From assembly GCA_903834845.1 (NCBI GenBank), contig CAILKW010000029.1:1-59380 (forward strand): a stretch of 59,380 nucleotides of DNA. Reading direction: 5' to 3'. This DNA is from an uncultured Bacteroidia bacterium. GTDB lineage: Bacteria; Bacteroidota; Bacteroidia; Bacteroidales; Prolixibacteraceae. This document shows positions 1 through 59,380 of this stretch, piece by piece (the stretch's first letter is position 1; every line of letters begins with the position of its first letter). Below the pieces are notes generated by a model. It ran no database searches and was not told the origin of the DNA. It worked only from the letters and a program-made list of their open reading frames with translations. The translations under genes were made by a program, and so were the position numbers.

Positions 1-623
1 CGGCGGCCAACAGCTATTTTTTCTTTCGATTGTTTTGAACCTCCAAATAAACTTTTCAGTTCCGAAACCCAAAGTTGTAACCCTCCTAACGGACAAATTC
101 TTTTACACCACAGACCCGGCCAAATCAATTGCAATATAAGCAAAATAAGGAATCCGGCTACCGAAACAATAATTACCAAACAGGAAAACCTGAACAATGA
201 ACCGAAGAATCCATTAAAAAGCGAAATGGGATCGAGATAAATAAAAATCGGAAAGCCAAATGTCGCTCCCGCCAAAGAAATAATTGAGAACCACTTCCCC
301 AAATACGGAAATTTTTTTATGTTGATATCCCTTTTTAGTCCTTCCATTTTAGGTATCCTTTCGAGAAGACAACCTGTGGGACAAAGGAATCTGCAAAAAA
401 AACGCTTTCTGAACCAGGTCGCTGTTAATACTATGAATCCAACGGTGTTAAGTAAAACCAGTGATTTTAAAGCTAATACAGAATTGAGCATAACGAAAGG
501 ACTCATCCAGTTTGACAAACCGGAAAATTTCCCCCAACCGAAAGGTAATGCAAACAGCAGAGCAATTGTCAAGGAAAACAAACGAATGTTCTTACGCTTA
601 ACCAAGATAGACTTTTTGAGCAA
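1..623 (-). CDS. Membrane 4Fe-4S (polyferredoxin, NapH/CcoG-like) protein, C-terminus cut by window edge
   Basis: The minus frame is open from a TTG at 623 to the window edge, about 207 codons. It shows hydrophobic segments (around LFSLTIALLFALPFGW, then FIYLDPISLFNGF and a long segment before WPGLWC). There are two cysteine clusters, CRFLCPTGC near residue 82 and WCKRICPLGG near residue 175, which fit the C-x3-CP signature of polyferredoxin-like membrane proteins (NapH, NosR C-terminus, CcoG). Such proteins move electrons across or along the inner membrane. No ATG fits; TTG at 623 or a second TTG at 605 are the candidate starts. The gene overlaps the end of the FAD oxidoreductase by about 26 bases, which suggests translational coupling and perhaps electron delivery to that enzyme. 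The family is fairly sure, the start is not, and the partner role is inferred. Confidence 0.72.
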   Translation of the reverse strand, partial: MLKKSILVKRKNIRLFSLTIALLFALPFGWGKFSGLSNWMSPFVMLNSVLALKSLVLLNTVGFIVLTATWFRKRFFCRFLCPTGCLLERIPKMEGLKRDINIKKFPYLGKWFSIISLAGATFGFPIFIYLDPISLFNGFFGSLFRFSCLVIIVSVAGFLILLILQLIWPGLWCKRICPLGGLQLWVSELKSLFGGSKQSKEKIAVGR

Positions 624-1941
624 TCAATTCTTTCCTCAGTATTTCCAAATCAATATCGCGCACCTGTTGCCGCTCTTTTACAGCTATTCCGGCAGCTACA
701 CCGGCACCATGTCCTGTTATTAAGCATGTTCCTATAATTCTTGTATCCTCAACCAATTCTTTCTCGAAACAAAAACAACGTCCGGCAACTATCAGTCCAT
801 CGGTCTTTTTGGGTATCAACGACCGCAACGGGATTTGCCAAAGCGGACGATCATTAACGCCAACTTTTTGACCTTTGTAAAGCATTGTAGTCCAGGCACC
901 GCTTATCCCGATTACATCATTAAATTTCTTATACGTCATTGTATCTTCGATGGTAAGTTTGTATTCAGCATCTAAAATACGCGACATGCGAACTCCGAGC
1001 TGTGAGGCAGTATCCAAAATGTAAATATCCTCATAACCAGGTGTTTGTTTCATTTTCTTATAATCTTTCCAAATCTGCTGACGGTATTCTATCTGAAGGT
1101 TTGAAAGGGTCAAAGCATCGGTTCCATCTTGATTGTCTTTGCCGTGCATATTCACCCAGTTAACTCCGGGAATCGGTGTTTTGCCTCCAACAGGATATTT
1201 GACATAACCCGATTTATTGGGGTTAATCCGGTCAATATTTCCCAGTCGGTGAACCAATCCGATATGGTATTTCATTGTCTCGTAATTGTCGCCTGCAAAA
1301 TGGAAAATATCACCGTCTCCGGTACAATCAACAACAACCTTTGCCAGAATAACCGACCGGCCCGATTTGTTTTCAATAAATACACCCTGAATTGTATTTC
1401 CATTCATTATCACGTTAGTAGCAACTGTATGATACAGGACTTTTACGCCCGATTCGATGATCATTTCTTCCAGAACAAATTTACCAGCCTCGGGGTCAAT
1501 TACTGGATTAACGGAATCAATGGACATTCCCAGACTTTTCAGCCGTTGCCACATTTCATCACCAAGACCGTAAATCACCTGTTTCTTTTGGTGGTTTTTA
1601 TCAATAGCATGGGTTGATAACAGGGGGAGCACTTCACCGCCTGTCCACAATCCGCCCAGATGGTTATAACGTTCAATCAGCCAGGTTTCTGCTCCGGTTT
1701 TACTTGCGGCAATTGCAGCGGCAGTTCCGGCAGGGCCTCCGCCAATTACCAGAACATCTGTTTCCGCAAATACAGGTATTTCGCGCTGTGGTTCGGTGAC
1801 ATATTTGATGATTTTGGAATCGGTCTTTGCCGCATCAGTGGAAGTAACCGGTTTCGGCTCAATTTTTCTGCTACACTGCGTACTGAGTGCCAATGCTCCT
1901 CCTGCCAAGGCTGCAGTTGTAAAAAAGTCTCTTCTTTTCAT
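598..1941 (-). CDS. Tat-exported FAD-dependent oxidoreductase (FAD_oxidored/DUF-type, PF12831-like)
   Basis: This is a 447-residue flavoprotein. The N-terminus MKRRDFFTTAALAGGALAL is a twin-arginine signal (R3-R4), followed by STQC at about residue 23, which could be a lipobox. A Rossmann dinucleotide-binding motif lies at about residues 64-91 (VLVIGGGPAGTAAA, ending in an acidic LIERY), then the LGGLWTGG segment common in this family, and a second FAD contact VVVDCTGDGDIFHFAG. The C-terminal GLIVAGRCF...ITGHGAGVAAGIA is also typical. Exported FAD_oxidored proteins of this type are frequent in Bacteroidota and Planctomycetes and their substrates are mostly unknown. The downstream overlapping 4Fe-4S membrane protein is a plausible redox partner. 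The ATG start is supported by the Tat signal. Confidence 0.88.
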   Translation of the reverse strand: MKRRDFFTTAALAGGALALSTQCSRKIEPKPVTSTDAAKTDSKIIKYVTEPQREIPVFAETDVLVIGGGPAGTAAAIAASKTGAETWLIERYNHLGGLWTGGEVLPLLSTHAIDKNHQKKQVIYGLGDEMWQRLKSLGMSIDSVNPVIDPEAGKFVLEEMIIESGVKVLYHTVATNVIMNGNTIQGVFIENKSGRSVILAKVVVDCTGDGDIFHFAGDNYETMKYHIGLVHRLGNIDRINPNKSGYVKYPVGGKTPIPGVNWVNMHGKDNQDGTDALTLSNLQIEYRQQIWKDYKKMKQTPGYEDIYILDTASQLGVRMSRILDAEYKLTIEDTMTYKKFNDVIGISGAWTTMLYKGQKVGVNDRPLWQIPLRSLIPKKTDGLIVAGRCFCFEKELVEDTRIIGTCLITGHGAGVAAGIAVKERQQVRDIDLEILRKELIAQKVYLG

Positions 1942-1965
1942 GTGTTCTGCCTATTTTGTTTGAAA

Positions 1966-1973
1966 CAAAAATA
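1966..1973 (-). promoter_or_regulatory. Candidate -7 element for the FAD oxidoreductase gene
   Basis: On the minus strand the sequence TATTTTTG matches the Bacteroidota -7 consensus TAnnTTTG and lies 24 bases before the ATG at 1941. No clear -33 TTG is visible at the expected spacing, so the call rests on one element only. Confidence 0.4.
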
Positions 1974-2051
1974 AACAAAATTGTGAAGTATAGAAGGTAA
2001 ACAGGAACTTAAATAAAATACGAGTGAGTATGTGCCTATTGGGGTAAAAAA

Positions 2052-2148
2052 AATTAAACACATAGGGAACAATAGGTAAAACACATTAGGCACATAGTCT
2101 TTTCTATGTGCCTATGTTATTTTTTTCTATGTTCCTATGTGTTTAATT
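2052..2148. repeat. Long imperfect palindrome built from CCTATGTG repeats
   Basis: The outer arms AATTAAACACATAG (2052-2065) and CTATGTGTTTAATT (2135-2148) are exact reverse complements. The inner arms AGGCACATAG (2088-2097) and CTATGTGCCT (2104-2113) are also exact, with a 6-base loop. The pairing between them is interrupted. Further CCTATGTG words follow at 2152-2159. The 1942-2336 gap holds this palindrome and two promoters but no gene. The same words recur as a tandem repeat at 5030-5071 and as AGGCACAT near 40485, so this looks like a dispersed repeat family rather than a local terminator. Confidence 0.75.
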
Positions 2149-2226
2149 TTTCCTATGTGTTAAAAAAAAGATAATGATATGATAATCATTCAATATTATG
2201 ATTGCATGTTTAACAACACTTTATAA

Positions 2227-2256
2227 TTGAAAGAAAAATGTTTTCCGGTATCTTTG
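2227..2256 (+). promoter_or_regulatory. Promoter of the beta-propeller/phosphoesterase gene
   Basis: TATCTTTG (2249-2256) is a full match to the TAnnTTTG -7 element, with a TTG at 2227-2229 nineteen bases upstream as the -33 element. The leader to the ATG at 2337 would be about 75 bases. Confidence 0.6.
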
Positions 2257-2336
2257 CCAATCCTAAATTCAGTAATATATTGAATTATAGCAGGAAGACC
2301 GGATTTGCAGTAATAGATAAATAAAAATAAATTATC

Positions 2337-4784
2337 ATGTCAACAATCAAATTAAAAATCGTTTTCGCACTGATTTTAGTGAACGTCCTATCAATCAGTG
2401 TTAAGGATGTTGTGGCGCAGCAATTGAAAGAGATTGAAGCGGGTCGTGTATCATTGCCTAACGGATGGAAACTTTCCCCGGTTGGGAAAATGTTGCACCT
2501 TGGCGATTTACCCTTAAATATAGCTGTTTCTCCAAACAAAAAAATGATCGCTGTCACAAACAATGGTCAAAGCGAACAGAGCATCCAACTGATTGATGTC
2601 GAAAAAATGCAAATACGCGATTCAGTGATTATTGCAAAAGGATGGCTGGGGCTGACTTTTTCAAAAGATGGAAAATATCTCTATGCCTCCGGTGGAAACG
2701 ACAACTGGATAATGCGCTATAAGATACAGGATTTCAAAATTGTCCCGTTCGATACATTGGTTATTGGTAAGAAATGGCCTGCCCTGATCTCAATTGCCGG
2801 AGTCGCCGTTGACGATCAACAGCAATATCTTTATACAGTTACCAAAGAAAACAATTCTCTTTATGTTTATGATCTTAAAAATAAAAAAATAAAAACTCAG
2901 GTTTCCTTGGGTGGCGAGGGTTATACATGCCTGCTTTCTAACGATAATAAAACCCTATATTCAACTTGCTGGGGTTGCGATAAAATCGTAGTTTTTGATA
3001 CAGATAAACAGGTAGTTAAAGGATCTATTCCTGTTGGTGACAATCCCAACGATATGTGTATCACCCGTAACGGCAAATACCTTTTTGTCTGCAATGCCAA
3101 TGACAACTCCGTTTCTGTAATCTCTACCGAGCAAAACAGGGTAATCGAAGTTTTAAATGCTGCCCTTTTCCCGAATTCGCCATCAGGATCAACAAGTAAC
3201 AGCCTTGCCTTAAGTGAAGACGAAAAAACAATTTATATTGCCAATGCCGACAATAATTGTCTCGCAGTATTTGATGTCACCATTCCTGGAAATAGCAAAA
3301 GCAAGGGGTTTATCCCAACCGGATGGTATCCAACCTGTATAAGGGTGATAAATAATACAATATTGGTTGCCAATGGAAAAGGATTGACTTCAAAACCAAA
3401 TCCTTATGGGCCAAGTCCGCTGAACAAAGAAGAGCAGGTGGCCCGACATGCCGATATAAAAAACATAAAGGTGCAGTACATTGGAGGGTTGTTTACCGGT
3501 ACGCTTCAATCTATTCAAAGACCGGATGATAACCAATTAGGGATTTATTCGCAGTCGGTTTATAACAATACGCCTTACTCGAAAGAGAAGGAGATGCAAA
3601 GTACGGGCGAAGCAGGCAATCCGATTCCTTCAAGAGTTGGTGACGTATCTTCGATTAAATATGTTTTTTATGTAATTAAAGAAAACCGGACTTATGATCA
3701 GGTGTTAGGCGATGTACCCGAAGGAAACGGAGATACAAGCCTTGTGCTTTTCGGTAAGGATGTAACCCCCAACCAACATAACGTAGTAAAACAATTTGTA
3801 TTGCTCGACAATTTTTATGTTGATGGCGAAGTGAGTGCCGATGGTCATAACTGGACTATGGGAGCTTATGCCACAGATTACCTTGAGAAGAATTGGCCAA
3901 CGAGTTACGGCAGCAGAGGCGGTTTTTATCCGGGTGAAGGAAGCAGGGAAGTCTCAAACAATAAAAATGGATTCCTGTGGGATTATTGTAAAAAATATGG
4001 GGTTACTTACAGAAGTTATGGTGAATTTATTTCGGATGAAAAAACACCAAACATTCCAGTATTGGAAAACCACTTTTGCAAGGAATATATTGGATGGGAT
4101 CTCTCTTTTAGGGATACTGCCAGATTCCAAATTTGGAAACGCGATTTCGACTTGCATCTTGCCAAAGGAAATGTACCACGCTTAAATACAATTCGTTTTG
4201 GAAACGACCATACTGAAGGTTTAAAAATTGGAAGCCCAACGCCAAAAGCATTTGCAGCCGATAATGACCTCGCTGTTGGCCAATTTATCGAATACCTCAG
4301 CAATTCCCCGATCTGGAACGAAACCGTTATTTTTATTGTCGAGGACGATGCACAAAACGGACCTGACCATGTTGATGCCCACAGATCTACAACTTATGTT
4401 GCCGGAGGATTTGTCAAACAGGGTTTTGTTGACCATACCATGTATTCTACAAGTTCTGTTTTGCGCACAATCGAACTGATTTTGGGATTGCCTCCAATGA
4501 GTCAATACGATGCGGCAGCAGAACCTATGTGGAGATGTTTTAACACAACAGCAACTCACCCTCCTTTTAAGGCAACAGCAAACCTGATTGATTTAAACCT
4601 TAAAAACATAAAAGAGGATAAGTTTTCGAAGATGAGCGAAAAATTTAATTTCAAAAAAGAGGATCGTGTTCCTGATGCAAAATTTAATGAGGTCTTATGG
4701 GCCGCGATAAAAGGAACCGACAGCCCATGTCCGCCTCCCGTTCACGCAGCCTTCTTCACACCTGAAAAGGGTGGGGACGATTGA
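2337..4784 (+). CDS. YncE-like beta-propeller fused to phosphoesterase (alkaline phosphatase superfamily)
   Basis: The 815-residue protein begins with a signal peptide that ends near VVAQQ. Residues about 55-350 form a YncE/NHL-type seven-bladed beta-propeller, with repeated blades such as LYVYDLKNKKIKTQVSLGG and KYLFVCNANDNSVSVIST. Residues about 440-780 are a PF04185-type phosphoesterase, with IKENRTYDQVLGD, the DNFYVDGEVSADGHNW stretch and VEDDAQNGPDHVDAHRS, where the metal-binding D, N and H residues are expected. This two-domain arrangement is known from Bacteroidota as a bifunctional YncE/alkaline phosphatase-like protein. It should act in the periplasm or at the surface on phosphate esters; the substrate is unknown. 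It is a single gene with its own promoter. Confidence 0.88.
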   Translation: MSTIKLKIVFALILVNVLSISVKDVVAQQLKEIEAGRVSLPNGWKLSPVGKMLHLGDLPLNIAVSPNKKMIAVTNNGQSEQSIQLIDVEKMQIRDSVIIAKGWLGLTFSKDGKYLYASGGNDNWIMRYKIQDFKIVPFDTLVIGKKWPALISIAGVAVDDQQQYLYTVTKENNSLYVYDLKNKKIKTQVSLGGEGYTCLLSNDNKTLYSTCWGCDKIVVFDTDKQVVKGSIPVGDNPNDMCITRNGKYLFVCNANDNSVSVISTEQNRVIEVLNAALFPNSPSGSTSNSLALSEDEKTIYIANADNNCLAVFDVTIPGNSKSKGFIPTGWYPTCIRVINNTILVANGKGLTSKPNPYGPSPLNKEEQVARHADIKNIKVQYIGGLFTGTLQSIQRPDDNQLGIYSQSVYNNTPYSKEKEMQSTGEAGNPIPSRVGDVSSIKYVFYVIKENRTYDQVLGDVPEGNGDTSLVLFGKDVTPNQHNVVKQFVLLDNFYVDGEVSADGHNWTMGAYATDYLEKNWPTSYGSRGGFYPGEGSREVSNNKNGFLWDYCKKYGVTYRSYGEFISDEKTPNIPVLENHFCKEYIGWDLSFRDTARFQIWKRDFDLHLAKGNVPRLNTIRFGNDHTEGLKIGSPTPKAFAADNDLAVGQFIEYLSNSPIWNETVIFIVEDDAQNGPDHVDAHRSTTYVAGGFVKQGFVDHTMYSTSSVLRTIELILGLPPMSQYDAAAEPMWRCFNTTATHPPFKATANLIDLNLKNIKEDKFSKMSEKFNFKKEDRVPDAKFNEVLWAAIKGTDSPCPPPVHAAFFTPEKGGDD

Positions 4785-4833
4785 AATTAACATCTACAAT
4801 TAAAACACTTAATATCAATATCTTACAGCAATT

Positions 4834-4930
4834 TTCAACCACTCTGTGGTTGCGGTTGTGTGTCGTTCATTTTACCCCCGGTTCCGTAAACTTCACCGGG
4901 GGCTATTGACGTTCAACCACTCTGTGGTTG
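4834..4930. repeat. REP-like palindromic element: two CAACCAC/GTGGTTG palindromes around a GC hairpin
   Basis: CAACCACTCTGTGGTTG occurs at 4836-4852 and again at 4914-4930; each is a 7-base inverted repeat around TCT. Between them CCCCCGGT (4875-4882) and ACCGGGGG (4895-4902) form a perfect 8-bp GC hairpin. The element lies directly after the phosphoesterase gene and may also act as its terminator. No transposase of the REP-associated Y1 type is in the window. Confidence 0.7.
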
Positions 4931-5029
4931 TGTGTTAGGTTTAGTTTGCTCAGGATGGTTTTTTACGTATCCACTTAGTAAAATACACGTATTAAGAAAA
5001 TTAAAATATCAATGTATCTATTTATAAAA

Positions 5030-5071
5030 CCTATGTGCCTATGTGTTAAACCTATGTGCCTATGTGTTAAA
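5030..5071. repeat. Tandem duplication of a 21-bp CCTATGTG unit
   Basis: Two exact, directly adjacent 21-base copies (5030-5050 and 5051-5071) each start CCTATGTGCCTATGTG and end TTAAA. The unit is built from the same words as the palindrome at 2052-2148. Confidence 0.85.
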
Positions 5072-5101
5072 TTTCCACGAATGTAATCAAAAAGTGCCCT
5101 A

Positions 5102-5141
5102 AATCAATAACTTAAAGCAATGTTCAACCACTATGTGGTAG
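5102..5141. repeat. Third, diverged copy of the CAACCAC palindrome
   Basis: CAACCACTATGTGGTAG at 5125-5141 differs at two positions from the copies at 4836 and 4914. The bases just upstream (AATCAATAACTTAAAGCAA) resemble those before the first copy, so the repeated unit is about 40 bases long. Confidence 0.6.
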
Positions 5142-5276
5142 TCATAATCCAAACCTCTTTAATTTTAGAGGATTACCTTGAAGGATTATTTGATCAATAT
5201 TGGAAATGACAAATTTGGGAAAGTTAGAATATTTATTTTTTAGTGGACGTTGAAAAAATCAGGTAAAAGTTTTATT

Positions 5277-5300
5277 ATAGTACTAAATTTACTATCTTTG
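5277..5300 (+). promoter_or_regulatory. Promoter and candidate HicB operator of the hicAB module
   Basis: TATCTTTG (5293-5300) matches the TAnnTTTG -7 element 21 bases before the hicA ATG. A perfect inverted repeat ATAGTA-CTAAATT-TACTAT (5277-5295) overlaps its upstream edge. An operator over the promoter is what autorepression by HicB would need; binding is inferred. Confidence 0.5.
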
Positions 5301-5321
5301 TGTAGTCAAACAAAAAAATTA

Positions 5322-5515
5322 ATGAAGAAGCTTAAAGTTGCCGAGATTTTGAAAATGCTTTATGATGACGGTTGGTAAATAAACGATCAAAAAGGAAGCC
5401 ACCGACAATTTAAGCATATTGAAAAAAAGGGAAGGTAACCGTTAATGGTAAACCAAGTGAAACTTTTGGGCAATATGTTTTAAACATCATTTTCAAACAA
5501 GCTGGTTGGAGATAA
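5322..5515 (+). pseudogene. hicA: hicA toxin pseudogene (premature stop plus frameshift)
   Basis: From the ATG at 5322 the reading is MKKLKVAEILKMLYDDGW, then TAA at 5376-5378 where HicA proteins usually have a tyrosine, then INDQKGSHRQFKHIEKKG. After an apparent one-base loss near 5432-5440 the frame continues VTVNGKPSETFGQYVLN and ends KQAGWR at 5515. The parts together reproduce a full-length HicA mRNA interferase (about 63 residues) with the catalytic His in GSH and the usual C-terminal LKQAG-like end. Intact HicA is a double-stranded-RNA-binding-fold endoribonuclease that cleaves mRNA. Both lesions are visible in the sequence, so no functional toxin is expected. The intact hicB follows 24 bases later. 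Confidence 0.85.
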
Positions 5516-5539
5516 TAGTGTACATTAAAAAATATCGGA

Positions 5540-5938
5540 ATGCAAAAAATCAAGGTACATGTAGTATGGTTGGACAATTACGGAGCTGGGAGCAATGAAG
5601 TGCTTGGCTGCGTAGCAACGCATAAAACATTGGAAGGGGTAAAAAAGGCATATACCGAATCGTTGGGTTGGCACCTTGAAGCTATGCTGGCCGATGGCGA
5701 CAAAATACCGACTATGCTGCAAGGAGGTTATGAATTGGAATTTGAGTTAAACACTGCCGCGATACTGCACCATTTTAACGGCATTCTTACCCGTTCAGCC
5801 TTGTCGCGCGTTACAGGGATAAACGAGCGACAGTTAGGGCATTATGCAACAGGACACCGAAACCCACGCCCGGCTCAGCGACAAAAAATAATAGAAGGCA
5901 TCCGTAAAATTGGCGCAGAATTTATTACTGTGGTGTGA
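5540..5938 (+). CDS. hicB: HicB-family antitoxin, apparently orphaned
   Basis: The 132-residue protein has the HicB layout. An N-terminal partial RNase H-like fold (VHVVWLDNYGAGSNEVLGCVATHKTLEGVKKAY) would bind the toxin. A C-terminal helix-turn-helix (about residues 80-125, LTRSALSRVTGINERQLGHYATGHRNP) would bind the operator. The order toxin-antitoxin is usual for hicAB. Its reading frame is clean although hicA upstream is broken. It may therefore persist as an autorepressor, as a neutraliser of a HicA encoded elsewhere, or as a recent remnant. The family call is confident; the present role is inferred. Confidence 0.82.
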   Translation: MQKIKVHVVWLDNYGAGSNEVLGCVATHKTLEGVKKAYTESLGWHLEAMLADGDKIPTMLQGGYELEFELNTAAILHHFNGILTRSALSRVTGINERQLGHYATGHRNPRPAQRQKIIEGIRKIGAEFITVV

Positions 5939-5969
5939 AAATTGGTTGTTTTATGTTTGACTTTGCCGT

Positions 5970-8021
5970 TTAAAATCTCAAATAGAGTAATCCCCTCAAC
6001 TCAAATCGTTTATTACCGGGTGTAACATCATTACCTGATCCCCACAATAAAGCACCATCGTGTATTGTGCAACCCGCCTTCAGGTAGGCAGTTATCCGTG
6101 AAGCAGGCAACCATTTCAGATTGAGATATATTCTGCTTCCTTTTCCGTGAAACTCCGGAATCGAAAAACTGTACAACAAGTCGTTCTCATAAGTGTAAAT
6201 GCGCGAATTGTAGCCATCGGTATTGAACCATGCGTACCGAAGCCACATTTTCAGCTTCCTGATTGGAGAATAAACAAAATCCTGAAAAAAAAGAAATCCA
6301 TTTTCATGTACATCATAAAATGAATAACCGGCATATTCTAAACGAGACCGTAATGTAATTTTCTCGCTTAGAGTATATTGGGTATGAATCCTAAGTTTGG
6401 TAGTCATTTCGTCATAATCGGCTGCTACTCCCGTATTACCACTTACTTTCTGAGGTTTCGACTCGTATTTTGCCTTGAAATAAAGTGATAACTTTCGCGA
6501 TAATGCTACATCAATCTGAGTCATGTAATCGCTCCCGCTACCAGGCGACATTGTACTGTAAGTCAACCACGGAAAATGATAAATGTCAACATAACATGAG
6601 ACTTTCACTTTCGGAAGCGGATAAAGCAACACACCGGTATAAAGCCCAGTTTCATTACGGTTTCCTGAACTTTCTGACAGCGAACTACCATAAAATGAAT
6701 GAAAACCGGCATCAAAATACCGGAAGTAAACCGACCAGCTAATCTGAGGGTGTGCGTGCCAAACCATTCCCTGAATACCACCAGGATTCCCGCTCTTCGA
6801 CAAACCGAAATCGCCAAAAAGCTGAATGTCAGGAAGTGCAAACTGATAATCAAGCCCAAAATTATAGTTGCTACCACCAGAAAAGCTCTTTGCTTTATAT
6901 GGCGAAGCACCTGCACTCATTGGAAGACCAAATTGTTGATATACAAATAATGCTCCTACTCTGAAACGCTTAGATCTTAATTCACCATACCCGCCGGCAA
7001 TTTGCTCATTCAGACTTTTTTCATCCTCAATTTCGGATGAAGTTCTATGATATCCTGAGGTTTGAAGAGATGTGAAATACCTTTCACCTGTTTTGGAATC
7101 AATACTGATATTGGCATCGCGTTGCTTATTCGAATAAAAAAGCATCATTTTAAACGGTCCGCTGCCGAGAGTGGTTGAGATTCCTCTGAAAAAACGGTTT
7201 TCGTCAGTCGAAGTATAAGGCCTGACACCTTGTCCCGATTTCATAATACCCAATACATTGCCCGATTTTCCAAGAGCTGAACCTGCCGAAAAATTCACAC
7301 CCTGACCAAACCGCAGCAAAAAATCACCAACAGTTACCTGCCGGAGTAAACCACGACCTTTCCAGGAAACAAAGCCGGAATAATAATCGAATCCAATTTT
7401 GTTGCTTCCTTTGAAAAACTCTTCTCCGGCATCTTGATCGGTAATAAACCCAAACTCAAATTTCCCCGGAATTTCGAGATGATAGCGACTGTATAACGAA
7501 ATAGGTGAACCGGGATAAACCGCACTTTTACCTTCCGAAGCAGAACTGTAGCCTTTTGCTTCGGGGAAAGAGCTTCTAACCCTGAACATTGCCCTGTGAA
7601 ACACTTTTTTATGCATATTGGCAACCGAATCAGATGGCACTGTGAATGTAATAAATGGGGTAATGGAGGCTATTATTTCGGGAGTAAAACCTTCAATTGC
7701 TGCCAACTCATAGTTCGAAACAAGATATCCGTTTTGCTTACGATAGGCAATTATATTTTGAATCTGTCGGAAATCCAACATATTGAGCTGCTCAAGTTCG
7801 TCAGCCGAAGCCATATTGATATTAATTTGCTGCTCTGCCACTTTGGTAATATCGTCTAATAGAACAGAGTTGTCAATATCCGACTCGTCCGATTCAGCAA
7901 TCGCCTCAATAACTTGTTCCATCTGTTTTTCTTTCTCCTCCTCTGTAATCTGGGAGAAACTCTGATAATAAAATATCATCAGTAACAAAAGCAGGTATTT
8001 TGTTCGGCTGTTCATCATCAA
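5970..8021 (-). CDS. Helix-hairpin-helix (ComEA/T2SK-like) N-domain with outer-membrane barrel-like C-domain
   Basis: This is a 683-residue exported protein with an N-terminal hydrophobic segment ending near YYQSFSQ. Residues about 66-125 contain paired helix-hairpin-helix motifs of the ComEA type (ININMASADELEQLNML, then YRKQNGYLVSNYELAAIEGF). The remaining roughly 550 residues are alternating-hydrophobic beta-strands rich in Tyr/Phe/Gly (for example WLRYAWFNTDGYNSRIYTYE) and end LRGLLYLRF, an outer-membrane-barrel-like C-terminal phenylalanine. Proteins of this build are common single-copy genes in Bacteroidota, with no assigned function that I know of. The start overlaps the stop of the PorV/PorQ-like gene by four bases, so the two are co-translated. 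HHH motifs usually bind DNA non-specifically; a role in DNA uptake would be speculative. Confidence 0.75.
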   Translation of the reverse strand: MMMNSRTKYLLLLLMIFYYQSFSQITEEEKEKQMEQVIEAIAESDESDIDNSVLLDDITKVAEQQININMASADELEQLNMLDFRQIQNIIAYRKQNGYLVSNYELAAIEGFTPEIIASITPFITFTVPSDSVANMHKKVFHRAMFRVRSSFPEAKGYSSASEGKSAVYPGSPISLYSRYHLEIPGKFEFGFITDQDAGEEFFKGSNKIGFDYYSGFVSWKGRGLLRQVTVGDFLLRFGQGVNFSAGSALGKSGNVLGIMKSGQGVRPYTSTDENRFFRGISTTLGSGPFKMMLFYSNKQRDANISIDSKTGERYFTSLQTSGYHRTSSEIEDEKSLNEQIAGGYGELRSKRFRVGALFVYQQFGLPMSAGASPYKAKSFSGGSNYNFGLDYQFALPDIQLFGDFGLSKSGNPGGIQGMVWHAHPQISWSVYFRYFDAGFHSFYGSSLSESSGNRNETGLYTGVLLYPLPKVKVSCYVDIYHFPWLTYSTMSPGSGSDYMTQIDVALSRKLSLYFKAKYESKPQKVSGNTGVAADYDEMTTKLRIHTQYTLSEKITLRSRLEYAGYSFYDVHENGFLFFQDFVYSPIRKLKMWLRYAWFNTDGYNSRIYTYENDLLYSFSIPEFHGKGSRIYLNLKWLPASRITAYLKAGCTIHDGALLWGSGNDVTPGNKRFELRGLLYLRF

Positions 8022-8851
8022 AAATTTAAAACTAAAGAAAAAGATGGTGTATATCCCAACGTTTCGTGATGGACAAATGCAAAATCCGTAGCAAAAAATT
8101 TGCTTTTGTAGCCAACACCTGCTGAGTGGCGAAATGGTTTTCCTGATACTCCACCTCGAAGGAAGAAACTTTCGGAAAACTGATACTCAATACCCATTCT
8201 GACATTCAATGGGTTATCAACACAATATGAAATTGCACTTACGAAAAGAATATTTGCTGATGGTTTTAAAGCTATGCCTGTAGTGGCACTGGCTGGCAGA
8301 TTTGATTTTAGGTTGAGCGATTCGATAGAGGTATGTGCAGGATTGAAAATATGCAGACCCAAAGTTACATTGTTCGAAGTTTGAAAAAGTACGCCAAATT
8401 CCATCACAAAAGTACCCTTGCTCCTACCTTCTTCAGGAAATCCTATTAAAAAATAATTAAACTGTAAACCGGCTGAAAACCTTTTGCCTAATTGTTTAGC
8501 CATTGTCAAACCAAAACGGGACTCGTTATAGCCTTGAATACCTTTTTGTTGTACGCTAATTGCAAAGTTTGATAAAGGAGTGGGAATAACTGCAGCCAGC
8601 GACTTTTCAGCAAATCCCTCAATCAAATACGGTTGCCGATAATCAATAGCAACAGAAATTTTCTGAAACTTAGAGATGACTGCCTGATTATGAAAAACCG
8701 AAAATGGCGAAAAAAGTACAACTCCGGTATTACCAAGAGAAACATCTCTTGCTCCAACCAGAGTTTGGTCTCCGATTGAATAACCCGACGATAAGGAGTA
8801 TAAAAAAAATGCGAGGGTTAACAGACTATATTTTATAACAGCTTGTTTCAT
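8018..8851 (-). CDS. PorV/PorQ-like outer membrane beta-barrel protein
   Basis: The 277-residue protein has a signal peptide (TLAFFLYSLSSGYS) and the early motif VGARDVSLGNTGVVLFSPFSVFHNQA. That motif resembles the GARxxxMGnaxxA...NPA start of the PorV/PorQ/FadL-like barrels. The rest is strand-turn-strand sequence ending SFSLVLNF with a C-terminal Phe. PorV and PorQ are T9SS accessory barrels, but many relatives have other roles, so the exact function is open. It is the first gene of a two-gene unit with the HHH/barrel protein (4-base overlap). A terminator at 8926-8955 separates it from asnB upstream. Confidence 0.7.
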   Translation of the reverse strand: MKQAVIKYSLLTLAFFLYSLSSGYSIGDQTLVGARDVSLGNTGVVLFSPFSVFHNQAVISKFQKISVAIDYRQPYLIEGFAEKSLAAVIPTPLSNFAISVQQKGIQGYNESRFGLTMAKQLGKRFSAGLQFNYFLIGFPEEGRSKGTFVMEFGVLFQTSNNVTLGLHIFNPAHTSIESLNLKSNLPASATTGIALKPSANILFVSAISYCVDNPLNVRMGIEYQFSESFFLRGGVSGKPFRHSAGVGYKSKFFATDFAFVHHETLGYTPSFSLVLNF

Positions 8852-8925
8852 CCTGTTTTATGCCTATAAAACGATAATTACTCTTTCTGAAAAAGTTTTC
8901 TGAACCAAAAATCCTTAAAAACAAA

Positions 8926-8955
8926 AGAGGGCGTAATACCTTGATTGCGCCCTCT
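8926..8955 (-). terminator. Rho-independent terminator of asnB
   Basis: AGAGGGCG (8926-8933) pairs perfectly with CGCCCTCT (8948-8955), and the stem extends inward by AAT/ATT with one wobble. On the minus strand the hairpin is followed by TTTTGTTTTT. It lies 64 bases after the asnB stop. Confidence 0.85.
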
Positions 8956-9019
8956 AAATATACACAAAAATAAATTGAGACAGAAGTTTTTTTTTATGTC
9001 ATTTCATATTGCTAATTTT

Positions 9020-10687
9020 TTATTTATAAGCTTGTGTATGAACGTTTTTAATTGATCTTCCAGATGGGTCGGCATTGTTACGAAATGATGCATCCCAGGC
9101 AAGAGCTTCGGGAGTACTACAAGCAATAGAAGGTACCGAAGGAACACAACTGGCTGCAGCATCAGAAGGGAAGTGTTCGGTAAAGATAGACCGATAGTAA
9201 TACTCTTCTTTTGACATCGGGGTATTAATCGGAAAGCGAAACTTGGCATTAGTCATTTGTTCATCAGTAATTTTTACAGCAGTAAGTGCTTTCAGGGAAT
9301 CAATCCAATTGTAACCAACACCATCTGAAAATTGTTCCTTCTGCCTCCATGCAACACTTTCAGGAAGGTATCCTTCGAATGCTTTGCGCAGAATCCATTT
9401 TTCCATTTTCCCGTTTTTGGCCATTTTATCTTCAGGATTCAGAGTCATAGCAACATCCATAAACTCTTTATCGAGAAATGGAACCCGCCCTTCAACACCC
9501 CAGGCTGCGAGTGACTTATTGGCTCTAAGACAGTCGTAAAGATGTAATTTACTGATTTTACGAACTGTTTCATCATGGAAAGCCTTAGCATTAGGGGCTT
9601 TATGGAAATAAAGATAACCTCCAAAAAGTTCGTCTGCACCTTCACCCGAAAGAACCATTTTTACACCCATTGATTTAATAACACGGGCTAAAAGGTACAT
9701 TGGTGTAGATGCTCTAACCGTAGTAACGTCATAAGTCTCAAGATGATAAATAACATCGCGCAAAGCATCAATTCCTTCCTGAACAGTAAAATGAACCTGA
9801 TGATGAATCGTCCCTATATGGTCGGCAACTTTCTGTGCAGCTGCCAAATCGGGAGAACCTATTAAACCAACGGCAAAGGAGTGTAGCTGTGGCCACCACG
9901 CTTCAAGTTGGTTGTCACTTTCAACACGTCTCGCAGCGAATTTTTTTGCTATTGCCGAAATAACCGAAGAATCTAATCCTCCTGAAAGCAGAACGCCATA
10001 AGGAACGTCTGACATCAGCTGACGATGAACAGACTCTTCGAGAGCATTTCTTAATACATCAATATTAGACTGATTGTCCTTAACCACATCATATTCAGTC
10101 CAGTTACGGGAGTACCATTTATTTATAACACCCTCTTTACTAAATAAATAGTGCCCTGGCAGGAATTCTTCAATTTTCTTGCATATTCCCTCTAATGCTT
10201 TAAGTTCGGAAGCAAAGTAAAGGTTTCCGAATGAATCCCATCCCATGTATAGAGGAATAATTCCAATATGGTCACGGGCTACAAGATAACAGTCGTTTTC
10301 TTCGTCATAAAGTACGAAAGCAAATATTCCGTTTAGGTCTTCGAGAAAATTAATCCCTTTTTCGCGGTAGAGAGCCAAAATGATTTCGCAATCCGATTCA
10401 GTTTGGAATTCGTAATGATTTTCGAGTGGTTTGCGTAATTCACGATGATTGTAAATCTCGCCGTTGACGCCCAAAATAAGCTTTCTATCCTTGCTGTACA
10501 ATGGCTGTCCACCCGACCACGGATCAACAATTGCCAATCTCTCGTGGGCAATTATTGCTTTTTCGCCGCAATATATTCCCGACCAGTCTGGTCCACGATG
10601 ACGAATTCTCTTCGACATTTTTAATACCTGAATCCTTAAATCCTCAGCTTTTACTTTTAAATCAAAAACTCCAACAATTCCACACAT
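9020..10687 (-). CDS. asnB: Asparagine synthase B (glutamine-hydrolysing)
   Basis: The 555-residue protein starts MCGIVGVF, so Cys2 becomes the N-terminal nucleophile of the class II glutamine amidotransferase domain (residues about 2-190, with RGPDWSG, HERLAIVD and NGEIYNH). The synthetase domain follows, with the PP-loop LLSGGLDSSV at about residues 233-242 and VLSGEGADELFGGY. The enzyme makes asparagine from aspartate, glutamine and ATP in the cytoplasm. Length and motifs are those of the E. coli AsnB type, including the C-terminal extension. It is monocistronic, with a promoter at 10776-10783 and a strong terminator at 8926-8955. It is divergent from the LacI gene. Confidence 0.96.
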   Translation of the reverse strand: MCGIVGVFDLKVKAEDLRIQVLKMSKRIRHRGPDWSGIYCGEKAIIAHERLAIVDPWSGGQPLYSKDRKLILGVNGEIYNHRELRKPLENHYEFQTESDCEIILALYREKGINFLEDLNGIFAFVLYDEENDCYLVARDHIGIIPLYMGWDSFGNLYFASELKALEGICKKIEEFLPGHYLFSKEGVINKWYSRNWTEYDVVKDNQSNIDVLRNALEESVHRQLMSDVPYGVLLSGGLDSSVISAIAKKFAARRVESDNQLEAWWPQLHSFAVGLIGSPDLAAAQKVADHIGTIHHQVHFTVQEGIDALRDVIYHLETYDVTTVRASTPMYLLARVIKSMGVKMVLSGEGADELFGGYLYFHKAPNAKAFHDETVRKISKLHLYDCLRANKSLAAWGVEGRVPFLDKEFMDVAMTLNPEDKMAKNGKMEKWILRKAFEGYLPESVAWRQKEQFSDGVGYNWIDSLKALTAVKITDEQMTNAKFRFPINTPMSKEEYYYRSIFTEHFPSDAAASCVPSVPSIACSTPEALAWDASFRNNADPSGRSIKNVHTQAYK

Positions 10688-10775
10688 ATTTTTAGTTTTT
10701 AAGATTACAACGATATTTTGCGTAAAGTCATTAATTCTATCAATAAAAAATCAAAATGAACAAAATAATGACTGA

Positions 10776-10783
10776 CAAAGATA
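10776..10783 (-). promoter_or_regulatory. Candidate -7 element of asnB
   Basis: TATCTTTG on the minus strand is a full TAnnTTTG match, 88 bases upstream of the asnB ATG. No good -33 element is seen. Confidence 0.5.
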
Positions 10784-11008
10784 CAAAAATCTTTTGAAAT
10801 ATGAATAATGGTTACAAAATGGTAACAATTAGTTTATTCAATCCAAAAATCACTGATGCAAATGAAAAAACCAGATCAAATTTTAAATTGCGACAAAATT
10901 AGGAAAAATGAGACATGAATTGATCTGCCTTCATTAAAATAGTAAACTTGAATCAAATTATGAATTACGGTATTTGTATAAATAATTTTTAGTTGCCGGA
11001 AATGTTTT

Positions 11009-11069
11009 CGGAAACGTTTTTTTATTTTTCGGAAACGTTTCCATAATACAGTTAAATCCGTTATTTTTG
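11009..11069 (+). promoter_or_regulatory. Tandem LacI-type operators and promoter of the lacI-family gene
   Basis: GGAAACGTTTCC at 11031-11042 is a perfect 12-bp palindrome with the central CG typical of LacI-family operators. A near copy CGGAAACGTTTT lies at 11009-11020; the two copies are 21 bases apart centre to centre, about two helical turns. TATTTTTG (11062-11069) is the likely -7 element, which places the second operator over the -33 region. Autorepression by the regulator at 11111 is the natural reading. The site lies about 340 bases from the asnB start, so asnB control is less likely. Confidence 0.7.
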
Positions 11070-11110
11070 TCTGAATTATAATTAGCTTGATTGTATAATA
11101 AACATTTAAA

Positions 11111-12127
11111 ATGAAGCATACAACCATAAAGGATGTTGCGAAAAGATTGGATTGTTCAGTTTCAACTATTTCGAGGGCTTTCAACGATAAATACGATATC
11201 AGGAAAGAAACACGAGATTTAATTCTGGCAACTGCCAAAGAGATGGGTTACTCACCTAATCCCATGGCACAAAGTCTGTTGAAGCAATGCTCTAACCAAA
11301 TTGGTGTGGTAGTCCCAGAATTTATTAATCCTTTTTTCCCTGAAGTTATAATTGGTATTCAGGAAGTTTTACTTAAAAAGGGCTATCAGATACTAATTAT
11401 GCAATCAAACGAATCGTATATACATGAACTTGAAAATGTTAAAGCGCTGGAAAACAACATGGTAGATGGCATGATCCTGTCGTTGACTATGGAAACAAAA
11501 AATGTTGAATATTATAACAAACTGATTAAACAAGGTTTTCCGATAGTACTTTTTAACAGAGTTTCGACAGATATGGATACCCATAAAGTGTTGTTGGATG
11601 ACTACAAGTGGGCTTTTTTTGCAACAGAACACCTTATTTATCAAGGATATAAAAAAATATATCATTTTTCGGGTCCTACCGGATTAATATTCACTCAGAA
11701 CCGGAAAAATGCTTTTATAGATGCCCTCCGGAAACACAAAATAACCATTGATAACAGTTCGATAATAGAAACAGGGTTGATGATTTGTGACGGAGAAAGG
11801 GAAATGGAAAAACTGATCAAAAAAAACAACATGCCTGATGCCATTTTTGCGGTTAACGACATGACTGCCATTGGCGCAATGAAGGTACTCAAAAAGAATG
11901 GTTTTAAAATTCCGGAAGATGTGGCTTTAGTTGGTTTTACAGAAACAAAGTTAGCTGAATTGATTGATCCTCCATTGACGAGTGTAGCTCAACCTACACA
12001 CGAAATCGGAAGAACAGCCGCACGCTTACTTGTAGATCAGATTGAATCAAAAGGAATTTTTGTCCCGCAAACAGTTATTTTGAATGGTAGGTTAAACATA
12101 CGTGAATCATCAATGAAATTGTCGTAA
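11111..12127 (+). CDS. LacI-family transcriptional regulator
   Basis: The 338-residue protein has an N-terminal helix-turn-helix and hinge (TTIKDVAKRLDCSVSTISRA, then YDIRKETRDLILATAKEMGYSPNPMAQSL). A periplasmic-binding-protein-like sensor domain follows (IGVVVPEFINPFFPEVIIGI, then FAVNDMTAIGAMKVLKKNGFKIPEDVALVGF). In Bacteroidota such regulators usually sense sugars or nucleosides. Tandem palindromes lie directly upstream, over its own promoter. No transporter or sugar gene adjoins it: asnB is divergent and the PQQ-repeat gene is convergent. The effector is therefore unknown. Confidence 0.93.
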   Translation: MKHTTIKDVAKRLDCSVSTISRAFNDKYDIRKETRDLILATAKEMGYSPNPMAQSLLKQCSNQIGVVVPEFINPFFPEVIIGIQEVLLKKGYQILIMQSNESYIHELENVKALENNMVDGMILSLTMETKNVEYYNKLIKQGFPIVLFNRVSTDMDTHKVLLDDYKWAFFATEHLIYQGYKKIYHFSGPTGLIFTQNRKNAFIDALRKHKITIDNSSIIETGLMICDGEREMEKLIKKNNMPDAIFAVNDMTAIGAMKVLKKNGFKIPEDVALVGFTETKLAELIDPPLTSVAQPTHEIGRTAARLLVDQIESKGIFVPQTVILNGRLNIRESSMKLS

Positions 12128-12158
12128 TAATAGATAATATCCTAAGATTCAGGTTTTC

Positions 12159-13691
12159 TCATCTTTTTATTGCATAAAGCCTATTCATTGTTGATATATA
12201 CAAAACGCCATGAGCAGCAACAGGAGTTGAATGAACTGGGCTATCCAATTTTATGGAATCCAACACTTTTAGTGTTTTACCTTCTTCGAGAATCCAAAAA
12301 TCACCTCCACACGAACCAACATAAACTTTCTTGTCGGCAACAAAGGCAGAACTCCATGAATCCATTTGAAGCTTATGTTTCCAATAAGGAATACCATTTT
12401 CAACATCAATACATTGCAGATTTTTACCACAGTCGGTTACATAAATTAATCCATTAGAAATAGCAGGGGTTGATGCTGAGTGTTGTTCAAGTTGGTATGA
12501 CCAGATTTCACCACTATCAGTTATATCGCCTTTTTTTGTGGCATCAATACATTTAAGCCATGCTATTTTTTTCCCCCACCAAATATCACCACCCACTGTA
12601 AGGTAAACGCGATTTTTATAAAACACAGGCATTCCAAAAGAAATACTAGGGCCTTCAACCCTGTTATTCAGGTAATCATGAATATTTTTTTTTGGTGATT
12701 TTGGGTCGCAGTCGAATTGCCATACTTTATTAAACGATTGTACTTGTTCATGTGATGTTGTCTGTGAGAGTGCTTTGAAGGCATATAAAATCCCATCGGG
12801 ACCAGCAAAAAAAATCAACTTTTGTCCGTTAACTTCCCCCATTGAGGGAGAGGACCAGGAAGAGTGAAAAATTCTTGGGCCAAAATGCTCGTTATCTTTT
12901 GCAACAAGTCTTCCTGTTTTTTTATCTAATGCGATCAAACTTGGAGCATTTAAAGCATTGGTTTCAAGATGTTTGTAATTAACACCATTGCAAGTGTTAA
13001 GGTAAAGAAAGTCGCCGTCAAGTAATATGGAAGCATGTGGTGAATCGTGTGGGCATAAACCTAATTCTAATTTTAAATCGTATGACCAGATAATATCCGC
13101 ATCCTTTAAAGTTACTTCATAAGCAAATTCACCTGATGGAGCCATATACCATCCCTCACCTTGGAAAGTCCCATCGTTTCCATCGGACTGCCCGTTCAGG
13201 TCAAGGCAAAGTACCTCCGAACGGTTAGTAAGCAAATAAACGCGATTATCTTCAATAGTTGGAGGTGAGCAAATTCCAATCATAGGCCAATCATTGTGCC
13301 TGTCGCCTTCAATACGTGGAACAACCAATTGCCAGCATAAACTGCCGTCCGACTCGTTTAAACAGAGTAAAGTGCCTCGGTCTCCTTTGTGACGCAGATC
13401 ACGTTCGTCTGCATTGTTCGCACCAATCAAAACCTTTCCATTTGAAATTACTGGAGTTGCATATCCATTACTTCCAATAGATACCGACCATTTTACATTT
13501 TTCCCTGTTTCAACATTAAATGTTGTTGGCAAACCTGTTTCAAAAGAGACCATGTTTCGGGTGTACTTTTCGCCCCACTGAGGACAATCCTGACCTTGTG
13601 CCCGACACGAATAAAGTAAAAAAAATTGACATACTGCTATCATACAGTATATCTGCCAGTTGTGTAGAAATGCAATTTTAATTCTCTCCAT
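12159..13691 (-). CDS. PQQ-like beta-propeller repeat lipoprotein
   Basis: This 510-residue exported protein has the hydrophobic N-terminus QIYCMIAVCQFFLLYSC, with a lipobox LLYSC near residue 29. It then has repeated blades of the PQQ/BamB type (VKWSVSIGSNGYATPVISNG, GTLLCLNESDGSLCWQL, QCIDVENGIPYWKHKL, and a final PVHSTPVAAHGVLYI). The eight-bladed fold resembles quinoprotein dehydrogenases and BamB. The calcium- and PQQ-binding residues of true dehydrogenases are not obvious, so a binding or scaffold role is as likely as enzymatic activity. A -7 element lies at 13748-13755. It is convergent with the LacI-type gene, with only 31 bases between. Confidence 0.82.
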   Translation of the reverse strand: MERIKIAFLHNWQIYCMIAVCQFFLLYSCRAQGQDCPQWGEKYTRNMVSFETGLPTTFNVETGKNVKWSVSIGSNGYATPVISNGKVLIGANNADERDLRHKGDRGTLLCLNESDGSLCWQLVVPRIEGDRHNDWPMIGICSPPTIEDNRVYLLTNRSEVLCLDLNGQSDGNDGTFQGEGWYMAPSGEFAYEVTLKDADIIWSYDLKLELGLCPHDSPHASILLDGDFLYLNTCNGVNYKHLETNALNAPSLIALDKKTGRLVAKDNEHFGPRIFHSSWSSPSMGEVNGQKLIFFAGPDGILYAFKALSQTTSHEQVQSFNKVWQFDCDPKSPKKNIHDYLNNRVEGPSISFGMPVFYKNRVYLTVGGDIWWGKKIAWLKCIDATKKGDITDSGEIWSYQLEQHSASTPAISNGLIYVTDCGKNLQCIDVENGIPYWKHKLQMDSWSSAFVADKKVYVGSCGGDFWILEEGKTLKVLDSIKLDSPVHSTPVAAHGVLYISTMNRLYAIKR

Positions 13692-13747
13692 ATATCATAC
13701 GAACTAATAGTTGAAAATAACAGAAACCAAATCTGCTGCTGCGCGGA

Positions 13748-13755
13748 CAAAAGTA
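13748..13755 (-). promoter_or_regulatory. Candidate -7 element of the PQQ-repeat gene
   Basis: TACTTTTG on the minus strand matches TAnnTTTG and lies 57 bases before the ATG at 13691. No clear -33 is present. Confidence 0.4.
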
Positions 13756-14240
13756 GTTATTATACCCGCTTTTGATGAACTTACTCCAGAGTTATTATAG
13801 GATAAGAAATTGTTTAAAAATACCCAATAATATTTTCAAATCGTCAGTTTGGATTTCGAAATCGTAAGGTAAATCAATTAAGTTCCTAACTTCAAAAATC
13901 GCCAGGCTAATCCGGATGTAATAACTCCATACATTGTTGGAAGTTTTATATTATAATTTTGGTTAAAAATGCGCAATGCAATCACCACAGCGGTTCACAG
14001 CCCTTTTCCAGAATACCACGATCGAACAGTTAGTTGAAAATCATTTACAACTTTTTCTAATGTATATTTATTGTACGACATGGTTTTTCCATTTTTATAA
14101 TCTATTCTACAAAATTACATATTTTTTTTTGACCGTTAAAGAATTCCTTACAGCTCATCCGTCCTTTTGAATAAAATATTATTTTCGTTTGGGTTTAGAG
14201 GTAATACTTTGCAAAATTTTAACACATTACAAACAATCGT
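13756..14240. other. Intergenic stretch without a recognised gene
   Basis: About 485 AT-rich bases. Only short open frames without family resemblance are present. No hairpin or repeat stands out. Confidence 0.6.
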
Positions 14241-14248
14241 TATATTTG
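14241..14248 (+). promoter_or_regulatory. -7 element of ATPase copy A, conserved in copy B
   Basis: TATATTTG sits 17 bases before the ATG. The block ACAATCGTTATATTTGCA is shared with the other copy at the same distance, so the leader is very short and the promoter appears to have been duplicated with the gene. Confidence 0.65.
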
Positions 14249-14265
14249 CACAAAAACAATGTCAG

Positions 14266-15840
14266 ATGAAAAGGTTTTTTAATGTTACAGGCTTATGTAA
14301 TCCTAACGACCATTTTATGGTTGACCCCTTGCGTGGTTTAGATGAAACAATACTAAGCCTAATTGCCAACAAGTATTATTTCACCATCCATGCTCCACGT
14401 CAAACCGGAAAAACCACGCTCCTACGCGCATTGATGAATCAAATTAACACCGATGGCAACCGGATATGTTTATATTTTTCTGTCGAAACGGCTGGTTATC
14501 GCAGTATTTCTGTTAATGATGCCAATAAAAATATTAACAAGGCTATTGTTGAATCTGCCAAATCTTTTTTACCTTTGGAGTATCAACCCAAACATTGGGA
14601 AAAGGCAAGTGAAATGTCCTTCAAAGATTTTGTATCTCAATGGACAAGGGAGTTGCCAAAGACGATAGTACTGCTGATAGACGAAATTGACTCATTGTAC
14701 GATGATGCTTTAGTTTCGGTACTTAGGCAGTTACGTGATGGATTTCAGTTTCGTCCCGACGCATTTCCTTCATCCATTGCACTTGTTGGTTTACGCGATG
14801 TAAGAGAATACAAAGAAAAGGTGAGAGATAATGATCGGTCAATAGGTAGCGGTTCGCCATTTAATGTCAAAGCCGAATCTCTAACAATCAGCAATTTTTC
14901 ACGTCTTCAAATAGCTGGTCTTTTTCAACAATATACCAATGAAGGTGGACAAGTTTTTATAGATGAAATTATTGATTTGATTTTTTTACTTACAGGAGGT
15001 CAGCCGTGGCTGGTAAATGCTTTGGCCAGGGAAATAACGGACAAAATTTTAGAAAGAGATACTTCAAAACCGATTTCAGTTGAAATAGTTAATCAAGCCA
15101 AAGAAAACCTGATTCTGCGAAGAGATACCCATCTTGATAGCTTGATTGATAAATTACAAAATCCTCGTGTCCGGCCAATTATTGATGCAATTCTTTCAGG
15201 TGCAGATATTCATTATAATGAGTTTAACGATGATCTGAAATATGTCGAAGATTTAGGAATCGTCGTTAAAGATCTTAAAAAAGATGGAGTTAAGATTTCA
15301 AATCAAATTTACAGCGAGATTATTCCCCGTGTTTTAAATTCCAATTTGCAAGACCTAATGATTCCAAAAGTGTCGCCACAATGGTTTATAAAATCGGACG
15401 GTCATCTTGATATGAACGCGTTGCTGCTTGAATTTCAGGATTTTTATCGCGAACATTCCGAAAGCTGGCTCGACACATTTAGTTATCACGAAAGTGGCAA
15501 ACAACTATTGCTGATGGCATTCCTGCAACGCATTGTCAATGGTGGCGGCTCAATTGCACGTGAGATGGCAGTAGGCAGAGGCCGGACCGATTTAGTAATT
15601 GAATTCAATGGAGATAGTTTTGTGCTGGAGCTCAAGATAAAACGTTCGAATACAAATATGGAACGTACCTATAAACAACTTTTCCATTATCTCGATCAAC
15701 TAAACCAAACACACGGATACCTGATACTTTTTGAACTGAAAAATTCCGATGTTTTATCATGGGAAGAGCGAATGAAATGGACCGAAGTCGAATACGAATC
15801 ACTAGGAGTTAAAAAACAGTTTAGCGTAGTTGAAATGTAA
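14266..15840 (+). CDS. AAA-like ATPase with C-terminal PD-(D/E)XK nuclease-like domain, copy A
   Basis: This 524-residue protein has no signal peptide. The ATG at 14266 is preferred over an upstream ATG at 14167 because the paralogue begins at the same MKRFFNVTGL and the promoter lies between. Walker A is APRQTGKT (residues 43-50), Walker B is LLIDE (136-140), and SSIALVGLRD (169-178) is a possible sensor strand. The C-terminal domain carries D442 and E455-x-K457 (GRGRTDLVIEF...VLELK), the D-(E)xK core of a PD-(D/E)XK nuclease. Related AAA plus PD-(D/E)XK proteins are strongly expanded in Bacteroidota and their role is unresolved. The gene stands alone upstream of the M28 peptidase. Confidence 0.8.
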   Translation: MKRFFNVTGLCNPNDHFMVDPLRGLDETILSLIANKYYFTIHAPRQTGKTTLLRALMNQINTDGNRICLYFSVETAGYRSISVNDANKNINKAIVESAKSFLPLEYQPKHWEKASEMSFKDFVSQWTRELPKTIVLLIDEIDSLYDDALVSVLRQLRDGFQFRPDAFPSSIALVGLRDVREYKEKVRDNDRSIGSGSPFNVKAESLTISNFSRLQIAGLFQQYTNEGGQVFIDEIIDLIFLLTGGQPWLVNALAREITDKILERDTSKPISVEIVNQAKENLILRRDTHLDSLIDKLQNPRVRPIIDAILSGADIHYNEFNDDLKYVEDLGIVVKDLKKDGVKISNQIYSEIIPRVLNSNLQDLMIPKVSPQWFIKSDGHLDMNALLLEFQDFYREHSESWLDTFSYHESGKQLLLMAFLQRIVNGGGSIAREMAVGRGRTDLVIEFNGDSFVLELKIKRSNTNMERTYKQLFHYLDQLNQTHGYLILFELKNSDVLSWEERMKWTEVEYESLGVKKQFSVVEM

Positions 15841-16243
15841 CATTCAAATTCGAATTACAGGATCTTATGAAACTGCCTTCAAATACTTCTTTATTCGTGA
15901 AGCATAATGTAGCTACTAATCTTTTTTTGAAGTCCTAAAGTTCTGTTAAACAAACTTTTCGGGACAGATAAACCAATATCCGCCACTAACTGACAAGAAA
16001 CGAAAATTGAAAAGCAAATTCTTGTTTAATAGGGTGAGATAATTGCTTCTATCGAACATGAAAATAGTGAACGGTATTCGTTCTTTATATGTTTGAATCT
16101 AATTGTGATGAATTCAGGAGTATCACAAAGAAAGCAAATCATATATAAAAATATTGTAACTTTGTCAAAGGTCACTGTGGCAAATAGAAAATACTTGGAA
16201 CAGCATAATTAGTTATTAATTTACCTACAAATTTGAAACACTC
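15841..16243. other. Intergenic stretch with one promoter-like site
   Basis: This 403-base gap contains no gene that I can support. TAACTTTG at 16157-16164 matches the -7 consensus on the plus strand and probably serves the M28 peptidase gene. Confidence 0.5.
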
Positions 16244-19204
16244 ATGGGACGAATTTTATATTTTATGATTTTCAATATGATGGCTTTCAGAATATTAGCT
16301 TCTGACCTGGTTTTAATTCCAACAAAAAACTATTTCGAGACAAAAGCCATTTTCAGTAACCCGGTAGTAACAGTGAATTTTTACAGTAACGAGTTTGTAA
16401 TTGCTACGCTTAATGGATCGCTGGAAAGACCATTTATCAAGCTTGATGGTTCAGCATGGGAAACCAATTTCAGCTATTACCTTGTATATTTGGACATTAT
16501 TAACCGGGCTGAATATCTTTCGGAGGTTGGCTCACAAGTAAAAGTACTTTATGACAGTGGGCAATACCTGATTTTGAAGACAGATGAAACTGCTTTTGGG
16601 CCATTAAAACCTGCAAAAAATGATGGAATGGTCAGATTCTTCAACATCGGAGCCAAACTACCAGAACCGAATAACCTGTTAAAAAGTGCCAGTCTTATTC
16701 CCGATCCATATATCGCTGCTATGATAAATCGTGTAGAGTCTTCAAATATTACCTCTACCGTGCAGCAATTGCAAGATTATGGCCACCGCGGTTGGTTAAA
16801 TCCTTCTGGATTTAAAGCACAAAACTGGATAAAGGACGTTTTTACCGGCTTTAATTATAAGGTTGAGGTGATGGATTTTTTTGAGATGTATCCAAACGGC
16901 AGTGACAACGTGATAGCTACCAAAATTGGGAAAAAATACCCTGACGAGTATGTCATTCTTGGTGGACACTATGATTCATATTCCTATTACGAAACTGCAC
17001 CCGGAGCTGATGATAATGCTTCAGGAGTAGCAGGATTATTGGAAGCTGCACGGATCTTGAGCCAGTATGACTTCGACCGCACAATAATTTTTTGTGCATT
17101 TTCAGGTGAGGAGTATGGATTATATGGAAGCCATTTTTATGCTAACAGATGTTCAGAGCAAGGGATGAGAATTCTAGGGTATTTCAACTTGGACATGATT
17201 GGTTATCTCAAACCCGGTAACCCTATCAGCACCGATGTTTATTATACAACCACCGCTTTACCGTTATTTGAGTTTTATCAAAAGGTTTGCTCAATTTATC
17301 TACCGGAATTTAACGTTAGGTCAGCCGCTGCCAGCTGGGGTATGAGCGACTATTATTCGTTTAATAGTGCCGGTTACATGGGTATTTTTCCTTTTGAGGA
17401 CAAACAGAATTACAGTCCTTACATTCACACATTCAACGACGTAGTCGGGATAAGTTACAATAATAGTGAACAAGCAGGAATCTTCACAAAAGCCACCATT
17501 GCCTCAGTAGTTACACTGGCCAATATTAGCAGTGGATCGATACCTGTCAAATGGTTTGGTTCGATCTCCTCCGACTGGAACACACCCGGCAACTGGCAAC
17601 CGAATATTGTTCCAAAAGCAACAGATAATGTTACAATACTATCCAATTATGACGATCCTGTCGTGAACGAGGATGCTGCCAAACCAGCTGTTTGCAACAA
17701 CCTCACCATAATACCCAGTGGGCTGCTTACCATCAATCCAGGCAAAGCACTGACTGTTAATGGCAACATTATCGGTTCGGACAGCATAAAAGGTTTGATT
17801 ATTAAATCTGATGTCAACGGCACTGGTTCGTTAAAGGTTTTAGGAAGTATTACGGCATCAGCTACTGTTCAACGGTTTTTGAATAATGGAAAAGGGTATT
17901 TAATATCTTCACCCATTGGTAAGCAGACACTGAAAGATTTTATCGCAAAAAATGTCAACATACCTGTTATAGGGTCAACAACAGCTTATGAGTTTTCAGA
18001 ATTTTCAAACTCGGGTATATTTGGGTGGAATCCAAATTTTACAGTTGATTATTTAAATAAGAACCCAACTAAGGCATTGGAATTTGGAAAGGGTTATTGG
18101 GTACGAACTGCATCAGGTGCTAATCCTGAAAGGCTTGATTTCGAAGGTGTTTTAAATAGTCCATCAACTACAAGTATTAATCTATCCTCAACTGCGGCTG
18201 ATGGTTGGAATTTGATCGGTAACCCGTTAGCTGCCGCAATCAAGTTATCTGATAACACACCCGAAACGAGCGAAACAGACAATTTTTTGGAGGTCAATCA
18301 GGCCAACTTCGACCCAAATTCGTATGGTGTTTATAAACTAAACGGTGCCTCTGGCGATAATGATGAATATGAAGTTATAAATAAAACCTCAGGGAATACC
18401 TTTGCAAAGGTAGGTCAGGGTTTCTTTGTGAAGAAAAAGGATAATGCCATAGTTACCTCAATGTCAGTTACTCCGGCAATGCAATTTCATATAACCTCAG
18501 ATCAATTGAAAACTGGTGAACTTACTTATCCTGAAATTAAATTGACCGTATCGGGTAGTGGTAAAAGTGCTTCAACAAAGATTAAATTTATTGAAACAAC
18601 TCATGAAGGGCTGGATGTAGGATACGATGCCGGGATATTCAAAGTAAACCCGGAATTTTCTCTATATACCAAATTGGTTGAAGACAATGGCTCGGACTTT
18701 CAGCTGCAGTGTTTACCAACTAACCAGTACGACAAACTTGTAATTCCAATTGGTCTTGATTACAAAAATGGTGGTGAGGTTGTCTTCTCCGCTTTAGCTT
18801 CTAATCTGGATGCTGGTTGTACAATGATTTTAGAAGATGTAATAACTAATTCATTTACTGATCTTTCAAAAAATAATTATAAAACAGAAGTTACTGCCAA
18901 TACAGCTGGATCCAACAGGTTCTTTCTCTATACTGCCAAAATAAAAGGCTTTGAAAATCAGATAACAGACGGAAAACGTATTGCGTATTCGATAAGTAAT
19001 ATAGAAATCCGATTAATCGGCAAGGTAAGCGACGGTGCGGAAGCAACCCTTTACGATGCCTCTGGTCGTATAATACTTTTTAAAATTTTGGGTGCGGGTA
19101 TCCTAAATATCATAGACCTGCCAAATATTAAATCTGGTCTTTATTTGTTAAACATCAATGATAAAGGTGCGACACAAACAATTAAAGTGTTAATCAGGAA
19201 ATAA
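16244..19204 (+). CDS. Secreted M28-family metallopeptidase with T9SS sorting domain
   Basis: This 986-residue exported protein has a short hydrophobic N-terminus ending near RILAS. The M28 di-zinc peptidase domain spans about residues 160-430 and shows all expected residues: H242 (LGGHYDS), D256 (GADDNASG), E289-E290 (FSGEE), D317 (NLDMIG) and H395 (IHTFNDV). The middle is a long beta-rich region of the kind seen in Bacteroidota secreted enzymes (about 440-900). The last 75 residues resemble a type A T9SS C-terminal sorting domain (TLYDASGRII, then SGLYLLNINDKGATQTIKVLIRK-like ending). It probably acts as a cell-surface or secreted aminopeptidase. It is flanked on both sides by the duplicated ATPase gene. 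Confidence 0.88.
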   Translation: MGRILYFMIFNMMAFRILASDLVLIPTKNYFETKAIFSNPVVTVNFYSNEFVIATLNGSLERPFIKLDGSAWETNFSYYLVYLDIINRAEYLSEVGSQVKVLYDSGQYLILKTDETAFGPLKPAKNDGMVRFFNIGAKLPEPNNLLKSASLIPDPYIAAMINRVESSNITSTVQQLQDYGHRGWLNPSGFKAQNWIKDVFTGFNYKVEVMDFFEMYPNGSDNVIATKIGKKYPDEYVILGGHYDSYSYYETAPGADDNASGVAGLLEAARILSQYDFDRTIIFCAFSGEEYGLYGSHFYANRCSEQGMRILGYFNLDMIGYLKPGNPISTDVYYTTTALPLFEFYQKVCSIYLPEFNVRSAAASWGMSDYYSFNSAGYMGIFPFEDKQNYSPYIHTFNDVVGISYNNSEQAGIFTKATIASVVTLANISSGSIPVKWFGSISSDWNTPGNWQPNIVPKATDNVTILSNYDDPVVNEDAAKPAVCNNLTIIPSGLLTINPGKALTVNGNIIGSDSIKGLIIKSDVNGTGSLKVLGSITASATVQRFLNNGKGYLISSPIGKQTLKDFIAKNVNIPVIGSTTAYEFSEFSNSGIFGWNPNFTVDYLNKNPTKALEFGKGYWVRTASGANPERLDFEGVLNSPSTTSINLSSTAADGWNLIGNPLAAAIKLSDNTPETSETDNFLEVNQANFDPNSYGVYKLNGASGDNDEYEVINKTSGNTFAKVGQGFFVKKKDNAIVTSMSVTPAMQFHITSDQLKTGELTYPEIKLTVSGSGKSASTKIKFIETTHEGLDVGYDAGIFKVNPEFSLYTKLVEDNGSDFQLQCLPTNQYDKLVIPIGLDYKNGGEVVFSALASNLDAGCTMILEDVITNSFTDLSKNNYKTEVTANTAGSNRFFLYTAKIKGFENQITDGKRIAYSISNIEIRLIGKVSDGAEATLYDASGRIILFKILGAGILNIIDLPNIKSGLYLLNINDKGATQTIKVLIRK

Positions 19205-19395
19205 AAGAAGGAAGAAATATTTGGATTAAATATCAAGAATTCAGGAACAGTTGAGTATGGCCAAGAAAATAACTGTCAGTAAGTCTATTTATTATTAGTA
19301 GTTAATAACATATAGTACAAACAACAAATGTATTGATCACCAAAGACTGTATAATCGAGATATGTTTGATGAACGATTTTATACTAAACAATCGT

Positions 19396-19403
19396 TATAT
19401 TTG
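19396..19403 (+). promoter_or_regulatory. -7 element of ATPase copy B
   Basis: TATATTTG, again 17 bases before the ATG, in a block nearly identical to that of copy A. Confidence 0.65.
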
Positions 19404-19420
19404 CAAAAAAACAACTTGAG

Positions 19421-20995
19421 ATGAAAAGGTTTTTTAATGTTACAGGCTTATGTAATCCAAACGACCATTTTATGGTTGACCCTTTACGCGGATTAGGTGA
19501 AACAATACTAAGTTTAATTGCTAACAAGTATTATTTCACCATACATGCTCCACGTCAAACTGGAAAAACTACGCTTCTGCGCTCTTTGTCGAAACAGTTG
19601 AATATGTCCCAAAAATATATTGCTGTTCACTTCTCGCTCGAAACTGCAGGTTTCCGTTCCAACTCGGTCGAAAAGGCAAATAAAGCTATTATAGAAAGTC
19701 TGTATAGTGCATCTCAGGAACAAGTTACTGTTAACAATTACCCTCCTTATCCTTCAGAATATGAACCATCCATCAATGTTTTTAAAAACTATTTGACAGA
19801 TTGGGCAAGAAATAGTAGCTTACCCATAATCTTATTGATTGACGAAATAGATTCTTTGTATGACGATGTGCTTATATCTGTGCTTAGGCAGTTACGCGAC
19901 GGATTTCAGTTTAGGCCAGAAGCCTTTCCTTCATCTATTGCACTTGTCGGTTTACGCGATGTAAGGGAATACAAAGAAAAAGTGAGAGATAACGACAGCT
20001 CTATTGGCAGCGGTTCGCCCTTTAATGTCAAAGCCGAATCTTTAACAATCAGCAATTTTTCTCGACATCAAATAGCCGGTCTTTTTCAACAATATACAGA
20101 TGAAGGTGGACAGGTTTTTGAAGATGAAATTATTAATCTGATATATTTACTTACAGGAGGTCAACCCTGGCTTGTAAATGCTTTGGCCCGTGAAATAACG
20201 GACAAAATTTTAGAAAGAGATACTTCAAAACCAATTATTGTTGAAATCGTTAATCAAGCAAAAGAAAACCTGATTCTGCGAAGGGATACCCATCTTGATA
20301 GTTTGATAGATAAATTGATGGATTCCCGCGTACGCCCAATAGTTGATTCGATTATTTCGGGTGCCGATGTGGAGTTTAATAATTTCAACGATAACCTGCA
20401 ATATGCTATTGATCTGGGGATTATAAAGAACACAGGTAGCGAAATCGTAATATCGAACGAAATTTACAAAGAGATTATTCCCAGAGTGTTAAACTTGAGT
20501 TTCATGGCCAATATCGGGGCAAAGGTGTCGCCACAATGGTTTATAAAAGCAGACGGTCATCTTGATATGGACGCACTGCTTCGTGAATTTCAGGATTTTT
20601 ATCGCGAACATTCTGAAAGCTGGCTCGACACATTTAGTTATCACGAAAGTGGCAAACAACTATTACTGATGGCATTCCTGCAACGCATTGTCAATGGTGG
20701 CGGCTCAATCGCACGTGAGATGGCAGTAGGTAGAGGCAGAACCGATTTAGTGATTGAATTCAATGGAGATTGTTTTGTACTGGAGCTAAAGATAAAACGT
20801 TCGAATACCAATATGGTACGGACCTATAAACAACTTTTCCATTATCTCGATCAACTAAACCAAACGCACGGATACCTGATTCTTTTTGAACTGAAGAATT
20901 CCGATGTTTTATCATGGGAAGAACGGATCAAATGGACGGAAGTCGAATACGAATCACTTGGAGTTAAAAAACAGTTTAGCATGGTTGAAATGTAA
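19421..20995 (+). CDS. AAA-like ATPase with C-terminal PD-(D/E)XK nuclease-like domain, copy B
   Basis: This 524-residue paralogue of the gene at 14266 is exactly the same length. Walker A, Walker B and the D442/E455/K457 core are all retained. Identity to copy A is very uneven. Residues 1-53, about 133-297 and 368-524 are almost unchanged (only seven differences in the last 157 residues), while about 54-132 and 298-367 are strongly diverged. Similarity stops at the stop codon and about 25 bases before the -7 element. Its 3' end abuts the remnant of a sulfatase on the other strand. The family is fairly sure; the function is unknown. Confidence 0.8.
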   Translation: MKRFFNVTGLCNPNDHFMVDPLRGLGETILSLIANKYYFTIHAPRQTGKTTLLRSLSKQLNMSQKYIAVHFSLETAGFRSNSVEKANKAIIESLYSASQEQVTVNNYPPYPSEYEPSINVFKNYLTDWARNSSLPIILLIDEIDSLYDDVLISVLRQLRDGFQFRPEAFPSSIALVGLRDVREYKEKVRDNDSSIGSGSPFNVKAESLTISNFSRHQIAGLFQQYTDEGGQVFEDEIINLIYLLTGGQPWLVNALAREITDKILERDTSKPIIVEIVNQAKENLILRRDTHLDSLIDKLMDSRVRPIVDSIISGADVEFNNFNDNLQYAIDLGIIKNTGSEIVISNEIYKEIIPRVLNLSFMANIGAKVSPQWFIKADGHLDMDALLREFQDFYREHSESWLDTFSYHESGKQLLLMAFLQRIVNGGGSIAREMAVGRGRTDLVIEFNGDCFVLELKIKRSNTNMVRTYKQLFHYLDQLNQTHGYLILFELKNSDVLSWEERIKWTEVEYESLGVKKQFSMVEM

Positions 20996-21774
20996 AAACC
21001 ATTATTTTTTCCATCGTTTCTGTTTGACTGCATAAAATCATTTGGTTGTTTTTTCTCAGGAAAAGCTTCAAGTAAGGGTGGAGTCCATTCTACCGGTTTG
21101 GGATTGGCAATATTAAGAGGAAAAGTATCAGCATAACTTGTCATTTCTTTTGCAAGCAAAGCAGTCATTCATTGGATTTTCTCATGGTATTTCGGTTTAT
21201 AAACGAGGTTATTTAACTCATGAGGGTCATTATATAAATCGAATAGTTGGGTTCTGTCCACTATTGGATAACGGATAAGTTTCCACCGTTCGTCGCGGAT
21301 TGAGTGCTGAACATTTCGGTAGCCTGTGTAAAGCACTTTGCGTACTTTCTTACTCTTCCTGTTAAGAATAGGCAATAAGCTCTTACCTTCTACTCCATCG
21401 GGAATTTTTGCGCAGGCAAACTCAGCAATAGTCGGGAACAGATCCATCAGATAAACCAATGCTTCGCTACTGCCTTTGGGAATACCTGGACCAGCTATGA
21501 CAAGCGGAACGTGCATCCCTCCGAATTCATAAAGGTTTTGTTTTCCAAAGAGTCCGTGATCTCCAAGCGAGAGTCCGTTGTCGCCGCTGAAGATAATAAT
21601 CGTATTTTCCCACTGCCCATTAGTCTTCAACTCAGCAAAGATGCGTCCTAAATGGTAATCGAGTCCTGATATGCAGGAATAGTAGTCGGCATTTTGCTGT
21701 TTCGTATCTTCAGGAGTATGCGGCCAGGGGGCAAGCTTTTCGTTGTTGATGCCTGAAATACCAATCAGATCAAT
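20996..21774 (-). pseudogene. Sulfatase (family S1) 3' remnant, truncated and interrupted
   Basis: The minus frame from 21774 reads a clear C-terminal half of a formylglycine sulfatase: PWPHTPEDTKQQNADYYSCI, IIIFSGDNGLSLGDHGLFGK, GGMHVPLVIAGPGIPKG, LMDLFPTIAEFA, then the DERWKLIRYPIVDRTQLFDL tail. The catalytic N-terminal half with the CxPxR site is absent; the frame meets a stop at 21775. An in-frame TGA at 21169-21171 splits the tail from its continuation (MTALLAKEMTSYADTFPLNI, then PKPVEWTPPL). The far end runs into the end of ATPase copy B. No functional enzyme is expected. It may be the relic of a sulfatase once linked to a neighbouring glycan locus. Confidence 0.85.
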
Positions 21775-21775
21775 T

Positions 21776-21859
21776 TACTTCGAAAATTGGCTTTACTTTT
21801 TATCCGGCATCAAAATTTTAAACGACCCGGTGGATGAAGAAAAATTCGCAGGTATGTGA
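21776..21859 (+). pseudogene. Possible short 3' gene fragment of unknown family
   Basis: Directly next to the sulfatase break point, a plus-strand frame reads YFENWLYFLSGIKI, then LNDPVDEEKFAGM and a stop, and has no start codon. The composition looks protein-coding, but I do not recognise the family. It may mark the junction of a deletion. Confidence 0.25.
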
Positions 21860-22485
21860 TGTTATTGGTTATAACATCGAAAACATTACCAATTGGATTT
21901 GGTCGTTTATCCAGAGGGGTTAATCAAATAAACTATGTAACGGTATTTTGGTATTCTGATTGAGGTAAAAGCGGATACTCAAATCGAGAAGAAAAGGAAT
22001 GGAATGGGAGTAAATCAACACGTTAAAAAAACTTTGATGTCTTAAAATATCAATTTTTTCTCTTCATATAGAAAAAAACTGTCGTACAAAAATCGAAAAT
22101 TAAGGATGGCAAATTTATTGAGCCGTAAATAATTCATTCGGAATACCTGCAAATTGGGTAACTTATCCTTTGGATAGGTTACAATAACTACCACAAAAAA
22201 ACAAATCAGGCAATGTGGCAAATTATGTATGTTGATATTTTATTCATAAAACTATTTCCTTTGTACGGATTTGATACCGGATAAAGAGTCAATCGCATCT
22301 TAATATGCGAAAGTATTGTATGTCTGGTATTAGTATTAAGTTGGCCAATTATTGGAATTGCTGATTTTTTGGAACACAGATAACACATATTATACTGATT
22401 TGTAAGGATTCTAACGATAAAATAATTTTGCATTTGCTGGGTCAGCGTTCTTCGGTGTTCTGTTTTATCTCTTTCTTCCTTAAAG
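21860..22485. other. Intergenic stretch without a recognised gene
   Basis: About 625 AT-rich bases between the gene remnants and the FecR leader. A degenerate run resembling ACACAGATaACAC...ACTGATTT is seen near 22375-22410, with a similar one near 59132-59160. No sigma-factor gene is present, although an ECF sigma gene would be expected here for a FecR operon. Confidence 0.55.
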
Positions 22486-22553
22486 AAAATAAATTTTCAA
22501 AATTCTGTCCCTTATTTCATTTTTGTTCCTCTTACAAGTATAAAACTTGAAAA
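22486..22553 (+). promoter_or_regulatory. FecR leader/promoter block, conserved between both FecR operons
   Basis: From AAATAAATTTTCAAAATTCTG through TGTCCCTT, TTTCATTTTTG and TATAAAACTTGAAA to the ATG, this 68-base block is almost identical to the sequence before the second FecR (59051-59117, minus strand). Sequence further upstream is unrelated. A shared promoter, possibly read by an ECF sigma factor, is the simplest explanation. Confidence 0.55.
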
Positions 22554-23738
22554 ATGACTTCTTTCATTCACAAATATATCAAAAATCCAAAATTCCTGAA
22601 ATGGATATTCAATACGAATCCAGCTATTGATATCTACGGGGAACAATATCTCCTTGAACAACCAGAAATGAAAACAAGAATCCCAGAACTTAAAGATCGT
22701 ATTATCGAACTTAGGTTTTCCAATGATATGAACTGTCTTTCTGAAAAAACAGAACTTAGGACACGTTTTGTTAGGAAAATCAACTACAATTTTAAACAAA
22801 CAAAGATCCGGGTGGTGTTTCACTGTGCAATGAAATACGCAGCTATTGCTCTGATTTTATTTGGTATATGGGGTTTAGTGGTTTATACAAATATGGGAAA
22901 AGAGACAGTTTTTCATGAGTTTGTAAAGCAGGCTATTCAGGTGTATTCCATAACCCAAAGGCCATTGCTGATTACTTCAAATTGTAAAAATGCAAACCAT
23001 ATAAAGACAAATTCCACAGTTGAATATTCCAAAAGTGAAGTTGTAGTATTAAATATCGATTCATTTCTTCAAACGACTAATGTTGCTACTAACCCATTGG
23101 TTATTCCTTACGGAAATCAATCAAGGGTTGTATCATCCGATAATAAAGTGGTTTGGCTGAATTCTGGCAACCAACTCAAAAATCCGACATTGTTTATTGA
23201 CAAAATCCAGAAAATTTTGTCAATCGGCGAAAGCTTTTTTGAAGTTGCGAAAAACCAGGAAACGCCTTTTATTGGTAACACCTCAATTATTGATATTTTG
23301 GTACTTGGAACTAATTTTAAGGTTTCGACTTATCGTGATGATAAACTAATTCAAACTGTTTTGAAAGAAGGAGGTAAAACATTCCAACAACAAGAGACTG
23401 ATATTTTCGGGAATGATTTCCTGATTAAGCAAAACCAAATGGGTTCGTTTAATAAAATCAGTTACAATAAGAAAATTTATGAAGTAGTTACTGATTATTA
23501 TACCTTTTGGACAAAAGACCTGATTGGTATCGATGAAATTGGTTTTATCCGCTTAATGAAAAAACTTGTGCAGTTATACACTACTTCATTCAATTTTTCA
23601 GACACAAATAAAGCGACAATGGTTATCAATGGTAAAATCAATATAAAGGCAAACAGAAAGGAGGTGATGGAATATTTAGAGAAAGTCTCTTTGTCTAAAT
23701 TCGAGCAAATAAATAAAATTCTATATAATATGTTATAA
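22554..23738 (+). CDS. FecR-family anti-sigma factor, drifted copy
   Basis: This 394-residue membrane protein is paralogous to the FecR at 57857. It has an N-terminal cytoplasmic part (1-90), one membrane helix (MKYAAIALILFGIWGLVVYT), a periplasmic FecR domain and a C-terminal DUF4974-like domain. FecR proteins hold an ECF sigma factor and release it when a TonB-dependent receptor signals through its STN domain. Here conserved FecR residues are altered relative to the paralogue: WLNAGSRLVYPTLF became WLNSGNQLKNPTLF, and GEAYFEVAKNQEKPFIVKT became GESFFEVAKNQETPFIGNT. The reading frame is intact. The gene heads the plus-strand SusCD operon, but no ECF sigma gene is next to it. Function may be relaxed or lost. 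Confidence 0.85.
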   Translation: MTSFIHKYIKNPKFLKWIFNTNPAIDIYGEQYLLEQPEMKTRIPELKDRIIELRFSNDMNCLSEKTELRTRFVRKINYNFKQTKIRVVFHCAMKYAAIALILFGIWGLVVYTNMGKETVFHEFVKQAIQVYSITQRPLLITSNCKNANHIKTNSTVEYSKSEVVVLNIDSFLQTTNVATNPLVIPYGNQSRVVSSDNKVVWLNSGNQLKNPTLFIDKIQKILSIGESFFEVAKNQETPFIGNTSIIDILVLGTNFKVSTYRDDKLIQTVLKEGGKTFQQQETDIFGNDFLIKQNQMGSFNKISYNKKIYEVVTDYYTFWTKDLIGIDEIGFIRLMKKLVQLYTTSFNFSDTNKATMVINGKINIKANRKEVMEYLEKVSLSKFEQINKILYNML

Positions 23739-23747
23739 TAATTAAAA

Positions 23748-23780
23748 AAAACCTGAAATGGTGGAACATTTCCAGGTTTT
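23748..23780 (+). promoter_or_regulatory. Conserved hairpin between fecR and susC
   Basis: AACCTG (23750-23755) pairs with CAGGTT (23773-23778), with further pairing AAATG/CATTT inside and the loop GTGGAA. The same structure lies in the other FecR-SusC gap (57818-57849), where AACCGG pairs with CCGGTT, a compensatory T-A to G-C change. It may be an attenuator or an mRNA processing or stabilising element; no strong T-run follows. Confidence 0.6.
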
Positions 23781-23830
23781 ATTAAACACTAAATCAATTC
23801 AGTATTTATACATTAAAACAGTTCAAGAGA

Positions 23831-26800
23831 ATGTTAAAGAAGTGGCTTATCGGCTTTCCTTATCAGGGAAGTCAAAATAAAATATGGAAAATTATGAAAT
23901 TGACCCTTATTCTATTAATCGGTTTTATGATGACTGTATCAGCGAATAGTTATTCGCAAAAGACCAGACTCGATATTCAACTATCTAACACGACCATAAA
24001 AGGTCTGTTTGGATATATCGAGCAGAATAGTGAATTCGTTTTTCTTTATCGGAGCGAAGATTTAAATACCTCAAAAAAATTGAGCATTGACATCAAAAAT
24101 GCAACCATCTTCCAGATTCTGGATCAAGTGCTTAAAGACGAAAAAGTGGCTTACGACGTATACGAGCGTCAGATTGTCATCCGAAAGTCAACTGAATCAG
24201 CGGTTACTGCTCAGCAACCCGAAAAAAAAGAAATATCAGGAAAAGTTAGTGATTCAAAAGACCAGCCAATTCCAGGTGTAACGGTATTAGCGAAAGGTAC
24301 GACAATCGGGATCACGACCAATTTGGACGGAAAATACCGATTTTTTGTTCCGTCCGATACAAAAATTATTAGCTTCTCCTTTGTGGGTTTGAAGACTCAG
24401 GAAATAGAAATTAATGGTAATAACATTATAAATATCAAGATGTTTGAAGAAACAATCGGAGTTGATGAGGTCGTTATTGTTGGTTATATACGCCAAAATC
24501 GCCGAGATCTTTCTTCCTCGGTATCCAAGATTGATATGAAGGCCCTCGAAAATAACCCCACGGCCTCACTGATAAGCCTCTTAGTTGGGCAGGCGGCAGG
24601 AGTTCAATCTGTTATCAGAAGTGGGGCACCGGGTATCTCAGGAGGTGGCCTGGTAATTCGTGGAAATACATCCCTCTCTGCTTCCGATGGTATAGATGGT
24701 ATCAGCAACCCTTTGTATATTGTGGATGGTATTCCAATGTCCCTACAGGATCTTGCAGGATTTGACGTTTCACAAAACGATTTCCTTTCAACACTTAACC
24801 CGAACGAAATCAAATCAATTGATATTTTGAAAGATGCCGCTGCAACCGCGATTTATGGATCACGTGGGGCGAACGGTGTTGTTATTATTTCAACCAAACG
24901 AGGAATTAGTGGAGAAACCCGCTTTTCATCAAGCGTTTCTTATGGTTCAATCCTGGCTCCTGAAAAGATGAAAGTTTTTATAGGTGAAGCTGAACGGCAA
25001 GAAAAACTTAGATTATACGATCAAACCCTTACCACTTTTTTTGGAGATAAAGCATGGATTGATGTTCGTAATGGCCTTGAAGTAATGGGTTATTTTTTAC
25101 CTTCTGTGCTTACCGACAAATATAATCCGGCTTTTAACAATGCCTACGATTTTCAAAAGTTGTTTTACCAAACAGGTAATACTCAAAATATTGATCTCAG
25201 TATGGATGGGGGAACTGAAAAAAGCTCATACCGTATTGGATTAAGCCATTACAACGAAAAAGGAGTCTTGGTTGGTTATGGGTTTAAAAGGACCACTCTA
25301 AACGCTAGTTTAGTAAATGATGTAAACAAATTTATCCATAACGATTTTTCATTAAGATATAGTTACCTTGATCGTCAGGGTGGTTTAAATAGCTATATGA
25401 AAGCTATGCCTACGTCCCCCACTAATTTACCCTCATCATTATACTATCGCACTCCCGAAGAACTTTCACGTATGTCGGGTCAATTAGGCGACGCTTACAA
25501 TAAAAACAGAAGTCATAGTTTGTCGTTAAGCGATGCTTTGCGTTTTAAGATTACAAAAGATTTATCATTGGATAATCAGGCATCTGTTTCCTTAAATTTT
25601 GGATCAAACGATTATTTTATCCCCTCAACTGCCAGGGCCGACAATAAGAGCTTTGGCCAATCGCAATCGAGTGTAAATTCAACATTTAATGCGAATTCTG
25701 TTCTTACTTATAATAAAACATTCAAGTATCATCGCGTAACCGTATTGGCCGGAACCGAAATTAACTCCGACGATCAACAAATGTCGTGGATTCAAGCCGA
25801 TAACGGTACATCTGATTATTTAAAAGTAATTCAGGGATTTCAAAAAGAAAATATCGATGGATATTCGAATATTGTAAAAACCAATATGCTATCTTACTTT
25901 GGTTCGTTAAACTACGGTTATAAGGAGAATAAATATCAGTTTGAAGGTGTGGTCAGACGCGATGCTTCGTCTCGTTTTGGTGCTAACAACAAGTGGGCTA
26001 CATTCCCATCGGCAAAGGTACACTGGGTTTTCTCTAAAGAACCTTGGTTAAAAGGATGCTCTACCTGGCTCGACTTTGGAAAAATTCGTGTATCTTATGG
26101 TAACTCAGGTAGTATCGCGGGTGATCCTTTATTGCAATACAATTCCTTGATATCAACCAACAACATTGGTGCTGGAATGAACGATATTTATCGCAATAAA
26201 ATGGACGTAAAAACCTATGGAGGCCAAACCGTTGTTATTTCCGACTTTAACAGAGTATCGAACAAAGGTTTATCGTGGAGTAAATCGAGTGAAATAAACT
26301 ATGGGATAGATTTAGAGCTTTTTAAGAAAAGACTATTTGTTACCGGTGATGTTTATTCAAAATACATCTCTGGTTTGGTTTATACCTCAACTCTACCACA
26401 AAATGTTGGTTTTACGTCTATACAATCAAATCTGGTTGACATGATCAACAGTGGATTTGAGTTAAATCTTACCGGTTATATTTTCCCCCGAACCAGCGAT
26501 TTCCAGTGGGAATGGACCCTTAACCTTTCAAAAAACAACTCTAAAATTGCCAAACTGGGCAATGGAGGACGTGATTATATCAATGGAGATTATGCCTTTG
26601 TTGTTGGCAGACCCGCATTCCAGTATTATACCTATGAATACACCGGAGCACTCGATTCATTTGATGATTTGGAAGTTAATCCAGTAACCGGAAAACCAAT
26701 GAGCTATTTATGGGGTGACGCTGGTTTAGCTTTAGGACTTCAAGGCCGTATATTCCCGGGGATGCCTTTATTTACAGATGTAAATGGCGACTTCCAGATT

Positions 26801-27370
26801 GATGCCGGCGATTACGGTAACGATAAGATGATTATTCCAAATAAATCGCCTGAGCCAAAAATCATGGGAGGATTACATTCAACAATTCGTTACAAAGACT
26901 TCTCATTAAGAGTACAATCATCATTTGCCTTTGGTCATTATATTTTCAATACCACTCTTCAGGAACAGCTTACAAAATATGACGATCATGCTTTCTTCCT
27001 TGACGCCCTTTACCAAACTGATGACAGCAAATTCTGGTCGAAACCAGGAGATGGATCATACTATCCAATGCGCTTTATTTCTTATGCCGATGGAGGTTCT
27101 GTTCGTGCATTCAGAAGGTCATCCATGTTTCTTGAAAAAGGAGACTACTGGAGTATCGATAATGTTACGCTCTCATACAACTTGCCAAAGAAATTATTGT
27201 CGAGCATAAAATTACGTGGATTAAACCTTTACGGAACAGCACAAAATGTTTTTATGTGGAAAGCTTCAGGAGTACTCGATCCTCGCACAGTGTCGAAAAC
27301 AGGATACTATAGCGGAGATGGGTATCCAATCTCACGCAGTTTTATTTTTGGGTTAAGATTACAATTCTAA
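23831..27370 (+). CDS. SusC/RagA TonB-dependent transporter with STN domain
   Basis: In this 1179-residue outer membrane protein the signal peptide follows a 22-residue charged N-terminal extension (MKLTLILLIGFMMTVSA at 22-38). An STN domain occupies about residues 46-119 (LDIQLSNTTIKGLFGYIEQN, then VAYDVYERQIVIRK). A carboxypeptidase-regulatory-like domain follows at about 134-210, then the TonB-box-like VDEVVIVGY, the plug (VSKIDMKALENNPTASL, ILKDAAATAIYGSRGANGVV) and the beta-barrel ending in SFIFGLRLQF. It forms the import pore of a SusCD complex. The STN domain should contact the FecR encoded 92 bases upstream. SusD follows after 12 bases. Confidence 0.95.
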   Translation: MLKKWLIGFPYQGSQNKIWKIMKLTLILLIGFMMTVSANSYSQKTRLDIQLSNTTIKGLFGYIEQNSEFVFLYRSEDLNTSKKLSIDIKNATIFQILDQVLKDEKVAYDVYERQIVIRKSTESAVTAQQPEKKEISGKVSDSKDQPIPGVTVLAKGTTIGITTNLDGKYRFFVPSDTKIISFSFVGLKTQEIEINGNNIINIKMFEETIGVDEVVIVGYIRQNRRDLSSSVSKIDMKALENNPTASLISLLVGQAAGVQSVIRSGAPGISGGGLVIRGNTSLSASDGIDGISNPLYIVDGIPMSLQDLAGFDVSQNDFLSTLNPNEIKSIDILKDAAATAIYGSRGANGVVIISTKRGISGETRFSSSVSYGSILAPEKMKVFIGEAERQEKLRLYDQTLTTFFGDKAWIDVRNGLEVMGYFLPSVLTDKYNPAFNNAYDFQKLFYQTGNTQNIDLSMDGGTEKSSYRIGLSHYNEKGVLVGYGFKRTTLNASLVNDVNKFIHNDFSLRYSYLDRQGGLNSYMKAMPTSPTNLPSSLYYRTPEELSRMSGQLGDAYNKNRSHSLSLSDALRFKITKDLSLDNQASVSLNFGSNDYFIPSTARADNKSFGQSQSSVNSTFNANSVLTYNKTFKYHRVTVLAGTEINSDDQQMSWIQADNGTSDYLKVIQGFQKENIDGYSNIVKTNMLSYFGSLNYGYKENKYQFEGVVRRDASSRFGANNKWATFPSAKVHWVFSKEPWLKGCSTWLDFGKIRVSYGNSGSIAGDPLLQYNSLISTNNIGAGMNDIYRNKMDVKTYGGQTVVISDFNRVSNKGLSWSKSSEINYGIDLELFKKRLFVTGDVYSKYISGLVYTSTLPQNVGFTSIQSNLVDMINSGFELNLTGYIFPRTSDFQWEWTLNLSKNNSKIAKLGNGGRDYINGDYAFVVGRPAFQYYTYEYTGALDSFDDLEVNPVTGKPMSYLWGDAGLALGLQGRIFPGMPLFTDVNGDFQIDAGDYGNDKMIIPNKSPEPKIMGGLHSTIRYKDFSLRVQSSFAFGHYIFNTTLQEQLTKYDDHAFFLDALYQTDDSKFWSKPGDGSYYPMRFISYADGGSVRAFRRSSMFLEKGDYWSIDNVTLSYNLPKKLLSSIKLRGLNLYGTAQNVFMWKASGVLDPRTVSKTGYYSGDGYPISRSFIFGLRLQF

Positions 27371-27382
27371 TACATTTTTTTT

Positions 27383-28993
27383 ATGAAAAAGATATTTATA
27401 ATCCTGCTACTTTTACCTTTGTTAAATAGTTGCAGCTATCTATTAGAACCAGAGCAAGTAAATTTGGTGTATAACGATGTGTTTTGGAAAAATCCAAAAG
27501 ACGCGGAAACAGCACTTTTAGGAACCTATTCGTTGTACCGCGGACTTATGGCCGACGGTAACTGGTTTCATCGTGCTGATGCAACTACCGGTTTTTTCAA
27601 CAAGGGATGGCTTGGTGGGTCACCCGACCAGCTTTACCGTCCAGGTGACTTTGGCAATACCAGTACGGCAAAATCATTTGGAGCACTCGAAGGCCTCTCT
27701 GATTGGTCAAAATTTTATAAAGTTGTAGCACATGCCAATCTGGTTATCAAAAAAATTGAAGGAATGCCAGAGAATCTTTTTACGGATGATAAAAAGAATC
27801 AACTTTTAGGCGAAGGTTATTTTTTACGTGCCTTGGTTTACTTTAACATTCTCCGCAACTGGGGAAATGCACCTTACATCAGCGATGCTATTGAATCCTC
27901 GGAACAGGTTATTAACGAAGACCTGACACCTGTATTAATTGGCCGGACCAAAGACACCGAAATCGGGAAGAATGTACTGGCCGATGTAAATAAAGCCATT
28001 AGCATGTTGAAACACTCCAATCAAGCACTCACTGGATGGGGAATACGCGCCAATCGTGGTTCTGCCGAAGCTCTTGCCGGACATGTTAATCTGTGGATGA
28101 ACTTTCTGGCCAAACGCAACAATTTGCCAAGCCCGGAAAAGTATGTAACCGATGCGATTACCGCCCTTGAATCACTACAAACACAAGGGGGCTATAGTCT
28201 AATAAGTTATGATAGTCCTAATGCGATAACAAATTTATACAAAGGACAATCAAGTGAAGCTGTTTTTGAACTGAATGTTGCTTCTGACCAAAATGAATCA
28301 TATCGGATTGACCACGGAGGTGTAGTAAATTTCACCTGTAAAGTTGTACCCCTTGATGGTGACGTAACAAAAGACAGAGCAGGAAGTATCAATTTTGTGC
28401 CCATGGTTGAGAAAAATTTGATCTATCCGGAGTATAACTTTAATACCCAGAGTGGAGACATTCGCCCTAAACTATTTTTTGATGCCTGGGATTCGCCATA
28501 CAACGGTCCGTTTAGTGATGTAAGTCAAACTGAAAGAGATCGGAATCTGGTTACCTGGTTGAAAAAATACGCGATCATGACTGTTGACCCTGCGCATACG
28601 TGGAACGAATACATTCCTTACTTTGCCGAAGCCAATATTCCGGTATTTAGATACACCGACGCTTATCTGTTATTGGCCGAAGCCTATGTAAAAGCCAACC
28701 AGTCTGCAAAAGCCAAAGTTATAGTCGATGCAATCCGATCACGGGCCGGTCTGACTCCATTTACCGGAAGCGATTTATTAAAGGAAGTACTTCAACAACG
28801 TTCAGGTGAACTTATCGGCGAAGGACAAATCTATTATGATTTTGTTCGAAATAATTATTTCCCCAACCCGCAAACCATGGACAACTCGCGCTATTTGCAA
28901 CAGGGTTATTATTGGCCGGTATCTGCATCGATACTTGTTTCCAATAAACTTATTTCACAAACTCCTTATTGGAATGGTAAAACAACCTGGTAA
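27383..28993 (+). CDS. SusD/RagB-family glycan-binding lipoprotein
   Basis: The 536-residue lipoprotein has the lipobox LLNSC (Cys about residue 17). It has the SusD features YNDVFWKNPKDAETALLGTY near the N-terminus, GEGYFLRALVYFNILRNWG (TPR-like region) and FRYTDAYLLLAEAYVKANQS towards the C-terminus. It would cap the SusC pore encoded 12 bases upstream and bind the oligosaccharide. Ligand preference cannot be read from sequence alone. Confidence 0.95.
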   Translation: MKKIFIILLLLPLLNSCSYLLEPEQVNLVYNDVFWKNPKDAETALLGTYSLYRGLMADGNWFHRADATTGFFNKGWLGGSPDQLYRPGDFGNTSTAKSFGALEGLSDWSKFYKVVAHANLVIKKIEGMPENLFTDDKKNQLLGEGYFLRALVYFNILRNWGNAPYISDAIESSEQVINEDLTPVLIGRTKDTEIGKNVLADVNKAISMLKHSNQALTGWGIRANRGSAEALAGHVNLWMNFLAKRNNLPSPEKYVTDAITALESLQTQGGYSLISYDSPNAITNLYKGQSSEAVFELNVASDQNESYRIDHGGVVNFTCKVVPLDGDVTKDRAGSINFVPMVEKNLIYPEYNFNTQSGDIRPKLFFDAWDSPYNGPFSDVSQTERDRNLVTWLKKYAIMTVDPAHTWNEYIPYFAEANIPVFRYTDAYLLLAEAYVKANQSAKAKVIVDAIRSRAGLTPFTGSDLLKEVLQQRSGELIGEGQIYYDFVRNNYFPNPQTMDNSRYLQQGYYWPVSASILVSNKLISQTPYWNGKTTW

Positions 28994-29009
28994 TTAAAAC
29001 AATAAAAAT

Positions 29010-29789
29010 ATGAAAAAGTATATTTATAAAAGTCTTCTGGTTATATCACTGGCAAGTTTATCCATCTCATGCAGCAAAGATTACATCAGTGGTGGCGAAA
29101 TAAACCCAACAAAAAAATTGGATATAACCACCTTCGATTTGCTAAGTAAAATGGAAGAAACCAAAACCGTTGCAACTCTATTCGAAAAAGCAGGATTAAA
29201 AGATGTTGTTAATGGAGATGTAACTATAATTTCGCCCAACCAGTGGTCGGTTAACCGGTATTTACGCCGCCGATATAATCAGGTATTGCGTTCAAATCCG
29301 GCAGCCGCTCCTATTACTATTAACGACATATCGGCAGATGAGTTAAAACAAATGGGTATGTATATTTTACCCGGTAAATTGTGGAGCCAAACTATCCCTG
29401 AAGAAGGTAAATACGTAAAGACCTACAATGGAGCCGATGTTTACATTTCGGTTGATAGAACCAACACTGATCCTGGAGCAGCTTGGGATGGGGGTGGAAG
29501 TCCGGGTGCTGGATACCAATATTCAAACTTCATGGCTCAAAATCCTAAGATTGTGCATGTACTCTTTAAAAGAGGAGTAAATTGGGAAAAAACGATTTTG
29601 GAACGTAGTGCACTAGTCAATACCTACAACAATCCTGAATGTGACCAGATGTACCGCATGTATGTTTCCGACATTCAAACGTCTAATGGAATTGTTCATG
29701 TGTTGTATCAGGGTGACAGTGGTGGTAGCGAGCACACGTTCTACCACACCTTATTCTTTTTTGGGCAAACAACCGATGATAAATTATAA
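29010..29789 (+). CDS. Fasciclin (FAS1)-like surface lipoprotein
   Basis: The 259-residue lipoprotein has a signal peptide and lipobox LSISC (Cys about residue 21). The segment DITTFDLLSKMEETKTVATLFEKAGLKD, followed by VNGDVTIISPNQWSVNRYL, matches the start of a FAS1 domain (the usual form is TIFAPTDEAF). It follows SusD by 16 bases and precedes the DUF5007-like gene by 17 bases, so it belongs to the SusCD operon. It takes the place of SusE/SusF-type accessory binding proteins. A role in glycan binding or adhesion at the surface is inferred. Confidence 0.65.
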   Translation: MKKYIYKSLLVISLASLSISCSKDYISGGEINPTKKLDITTFDLLSKMEETKTVATLFEKAGLKDVVNGDVTIISPNQWSVNRYLRRRYNQVLRSNPAAAPITINDISADELKQMGMYILPGKLWSQTIPEEGKYVKTYNGADVYISVDRTNTDPGAAWDGGGSPGAGYQYSNFMAQNPKIVHVLFKRGVNWEKTILERSALVNTYNNPECDQMYRMYVSDIQTSNGIVHVLYQGDSGGSEHTFYHTLFFFGQTTDDKL

Positions 29790-29806
29790 TTTTAAAACTC
29801 TCAAAG

Positions 29807-30916
29807 ATGAACAAATTTATTTGCTTCCTATTTATAATCATATTTTTCGTGTCATGCTTTAAAGATCCTGAAAATGTTGGGTTTTTAAGCGATGATATCT
29901 ATTTAAAAGGGGCCGACACTATGATGGTTTCCATCGGCGGAAAAGGTGAAACCAATTATGCTTGGCTCGATGGATCTTCACAACCCTGTACCTTCAGCAT
30001 CGATAACATCAGAGATAAAGATGGAAAACGTTCGGAACAATTCTTCCAAACATACCCCTATCGCACCTGGATTAAACCTTATGATTTCCTTAAGGACAAA
30101 ACCGTTGAGTCAGTGATGGCAAAATTGTCGGATAAAATATTGCCTTGTTTCTGGATTAATCCGGTAAATGGACTGATCCAATATACGGAGACAACTTCAG
30201 CATTAAAGAACCCAGACGATGTTTTCAATGTCGATGTGAAAGTTGAAAACTCCGTAGGATCGAAAATTTATAAAGATTATACCATCTTAAAATTAACTTC
30301 CACCAAAAGGGCTTATACCATTGATGAGTTGATTAACGGAATTTCGGTTGTTAAAGGAGGGGCCAACAACTTTGTGTTGTATGATCAGATAAACAGTGCC
30401 CAACCCGATTTTATTGCACGTCGTAAAAACATTTATGACGACAATGGGAAAGAGTTTGCACGAATTCACAAAATTTCTGATGAACCTAGAATCGGAATTA
30501 AGGTTATTTTTAAACTAACCGACACTAAAGGGAAATTGTTTGACCCAACCAAATATGACGGGTATGGTTCTGGAACGTATAGTTATATTGATCAGTCGAT
30601 TAACCGGCAGAACACTGCTGACGGAATGGTGGTTGAATTTCCGACAACCCCATGGCCTGTTGATGTAAATTTCAGATCGTACATGAAAGGCCCGACTGCA
30701 AACGATTTTACTACATTTGACATAACAAGTCTATATGCCGATGTTAAGGCGGGAAGAGTTCCGAGTCTGGTAACATTAGCTGCTTGGCCTGCCAACAACT
30801 GGTCAGATGCTACCGCATGGTTTGTACGTATCCGCTCTATCATTACATTCTACGAAAGTGGTACATGGGAAATCACATGTAAGATACCTTATACTTATAT
30901 TGACAAGAAATTTTAA
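29807..30916 (+). CDS. Surface lipoprotein, DUF5007-like
   Basis: The 369-residue lipoprotein has lipobox FFVSC (Cys about residue 17), followed by the motif PENVGFLSDDIYLKG. From memory this resembles Bacteroidota DUF5007 proteins found behind SusCD pairs; a profile search would settle it. The rest is beta-rich, with a cadherin-like middle part (VFNVDVKVENSVGSKIYKDY). It is the last gene before the terminator at 30927-30962. It probably acts as an accessory component of the SusCD complex. Confidence 0.6.
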   Translation: MNKFICFLFIIIFFVSCFKDPENVGFLSDDIYLKGADTMMVSIGGKGETNYAWLDGSSQPCTFSIDNIRDKDGKRSEQFFQTYPYRTWIKPYDFLKDKTVESVMAKLSDKILPCFWINPVNGLIQYTETTSALKNPDDVFNVDVKVENSVGSKIYKDYTILKLTSTKRAYTIDELINGISVVKGGANNFVLYDQINSAQPDFIARRKNIYDDNGKEFARIHKISDEPRIGIKVIFKLTDTKGKLFDPTKYDGYGSGTYSYIDQSINRQNTADGMVVEFPTTPWPVDVNFRSYMKGPTANDFTTFDITSLYADVKAGRVPSLVTLAAWPANNWSDATAWFVRIRSIITFYESGTWEITCKIPYTYIDKKF

Positions 30917-30926
30917 TCAGCTTATC

Positions 30927-30962
30927 AGGAAGGTGTCTGAAATTAGGGCACCTTCCTTTTTT
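30927..30962 (+). terminator. Rho-independent terminator after the SusCD lipoprotein operon
   Basis: AGGAAGGTG (30927-30935) pairs exactly with CACCTTCCT (30949-30957), followed by six T residues. The next gene starts only 13 bases later, so partial read-through would set the ratio between surface complex and enzymes. Confidence 0.85.
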
Positions 30963-30975
30963 ACAATAGGAAAAT

Positions 30976-32025
30976 ATGTTGAAAATAAAAGCAATAGCAT
31001 TGCTTGGGTTATTCTTTTTAGCCCTATCTTGCAAACAGGAGGTCGAAGCCAAAGCCGATGGAAAAGTTATACCTAAAGTTGTGAAAGTAACCGTTGTCAT
31101 TCAGGATCCCATGATAAACGGGAAACGGATGCACGAAACCTTTGGATGGAGCGACCCTTGGCTTCTCACAAAAAATTATGAACTTGCACTGGAAGAAATC
31201 AGTCATGGAGTTATTGATTATCAAATAGTAAACACTATTGATGCACTAGATTACTTTACTATTTTAAAAAAGTCAGGCGAAAAACTCACCGAAAGCCGGA
31301 TAGTCTCATTGCTTCAGGAACCAGGATGGAAAACATTAAGAGCTGAAAATACTACCTTTGACTATAAAGCTTTTGTGGAATTCTATGGATTTGACAAAAA
31401 ACGTGATGCCGGTGAAATTCATGAGGTTTGGTTGTGGTCTTTTCCGTATGGCGGACTCTGGGAGTCGAACATGATGGGTAAAGATGCCTTCTGGATCAAC
31501 TCGCAACCAACGGAGGATGTCAATTGCAAAGAACTTCTTTGTGTAATGGGCTTAAATTTTGAACGCGATCTGGCTTGCGCATTGGAAGCTTATGGACATC
31601 GGTTTGAGTCTGTAATGGGCAAAATATATGGCAATTGGGATTATTACAACAAAGACAAGAAAGATAGGCTGACAAATTGGGAAAGATATGCTGCTTACGG
31701 TCAAAAGTATTACAAATTCAACGCAGGAACAGCACATATCGGCAACATTCATTTCCCACCCAATGGAGTTAAGGATTACGATTGGAACAACCAATCAAAG
31801 GTTAAGACTTTTGCTGATACCTGGATGAACTATCCCAACATTATAGATGAGAATGCACGAGAAATAGATTGTTCTGAATGGGGATGTTCGCACATTGGCT
31901 ATATGAAATGGTGGTTCACGCACATACCTCACTACGAAGGCATTAACCCAAAGGATAAAAAACTGAATAATTGGTGGCGTTACGTAGTAGATTATAACGA
32001 GGCGATTCGATTGGAAAAACAGTAA
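30976..32025 (+). CDS. Exported lipoprotein of unknown family within the glycan locus
   Basis: The 349-residue protein has a lipoprotein signal (LLGLFFLALSC, Cys about residue 19). I do not recognise a named domain. Distinctive segments are EIHEVWLWSFPYGGLWESNM, CVMGLNFERDLACALEAYGH, GNIHFPPNG and DCSEWGCSHIGYMKWWFTHI, rich in Trp, His and Glu. Similar wording (VDEVW...G.WES; H.PPN) is, as I recall, seen in secreted bacterial proteins of no known role. The conserved-looking His/Glu/Cys residues would suit a metal-dependent hydrolase or a carbohydrate-binding enzyme, which is speculation. It starts right behind a terminator and is followed after 44 bases by a GH172 gene. Confidence 0.7.
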   Translation: MLKIKAIALLGLFFLALSCKQEVEAKADGKVIPKVVKVTVVIQDPMINGKRMHETFGWSDPWLLTKNYELALEEISHGVIDYQIVNTIDALDYFTILKKSGEKLTESRIVSLLQEPGWKTLRAENTTFDYKAFVEFYGFDKKRDAGEIHEVWLWSFPYGGLWESNMMGKDAFWINSQPTEDVNCKELLCVMGLNFERDLACALEAYGHRFESVMGKIYGNWDYYNKDKKDRLTNWERYAAYGQKYYKFNAGTAHIGNIHFPPNGVKDYDWNNQSKVKTFADTWMNYPNIIDENAREIDCSEWGCSHIGYMKWWFTHIPHYEGINPKDKKLNNWWRYVVDYNEAIRLEKQ

Positions 32026-32069
32026 ATATTTTCTTTAAATTCAATAAACAACCCCAATACTTCAACGAG

Positions 32070-33230
32070 ATGAACAGAAAAATTTTCATGGCAACCCTTT
32101 TTATTTTTTCGATTTTTGTTGGTTTTGCACAATCAAAATTCAGCGGATTAGACATGAACTTGGGAAATCTATACCGCACATCAGATGCAAAAACCCGTTC
32201 CATCAGTCCGGAGAATTTTACCGGAGAGAAGGGCAAAGGAGGAATGGCCAATCCTGCCGACAAGAACAAACCCAATGTTGCCAACGCCTCCGGTTCGGCT
32301 CGTGACCTTGGTCAAGGCTGGAAAATTAACCCTTTTGTCACTATTAAATCCGGGCAAACTTTCACACTGGCTGAAATAGAAGAACCCGGAGCCATTCAGC
32401 ATATCTGGATGACTCCTACCGGAAACTGGCGGTTCTCGATCCTTCGCATCTATTGGGATGATGAAAAAGAACCTTCGGTGGAGTGTCCCGTCGGAGACTT
32501 CTTTGGCCAGGGTTGGAACAGCTACGCGCAGTTAACCTCTCTTCCGGTGTGTGTCAATCCGGGAAGTGCTTTCAACTGTTACTGGACGATGCCTTTCCGC
32601 AAAAAATGCAGGATCACCATGGAAAATATCAACGACAAGGATCCGATGACTCTCTACTACCAGATAGACTATACGCTGACCGAAATACCCTCGGATGCAG
32701 CCTATTTCCATGCCCAGTTTCGTCGGAACAATCCGGTAGAATCATCGGTCTATACCATTGTTGATGGGATCAAAGGCAAAGGGCAGTTTGTCGGACTCTA
32801 CATGGCCTGGGGCGTCACCAACAATGGCTGGTGGGGAGAGGGCGAAATAAAGTTTTACCTCGATGGCGACACGCAATTCCCTACCATTTGCGGCACTGGT
32901 GCCGAAGACTATTTCTGTGGATCGTACGGTTTTGACCGCGATGGAAAATATAAAGAATTTTCTACCCCCTATGCCGGTCTGCATCAGGTAATCCGGCCAA
33001 GCGGCGATTACAACGTGATGATGAGGTTCGGTCTTTACCGCTGGCACATCATGGATCCAATTCGTTTCGATAAAGACCTGAAAATAACCATTCAGGACCT
33101 GGGATGGCATCATGGTGGACGTTACCTGGAACAGCATTCGGACATTGCTTCCACCTGCTTCTGGTATCAGACCGACCCACATACATCCTTTCCTAAACTA
33201 CCAGGATGGAGAGAGCTGGAGGTAAATTAG
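32070..33230 (+). CDS. GH172 (DUF2961) glycoside hydrolase, short form
   Basis: The 386-residue secreted protein has signal peptide FIFSIFVGFAQS. DUF2961 features are PGAIQHIWMTPTGNWRFSIL, VECPVGDFFGQGW, FNCYWTMPFRKKCRI and WWGEGEIKFYLDGD...GTGAEDYFCGSYGF. The Glu residues of GEGE and of GTGAED are the likely catalytic pair by analogy with characterised GH172 enzymes. GH172 includes alpha-D-fructofuranosidase/difructose-dianhydride-forming enzymes and D-arabinofuranosidases. Its length is typical of the single-domain form, which assembles by domain swapping into hexamers. It is one of two GH172 genes in tandem. The target is probably a furanoside. Confidence 0.9.
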   Translation: MNRKIFMATLFIFSIFVGFAQSKFSGLDMNLGNLYRTSDAKTRSISPENFTGEKGKGGMANPADKNKPNVANASGSARDLGQGWKINPFVTIKSGQTFTLAEIEEPGAIQHIWMTPTGNWRFSILRIYWDDEKEPSVECPVGDFFGQGWNSYAQLTSLPVCVNPGSAFNCYWTMPFRKKCRITMENINDKDPMTLYYQIDYTLTEIPSDAAYFHAQFRRNNPVESSVYTIVDGIKGKGQFVGLYMAWGVTNNGWWGEGEIKFYLDGDTQFPTICGTGAEDYFCGSYGFDRDGKYKEFSTPYAGLHQVIRPSGDYNVMMRFGLYRWHIMDPIRFDKDLKITIQDLGWHHGGRYLEQHSDIASTCFWYQTDPHTSFPKLPGWRELEVN

Positions 33231-33326
33231 CATGCTGTCATGCACTTTCGCAGAATGGACAACAACGGCGATGATCAAACTTTATTATAATTTTAAACAG
33301 TTTCGGAATTTGTTTAGCAATTATCT

Positions 33327-33367
33327 ACTGAGATTTATGTACATTTATTGATCTCAGTAACTTTTTT
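33327..33367 (+). terminator. Candidate terminator between the two GH172 genes
   Basis: ACTGAGAT (33327-33334) pairs exactly with ATCTCAGT (33351-33358) across a 16-base loop, with CTTTTTT following. The stem is AT-rich and the loop long, so termination would be weak. Confidence 0.4.
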
Positions 33368-33387
33368 CGAACAAAAAACTTAATCCA

Positions 33388-35481
33388 ATGAGATTCAATA
33401 CGATTCTTTTTGTCATCACAATTTTACTGTTTTGTTCGTGTACAAAAACACCAGTAATTACAACTGAAAGTCTATTGCGCGAAATGGTCAATCGCGAAGC
33501 ATTGGCTCGATTCCCTGACCCATCGTTTTATTTAAGGCAGTTCAGCAGTTACGATAGGGCGACAACCAAGCCTGGAGATCCGTCATGGTTTGCGAATGCG
33601 GATCGGACGATGTTCATCAGGAAGGAAATGAATAGTGGAAGGATCGAGCAGGTAATGTTCGATGCCGATGGGCCAGGCGCAATTGTCCGTTTCTGGATGA
33701 CGTTTGCCGGAGAAAATTCAGGCCGTGGAACTTTGCGGATTTATTTCGACAATCAGGAAAATCCAACCATCCAGGGAACTGCTTTTGATGTGCTTAGCGG
33801 AAAGCTGCTCACAGGGAAACCTCTCGCCTCTTCGGTATCCGATTCTACCAAATATGAAATGCGCGGCCATAACCTGTATTTGCCCATTCCTTATTCGGCA
33901 CACTGCAAAATAACCTACGAAAGCGATAACATCAAGGATGCCGGTGCCAAAACCGGAGGAGAAGCGGTGTATTACAATATTGATTACCGCACTTATGCTT
34001 CTAATGTAAAAGTCGTCTCTTTTTCATTCAATGAATTGGCCAAAGCGTCACCGACACTTGAAAACGTGCAACAGTTGCTCGAAACCCGTGACCGTGGATT
34101 GGATATAATAGCAACGGAAACAAGTGTTGTTTCAGGCACAATACCAGCAGGAGGTTTTATCTCCAGATCGTTCACCGGGATTAAGGCAATCAGAAAGATC
34201 GTGCTGAAGTTAAATCCTTTGGCCGATCCCCAGTCACTTCGTACAACAGTTATGGAAATTCTATTTGATGGGGAACGTACTGTTTGGTGCCCGTTGGGCG
34301 ACTTTTTTGGTACCGGATATCAGTTGAGGTTTTCAAATACCTGGTATTCATCGGTTAATCCTGACGGAACAATCTGTGTATATTGGGTCATGCCTTTCAA
34401 GAAAAACGCTGAAGTCATCATCCACAATTTTGGGGTAGAAGATGTTGAGATCTTTCAAGGTGAAATCGTGACTGCTGCCTATAATTGGGATCAAAATTCA
34501 ATGCACTTCGGGACATCGTGGCATCAATTTACCCATCTTATAACGGGTAAAAAGAATGAAACTACCGGGTCGATTGAGCCTTTCGATGTGAATTACGTGG
34601 AACTTACCGGGAAGGGCACCTATGTTGGAGACGCGATAACCCTTTTTAATACGGTGTATGCCTGGTGGGGCGAAGGTGACGAAAAGATTTACGTGAACGG
34701 TGAAACTTTTCCATCCCATATCGGAACAGGATCCGAAGACTATTACGGGTATGCCTGGTGCCGCCCCGAGAAATTCGCCAATCATCCATTCATAGCCCAG
34801 CCCGATGGGAGCGGCAATTTTTGGCCCGGTTATACGGTCAATATCCGTTACCGTGGATTGGACAACATCCCATTTACTTCTTCCTTAAAATTCGATATCG
34901 AAATGTGGCACTGGGTGAGGGAAGCCACGATTAATTTTGCGCCTGTAACATTCTGGTATATATTGCCTGGCGGGAAAAGCAATATCGCTCCCGACACAGA
35001 GGGGGCAAAAGCTCGTGTTGTTCTTAAACGGAGCGATATCCTTTCACCAGAAATCACAAACGGAAAGATAGAAGGGGAAAACATGGTTTTATCCTCGGTT
35101 TCTGCGGGTGATTTCAGTTATCAGAATTCATCAGATTACGGATGGAGCAATAACTTTCAGGCTTTTTGGACCGATGGAAAAAAAGGGGATCAACTGGAAC
35201 TGACTTTTATTTCAACCGAAAGTGTTGAAACCGGGGTGATAGCAGGTTTTACTGTTGCACCAGATTATGGGGTATTCAGGATTAATTTCAATGGCAAACG
35301 GCTTCCAGAAGTGTTTGGCCTTTATAACAAAAATGTCGCATGCAAGGAAATAAACCTGGGCAAGCAATTTCTGATCAAAGGAGAAAACCGGATTCTGATC
35401 GAAATAATAAATTCGGGGCCAACTGAAGGAAAGGCATTTTTCGGCCTCGATTATCTCTCCTTCAACAATAAACTGAAATAA
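33388..35481 (+). CDS. GH172 (DUF2961) glycoside hydrolase, long form with two-part core and C-terminal module
   Basis: The 697-residue lipoprotein has lipobox LLFCSC. DUF2961 elements appear twice. An N-terminal half has GAIVRFWMTFAGENSGRGTL and LPIPYSAHCKI. A second half has WCPLGDFFGTGYQ, YWVMPFKKNAEV and the catalytic-type WWGEGDEKIYVNGE...GTGSEDYYGYAW. So the core is either a tandem or a long family variant with two jelly-roll lobes. Residues about 560-697 form an extra beta-sandwich (QLELTFISTESVETGVIAGF, then FFGLDYLSF), likely carbohydrate-binding. It lies 157 bases after the short GH172 with a weak hairpin between. Confidence 0.87.
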   Translation: MRFNTILFVITILLFCSCTKTPVITTESLLREMVNREALARFPDPSFYLRQFSSYDRATTKPGDPSWFANADRTMFIRKEMNSGRIEQVMFDADGPGAIVRFWMTFAGENSGRGTLRIYFDNQENPTIQGTAFDVLSGKLLTGKPLASSVSDSTKYEMRGHNLYLPIPYSAHCKITYESDNIKDAGAKTGGEAVYYNIDYRTYASNVKVVSFSFNELAKASPTLENVQQLLETRDRGLDIIATETSVVSGTIPAGGFISRSFTGIKAIRKIVLKLNPLADPQSLRTTVMEILFDGERTVWCPLGDFFGTGYQLRFSNTWYSSVNPDGTICVYWVMPFKKNAEVIIHNFGVEDVEIFQGEIVTAAYNWDQNSMHFGTSWHQFTHLITGKKNETTGSIEPFDVNYVELTGKGTYVGDAITLFNTVYAWWGEGDEKIYVNGETFPSHIGTGSEDYYGYAWCRPEKFANHPFIAQPDGSGNFWPGYTVNIRYRGLDNIPFTSSLKFDIEMWHWVREATINFAPVTFWYILPGGKSNIAPDTEGAKARVVLKRSDILSPEITNGKIEGENMVLSSVSAGDFSYQNSSDYGWSNNFQAFWTDGKKGDQLELTFISTESVETGVIAGFTVAPDYGVFRINFNGKRLPEVFGLYNKNVACKEINLGKQFLIKGENRILIEIINSGPTEGKAFFGLDYLSFNNKLK

Positions 35482-35563
35482 TTAGAAATAATGGAAATAT
35501 CTTGTTGTTTTTGCAAATAGCTGGTATAAAGACTATTATAACAATATTTAAAATTTTTCATCA

Positions 35564-38395
35564 ATGTCATTAAAACATAAAAGTCAATTTATCGAACTTT
35601 TTCTCCTGTCCTTTTTTCTGTTCCCCTGTTTTCTTGTGGCTCAGGAACTCAAAACAATTGAATTTTCAGGTTTACGCGGAATTCTGGTCGAATCGTTTAA
35701 CAAGAGCTTCAAACCCTTGTCGGGATTGCCTTTGGTATCCTTTCAAATCGATGAAAAGCACTACAACACTGAACAGGTTACTGAAAAGGATGGGAAATGG
35801 GCACTTCCCGGAGTGATTGAAATTGAACACTTTCCAATTGATTATACCACCGGGGTGAAAATGTCCGTCACCTTCCGGAACATTTCAAACGATACAATTC
35901 TTTTGCATAACATCGTTCCGTTTGGCGAGTCGGCAAATCGGGTTTATATCACCGGCAAAGGGGATAACGGATTGTCGAGGACCCACCTTTTCCGTCCGGG
36001 ATTTGAGCCTGTAAATGTAATTGTTCCCGACAATGCCTGGGAATTGGGTTTTTCAACGGTAGATTTGAGCAACAATAAAAAAGTCTGTTCCCTTGTCCGA
36101 AGATCAAAAGATTCGGTCCAAAAGGGGAAACGGCGAAGGTTTGAAACAGAATTGTTTCCTGGTGGTTCGGTTAAGTATTCCCTTTGGGCTGATTTCTATG
36201 AAGGGGAATGGCAGGAAGGTTTAAGGGTCATGTTTCAAAAGCGGATGCTATATGATGTGGAACCCGGCCAATTTGACAACACTTTGTTTGAGCGCAACGA
36301 CCTGAAATGGGCACGCCATGCTTATGTCTCACACCTTATACAATGCTGGGACAATTATTATTACGACTCCACAGATGGGAAATTTCACATGGAAGACCTT
36401 ATAAAACAGGGGAAAACTTTGTACGGGGGCGATGATTTTGTTGGTATCTGGCCTACGTGGCCTTCTTTGGGGATGGACCAACGTAACCAATGGGACTTGT
36501 TCCGCGACCTGCCGGGGGGAATGTCACAAATTAAAAAACTGGCAGAAATGTGCAACAGTTATAAATCGCGTCTGTTTATCTGCTACAATCCGTGGGACCA
36601 AAGCACCCGGAATGAGAGCCATACTGTTGGAATGGCGAACATTATAGCTGCCACGGGTGCCGATGGTGTTGTTTTGGATACCCAGGGTGGATCGAGCAAG
36701 GAATTGCAACATGCAGCCGACTCAGTCCGTTCGGGAGTTGTCATGTACAGCGAAGGAATGGCGGTACCCAAAGATATGCAGGGAATCGTTTCCGGACGTG
36801 TACACAATGCGTTGTATTACTGCCCTATGCTGAACCTGAATAAGTTTATCAAGACTGAATTTGCTATATTCAGGGTGGTGGAATTGTACAAAGAACCGAT
36901 CAGGCGCGAGTATAATCTTTCCCTTTTTAATGGCTATGGTGTCGAAATGAATATCTTCGCTCCGGGAAAACCCGAATGGCTTGAAGAACAATACCGTTAT
37001 CTGGGTCGGATCTCCCGCATCCTTCGTGAGAACACCTTTAATTTTATTTCAAACGATTTCACACCTTTAATACCAACAACCACCGACAACATCTGGGTAA
37101 ATAGGTGGGATACGCAAAACAAAACGATTTATACCATTTATAGCCTGATCCCGGCAGGTTATAAAGGCTACCTTTTTAATGTTGACAAAAAAGAGGATTG
37201 GCATTTTGTCGATCTCTGGCACCATCAGGAAAAAGTACCCAAACAAGTGGATGGTAAATGGCTGATCGAGGCAGAAACAGATGCATTTAACCAGTCATGG
37301 TTGGGAACAAATAACGAAGGAAAGGTTGACTGTATTGCTTCTTTTCCTAATCTGCTTCGCGTATCCCGCGAAAGCGATAACCTTGAGGTGATTGCCGAAA
37401 AAGGGGATGAAATAAAAATATGGGCAGGAGTTCCCGATTATGAAAAGAAACCGTTGGTTCTTCCTACGGGTAAAAATAGTATTCGTTTAATGGAGCATTT
37501 TGGTCGTTTCGAGGGAAGGTTTGTCATCCAGCTTTTTGAAAAAGGAATTTTGATCGATGAGCGAATTGACGAGATTAAAGCAGGTACACCACGTTTATAC
37601 AGCCAATCGATCAAAACAAAAGGATCGGCGACAATTCCATCAGGTATGGTAAAAATTCCTTCCGGCAACCTGGTTTTCAAAACTACGAATGGCGATGATT
37701 TTATACCCTACCCCAAATATAATCAGGGTAAAACGTATGAGGTATCTACCCTTTACATGGATAAGTATCCGGTAACCAACAAACAGTTCAAAGTATTTAT
37801 GGATGCAACCAACTATGAACCAAAGGATAAGGCCAACTTCCTGAAAAACTGGACCGATGGGAAAATCCCGGCAAAACAGGAAAACTATCCGGTAGTCTAT
37901 ATTTCATACGAAGATGCCCAGACCTATGCAAAATGGGCAGGCAAACGATTACCCACCGAAATCGAATGGCAATATGCGGCTCAAACCTCTTCCGGTAACG
38001 AGTGGCCATGGGTGCAAAAAACCCCCATCAAAAGAGGTCAGGAAGTGATTACGGAAACATTGACTGTTTCCTCCATTGAAGGAATTAATCCTAAATATTG
38101 TAACCTGAGAGATGGAAAACCATATCCGGTTGGCAAATATCCGAAAGGTGTAAATCCTTATGGATTAGAAGATTTAGTTGGCTGTGTGTGGCAATTGACC
38201 AACGATTTATATGCGAGTGGAAGCTATCGGTATATCATCATGAAAGGTGGAAGTTACTTCAGGCCTTCGTCGAGTTGGTGGTATGTGCAGGGAGGACCAA
38301 GGGAGTTGCATTACAGGCAATACCTCCTCCGTATTTCGGAAGGATTTGAACGGAATGCAACTGTAGGGTTCCGGTGTGTCGCAGATGTTGATTGA
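35564..38395 (+). CDS. Glycosidase-like TIM-barrel protein fused to FGE/SUMF1-like domain
   Basis: This is a 943-residue secreted protein with signal peptide FFLFPCFLVAQ. Residues 20-250 are beta-sandwich (supersandwich-like). Residues about 265-560 read like a clan GH-D/GH36-type barrel: FVGIWPTWPSLGMDQRNQWD, LFICYNPWDQSTR, GADGVVLDTQGG (candidate nucleophile Asp about 373) and MYSEGMA (candidate acid about 397). I cannot name the family. Residues about 695-940 are an FGE-sulfatase domain (MVKIPSGN, DKYPVTNKQFKVFM, WAGKRLPTEIEWQYAA, GLEDLVGCVWQLTND, GGSY, GFRCV). The paired cysteines of true formylglycine-generating enzymes after GGSY are absent (FRPSSSWW), so this module is probably a non-catalytic, perhaps binding, domain. 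Confidence 0.78.
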   Translation: MSLKHKSQFIELFLLSFFLFPCFLVAQELKTIEFSGLRGILVESFNKSFKPLSGLPLVSFQIDEKHYNTEQVTEKDGKWALPGVIEIEHFPIDYTTGVKMSVTFRNISNDTILLHNIVPFGESANRVYITGKGDNGLSRTHLFRPGFEPVNVIVPDNAWELGFSTVDLSNNKKVCSLVRRSKDSVQKGKRRRFETELFPGGSVKYSLWADFYEGEWQEGLRVMFQKRMLYDVEPGQFDNTLFERNDLKWARHAYVSHLIQCWDNYYYDSTDGKFHMEDLIKQGKTLYGGDDFVGIWPTWPSLGMDQRNQWDLFRDLPGGMSQIKKLAEMCNSYKSRLFICYNPWDQSTRNESHTVGMANIIAATGADGVVLDTQGGSSKELQHAADSVRSGVVMYSEGMAVPKDMQGIVSGRVHNALYYCPMLNLNKFIKTEFAIFRVVELYKEPIRREYNLSLFNGYGVEMNIFAPGKPEWLEEQYRYLGRISRILRENTFNFISNDFTPLIPTTTDNIWVNRWDTQNKTIYTIYSLIPAGYKGYLFNVDKKEDWHFVDLWHHQEKVPKQVDGKWLIEAETDAFNQSWLGTNNEGKVDCIASFPNLLRVSRESDNLEVIAEKGDEIKIWAGVPDYEKKPLVLPTGKNSIRLMEHFGRFEGRFVIQLFEKGILIDERIDEIKAGTPRLYSQSIKTKGSATIPSGMVKIPSGNLVFKTTNGDDFIPYPKYNQGKTYEVSTLYMDKYPVTNKQFKVFMDATNYEPKDKANFLKNWTDGKIPAKQENYPVVYISYEDAQTYAKWAGKRLPTEIEWQYAAQTSSGNEWPWVQKTPIKRGQEVITETLTVSSIEGINPKYCNLRDGKPYPVGKYPKGVNPYGLEDLVGCVWQLTNDLYASGSYRYIIMKGGSYFRPSSSWWYVQGGPRELHYRQYLLRISEGFERNATVGFRCVADVD

Positions 38396-38429
38396 ACATT
38401 AACTTTGATAAAACTTTAAACTTGAAAAT

Positions 38430-40442
38430 ATGAATATCAAATCGGTTATCATGATCGTACTGGTCTGTCTGCCATTAGCCTGGGTTTATGGTCAAAAGCC
38501 ATCAAATGAATCACTCTATTTGAACAACCGGGTACCGTTGAGGGTGAAACCTTATATGGAACTACCGCTTGGGGCAATAAAACCTGATGGATGGTTAAAG
38601 GACCAGTTGATCCGCCAAAAAGATGGAATGACAGGGCATCTCGATGAGATTTATGAACCGGTAATGGGGAAGCTCAATGGATGGCTTGGCGGAGATGGCG
38701 ATGTATGGGAACGCGGTCCTTACTGGATCGACGGTTTATTGCCATTAGCTTATATCCTGAATGATAAGGTATTGATTGAAAAATCCAAACCTTGGATCGA
38801 ATGGGCGATCAACAGCCAAAGAGCTGATGGTTACTTTGGTCCGGATACGGACAGGAAGAATGAACCGGGGTTACAGCGCACCAATGCACAGGACTGGTGG
38901 CCCAAAATGGTCATGCTGAAAATCCTGCAGCAATATTATTCAGCCACCAATGACGAACGTATCATCAAATTGATGTTGGGGTATTTCCGTTATCAGCTTG
39001 AGGAGTTGCCCAAAAAACCTCTCAACAACTGGACCCATTGGGGTCAGGACCGTGGTGGTGACAACCTTGCAGTGGTATATTGGTTATACAATCTCACAGG
39101 AGAAAAATCGCTCCTCAATCTGGCAGAATTGATCCACCACCAAACCGTAAATTGGACGGATGCTTTCCTTGATGGGGAACTGTCAAAACAATGGGGTTTT
39201 CATTGTGTAAATGTGGCTCAGGCTATGAAGGAACCTATTGTTTATTATCAGCAAAGTCAACAGCCTAAATATGTCGATGCAGTAAAAAAAGGGTTGGCCT
39301 ATTTGCGACTTTACCATGGAATGCCGCATGGTTTATATGGGGCCGACGAAATGCTGCATGGCAACAATCCAACCCAGGGATCAGAACTTTGTACCGCAGT
39401 GGAAATGATGTTCTCGATGGAAACCATCTTGCCGATTACCGGAGATGTTGAATTTGCCGACCAGTTGGAAAAAGTTGCCTTTAACGCCCTTCCAACCCAG
39501 GCCACCGACAATTACGACGGCAGGCAATATTATCAGCAGGCGAACCAGGTAATGATTACCCGTCATCCCCGTAATTTTAACACAGCATACGAAGGAACCG
39601 GACTCCTTTTTGGCCCGCTTACCGGTTATCCTTGTTGCACATCGAACATGCACCAGGGTTGGCCCAAGTTCACGCAGAACCTTTGGTATGCTACTGCAGA
39701 CAAAGGAATTGCGGCCCTAGTTTACGCACCCTCAAAAGTCAACTTAAAAATAGGTGATGGAACGATTGTGGAATTTGTGGAAGAAACCAATTATCCTTTT
39801 GACGAATCCATAAAATTCACTTTGAAATCTAATATACAGATCAGCTTCCCCTTCCATCTGAGAATTCCAGCCTGGTGCACAACAGCTACTGTTAAAATCA
39901 ACGGAAAAGTTTGGGACGAGTATCTTGGAAACCAAGTTATTAAAATCAAACGTGAATGGAAAAGTGGCGACTGTATGGAATTGATTCTTCCGATGGAATT
40001 GAAAACCTCTCGCTGGTACGAAAATTCAGTAGCTATCGAACTTGGCCCGTTGACCTTTGCCCTCAAAATTGGTGAAAACTGGAAAAGAGTTGAAAACAAC
40101 GACAAGTATGGGAAGTTTTACTACGAAGTAGAACCCACAACACCTTGGAATTACGGTTTGATTGAGTCGGCAATAGGCAATCTGAGCGGGAACTTTGTGG
40201 TGGTGAAACGCAATGTTCCTGCGAATTCATATCCATGGAACCCGGAAAACAGCCCGGTTGAAATCAGGGCAAAGGGGGTAAAAATCCCTTTCTGGACAAT
40301 TTACAATGGTTCGGCAGGACCTTTGCCCTACAGCGAACAATACCAGTTAAAATCAGAAGCGCCCGAACCCATCATCTTAATCCCTTATGGATGCACAACG
40401 TTGCGCATTTCCGAATTTCCGGTTGTAACTGTAAAACCATGA
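38430..40442 (+). CDS. GH127-type (DUF1680) beta-L-arabinofuranosidase-like enzyme
   Basis: The 670-residue secreted protein has signal peptide VCLPLAWVYGQ and the DUF1680 start AIKPDGWLKDQLIRQKDGM. The (alpha/alpha)6 barrel has DVWERGPYWIDGLLPLAY and SQRADGYFGPD, and a C-terminal beta-sandwich has FHLRIPAWC and LTFALKIGE. Candidate zinc/catalytic residues are E307, E319-x-C321 (GSELCTAVEMM) and the adjacent pair C402-C403 (YPCCTSNM). They match the Glu/Cys zinc-thiolate set of GH127 HypBA1, in which one of the paired cysteines is the nucleophile. Related families GH137/GH142/GH146 share this fold, so the exact activity is open. It follows the FGE fusion by 34 bases. Confidence 0.88.
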   Translation: MNIKSVIMIVLVCLPLAWVYGQKPSNESLYLNNRVPLRVKPYMELPLGAIKPDGWLKDQLIRQKDGMTGHLDEIYEPVMGKLNGWLGGDGDVWERGPYWIDGLLPLAYILNDKVLIEKSKPWIEWAINSQRADGYFGPDTDRKNEPGLQRTNAQDWWPKMVMLKILQQYYSATNDERIIKLMLGYFRYQLEELPKKPLNNWTHWGQDRGGDNLAVVYWLYNLTGEKSLLNLAELIHHQTVNWTDAFLDGELSKQWGFHCVNVAQAMKEPIVYYQQSQQPKYVDAVKKGLAYLRLYHGMPHGLYGADEMLHGNNPTQGSELCTAVEMMFSMETILPITGDVEFADQLEKVAFNALPTQATDNYDGRQYYQQANQVMITRHPRNFNTAYEGTGLLFGPLTGYPCCTSNMHQGWPKFTQNLWYATADKGIAALVYAPSKVNLKIGDGTIVEFVEETNYPFDESIKFTLKSNIQISFPFHLRIPAWCTTATVKINGKVWDEYLGNQVIKIKREWKSGDCMELILPMELKTSRWYENSVAIELGPLTFALKIGENWKRVENNDKYGKFYYEVEPTTPWNYGLIESAIGNLSGNFVVVKRNVPANSYPWNPENSPVEIRAKGVKIPFWTIYNGSAGPLPYSEQYQLKSEAPEPIILIPYGCTTLRISEFPVVTVKP

Positions 40443-40448
40443 CATACA

Positions 40449-40481
40449 AGACCTTCAAGGTTTCAAAAACCTTGAAGGTCT
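40449..40481. repeat. Perfect 15-bp inverted repeat
   Basis: AGACCTTCAAGGTTT (40449-40463) and AAACCTTGAAGGTCT (40467-40481) are exact reverse complements with a 3-base loop. It lies 7 bases after the GH127-type stop. No T-run follows; it could still cause pausing, mRNA protection or termination. Its AC-rich tail TAGGCACAT shares the dispersed CCTATGTG word (reversed). Confidence 0.85.
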
Positions 40482-40508
40482 AATAGGCACATTATCAATT
40501 GATTCAAA

Positions 40509-43199
40509 ATGAAGAAACCTATCATTATTCTGGTATTCCTGATTTCGATTCTGAATGTTTCCGGCAAAAAAAAACCATCTTTCCTGTCATCCCTTCATGC
40601 AGGAAAAAATTTCCCGCTTTATACTACTTATGCAGCAGCACAGGAAAGGTCGGACTTTGTTCTTGATGAAGGTTATGAATTCAGATATGATTCTGATGCC
40701 TCGGGAGCCGATTTTATAACAGATTCAGGTGGGGATATTTGTCTTGGATTTCGAAAAAACGGCCAATGGGTTTACCGAATATCCGAAATGTACAAGCCAC
40801 CGGTAATCACAAGTTCTTATCCCGATCTTGTTAAATATGAGTATGAACCATTTCAAGGCATCAAAGTTTTTGCATCGTTTCTAACCTATTCGTCACGTGC
40901 TGCATTACTTGATCTTGCCATTGTCAATACAGGCAAAGAAAAAGCAGAAATCGACCTGTATCCTTTTATGCGAAGCAATAACCGGTCCTTTCATTCCGTT
41001 GAGTTAAATAAAGGGGAAAATAGGGCGACCTTTTCTCACGAAGAATACCCGGATGGGTGGACCCTTTCCCAAAAACTGCCCTATTCCGACAGCATCCGCA
41101 ATGTTTTTATGCTTTCGGTGCCAGTTGACGAAGTATTTGCCTTTTCAAGTGAGGCAGGCGAATCGGCCCCTATTCCTTCAGGAATTTTCTTGTCCAAAAA
41201 ACCAACTCGCCAATTAACGGGACGGTTGTATTCAAAAGAAGGCGAACGCCTGGCCGGAAGATCCCCGGTAAACCGGCTTCAACTAACCATAGACGATAAT
41301 GAGGAGATCCTTATTACTGAAAACAGTGGCATTTGGGGCACATCAGCATCCTCCATTGAAGCTGATGGTTACTTCCGCATTGAAGCAGGAAATATAGACC
41401 TCGAAGCAAAAAGGTATAGGCTGACCGGTTACAATGAAAAATATGGGAAACAAGCCACAATAACCGGCACTTTCAAAGGTGAATCAGACCGGTGCGATCT
41501 TAAACTAACTGATTTACAGATGCCTGTAATCGAAAATATCAGGTTTGAAAACGAACGGATCGAATGGTCGAAACCCGAAAAAGAAGCAACATTTTCAGTT
41601 TATCGGCGAACCTATCTCGAAACTGTTTACCGCCGGATAGCAAAAGGAATCAATGTTTCCACATTTGTTGACAGTGGGGTAGAGAAAGGTCGTTTATATG
41701 GATATGTTGTTACGTGTCAGGTCAATAATCAGTCAGGTATCCAGTCCCGTGAAGTCTTAAATGTGGCTAACACTCTATTTACGGACTATGTAAAAAATAA
41801 GATCATTCCTCCTGTCATTCCTCAAAATGCCCGTATCGTTTCATTTAGAAAAAAACTTGAATTGAACCCAGGCATTACGACAAGCCTAAGGGTTATTCGT
41901 TCGGTAAGGTCAAAAAAAGATAATCAGGACAGTTTCCTTGCTCAAACCAAAAAAGTCCTGAAAACCGATATCGGTTCAATTATCAAAACCAATGAAAGGC
42001 AACTTTCAAAAGTTAAAATATTTGACTTTCAAAATGAGAAACAGGAAGCATTGTTTTGGAGCAATGTAAACATGATGCGACAAGTCTTTTACCCTCCACA
42101 GGCTAAATCGAATTACAACTATTACGTCTTTTCGCGGGAACCTACGTGGGGTTGGGGACATGGGGGCCAGGTTTTTCACGAAAGTATAACCATGCTTGCT
42201 TATGCCGATGTCGATCCCTTAAGTGCGATGAATTCGCAACGGGTATTTTCACAAAGACAATATCCCAATGGCTATATCAATTACCGGACAGGATCGTTCC
42301 TGGATGAGATCATTGAGAACAACGGTGAACTTACCTCTTCTGCCCCCTGGTATTCGTGGCTCAACCTGGAAGTATTCAAAATGACACGGGAGACGGCATT
42401 TCTAAAAGAGATGTATAAATCTTCTGTCAAATTCTACAACTTTTACACTGGAAACCGTGATAAAGACGGCGATGGATTGTGCGAATGGGGAGGGGAGGCA
42501 GTCCTCGAATCGGTGCGTGATGCCCTGGTGGCAGTATGGGACGAGGTTGGGTATCCATCTAATTTTGAAGGACTTGATTTAAACTGCATGTTGGTTATGG
42601 AGGCTAAATCGTTAGAGGAGATGGCCAGAGAACTGGGATTAAATTCCGATGCAGAGAAATGGAAATCTGACCATGAAAAAAGAACTGCCCTGATCAATAA
42701 ATATTGCTGGGACAAGGAAACAGGATTTTATTACAATGTAAACAAGACCGATCACAGCTTCACGTATAAAAAGCCAAACGACCTGAAAAGAATGGAAATC
42801 ATAGGTTTTCTCCCTTTGTGGGCTGGAATTTCCAACGAAGTGCAAACAAAATCCCTTGTGTTACATCTGACAGATCCGGCAAAGTTCTGGCGAAAATATG
42901 GTATTCCGTCACTTGCTGCCGATGACAGCTATTACAACGATAAGGGTTATTGGAATGGCCCGGTGTGGGTGCAATGGAACTACCTGATAGAGTGTGGATT
43001 ACTAAATTACGGGTACAAAAAGGAAGCCAGGGAACTGGTAGCTAAAGTATCGGAAGTAATGGCCGACAGGCTTTCAAACAACCATAACTTATGGGAATTC
43101 TATAGTCCCGACAATTTATGGGGCGGGCACCATAAAACCTATATCTGGACCGGTATAATGAACAGAATGATGAAAGACGTACAAAGTGGGAATGAATAG
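40509..43199 (+). CDS. (alpha/alpha)6-barrel glycoside hydrolase, MGH1/GH63-like
   Basis: The 896-residue secreted protein has signal peptide IIILVFLISILNVSG. The N-terminal half is beta-sandwich (supersandwich about 20-300), then a linker domain. The C-terminal barrel (about 500-890) has the trehalase/GH63-like signatures RDKDGDGLCEWGGEAVLESV (acidic pair), LDLNCMLVMEAKSLEEMA, YCWDKETGFYYNV, FLPLWAGI, YWNGPVWVQWNYL and HNLWEFYSPDN. The last Glu and the Asp of the DGD region are candidate catalytic residues. The family is near the MGH1-like domain (PF22422), which covers glucosidases and mannosylglycerate hydrolases. It is the last gene of the plus-strand arm and ends 19 bases from the convergent kinase gene. 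Confidence 0.78.
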   Translation: MKKPIIILVFLISILNVSGKKKPSFLSSLHAGKNFPLYTTYAAAQERSDFVLDEGYEFRYDSDASGADFITDSGGDICLGFRKNGQWVYRISEMYKPPVITSSYPDLVKYEYEPFQGIKVFASFLTYSSRAALLDLAIVNTGKEKAEIDLYPFMRSNNRSFHSVELNKGENRATFSHEEYPDGWTLSQKLPYSDSIRNVFMLSVPVDEVFAFSSEAGESAPIPSGIFLSKKPTRQLTGRLYSKEGERLAGRSPVNRLQLTIDDNEEILITENSGIWGTSASSIEADGYFRIEAGNIDLEAKRYRLTGYNEKYGKQATITGTFKGESDRCDLKLTDLQMPVIENIRFENERIEWSKPEKEATFSVYRRTYLETVYRRIAKGINVSTFVDSGVEKGRLYGYVVTCQVNNQSGIQSREVLNVANTLFTDYVKNKIIPPVIPQNARIVSFRKKLELNPGITTSLRVIRSVRSKKDNQDSFLAQTKKVLKTDIGSIIKTNERQLSKVKIFDFQNEKQEALFWSNVNMMRQVFYPPQAKSNYNYYVFSREPTWGWGHGGQVFHESITMLAYADVDPLSAMNSQRVFSQRQYPNGYINYRTGSFLDEIIENNGELTSSAPWYSWLNLEVFKMTRETAFLKEMYKSSVKFYNFYTGNRDKDGDGLCEWGGEAVLESVRDALVAVWDEVGYPSNFEGLDLNCMLVMEAKSLEEMARELGLNSDAEKWKSDHEKRTALINKYCWDKETGFYYNVNKTDHSFTYKKPNDLKRMEIIGFLPLWAGISNEVQTKSLVLHLTDPAKFWRKYGIPSLAADDSYYNDKGYWNGPVWVQWNYLIECGLLNYGYKKEARELVAKVSEVMADRLSNNHNLWEFYSPDNLWGGHHKTYIWTGIMNRMMKDVQSGNE

Positions 43200-43218
43200 C
43201 ACCCCGAATATTTAACCA

Positions 43219-46200
43219 TTACTTGAAATACTTTTGTATTAATCCAAGCAATTCGTCTTTGTTGATGGGCTTTGCAATATAATCGTTGCAACCTACTTCT
43301 ATTGCTTTTTCTCGGTCGGTTGATAGGCTGTAAGCTGTTTGTGCAATGATAATAGCCTTTTTGTTGAATTGACGAATATATCGTGTAGCCTCATATCCGT
43401 CCATTAAGGGCATTTGAATATCCATTAGAATTAAATCGATGTCAGGGTTATTGCGGCAAATCTCAACTGCTTCATTGCCTGACTTTGCTTTCAAAATTTC
43501 TTTGCCATGAGTCTTGATGGTTATATCAATCAACATTTCCGATACTTTATCATCTTCTACAATCAATATCTTCAATCCAGAAACTTTGGGGTCAATTTGA
43601 TTATTTGTTTTATCAATTACAACAACACTTTTAGCATCGATTTTTTCTTCTGGCCCTACGTTGTATGGCAGGGTGAAATAAAAGGTTGAACAAACGCCTT
43701 CTTCGCTTTCGACCCAAATAGTTCCGCCAAGCATTTCCACATAAGCTTTTGCAATGGACAAACCTAATCCCGAACCTTCGAATTGCCGGGTACTTGTGCT
43801 ATCGGCCTGCCTGAACCGGTCGAATATAACGTGCAATTTGTCTTTGCCAATACCAACACCGGTATCTTTAACCGAAAATTGGAGCTTACTGAGCTTACTG
43901 CCAGCCTTATTAACGATGCAAATGTCAAATTCAATTGATCCTGTTTTTGTAAATTTTATTGCATTGCCTATCAAAATGGAGATTATGGAGTACACTTTTT
44001 TAAAGTCTGTGGAGATGCTATCGATATTTGGGGGCAATTGGTTATTGATAACAAATTTCAATCCTTGAAATTCACAACTGGTTTTAAACTGGCCAAACAG
44101 TTTGTCCATTAAACTGCGGATATTTATTTCTGAAATTACCGCCTTGATCTGCCCTGCCTGAATCTGCGAGACTTCCACAATATCGTTGATCGTATTCATA
44201 AGCCGGAAGGCACTTTCGTTGATGATGTCAATAAATTTTGCCCTTTCGTCGTTCGTAAGATCAGGGTCATCCTTGATTAATCGCAGAAAACCTAGTATGC
44301 CGTTGAACGGGGTGCGTATTTCGTGCGAGATGTTATTTAGAAAAGCTTTTTTGAGATTGTTGCTTTCTTCGGCTTGTTCCTTGGCTTTAACGAGATCGTC
44401 TAATATTTTTTTCTTTTCGGTAGTATCTTCCTTTATGGCGATAAAAAAAGAAATGTCGCCATTATCGTCAGATACAGAGGTTATTACGGCACTTTCCCAA
44501 TAGATTTCGCCATTTTTCTTTTTATTCTGAAACTCACCGTACCAATTTTTGCCCGACAAAATTGTTTTCCATAGATCATCGTAAAACTCCTTGGTTTGCA
44601 TGCCCGATTGCCATAAAGAAGGTTTATTGCCTATTACATCCTGGGGCAAATAGCCTGATATTTCAGAGAACTCTGGGTTTACATATTCAATGATGCCATT
44701 GATATCGGTAATCAGAATGGAATTGGGGCTTTGTTCTACAACAAGCGATAACTTACGGATATGCTTTTCCTGTATTTTCTTCTCCTCTAACAACTTTATC
44801 TTGTTCAATGCGATGCTTATCTGGTTACATACCGATTCCAGGAAACCAATATCCTGTTCTGTCCAATCCCTTACAATGGTGGTTTGGTTAAGAACAATCA
44901 GATAGTATCCTGTTTCGTATAAGGCAAACGGAAACCAAAGCCCGCTTTTTATGTTCATCGAATCGTGAATTATCGTGGCCGAATCGTCTGCACTGAGCAA
45001 TGGGGAAACATTATTGACATGACTCTGGAAGGGCTGCCTGTTGTGGTACATCCACCATAGCGCAACTCCAAATAGATCAACAGGGTAGGAACCTTTTGTT
45101 GCGGTTAAGCCATTTGTTTCAGGATTGAGCCATTCGCAAAAGGCATGAATAAAACCCTCGCCAATGGCTACATCATAAATCAAAGCCCTGTCAGTTCCAA
45201 TGGCCTGGCCTATTATGCTTACAGTCTGCTCAAGTAAAGCTTTTGCCTCATCCGATGAAATGATTACTTCGGCAATCTGGTGAAGCGCGTTCGAAAAAGT
45301 CAGTTCCTTTTTAAGTTCAGTTTGTACCTTATGCCTTTCAATTACGCTTTCGATTATGTTTGCTGCCGATTTAAGCAGTTCTTGTTCTTCGTCTGACCAT
45401 TGGCTGTGTTGCCTTACAGAGTCGAGACCGATAAAACCAGCCAGTTTGCCTGAAAGGGCAAAAGGGGTTATGATGAGCGATTTTATGCCATAATGTTCAA
45501 GTGTTTCTTTTCCGGGCTGACTTCTAAGCGGGTGGTTGCTAATGTCGGGCAGATAGATGCTTCGTTGGTGTTTGAGTTCCTCCATCCACTCCGGTAACAG
45601 AGAGTTGTGTAGGTTCTGAAGATTTTTAATTTCCGGTTCGGTACCTTCAGCACACCATTCGTGCGTGTTCGACATGGTTTGACGGCTGTTGTTGAACGAA
45701 AACAGGTAAGCACGGTCGCAGTTGCTAAAACTACCGATTTTTGATAGCAAAAGGTTAATAACGGAGTCTGGGTTGTCATCGGAATCGTTGATAAATTGTT
45801 CGGATATTTTAAGCAGAATGGCCTCAAACTCTTTTATGTGCCTGAAGTTTTCGGCCTCATTTACCGATTCGGTGATGTCCCTGTATTTCCAGAGATGCCC
45901 GTTGTACTTGTTTTCAATAAATAAAGGGATATAATCCCTTTCGAAATACCGTCCATCTGCCAATTCCAGTTTGTTGCTGAGCGACATTTTTTTTTCAAAA
46001 AGGATACTATTGATATCGGCAATGAATTTTTCGGGATTTTTGAAGAATATTTTGCTTTGTTCGGCAGAGTCGGAACAATTTGCCCCTATAAGGGCATCGG
46101 GAGGTGCCGGAATGGAAAACATATCGCAAAACAACTGGTTTGTCAAAACAATATTCCGGTCCGAATCCTCAAGTAAAATACCTTCGTTCAGGTTCAAAAT

Positions 46201-47241
46201 CAGGAAGCGGTATATCTGTTCACTTCCGCGCAATTTTGCTTCGCTCTCGCGTAGTGCCTTTTCGGTCTGTTTAAGATCAGTGATATCCTGTAATGTGCCG
46301 TAAAGCCCTTCAACCTTACCGCTGGCACCAAACTTCGCCCCTCCAAGTGCATTCACATGCCGTGAGCTGCCGTAGGGTCGTATAAGTTCGAGTTCGAGCT
46401 GGTAGGGTTCACCTGTTTTAATCGCTTTTTCAACTGCCTGTTCCAGTGCCTGATAGCTTTGGGATGTGTAAATCCTAGATTGTTCGTTGAAAGAGGGTGC
46501 AGGGAGATTTGGGTCGAGACCTGCAATACGATATAGTTCCGTTGTCCATGTTACGTTATCTGTATCAGCTTTCCATTCCCAAACACCCAGGTGTGCTAAT
46601 TTATGCGCTTCGTCAAGCTTTTCTTCACTTTCCCTCAAAGCCGCTGTTACTTTTTCATTTTCAGCAATTTGCATTTTAAGTTGCAAATTCTTATATGCTT
46701 TTTCAGAGAGTTCGTTGGCAAAGAAAAACAACATTTTCGATATATTTTCAAATTGCCCGACCGACATAAAAGGGATTTCATTGAGTGCCTCAATAAACTC
46801 GGTCCTATTTGCTCCAATTTCGTCGGCATACTGTATCATCTGCTTTTCATCCATTCTTTCATTCCGTACCTGGCCTGCCATCCAATTGGCAATATGTTTG
46901 CCGCCAACCGTTATGCTTGCTCCGGCATCCCAAATGCCTCCGCTCAAACAAAGCTGTATATTTGGGCCAGATAGATTTTGCTTGCCAAGCAGGGCATCGG
47001 ATTTCATGCAGTTCTCATTGCCTTTACTGCTTTTGCGAATGATGTTTTTGCACAATCGGCAAAAATTGCTCGGTTTGGTAATTGGGGTTCCATCGGGTTG
47101 TGTTATAAGCGATGCAACACCTGTTGCATCCGAAAACAGGTCCTGTAAGCGTTGAATCTCCTCAATATTAAAAATATCGCTAAACTGAAAGTCCACGGGA
47201 GATTCAACATTCGTTTTTTCAATTACCAGTTTTGGGTCCAT
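43219..47241 (-). CDS. Soluble hybrid histidine kinase: PocR-PAS-PAS-GAF-GAF-PAS-HisKA-HATPase-REC
   Basis: The start is taken at the ATG at 47241 (MDPKLVIEKT), giving 1340 residues; an upstream ATG at 47337 would overlap the symporter gene. Order of domains: PocR sensor (about 20-190, CRLCKN...NENC cysteine cluster, IQLCLSGGIWDAGASI), PAS/PAC (225-335), PAS (345-470), two GAF (480-650, 660-845), PAS (850-965), HisKA with H973 in NISHEIRTPFNG, HATPase with DTGVGIGKDKL and GSGLGLSIAKA, and a receiver with D1274 in LMDIQMP. No membrane helix or signal is visible, so it senses in the cytoplasm, unlike periplasmic hybrid two-component sensors of many glycan loci. There is no DNA-binding output domain. 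It lies 43 bases after the symporter gene. Confidence 0.9.
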   Translation of the reverse strand: MDPKLVIEKTNVESPVDFQFSDIFNIEEIQRLQDLFSDATGVASLITQPDGTPITKPSNFCRLCKNIIRKSSKGNENCMKSDALLGKQNLSGPNIQLCLSGGIWDAGASITVGGKHIANWMAGQVRNERMDEKQMIQYADEIGANRTEFIEALNEIPFMSVGQFENISKMLFFFANELSEKAYKNLQLKMQIAENEKVTAALRESEEKLDEAHKLAHLGVWEWKADTDNVTWTTELYRIAGLDPNLPAPSFNEQSRIYTSQSYQALEQAVEKAIKTGEPYQLELELIRPYGSSRHVNALGGAKFGASGKVEGLYGTLQDITDLKQTEKALRESEAKLRGSEQIYRFLILNLNEGILLEDSDRNIVLTNQLFCDMFSIPAPPDALIGANCSDSAEQSKIFFKNPEKFIADINSILFEKKMSLSNKLELADGRYFERDYIPLFIENKYNGHLWKYRDITESVNEAENFRHIKEFEAILLKISEQFINDSDDNPDSVINLLLSKIGSFSNCDRAYLFSFNNSRQTMSNTHEWCAEGTEPEIKNLQNLHNSLLPEWMEELKHQRSIYLPDISNHPLRSQPGKETLEHYGIKSLIITPFALSGKLAGFIGLDSVRQHSQWSDEEQELLKSAANIIESVIERHKVQTELKKELTFSNALHQIAEVIISSDEAKALLEQTVSIIGQAIGTDRALIYDVAIGEGFIHAFCEWLNPETNGLTATKGSYPVDLFGVALWWMYHNRQPFQSHVNNVSPLLSADDSATIIHDSMNIKSGLWFPFALYETGYYLIVLNQTTIVRDWTEQDIGFLESVCNQISIALNKIKLLEEKKIQEKHIRKLSLVVEQSPNSILITDINGIIEYVNPEFSEISGYLPQDVIGNKPSLWQSGMQTKEFYDDLWKTILSGKNWYGEFQNKKKNGEIYWESAVITSVSDDNGDISFFIAIKEDTTEKKKILDDLVKAKEQAEESNNLKKAFLNNISHEIRTPFNGILGFLRLIKDDPDLTNDERAKFIDIINESAFRLMNTINDIVEVSQIQAGQIKAVISEINIRSLMDKLFGQFKTSCEFQGLKFVINNQLPPNIDSISTDFKKVYSIISILIGNAIKFTKTGSIEFDICIVNKAGSKLSKLQFSVKDTGVGIGKDKLHVIFDRFRQADSTSTRQFEGSGLGLSIAKAYVEMLGGTIWVESEEGVCSTFYFTLPYNVGPEEKIDAKSVVVIDKTNNQIDPKVSGLKILIVEDDKVSEMLIDITIKTHGKEILKAKSGNEAVEICRNNPDIDLILMDIQMPLMDGYEATRYIRQFNKKAIIIAQTAYSLSTDREKAIEVGCNDYIAKPINKDELLGLIQKYFK

Positions 47242-47284
47242 ATCAACATTCGTTATAATCAACAAATGTAATAATTTTTTTGCC

Positions 47285-49048
47285 TCAATTTTCGTCCCTT
47301 GGTGGCAGGATTTTATACCAGATAAAATAGAGGACAAATGTTAGAACAAGGGTCAGGGAGGCTGACCAATAGAAATTTGCCCAGTTGCGCAGGAAGGCAT
47401 AAAAAGGCATCATGGCCAGAGAAAACTGGAAAACACAAATTAAAACAAGGTTAAGTGCATCTAAATAGGGTGTTTTGTCCCCTTGCTTTACTAAACCTCT
47501 TTCAATGGCGGCATTTCGTACCGGGGCCCAAAAACCAAAGGGCTTCACATGTGCATAGAATTTTACTAATACATCCATTTCAGGAGGTTTGTTCAGTAAA
47601 CCAATGATTGTACAGAGCAAAAGACTTGCAGAAATATTCACTCCCAGCGACTGTGTCATCGTAATGTTTGGAAGGAACAGCTTCTGTGAAATGATGAATA
47701 CTGCTGAAGCAATCATGCCAAAGACAAAGGCTCTCGCACTAAATCTCCACCAATGCCAGCGCATGGTCGCCGGAACAAGAATCATCGTGACTACCACGAA
47801 TATCATTGTTTCCCAGGCCGATATGATGTTGTCAAAAGAGAAGCTTGCTATCAATGCAACCAACATAAACGCTCCGGAGGCTAACTGACCAAACCTGACC
47901 AATTGTTTTTCGGGATAATTCTTAAAAAAATAGATCTTTAGGAAATCGTTCAATACCACGGAACTGGTCACATTGATCATCGCGTTGAGCATCGAAATAA
48001 GGGAGGCCAAAAGGATGGCAATGAAGAATCCCTTTAACCCTATGGGGATGTGATTGATGACCATTGGCATAATTTTCTCGGCATCAAACCCTGCTTTCTG
48101 GCTGAAAAGGGAGATCCCCAAAACCATAAATGCAATTGCGATAATCCAGCGCAAGGTATAGCCTACAGTCCACATCCCTCCGGCAAGGGCTGCATCACGT
48201 GAACTACGGGCAGTAAGGAAAAACTGAAAATCCCAGACATTAGGTCCTGCAAGGATTCGGAAAACCATCCATGTAAACCCATAAAGCATCATTGGCCCAA
48301 ACAAATAGTAATGGTGATAGGCTGCAGGTGCAGTAGCGGTTAAATTGTCCCACAGGTTCCAGGATAACCCGATGGAACTCCATCCGGGAGCCTGTGCTGC
48401 AAGGTCAACAACAATATCGTTGCTAAAAACAAAAAAAGTCAATAGTACCGCTCCGATTGCAATCAATATCGTTTGCATGATATCCGTAATAATTACCCCC
48501 AGGAATCCACCAAGGGTCACATATATCCCGACAACTGCAAAAACCATAAAGGTTGATTGCTCCCGTGTAAAAGGGAGGAACTCCTCTGCAAATTTTCCGA
48601 TTCCCACTGCTACATAGATCAGGTTAAAGATCATCAGAAGCAACAAAAAGGTAGCGGCAGCAACCCTTGCCATTTCTGCATCTTTGTTTTTTCCGTAACG
48701 GGTTTCGTTCCACTCCGCAAAAGTCATTACCCCTGAGCGCCTTATCCATTTGGCCTGATAAGCCATGTACCCGGCAATTATCAACCATCCCCAGAAAATA
48801 TGGGTCATCCAGATTGATTTCAACCCTAAATAGTAAAGTGCGCCTATCATTGCCATAGTTCCAGTCATATCAATATAGCTTGAACATCCTGCCATACCGA
48901 GGAGCCACCAGGGCATATTGCGCCCTGCCAGGTAATAATTGTCGAGTTTGGAAGTGGCCATTTTTTTCACGATAAACCCTATTGTTACAATCACGCACAG
49001 ATAAAAAATGATGATTGCAATATCGACCCAATGCATAGTTGCTGACAT
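47285..49048 (-). CDS. Sodium:solute symporter (SSS family)
   Basis: The start is set at MSATMHW (49048), which removes a 29-residue non-membrane extension that would run into the UroD-like gene; the protein is 587 residues. It has about 14 hydrophobic helices, beginning VDIAIIIFYLCVIVTIGFIV. SSS motifs are YYLAGRNMPWWLLGMAGCSSYID, the WNETRYG helix start and GGFLGVIITDIMQTILI. It should import a sugar or sugar derivative with sodium. It lies 22 bases after the UroD-like gene and 43 before the kinase, in one operon. Confidence 0.9.
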   Translation of the reverse strand: MSATMHWVDIAIIIFYLCVIVTIGFIVKKMATSKLDNYYLAGRNMPWWLLGMAGCSSYIDMTGTMAMIGALYYLGLKSIWMTHIFWGWLIIAGYMAYQAKWIRRSGVMTFAEWNETRYGKNKDAEMARVAAATFLLLLMIFNLIYVAVGIGKFAEEFLPFTREQSTFMVFAVVGIYVTLGGFLGVIITDIMQTILIAIGAVLLTFFVFSNDIVVDLAAQAPGWSSIGLSWNLWDNLTATAPAAYHHYYLFGPMMLYGFTWMVFRILAGPNVWDFQFFLTARSSRDAALAGGMWTVGYTLRWIIAIAFMVLGISLFSQKAGFDAEKIMPMVINHIPIGLKGFFIAILLASLISMLNAMINVTSSVVLNDFLKIYFFKNYPEKQLVRFGQLASGAFMLVALIASFSFDNIISAWETMIFVVVTMILVPATMRWHWWRFSARAFVFGMIASAVFIISQKLFLPNITMTQSLGVNISASLLLCTIIGLLNKPPEMDVLVKFYAHVKPFGFWAPVRNAAIERGLVKQGDKTPYLDALNLVLICVFQFSLAMMPFYAFLRNWANFYWSASLTLVLTFVLYFIWYKILPPRDEN

Positions 49049-49070
49049 AATGAATTTGTATGTTTTAAGG

Positions 49071-50186
49071 TTATTTATAAATACATTCTTTGGCTGCATT
49101 GGCAAAAGCAACAATATTTTCAGCCGGAGTTTCAAAGAAATGATCAGAGGCTGAACAAATCAACCCTCCATCATACCCCACCTTCTCAAACAATTCATGA
49201 ACTTTTACCCTGATTTGCTCATGAGTTTCGGTGGTCAGCGTATTGTGCTGGTCGATACCGCCAATCAATGCAATGCGATTGCCTACTTTTTGCTTAAATA
49301 CCCATGGCTCCTGGTTTCCCCCAACACTTGGAGGTGCAAGTGTTTCAGAAACATCGGTATGATTATTAATAATATGTTCTTCAATACCAAATGTGCCACC
49401 ACATGTGTGATAGGATGTTTTGAAACCATTGGCATGTAGCGCATCGTGCATTTTGCGGTCATAAGGTAGGCAAAACTCTTCGTGCAAATCAGGTGAAATC
49501 AATGTTGAGGAGGAAGAACCGCCACCAGTCTCTATCAAATCGAACTTCGCACCTTTCATTGTTTCTATAAATTGTAATTTTTTGTCAAGCAGGATGTTCA
49601 TCAATTCATGTATCCATTCGGGTTTTTCAAATGTGGCCATTATCAATTCTGTTATATCAAACAGACATGCAGCATGTTGCCAGCACCCTGCCTGATCGCC
49701 CCATACTGTGCCACGAAGAATCCCATGGTCGCCCACTTTATCGTACACCTGCGCAATGTTCTTTAAATCAATCCCTGGCACAGGCATGTATTTTTTTATT
49801 AAATAAATGTCTTCGTCCTTTTTGATCATGTATTCGCTCACCCAGGTCGTTTGTGCATTCACTGCAACTTTGTAAGTGAGAATTCCATCCGGAGTAGCCA
49901 CTTCGTGTTCGATGATCTTATTGTTCGGCTCATTGCAAACGACTCTGGCATTATCCTGCCATTGTTTGGTATTGAATCTGGCAAAATCATTTAACCAGAA
50001 TTGCCCAACTTCGAGCGGATATTGGATCTGGGCATCCAATCCACAATGAATACAAGCCTCAAGGTCGGTCATGCCATTCATATATACATCAAGATGGTAT
50101 TGCTGCCATTGGTGAACAGTCACCGGTAAACGGTCGGGTTTTTCTCGGTTGATGGCAAGCAACATCCTTTCTTTTGATTTCATCAT
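49071..50186 (-). CDS. Uroporphyrinogen decarboxylase (URO-D)-like protein
   Basis: The 371-residue cytoplasmic protein starts KERMLLAINREKPDRLPVTV, the usual opening of URO-D family proteins. It contains SYHTCGGTFGIEEHI, IALIGGIDQHNTL and a final GLICSASDHFFETPAENIVAF, matching the URO-D/methyltransferase (MtaA/CmuA-like) fold. The HTC and C residues could bind zinc as in the cobalamin-linked methyltransferases. It is not a heme gene: it sits between GH38 and a symporter. Such URO-D-like genes recur in carbohydrate operons without a proven role; demethylation of a sugar is one possibility. Confidence 0.82.
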   Translation of the reverse strand: MMKSKERMLLAINREKPDRLPVTVHQWQQYHLDVYMNGMTDLEACIHCGLDAQIQYPLEVGQFWLNDFARFNTKQWQDNARVVCNEPNNKIIEHEVATPDGILTYKVAVNAQTTWVSEYMIKKDEDIYLIKKYMPVPGIDLKNIAQVYDKVGDHGILRGTVWGDQAGCWQHAACLFDITELIMATFEKPEWIHELMNILLDKKLQFIETMKGAKFDLIETGGGSSSSTLISPDLHEEFCLPYDRKMHDALHANGFKTSYHTCGGTFGIEEHIINNHTDVSETLAPPSVGGNQEPWVFKQKVGNRIALIGGIDQHNTLTTETHEQIRVKVHELFEKVGYDGGLICSASDHFFETPAENIVAFANAAKECIYK

Positions 50187-50207
50187 TCTATTTTTAGTGT
50201 TTGATTG

Positions 50208-52622
50208 TTATTTCATTATCGTCGTTTCACTCCAGTTCCCTGATTTTTTTACTAATAAGGTCTTAATCTCAAACGACTTGAAACTGAGTCTCATTTCTAC
50301 CAGTGGATGGTGTAATTTTAAGATTGCACTTGTCGCTTTTCCTATCGATTCCTGTATCCGAATAATCAGTTCGTCCCTATGATAGGATCTCATAAAGGCA
50401 AGGATCCGAATATTTTTTTTATCAATATTCAGCAGATCACTTATTTCCGGTTGTTTTATCTGATCATTATTGACCTGTCCAACAGGAAGATGGGGATAGG
50501 TAACAGGAGGCATATTCATGAAATCGGCCAACGATGAAACCGACTCTTTTAAATCAACGGGATTACCCACTGTAACCATTAGTTGAATATCATGAACTCC
50601 TTGGTCCATAAACTTCCTGTATGGATAGTCTTCCAATTTCATGCCCTGTTCATGGCAATAGGCAACACTTCTGAGAACAGATAAATTTGCCTGGCCTTTG
50701 CTGAAATCGATTCCATGTTGTCCGTTATTGATCACAGCAATGGCTGCCTGGTCGTCTTCGGCAATGAACCATCTTCCATGAACATGTTGTTCCCCATCAG
50801 CCGGCCTGACAATGGCCCCTCCGGGAACTTCACAAAGGATGCCTGATGCGTCAAATATTGTAGGTACCGATAATTTAATATGTTCGCGTTCTTCGTTCCA
50901 ATGAATCCGGATACGGTATTCAATAACCGGAAACCGACTGTACGAAATGATGCGATAGATCAATTTGCTTTTTTTGTAGGTGAAGATGGCTTCTGTTATT
51001 GTCCTGATTGGCCCTTTCTGAATGACTTTATAACTGTTTTTTTCAAAATGGACATCACCCGCTGTTTGCTTGAAGTTCCATTGGTCCGTACCCCAAGAAT
51101 CGCCCGTATCTTTCATGATGACAGGTTTTAACAAAGGCCCGTTCAGGCACTGGCGGTTATCCCAAAACAGTTCTTCGATAAAACCTGTTTCCGGATTTAA
51201 TGTGAATTTTACCTTGGGCGTTCCTTCCGATATTTGTTTCTTCCCCTCGACCGGTTTTACCCTGTAATTTGCTGCACCCAAGGAAGGTAAATCTGCATAA
51301 AAAGATAGCTTTCGCCGCCAGTCATGAAAGGGGAGCAGTGCTTCGGGTTGCTCTTCCTGGCAGGGTATTTCAGTGCCATCCGGTTTGTACAAACACAAAT
51401 GCCATTCTCCTTCCCACGCCGGGCGATAACCAAACATACATTCAAATTCTATGGGTACATCTTTTATTATCGGATTGGTATTTAATACAGTTATTGGCAA
51501 ATATGCATTTTCGAAAGGTTGTTGTTGTGCAAAACAAGCTGCGACCCCCATTCGCAACCGGCGTGCCGATTCTTCGGCTCTGCCATATAATTGCAACGCA
51601 TCCTGCTCGGCAGGCTCAATGCAGGTTCCGGGCAATATATCATGGAAATCGTTGAATAAATGATCTTTCCAAATTTCGGCAAGCTCTTTTTGGGGATATT
51701 TCTGGTCATACAACCACCAAGCTGCGGTTTGAAGTGTCTCTGTCTGGCTAATTTGAGAAAGGCTTTTCAGTGCCGCACGTTTGACCCTCGATAAAGATGT
51801 GTAACAACCGGTAAAAACCCGTTGCAAGTCCCCTTCAATCACGGGAGCCGACACAAGATGAGGTTTCAGGCTTTCATACAAATGTTCGGTTGTGGTATGG
51901 ACAAAATCGACCCTTTGTTCTTTTGCAATATATTTTTTTATGATCTCAAGATCGTCACGGGTAGCACCACCCCCATGATCTCCGATTCCCCAAAATAACC
52001 CGATATCGCGGTTTTGCCTGATCGCAAATTCAGTACCTTCGAGCAGCCGCTGTTCAAGATTGCCGAATTCGGTATGGTACAAACCTACGGTAATCCGGTA
52101 AGCGGGAATTTCACTTCCATCGATCCCGCGCCATAAGTAAAAATCGGAGGATATGGCCATTTCTGCCTGTTGGGGTCTCATGTGGATATACATCTGATAT
52201 CCTGATAGTTTCAATATCTGTGGTAAACCGCCTGAGTGACCGAACGAATCAAAATTGCAGGCGACACGAGGATCAACATTAAAGTATTCTTTGAAATATC
52301 TCTTTCCGTTAATAATCTGTCTGATCAATGATTCTGTTCCAGGGATATTCAGATCCGGTTGCAAAAACCAGCCGCCACAGATAGCCCATCGCCCTTTTCT
52401 GACAAGCAATTGTATTTCCTTGAAAAGGGCTGGGTCGTATTTTTGCACCCATTGGTACAAAATGGCTTCATTATGGTTGAAAATAAGTTCATCGTTTTCT
52501 TTCAAAAGTTGAACAGCACTTCTGAAGGTCGAGATTGCTTCAGAACAACCCTCTTCCCAGCGCCATTGCCACACCGGGTCGAGATGTGCATTGCAGATTA
52601 AATGGATTTTTGGTTTCGACAT
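50208..52622 (-). CDS. GH38 alpha-mannosidase, cytoplasmic
   Basis: The 804-residue protein begins directly with the catalytic domain and has no signal peptide. Zinc-site residues H13 and D15 lie in HLICNAHLDPVWQW, the nucleophile is D125 in CNFDSFGHSGGLPQIL, and MYIHMRPQQAEM and GIGDHGGGATRDDLE are further family motifs. The C-terminal half is beta-sandwich (for example YRIRIHWNEEREHIKLSVP). It should remove alpha-mannose residues from imported oligosaccharides inside the cell. It starts 122 bases after the small lipoprotein and continues into the URO-D-like, symporter and kinase genes with gaps of 21, 22 and 43 bases. Confidence 0.93.
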   Translation of the reverse strand: MSKPKIHLICNAHLDPVWQWRWEEGCSEAISTFRSAVQLLKENDELIFNHNEAILYQWVQKYDPALFKEIQLLVRKGRWAICGGWFLQPDLNIPGTESLIRQIINGKRYFKEYFNVDPRVACNFDSFGHSGGLPQILKLSGYQMYIHMRPQQAEMAISSDFYLWRGIDGSEIPAYRITVGLYHTEFGNLEQRLLEGTEFAIRQNRDIGLFWGIGDHGGGATRDDLEIIKKYIAKEQRVDFVHTTTEHLYESLKPHLVSAPVIEGDLQRVFTGCYTSLSRVKRAALKSLSQISQTETLQTAAWWLYDQKYPQKELAEIWKDHLFNDFHDILPGTCIEPAEQDALQLYGRAEESARRLRMGVAACFAQQQPFENAYLPITVLNTNPIIKDVPIEFECMFGYRPAWEGEWHLCLYKPDGTEIPCQEEQPEALLPFHDWRRKLSFYADLPSLGAANYRVKPVEGKKQISEGTPKVKFTLNPETGFIEELFWDNRQCLNGPLLKPVIMKDTGDSWGTDQWNFKQTAGDVHFEKNSYKVIQKGPIRTITEAIFTYKKSKLIYRIISYSRFPVIEYRIRIHWNEEREHIKLSVPTIFDASGILCEVPGGAIVRPADGEQHVHGRWFIAEDDQAAIAVINNGQHGIDFSKGQANLSVLRSVAYCHEQGMKLEDYPYRKFMDQGVHDIQLMVTVGNPVDLKESVSSLADFMNMPPVTYPHLPVGQVNNDQIKQPEISDLLNIDKKNIRILAFMRSYHRDELIIRIQESIGKATSAILKLHHPLVEMRLSFKSFEIKTLLVKKSGNWSETTIMK

Positions 52623-52744
52623 TGGAAAATTTTAAAATAAGAAGGGCCATTTGTAACATTATTACCGAAAGCAAGGCGAACAATCAAATTCCGGTTTAAT
52701 CTTTTTTATGTACAAACAGCCCTTCAGAAATCTTATATTGAGGA

Positions 52745-53134
52745 TCAATTCAATGCAATTGGCAGCAAGGTTTCTCCATCATTTAGCAACATATATGGAG
52801 TATTTCCGCTTCCTGATAAAGTGCCTGAAGTAACTTTAACATAAAAAACACCTTTATTTCCAAGTTCTGTTTTTGTAAAAATGGCTTTCCCATCCGAACC
52901 AGTACTTTTCGATTTGAACGGTGTGGCGTTTGAGTCGAAATCGGCTTGTTTGTTGTATAATTTGACTACTGCACCGTTTACTTTTGTATAAGTTGTTAAT
53001 GACCCGCTCACTGTTTTTGTTTCAACAACCACTGTGAGTGATGGTTCAGTAACTGAAGTTGTATCGAAGACCAAATCTCTTTTGCATGAAGAAAAGAGAA
53101 GAACAAATGCGGCGAATAATATAAATTGTTTCAT
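52745..53134 (-). CDS. Small surface lipoprotein with Ig/SpaA-like beta-sandwich
   Basis: The 129-residue lipoprotein has lipobox LLFSSC (Cys about residue 17). The body (LTVVVETKTVSGSLTTYTKV, then VVKLYNKQADFDSN, STGSDGKAIFTKTELGNKGVFYVKV) has the pattern of a carboxypeptidase-regulatory/SpaA-like domain. It follows SusD by 22 bases and is the fourth gene of the minus-strand FecR operon. It is likely an accessory part of the SusCD complex; ligand unknown. Confidence 0.7.
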   Translation of the reverse strand: MKQFILFAAFVLLFSSCKRDLVFDTTSVTEPSLTVVVETKTVSGSLTTYTKVNGAVVKLYNKQADFDSNATPFKSKSTGSDGKAIFTKTELGNKGVFYVKVTSGTLSGSGNTPYMLLNDGETLLPIALN

Positions 53135-53156
53135 ATAATTAATGATTTAATGATTG

Positions 53157-54665
53157 TTACATCTCGCTTCCAGGAGTTCCTCCAAATGTATATACAGTCT
53201 GTCCGTGCATGATCAATTCCGGTGCAGGAATGGGGAAATGGTAAGCTGTTCCTGACAATAACTGACCCAAACGGCGTTTGTCAAAATACCCAAGATGCGC
53301 CCATACAAGATCGCACTCAACGTACCTCTCGTAGAAAAGCTTATCTATCAGATCGTTGTCATTGTCGGTTGCAGGGGTTAAACCACCGATTGTTACCCGC
53401 GAGTTGTTGACCAGATCGGCGACACCGCTTTTCTGATTAAGACGGATCTTAGCTTCTGCAAGATATAAGTCGTTTTCAGCCTTAAGAAAATGGCCAACAT
53501 AACCATCTTCAACGTTGATAACATCATAATATCTGTAATAGATATATTCGCAGCGGATGAAATAACCGTAACCCACTCTTCCTACACGGCTCCAGCCCCA
53601 CCATTCATCACATTTCTCTTCCCACTTGAAATATTTTTTCAACCTTGCATCGGGACAGTTTTTAACCTCTCCCAATCGGTTTACACCTGTTGGCCATGGA
53701 TAAACTGCCGCTGGATCCTTCGGAGCCATTTTATTGATAAGCCACTGATTTCCTCTGATATAGCCCCAATTATAAAGAGCAAGGTAGTTTGCCCCTTCAT
53801 CCCGTGTCATCACTTTTCCTCTCCAGCCAGCTTCATACAGCACATTAAAATCTTGTTTTAATCCTTTTTCTGCATAAGATTTCACTTTGGCCCAATCTGT
53901 AGCGGTGTTTTCTGCAACGTTACGGGCATTTGAAACAAGAAATCTGGCAGCCATGGAATTGGCAAATTGCAGCAATTTCTCTTTATTGAACTCAACTCCA
54001 GGAATAACAGACTGATAGTCGGCATCAACATTATCACTTTGGATCAATGCAATCGCATCGTCCAAACGTTTAATTGCAAAGGCCATAACTTCTTTGTATG
54101 TTTTTGTATTCGCGACATAGTCGAAAGTAACAGGATCGTGTTCTTCTTTAAAAAGATAGGCTTTGTCGTAAAGCAGGGCAATATTTCCGTATAAAAGTGC
54201 TTCGATTATATAAACATGAGCTTTGGCCCTTTTGGTATAGTCGGTTCCTTGAAGGACTAATTTGTAGTTTGGATTCTCGAAAGTTTTTGAGAGTTTTATA
54301 GCCGTGCCGATACCTGAATAAAAATTGTACCATGCTCCAAAGTTGATCACAATTACCGGATCAGGATGTTGATCATTGAAAAGGGGTTGCCGCGGTATAA
54401 ACCAGAGCGGACCAGAACCCCATGATGCAGTTCCTGAAGCAAATAAGTCGGCATTACAAAACGCGATTGCCGGGCTGGCAGCAGTTGCGCCATTGTACCA
54501 TGTGTTGTAACCGTTTTTAAGGAGTGCATAAAAATCTTCCGGTGTATATAAATCGGCAATATTCGGCTGATTCTCATTTCTGACATTCAAATCCTTGAAC
54601 AGATCGTTACACGAAGTGGTGAATAGAACTGCTAAAGTGAATATTATGTATCTTAATGTTTTCAT
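53157..54665 (-). CDS. SusD/RagB-family glycan-binding lipoprotein, second pair
   Basis: The 502-residue lipoprotein has lipobox LFTTSC (Cys about residue 19), followed by NDLFKDLNVRNENQPN. A SusD-like TPR region has AKAHVYIIEALLYGNIALLYD, and the C-terminal part includes AENDLYLAEAKIRLNQKSG and LFYERYVECDLVWAHLGYFD. It belongs to the SusD-like_2/RagB group and is clearly different from the SusD at 27383. It starts 11 bases after its SusC. Confidence 0.92.
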   Translation of the reverse strand: MKTLRYIIFTLAVLFTTSCNDLFKDLNVRNENQPNIADLYTPEDFYALLKNGYNTWYNGATAASPAIAFCNADLFASGTASWGSGPLWFIPRQPLFNDQHPDPVIVINFGAWYNFYSGIGTAIKLSKTFENPNYKLVLQGTDYTKRAKAHVYIIEALLYGNIALLYDKAYLFKEEHDPVTFDYVANTKTYKEVMAFAIKRLDDAIALIQSDNVDADYQSVIPGVEFNKEKLLQFANSMAARFLVSNARNVAENTATDWAKVKSYAEKGLKQDFNVLYEAGWRGKVMTRDEGANYLALYNWGYIRGNQWLINKMAPKDPAAVYPWPTGVNRLGEVKNCPDARLKKYFKWEEKCDEWWGWSRVGRVGYGYFIRCEYIYYRYYDVINVEDGYVGHFLKAENDLYLAEAKIRLNQKSGVADLVNNSRVTIGGLTPATDNDNDLIDKLFYERYVECDLVWAHLGYFDKRRLGQLLSGTAYHFPIPAPELIMHGQTVYTFGGTPGSEM

Positions 54666-54676
54666 ATCTAAAGTTT

Positions 54677-57600
54677 TTAAAAGGTAACAGCTAAAGAGCC
54701 ACTAAACATCTTATAAAGCGGATACGAATCGTTTGAATCAAATCGGAAAGCATTTGAATCAACACCCTTTGATGGATCGCTTTTGACACTTTCAGGATCG
54801 AATCCAGGATAAGTGGTAAGCGTGAAAAGGTTTCTTCCTATCAGGCTAAACCGTACATTTTTTACGTATTTTTCCAGAAATGAAGGTTTGATGTCGTAAC
54901 TTAACGAGATTTCCCTGACTTTAAGGAAAGAGGCATCAAATGCCAATACATCATTGTCCCATCCCAAAATACCACCTGTTTGGCCGCTATTCTCGTAGTA
55001 TCCAATTGGTTTAACTGAATTCCATGGTAGTCCTGATTGATCAAGCAGCTTTGGTTCTGTGGTGTAACGGACGGAATGGTTATAAACCTGTCCACCATTC
55101 TGCCAGGAAGCCAAAACGTACAGTGTCAGTTTTTTGTAAGTAAGTGTCGATGTAAAATTCACATTAAAGTCGGGATTGAAGTTTGCACAGGGTAAAGCCA
55201 TTATATTTCCTTTGTCATCTTTAACTTTTACCGGTTTTTCAGTTACAGTACCTATAGAAGTTTTTTCTACAACAAATCCTTGATTATTAATAGCAAACCA
55301 TTCGTTAACAGTCCTGCCGGCAGGAATCTGGTTTTTAACTTCGTCAAGCGTCCTTGCGAATTTATCGAGATAAAGAACACCAAAGTCCACGCCCTCTTCA
55401 ATGCGGAAGCGTGTACCGTTTAACATGTAAGGTGTTGCGTTGAGTTTTGTAATTCTTTGTCTGATACGGTCAAACAAAAAAGAAACATCCCAGTTGACCT
55501 GTTTGTTTTTAATTACATTATAGCTTAAGCTTGCTTCAAAAGCTGTTGATTTGATCGTACCTGCATTTTGCCATTGAAAGGCGGCACCTGAAAGTGGGGA
55601 AATGGGTACTTTCAGAATTTGATCGGTATTTGTAGCATTTGAAAAGCTAAAGCTAAAATTGAACTTGTTGAGGAAGGCCAGATCAGTACCTATTTCCAAT
55701 TCACGCGAAAAAGAGGGTTTCAAGTTTTTATTACCAAGGGTCTCCATATTACCCGGGACTCCGTTAACCAATGAAAAAACCTCATATTGAGCATCGAAAG
55801 GAGGCCTTAAACCGGCAACTCCATAAGATGCCCTTAGTTTCCATTCTTCAATTCCTCGAATTTTAAAGTCCTGCGAAATACGCCATGCAGCTGAAGCCCT
55901 GTAAAACGTTTGCCATCTGACATCGGCTCCAAATAAGGATGATGCATCTCTCCTGACCAGAGCATCAACGATGTATTTATCCTTATAGTCCACGGCAGCA
56001 ATTGATGCATAATTGTAGGCAATGTTCTGATAAATACTTGACGAGGAACTTTGGTTGGCACTAAGGTTTATTGAGGTAACTCCCATGCCTCTAACGCCTA
56101 AGTTATTGCCCCCACCTGACAAACTGTTGCTTTCAGATGATTCGTATAGAAACTGGGCTTTTAACCTTGTATTGAAATCGCCATATTTTTTAAAAAAGGA
56201 ACCTTCGATAGTTACAATTTCTTCTTTGCTGTTCCATTGGCTTCTGCTGATGTAACCGTTATCTTCGGTAAGATCCGTTTTTAGTTTGCCTTTGGGCGAC
56301 AAGTAAAAGTCTTCGCCTATGCTGCGTGTTGTTCCATACGAAGCTTCAAAAAGCAGGTAATCAGTAGGTGTAAATTTTAGTCCTGTAAAAGAGATTAACT
56401 TTTGTGTTTTTCCATCACTAACCGTATTTGCAATCTCATAAAGTGGGTTGGAAGAACCTGAACTAATCTTGTTTACGTTTACTTTATAGGGTGTACCATC
56501 AGCGTTAGGAAGGGTAAGGTCAGCGTATGGGTCACTGTTAAGAAGGAGCCCAAATGCACCTGCAGCACGATTGTCGGTATTTGACTGCGAAAAAAGATTT
56601 GATGTGGTCAATTTCCATTTATCAGAAATCTGATAATCAAGGTTAAGCTTGAGGTTATTGCGGCTGTTGCCATCGACTAAGCTCACAATACCCTGTTCTT
56701 TAGTAGTTTGAATTGAAGAATATACCGAAATGCGCGAATCCTGGGAATTCCCCCTCAAAGATAAATAATTTGTTGTGTATCCACCCGGATTAAAAAACTG
56801 ACCAATATGATCGTATGTATTCGGATATAAATTGTCCATTACCTGATCTGGGTCATCATTGCTTGTCAGTAAACCGTTTTCAATAATTTTGTTGGTTGCC
56901 TTCGACTGTGGTGGAACATAGCCAATAAAACTTTTACCTGTTTCAATTCGATAATCAACCTGTACTTTGCCTGCTGCCATAGAACTTCCCCTTTTTGAAA
57001 AAATGCTGACAACCCCGTTGGCTGCACGCGATCCATATAGCGAAGATGCCGCAGCTCCCTTAAGTACTTCAATCGATTCGATGTCTTCAACATTTACGTC
57101 GGACAAGCCTAACTCTGTTTGGACACCATCTATGATTATCAATGGGTTGGAACTTCCAAAAATTGTTTTTACCCCTCGAAGCTGGATGTCGGATCCCGAA
57201 CCAGGTGCACCACTTGTTTTGGTTATTTTTACTCCGGCCACCTTACCTTGGATTGCAGAAGCAGCGTCAATTGCAGGAACCAATTGTAAACTCTTTGAAC
57301 TTATTTTCTCAATCGAAAAACCCAATTTGCGTTTTGGAGTCCCACTGGCTACACCAGTAATTACTACCTCATCAACATCAATTGTTTCATCTGTCATCCA
57401 AATAGTGAAGGAGTTTTTACCGTTTTCAATTATAACTTCCTGCGTCTTCATCCCAACAAATGAGAATATAAGAGCTTTGGCTTCAATAGGCACTGAAAAT
57501 TTAAACTTTCCCTCAATGTCAGTGGTAATCCCAATAGTTGTTCCTTTGGCCAGAATAGTCACACCAGGTATAGGTAAACCTTTTGAATCAAATACTAAAC

Positions 57601-57766
57601 CCTTTACTTCTTTTTTTTGTGATTGCTGAGAATTATCAACATTTGTAATATTTGCCGATAAAGTCATCACAAAACCGAAAAGAAGTACAATGGTCAATTT
57701 CATAATTTTCCAAAGCTTTTTTTGACTTCCCCTGTCAGGAAAGCCGTTAATCCAATTTTTTTGCAT
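54677..57766 (-). CDS. SusC/RagA TonB-dependent transporter without STN domain
   Basis: This 1029-residue outer membrane protein shares the N-terminal extension and signal peptide with the SusC at 23831 (NGFPDRGSQKKLWKIMKLT against IGFPYQGSQNKIWKIMKLT). After the signal peptide only some 12 linker residues (TNVDNSQQSQ) precede the carboxypeptidase-like domain (KEVKGLVFDSKGLPIPGVTI); the roughly 80-residue STN domain is absent. TonB-box-like VDEVVITG, plug (IEVLKGAAASSLYGSRAANG) and barrel ending FSGSLAVTF are complete. It transports oligosaccharide with its SusD, but without STN it should not signal to the FecR encoded 90 bases upstream. Confidence 0.95.
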   Translation of the reverse strand: MQKNWINGFPDRGSQKKLWKIMKLTIVLLFGFVMTLSANITNVDNSQQSQKKEVKGLVFDSKGLPIPGVTILAKGTTIGITTDIEGKFKFSVPIEAKALIFSFVGMKTQEVIIENGKNSFTIWMTDETIDVDEVVITGVASGTPKRKLGFSIEKISSKSLQLVPAIDAASAIQGKVAGVKITKTSGAPGSGSDIQLRGVKTIFGSSNPLIIIDGVQTELGLSDVNVEDIESIEVLKGAAASSLYGSRAANGVVSIFSKRGSSMAAGKVQVDYRIETGKSFIGYVPPQSKATNKIIENGLLTSNDDPDQVMDNLYPNTYDHIGQFFNPGGYTTNYLSLRGNSQDSRISVYSSIQTTKEQGIVSLVDGNSRNNLKLNLDYQISDKWKLTTSNLFSQSNTDNRAAGAFGLLLNSDPYADLTLPNADGTPYKVNVNKISSGSSNPLYEIANTVSDGKTQKLISFTGLKFTPTDYLLFEASYGTTRSIGEDFYLSPKGKLKTDLTEDNGYISRSQWNSKEEIVTIEGSFFKKYGDFNTRLKAQFLYESSESNSLSGGGNNLGVRGMGVTSINLSANQSSSSSIYQNIAYNYASIAAVDYKDKYIVDALVRRDASSLFGADVRWQTFYRASAAWRISQDFKIRGIEEWKLRASYGVAGLRPPFDAQYEVFSLVNGVPGNMETLGNKNLKPSFSRELEIGTDLAFLNKFNFSFSFSNATNTDQILKVPISPLSGAAFQWQNAGTIKSTAFEASLSYNVIKNKQVNWDVSFLFDRIRQRITKLNATPYMLNGTRFRIEEGVDFGVLYLDKFARTLDEVKNQIPAGRTVNEWFAINNQGFVVEKTSIGTVTEKPVKVKDDKGNIMALPCANFNPDFNVNFTSTLTYKKLTLYVLASWQNGGQVYNHSVRYTTEPKLLDQSGLPWNSVKPIGYYENSGQTGGILGWDNDVLAFDASFLKVREISLSYDIKPSFLEKYVKNVRFSLIGRNLFTLTTYPGFDPESVKSDPSKGVDSNAFRFDSNDSYPLYKMFSGSLAVTF

Positions 57767-57817
57767 ACTTTTGAACTGTTTTAATGAATAAATACTGTAT
57801 TGATTTGGTGTTTATTG

Positions 57818-57849
57818 AAACCGGGAGATGTTCCACCATTTTCCGGTTT
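57818..57849 (-). promoter_or_regulatory. Conserved hairpin between fecR and susC, second copy
   Basis: AAACCGG (57818-57824) and CCGGTTT (57843-57849) pair perfectly. The loop side carries the same GGTGGAACAT word as the copy at 23748. Stem changes relative to that copy are compensatory. Confidence 0.6.
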
Positions 57850-57856
57850 TTTATTG

Positions 57857-59050
57857 TTACTTTATAGTGTATTGATTTTCATTCACTTGTTCGAATCTGG
57901 ACAAAGAGACTTTCTCCAGATATTCCATCACCTCCTTTCTGCTTCTCTTTAAATCAAGTTTACCACTAATACGCATTATCTCCTTTTGGCGATCTGAAAA
58001 ATTGATCGAAATATTGTAAAAACGTTCCAATTTTTTAATGACACGAACAAAATCTATCTCATCAAAACTAATCAACCCCTTTGTCCACAATGTGTAATAA
58101 TCGGTGTCAATTTCATATATTTTCGTGTTGTTGTTGCTTTTATTAAACGATGCCATTTGATTGGGCTTAATAAGTATATCATTCACGAAAAGGCCAGCTC
58201 CTTGTTGTCTGATAGCGACACTTCCTTCTTTCAAAACTGTTTGAATTACGTTATCTTCAGGATAGGCCGAAACGTTAAACTTTGTTCCAAATACTTTAAT
58301 ATCAATGTTTGAAGTTTTTACAATAAAAGGTTTTTCCTGATTTTTTGCAACTTCAAAATAAGCTTCGCCGAATAGTAACACCTCACGGGTTTTATCCTTA
58401 AACAATGTCGGATATACAAGACGGCTTCCGGCATTCAGCCAAACCACAGTATTATCAGATAATACAACTTTTGATTGATTTCCGTAAGGAATAACCAATT
58501 GATTCATCACGTTTAGAGCATCTTCAGTTGTCTGAAGAACGGAATCATTATTTAAAACTACAGCCCCGCTACGAGAATAATCAACTGTGGAATTTGATTT
58601 TTTAAGATTTACATTTTCGCCATTTGAAGTAATCAGCAATGGCCCCTGAGTTGAAGAAGAAACCTGAATTGTCTGCCTTGCAAACTCCTGATAAATAGTT
58701 TCTTTTCCCATTTTTGTATAAACCACCAAACCCCCAATCCCGGCAAAAATCAGGGCAACAGCCGCATACTTCAAAAAGGTATGAAGCATCAGCCGAATTT
58801 TGTTTTGTTTTAAATCGTGATTGATTTTATTGATAATCCGTTTGCTCAGTTCCTCTTTTTCAGAAAGAGGGAGCCTATCGTTTGAAAACCTTAGGTCGCA
58901 CAGACGATCTTTTAGTTCAAGAATTCTGTTTCTTTCATCAGGATGTTCAAGCAGGTAATGTTCCCAATGGGTTTCGATAGCCGGAGTAGTATTGAATATC
59001 CACTTAAGGAATTCAAGATTTTCTATATATTTTTGATCAAAAGAAGTCAT
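57857..59050 (-). CDS. FecR-family anti-sigma factor
   Basis: The 397-residue protein has an N-terminal cytoplasmic region, one membrane helix (LKYAAVALIFAGIGGLVVYT, about residues 93-112), a periplasmic FecR domain with consensus residues (VIPYGNQSKVVLSDNTVVWL, NAGSRLVYPTLF, GEAYFEVAKNQEKPF) and a C-terminal DUF4974-like domain (FYNISINFSDRQKEIMRISG). It should hold an ECF sigma factor at the membrane. No sigma gene is within the 330 bases upstream that remain in the window. It heads the minus-strand operon, whose SusC lacks the STN domain that usually signals to FecR. Confidence 0.93.
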   Translation of the reverse strand: MTSFDQKYIENLEFLKWIFNTTPAIETHWEHYLLEHPDERNRILELKDRLCDLRFSNDRLPLSEKEELSKRIINKINHDLKQNKIRLMLHTFLKYAAVALIFAGIGGLVVYTKMGKETIYQEFARQTIQVSSSTQGPLLITSNGENVNLKKSNSTVDYSRSGAVVLNNDSVLQTTEDALNVMNQLVIPYGNQSKVVLSDNTVVWLNAGSRLVYPTLFKDKTREVLLFGEAYFEVAKNQEKPFIVKTSNIDIKVFGTKFNVSAYPEDNVIQTVLKEGSVAIRQQGAGLFVNDILIKPNQMASFNKSNNNTKIYEIDTDYYTLWTKGLISFDEIDFVRVIKKLERFYNISINFSDRQKEIMRISGKLDLKRSRKEVMEYLEKVSLSRFEQVNENQYTIK

Positions 59051-59117
59051 ATTTCAAGTTTTATAGTCACAAGAGGATCAAAAATGAAAAAAGGGACAGA
59101 ATTTTGAAAATTTATTT
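59051..59117 (-). promoter_or_regulatory. FecR leader/promoter block, second copy
   Basis: This is nearly identical to 22486-22553, including AAAATTCTGTCCCTT, TTTCATTTTTG and TATAAAACTTGAAA before the ATG; sequence beyond it differs. Conservation in an otherwise diverged intergenic region argues for regulation. Confidence 0.55.
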
Positions 59118-59297
59118 TTTGGTTCGTGGAAACAGATGACACTGATGATGCAGATGATAAAGATCCCGCAAATGCGGAATCGATTTTTAGTTTTTATCAT
59201 TGCAAATCCGTTTTGTATTTATTATTTGTGTTCTGAAGTATTGAGTCCACTCCGAAAAGTGTTTTTGTTTTTAATTAATTATTATTCAGATATATAG

Positions 59298-59328
59298 TTG
59301 TGTAATTCAATTGTTTTATGTATCTTGC
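59298..59328 (+). promoter_or_regulatory. Candidate promoter at window end
   Basis: TTG at 59298-59300 and TATCTTGC at 59321-59328 (one mismatch from TAnnTTTG) are spaced 20 bases apart and precede an ATG at 59352. Confidence 0.3.
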
Positions 59329-59351
59329 TTGCATATTCAAAAAAGCATTAA

Positions 59352-59380
59352 ATGTTCAAGAAGTCATCGAAATCTAGTCA
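59352..59380 (+). CDS. Possible 5' end of a gene (transposase-like start), cut by window edge
   Basis: Nine codons read MFKKSSKSS after a promoter-like site. From memory this resembles the start of some Bacteroidota DDE transposases (a form like MFK.SSK..QLDLF). With so few residues this is only a hint. Confidence 0.2.

Follow-up and report, generated by a model that had tools for sequence, protein, structure and literature searches.

The window, the whole 59,380-nucleotide stretch analysed here, carries a glycan-uptake cluster with two opposed SusC/SusD arms whose regulatory heads descend from one duplication. After complementary losses, both arms are probably governed by one ECF sigma factor, with the single remaining STN domain, in SusC1, signaling to FecR2 of the other arm; we favor this reading, with appreciable reservation. 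In Bacteroidota the usual layout is one sigma factor, one FecR and one adjoining receptor that bears an STN domain. Here, a receptor with an N-terminal STN adjoins FecR in arm 1 and not in arm 2, so that the whole cluster has one STN. The features concerned are as follows.

22346..22402, plus strand: 3'-end remnant of a sigma gene, arm 1 (blastn, 84% over 57 nt to the sigma gene on contig C237)
22506..22544, plus strand: ECF-type promoter-like motif TGTCCCTT..CTCTT, arm 1
22554..23738, plus strand: FecR1, sigma regulator under relaxed selection
23739..23830, plus strand: FecR1-SusC1 spacer with a conserved hairpin (stem CCTG/CAGG, by eye)
23831..27370, plus strand: SusC1, TonB-dependent transporter (head of the FecR2 type; plug and barrel of the G133/G138 type)
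23960..24187, plus strand: STN of SusC1, about residues 44-119
27383..28993, plus strand: SusD1 (Pfam SusD_RagB)
43219-47337: PocR-GAF-PAS hybrid histidine kinase, distal end of arm 2
53157..54665, minus strand: SusD2 (by position and orthology; without a Pfam match)
54677..57766, minus strand: SusC2, TonB-dependent transporter without STN (deletion junction about 57649/57650)
57767..57856, minus strand: FecR2-SusC2 spacer with the conserved hairpin
57857..59050, minus strand: FecR2, constrained sigma regulator
59060..59098, minus strand: ECF-type promoter-like motif, arm 2
59182..59233, minus strand: 3'-end remnant of a sigma gene, arm 2 (52 nt at 85%, E 9.2e-6)

The assignment of the SusC/SusD pairs rests on a plug domain in both SusC1 and SusC2, a SusD_RagB match in SusD1 and, for SusD2, orthology only, the protein being 75% identical to the product of the gene that follows the SusC2 orthologue in G133, a member of another genus of the same family. 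The spacer hairpin was aligned across the two spacers of the window and 27 of 28 spacers of relatives (a second L077 locus was omitted), and no Rfam family matched in the window, L075 or L093.

The STN domain of SusC1, described in an earlier sequence-only reading, is recognized by Pfam at residues 70-119 (30.5 bits, cut-off 28.4). That reading was also right that SusC2 lacks precisely this domain: CarbopepD_reg_2 and Plug are retained, and no STN match appears even at E 1. At the DNA level, the 5' ends of the two genes align on either side of a single in-frame gap of about 81 codons (SusC1 residues about 40-120), so that SusC2 has lost its STN by deletion, not by a frameshift; a domain merely out of frame is ruled out, as STN is missing from the DNA itself. 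Pfam STN (E 0.001 or better) is found in 32 of 33 FecR-linked receptor N-termini, two from the window and 31 from relatives, and SusC2 is the exception. Within the same genome, a receptor is visible for 35 of the 39 FecR matches (three of the others lie at contig ends, and the fourth, the protein C362, has no receptor), and 34 of these 35 receptors carry STN: 32 by Pfam, four of them below the curated cut-off, that of C352 by eye and a weak match (E 0.0014), and that of C93 solely by eye. SusC1 bears an STN of the FecR2 type, the only one of its type found in the genome; it retains 24 of the 25 invariant positions, and no close second copy exists there, the next STN being 41% identical. Searched against 395 genomes sampled from the class, SusC2 returned only itself at E 1e-250.

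A sigma factor common to both arms is well supported by sequence comparison. The cognate-type ECF sigma gene lies on another contig of the genome (C237:1558-2178, minus strand), beside thrC, and scores 70.5 bits against TIGR02937, over a threshold of 42.9. Its product is 74% identical to the sigma factor adjoining FecR in G092, the next best of the 66 candidates scored in this genome reaching 31%. In relatives, the orthologous sigma gene stands upstream of FecR at 17 of 20 loci, the other three having 0-225 nt of upstream sequence. The 3' tail of one such gene precedes both FecR1 and FecR2, and the intact gene occurs once in the genome, unlinked to the cluster. Besides the matches listed above, the arm 1 remnant aligns with C237 over 42 nt at 90% (E 2.4e-9) and, by tblastn, corresponds to sigma residues 187-206 (E 6.6e-4); the arm 2 remnant also aligns over 64 nt at 83%. 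A decayed but complete sigma gene was ruled out before FecR1, where the last 20 or so codons alone were found, and rejected before FecR2, where the best protein-level match in 330 bases had E 1.2. Of 20 regions read upstream of FecR, 19 carry the promoter motif (L085 deviates at the last base), which has two matches in 8.25 Mb, both at the arms, with none for the reversed control. The two arms are 89% identical in the promoter region and 88% in the FecR-SusC spacer. The proposal of a single sigma factor for both arms thus agrees with a single orthologue, sigma tails before both FecR genes and an arm-only motif from which transcription would start. It had also been noted correctly that no ECF sigma gene adjoins either arm within the window, where the contig end at 59380 lies only 330 bases upstream of FecR2; the guessed position beyond 59380 falls past the end of the contig, and the gene was found on C237 instead.

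FecR1 and FecR2 are sister copies (support 100) in a tree of 31 sequences, from which the partial FecRs L094, L095 and L096 and a second, unrelated L077 FecR were omitted, and their branches measure 0.531 and 0.053, respectively. The Pfam FecR domain scores 26.8 bits in FecR1, above its cut-off, and 63.3 in FecR2; FecR_C scores 18.1 in FecR1, below the cut-off of 24.4, and 37.6 in FecR2. Ranked among the 39 FecR matches of the genome, FecR1 is 39th (28.9 bits) and FecR2 14th. Within the close clade (19 of the 31 sequences), to which the invariant-position and dS comparisons were confined, FecR1 breaks 33 of 108 invariant positions, FecR2 three of 111, and each of 17 relatives 0 to 6 of 108-114; the dS between the two copies is 0.72-0.77. 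Codon models on six of these 19 sequences gave a background omega of 0.082, with 0.42 for FecR1 (LRT 49.0, p 2.6e-12) and 0.059 for FecR2, which is indistinguishable from background (p 0.43); the ratios are approximate, as silent sites are saturated in the background (NG86 dS of about 2 or more for FecR2 against genus members). That FecR2 keeps its consensus, as the sequence-only reading stated, is thus upheld, and its low omega could partly be older than the STN loss. For FecR1, the loss of conserved positions is real, but "lost" is too strong a word for an open gene under relaxed selection. Its omega also lies below 1 (LRT 9.5, p 0.002), hence its evolution is not neutral and FecR1 still does something. 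A pseudogene was rejected on this ground and because a neutral history would very likely leave stops: in simulation, the frame stayed free of stops in 4 of 2000 runs at 145 changes and in 0 of 2000 at 200.

By domain, omega rises from background to FecR1 from 0.035 to 0.40 in FecR, from 0.038 to 0.50 in FecR_C and from 0.15 to 0.39 in ASD; the p-values of this analysis are rough, its restricted fits having had few iterations. In these codon comparisons, relaxation is greatest where STN would be read (FecR and FecR_C versus ASD). Against sensing in trans, FecR1 is relaxed in every domain (0.39-0.50) and not only in the STN-binding part, and its broken invariants do not differ significantly between FecR_C and ASD+TM (11/23 versus 6/19, p 0.35). 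With interface residues taken from the accounts of STN-FecR binding in PMC7186176 and PMC11637429, the predicted STN-docking strand was located by aligning PupR R-V-S-G-T with FecR2 R360-I-S362-G-K. It reads RISGKLDL in FecR2 and 17 relatives and VINGKINI in FecR1, and is modeled as a strand in both. The excess of changes in this strand of FecR1 is borderline (5/8 versus 28/100, Fisher p 0.055), and substitution S292A in FoxR is described as not stopping binding (PMC11637429). The FecR2 model resembles PupR (6ovk_R; TM 0.86 by target length, E 2.3e-16); model confidence is 77.0 for FecR1 versus 86.4 for FecR2, and FecR1 still folds.

The two arms bear copies of a single head, made up of promoter, FecR, signal peptide and STN, on transporters that are headed otherwise elsewhere. 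In a comparison of 17 heads, omitting L079 (short) and L088 (a contig without SusC), the signal peptide and STN resemble heads of the genus, while the plug and barrel resemble those of G133, G138, G110 and G050; copy numbers for relatives are minimum values, with at most 13 or 22 candidates scored per genome. The deletion junction of SusC2 was rejected as the recombination point, since the first half of the CTD that follows it resembles SusC1 (27/41) more than SusC2 orthologues (17-20/41). The head exchange therefore probably reached towards the plug, with STN lost later, although the mapping is weakest here because the first half of the SusC1 CTD is equally near orthologues (41-49%) and heads (mean 48%). 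G133 has orthologous transporters, two related heads and a single sigma gene, in the order sigma, FecRa, SusC2, ..., FecRb, SusC1; FecRa and FecRb are 56% identical and the STNs 76%, falling to 29% from the plug onward. It differs from the window in its head type, its tandem layout, the adjacency of its sigma gene and the retention of both STNs. The case that would speak against coordinated loss, a relative with STN and FecR in both pairs, exists in part, but because its head type is different it looks like a pre-loss state and not like a contradiction. More generally, SusC sensor heads from promoter to CTD may be exchangeable, copied whole to about the plug boundary and recruiting transporters to an existing sigma factor, and may here have gone on to trans sensing from STN1 through FecR2 and sigma to both arms; we regard this wider view as evenly balanced.

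In the pathway we favor, a head comprising the sigma 3' tail, promoter, FecR, signal peptide, STN and probably CTD was copied onto two different SusC plug-barrels within one glycan-uptake cluster. As the head was copied before two SusC genes, the unlinked sigma factor of C237 would control both arms and, as two STNs and two FecRs served one sigma factor, one of each would have been redundant. SusC2 then lost its STN, and constraint on FecR1 fell about five-fold. Substrate at SusC1 would move STN1, which would act on FecR2 in the periplasm; FecR2 would release sigma, and sigma would switch on both arms and with them the "blind" transporter SusC2. The duplication of the head, the sigma type and promoter motif common to both arms, the STN deletion and the unequal constraint are read from sequence, whereas transcription from the two promoters, contact between STN1 and FecR2, the direction of signal flow and the reason for the open frame of FecR1 are inferred. 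The conservation of STN1 and the constraint on FecR2, whose own receptor lacks STN, fit such cross-talk. FecR1 probably stays open because stops would be costly, either by polar effects on SusC1 or by yielding an anti-sigma fragment free of regulation, or because some weak binding to sigma persists. The pair shows both the common duplication (support 100) and the complementary losses of a duplication-degeneration-complementation pair. The losses described as reciprocal decay of signaling are real, but are better seen as redundant parts shed after duplication.

Alternatively, FecR1 may have diverged into an exclusive partner of STN1, leaving FecR2 as a sensor-free anti-sigma factor that sets the threshold of the shared sigma. 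The position of FecR1 beside STN1, its open frame and its omega below 1 suit this insulation in cis, but STN1 has not changed alongside FecR1 (24/25 invariants), and the FecR2 docking strand is fully intact, with an omega of 0.059 and no STN in cis, so we consider it unlikely. Slightly less weight is given to a very recent STN loss in SusC2, in which case FecR2 would look conserved only for want of time to drift, and arm 2 would by now be either constitutive or uninducible. The deletion is indeed clean and, as the FoxR signaling domain is reported to shield its anti-sigma factor from proteolysis (PMC11637429), FecR without STN could by analogy be unstable and sigma active. A recent loss leaves the relaxation of FecR1, whose STN is in cis, unexplained, and the dS of the FecR pair shows that time has elapsed since duplication, although the deletion itself could be younger.

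The sigma route could also be vestigial in both arms, with the hybrid histidine kinase regulating the cluster. The kinase does occupy the distal end of arm 2, and PUL24 of B. thetaiotaomicron is described as combining an anti-sigma route with a further regulator (PMC11501099); such a takeover seems improbable, given that conservation extends to the promoter motif, FecR2, STN1 and sigma. Least credible of all is an artefact of assembly or binning that brought together arms, or a sigma contig, from different organisms. The assembly is fragmented and mixed to some degree (851 contigs, 6.09% contamination, 8.2 Mb), and composition is uninformative within the genus, correlating with the window at 0.976 for C237 and at 0.970 for L081, from another genome of the same genus; the window, however, is one contig, and the tails in both arms match the sigma type on C237.

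The split pathway proposed here shares its three components and their domains (STN transducer, FecR-type regulator and ECF sigma factor) with the Fec, Pup and Fox cell-surface signaling systems, and FecR2 is like the PupR periplasmic domain by profile and by fold (6ovk_R). Unlike these systems, it has two regulators and two receptors per sigma factor and an unlinked sigma gene, and its STN and constrained FecR belong to separate operons. Bacteroides PUL24 (BT1877/BT1876/BT1875) likewise combines sigma and anti-sigma factors with a SusC-like receptor, and anti-sigma loss is reported to raise PUL transcription there (PMC11501099). As described there, PUL24 has one sigma/anti-sigma pair per PUL, whereas here one sigma factor serves two opposed arms with complementary losses. 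In the open-access literature we found no description of a comparable arrangement. The cluster suggests a route by which whole transporters may enter a regulon, the copying of sensor heads, after which signaling partners can sit in separate operons. FecR1 and FecR2, sisters that differ mainly in retained constraint, stand beside a single STN and provide a natural test for the specificity of STN-FecR pairing. The regulation of a glycan-uptake locus can be mis-assigned when sigma, FecR and SusC are matched only by their adjacency; in this genome, a sigma match lies within about 2.3 kb of 29 of the 39 FecR matches.

The two arms of the window each comprise a FecR gene followed by a SusC receptor gene and SusD, and are encoded on opposite strands:

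22554-23738 (+): FecR1, arm 1
23831-27370 (+): SusC1, arm 1
54677-57766 (-): SusC2, arm 2
57857-59050 (-): FecR2, arm 2

The sequence-only reading held that SusC2 has lost its STN domain, and Pfam indeed detects an STN in SusC1 (STN1; residues 70-119, 30.5 bits) and none in SusC2 even at E 1, the carboxypeptidase-like domain (CTD) and plug being detected. When the 5′ DNA ends of the two genes are aligned, a single in-frame gap of 81 codons separates matching flanks. By manual count, a receptor is in view for 35 of the 39 FecR matches in this genome, and 34 of these 35 carry an STN, SusC2 being the sole exception; 32 of the 34 were called by Pfam (four under the cut-off), the one on contig C352 by eye with a weak match, and that on C93 by eye only.

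The same reading described FecR1 as drifted and FecR2 as intact, which agrees with the clade-invariant positions broken in each: 33/108 in FecR1 against 3/111 in FecR2 and 0 to 6 in each relative. By domain, the broken FecR1 positions amount to 11/23 in FecR_C, 11/43 in FecR and 3/9 in the anti-sigma domain. FecR1 scores 26.8 and 18.1 bits with the Pfam FecR and FecR_C models (FecR2, 63.3 and 37.6) and ranks last of the 39 FecR matches found across the 851 contigs (8.25 Mb) of the assembly. Full-length FecR2 orthologues (56-75% identity) were found in 17 of the 140 family genomes searched, and the tree places FecR1 and FecR2 as each other's closest relatives with support 100, on branches of 0.531 and 0.053, respectively. 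Judged by their sequences, they are copies of one another. Residues changed in one copy only number 106 in FecR1 and 15 in FecR2 with the relatives' locus L075 as outgroup (101/13 with L076, 99/12 with L078, 91/16 with L081). A codon model of six sequences, whose synonymous sites are saturated against the relatives, gives omega of 0.082 for the background and 0.059 for FecR2 (p 0.43 against background); the FecR1 value, 0.42, departs both from a single ratio (p 2.6e-12) and from omega 1 (p 0.002). Because omega is similar in every FecR1 domain (0.39-0.50), while the background falls from 0.15 in the anti-sigma domain to 0.035-0.038 in FecR and FecR_C, the largest relative loss is in the periplasmic part of FecR1. 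Given this omega of 0.42 and the rarity of stop-free genes when random changes were simulated (4/2000 at 145 changes, 0/2000 at 200), FecR1 is, to judge from its codons, relaxed yet kept open in frame.

Both receptors are composite, their starts resembling the heads (promoter, FecR, SusC signal peptide, STN and probably CTD) of FecR2 type in relatives, and their plugs onward resembling foreign orthologues. Of the 140 family genomes, three contain a SusC2 orthologue (G133, G110 and G050; 74-77%) and two a SusC1 orthologue (G133 and G138; 71-72%); the adjoining FecRs share only 33-41% identity with FecR2 where the two align. The SusC1 STN is 70% identical to the heads (mean of 17) versus 26-29% to the orthologues, and the first plug part 28% versus 75-78%; for SusC2, the signal peptide gives 62% versus 22-35% and the plug 28% versus 78-87%. 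The CTD halves are less clear, with 48 and 48% (SusC1) or 55 and 46% (SusC2) to the heads versus 41-49 and 32-41% to the orthologues, and 27/41 and 23/41 between SusC1 and SusC2. In relatives, the FecR2-type head is found on 16 receptors of nine barrel groups, 98 of the 120 pairs having barrels under 40% identical (mean 28%) and heads 62% identical. G094 has two such heads on unrelated barrels, both with STN; the STNs are 82% identical, the plug and barrel regions 31%. The two diverge at a fork of the assembly (L094, L095, L096) inside FecR, where one sigma-bearing 5′ half leads through 149 identical bases to two different 3′ halves. Left of arm 1, a 5′-truncated sulfatase gene (21169 to about 21790, -) is followed by some 750 bases, up to FecR1, in which no gene is clear; this suggests an insertion or rearrangement.

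Of the 20 relatives' loci with this FecR type, 17 have an orthologous ECF sigma gene upstream, in the same orientation and at distances from 66 nt to about 2 kb; the other three loci begin inside the FecR gene or within 225 nt of it. The two genes are separated in L075 (G080) by one that looks, by eye, oxidoreductase-like, an arrangement that may represent an intermediate stage towards an unlinked sigma. Neither window arm has an adjoining ECF sigma gene, as previously remarked: of the 39 FecRs of this genome, 29 have a sigma region-2 match no more than about 2.3 kb from their FecR domain (manual count, one on the opposite strand), and both window FecRs are among the remaining ten, the rest of which are in some cases cut by contig ends and in others orphan, so that the window is not alone in having a FecR with no adjoining sigma. 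Upstream of FecR2 the contig continues for 330 bases, and the cognate sigma gene, which the sequence-only reading proposed to locate beyond 59380, was found on another contig (C237:1558-2178, -). It is the only such gene among all 66 candidates scored (74% identical to the query, the G092 sigma, against 31% for the runner-up), and is neighboured by thrC, apgM, thrA and recA, with no FecR gene found in the 20 kb of C237 read. C237 resembles the window in composition, yet another genome of the genus does equally. An AAA-like fragment (by eye, L142 1-531; no NCBIfam match) adjoins this orphan sigma gene. Family-wide, a sigma match at E 1e-50 occurs in 39/140 genomes, single in 38 and double in G007, these copy numbers being lower bounds since at most 22 candidates were scored per genome.

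Both FecRs are preceded by a stretch matching the C237 sigma gene at its 3′ end: before FecR1 over 42 nt (90%, E 2.4e-9), with about the final 20 codons recognisable, and before FecR2 over 52 nt (85%, E 9.2e-6). These tails are read as marking the left boundary of the duplicated segment. Among the upstream regions of both arms and 18 relatives, 19 of the 20 contain a promoter-like motif, TGTCCCTT...CTCTT[AG] (one mismatch permitted), and L085 differs in the last base. The longer form of this motif, at ≤3 mismatches, matches only at the two arms in this genome (reversed control, 0); the motif was built from a set including both arms, so the informative part is its absence elsewhere in the genome. 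The earlier suggestion of one sigma for both arms fits the single orthologue, its 3′ tail before both FecRs and the motif at both arms only, and shared sigma control is very probable.

A parallel is provided by G133, in which both transporters lie in tandem after one sigma gene, the second FecR having 294 bases ahead of it, too few for another. The G133 pair shares 56% identity in the FecRs, 76% in the STNs and 29% from the plug onward (residues 215-500), and the FecR upstream regions have in common TTAGGGAT...GTGTATTAAT. The same two transporters bear paired heads in G133 and in the window; the G133 head type differs, and the count of one sigma there applies to this locus. Paired heads seem to have been fitted twice, apparently independently, to the same two transporters, which indicates co-regulation as the gain.

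A profile of 42 FecR sequences matches PupR in the PDB (6ovk, 6ovm; E 4e-12), pairing its RVSGT with RISGK of FecR2, and matches the Parabacteroides anti-sigma factor 4m0n better (E 6e-60). The FecR2 model (mean pLDDT 86.4) fits 4m0n at TM 0.90 and PupR 6ovk_R at TM 0.86 (by target length). PMC7186176 places PupR R284, S286 and T288, which we, rather than that source, assign to the RVSGT strand, at the surface where PupR meets the STN of its transducer; in PMC11637429, FoxR S292-V294 likewise belongs to the STN interface in a model, and one change at the FoxR serine was tolerated. The segment RISGKLDL is unvaried in FecR2 and 17 relatives and reads VINGKINI in FecR1, forming a strand in both models. 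At equal alignment depth, the mean pLDDT is lower for FecR1 (77.0), the shortfall lying in the periplasmic part while the anti-sigma domains are near parity; the local excess of FecR1 changes in the docking strand is borderline (p 0.055). STN1 keeps 24/25 invariant positions of its type, and its nearest STN in this genome by score is 41% identical, none of 37 further matches exceeding 44%. Because the strand is unvaried in FecR2 and STN1 is conserved with no near copy, the constrained FecR and the constrained STN are, on conservation, located in different arms.

We propose that one sigma, two promoters and two FecRs formed the starting state, from which one redundant STN would have been lost and one redundant FecR relaxed. 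The remaining working line would run from STN1 through FecR2 to sigma, SusC1 sensing for both arms; this full scheme we consider somewhat favoured. At Bacteroides loci of this kind the anti-sigma represses: on glucose, the transcript of the PUL24 transporter rose about 50-fold when BT1876 was lost (PMC11501099); by such repression a single good FecR could hold the shared sigma. In FoxR, the STN shields the anti-sigma from proteolysis without signal (PMC11637429), and with similar protection FecR2 would depend on some STN, STN1 being the only one of its type found.

The remaining features of the cluster are as follows:

Arm 1: SusD1, fasciclin-like, DUF5007, two DUF2961 (GH172-type), FGE-sulfatase domain, GH127 and GH63-like
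Arm 2: SusD2, 129-residue protein, GH38 alpha-mannosidase, URO-D-type, SSF symporter and PocR hybrid kinase
43219-47337 (-): PocR-GAF-PAS hybrid histidine kinase, also carrying a receiver domain, at the far end of arm 2
23739-23830 (+) and 57767-57856 (-): FecR-SusC spacers with conserved hairpin ACCGG..AATG....CATT..CCGGT, also in 27 relatives' spacers

The kinase is a possible second regulator of the cluster. Two AAA-type ATPase genes (14167-15840, 19421-20995) lie left of arm 1. Rfam gave no match in the window, L075 or L093. Across 29 aligned spacers, four of the eight predicted pairs of the hairpin have both sides changed in one sequence, with a covariation term near zero (0.02), and the arm 1 stem reads CCTG/CAGG (by eye); the hairpin possibly serves translational or attenuation control of SusC.
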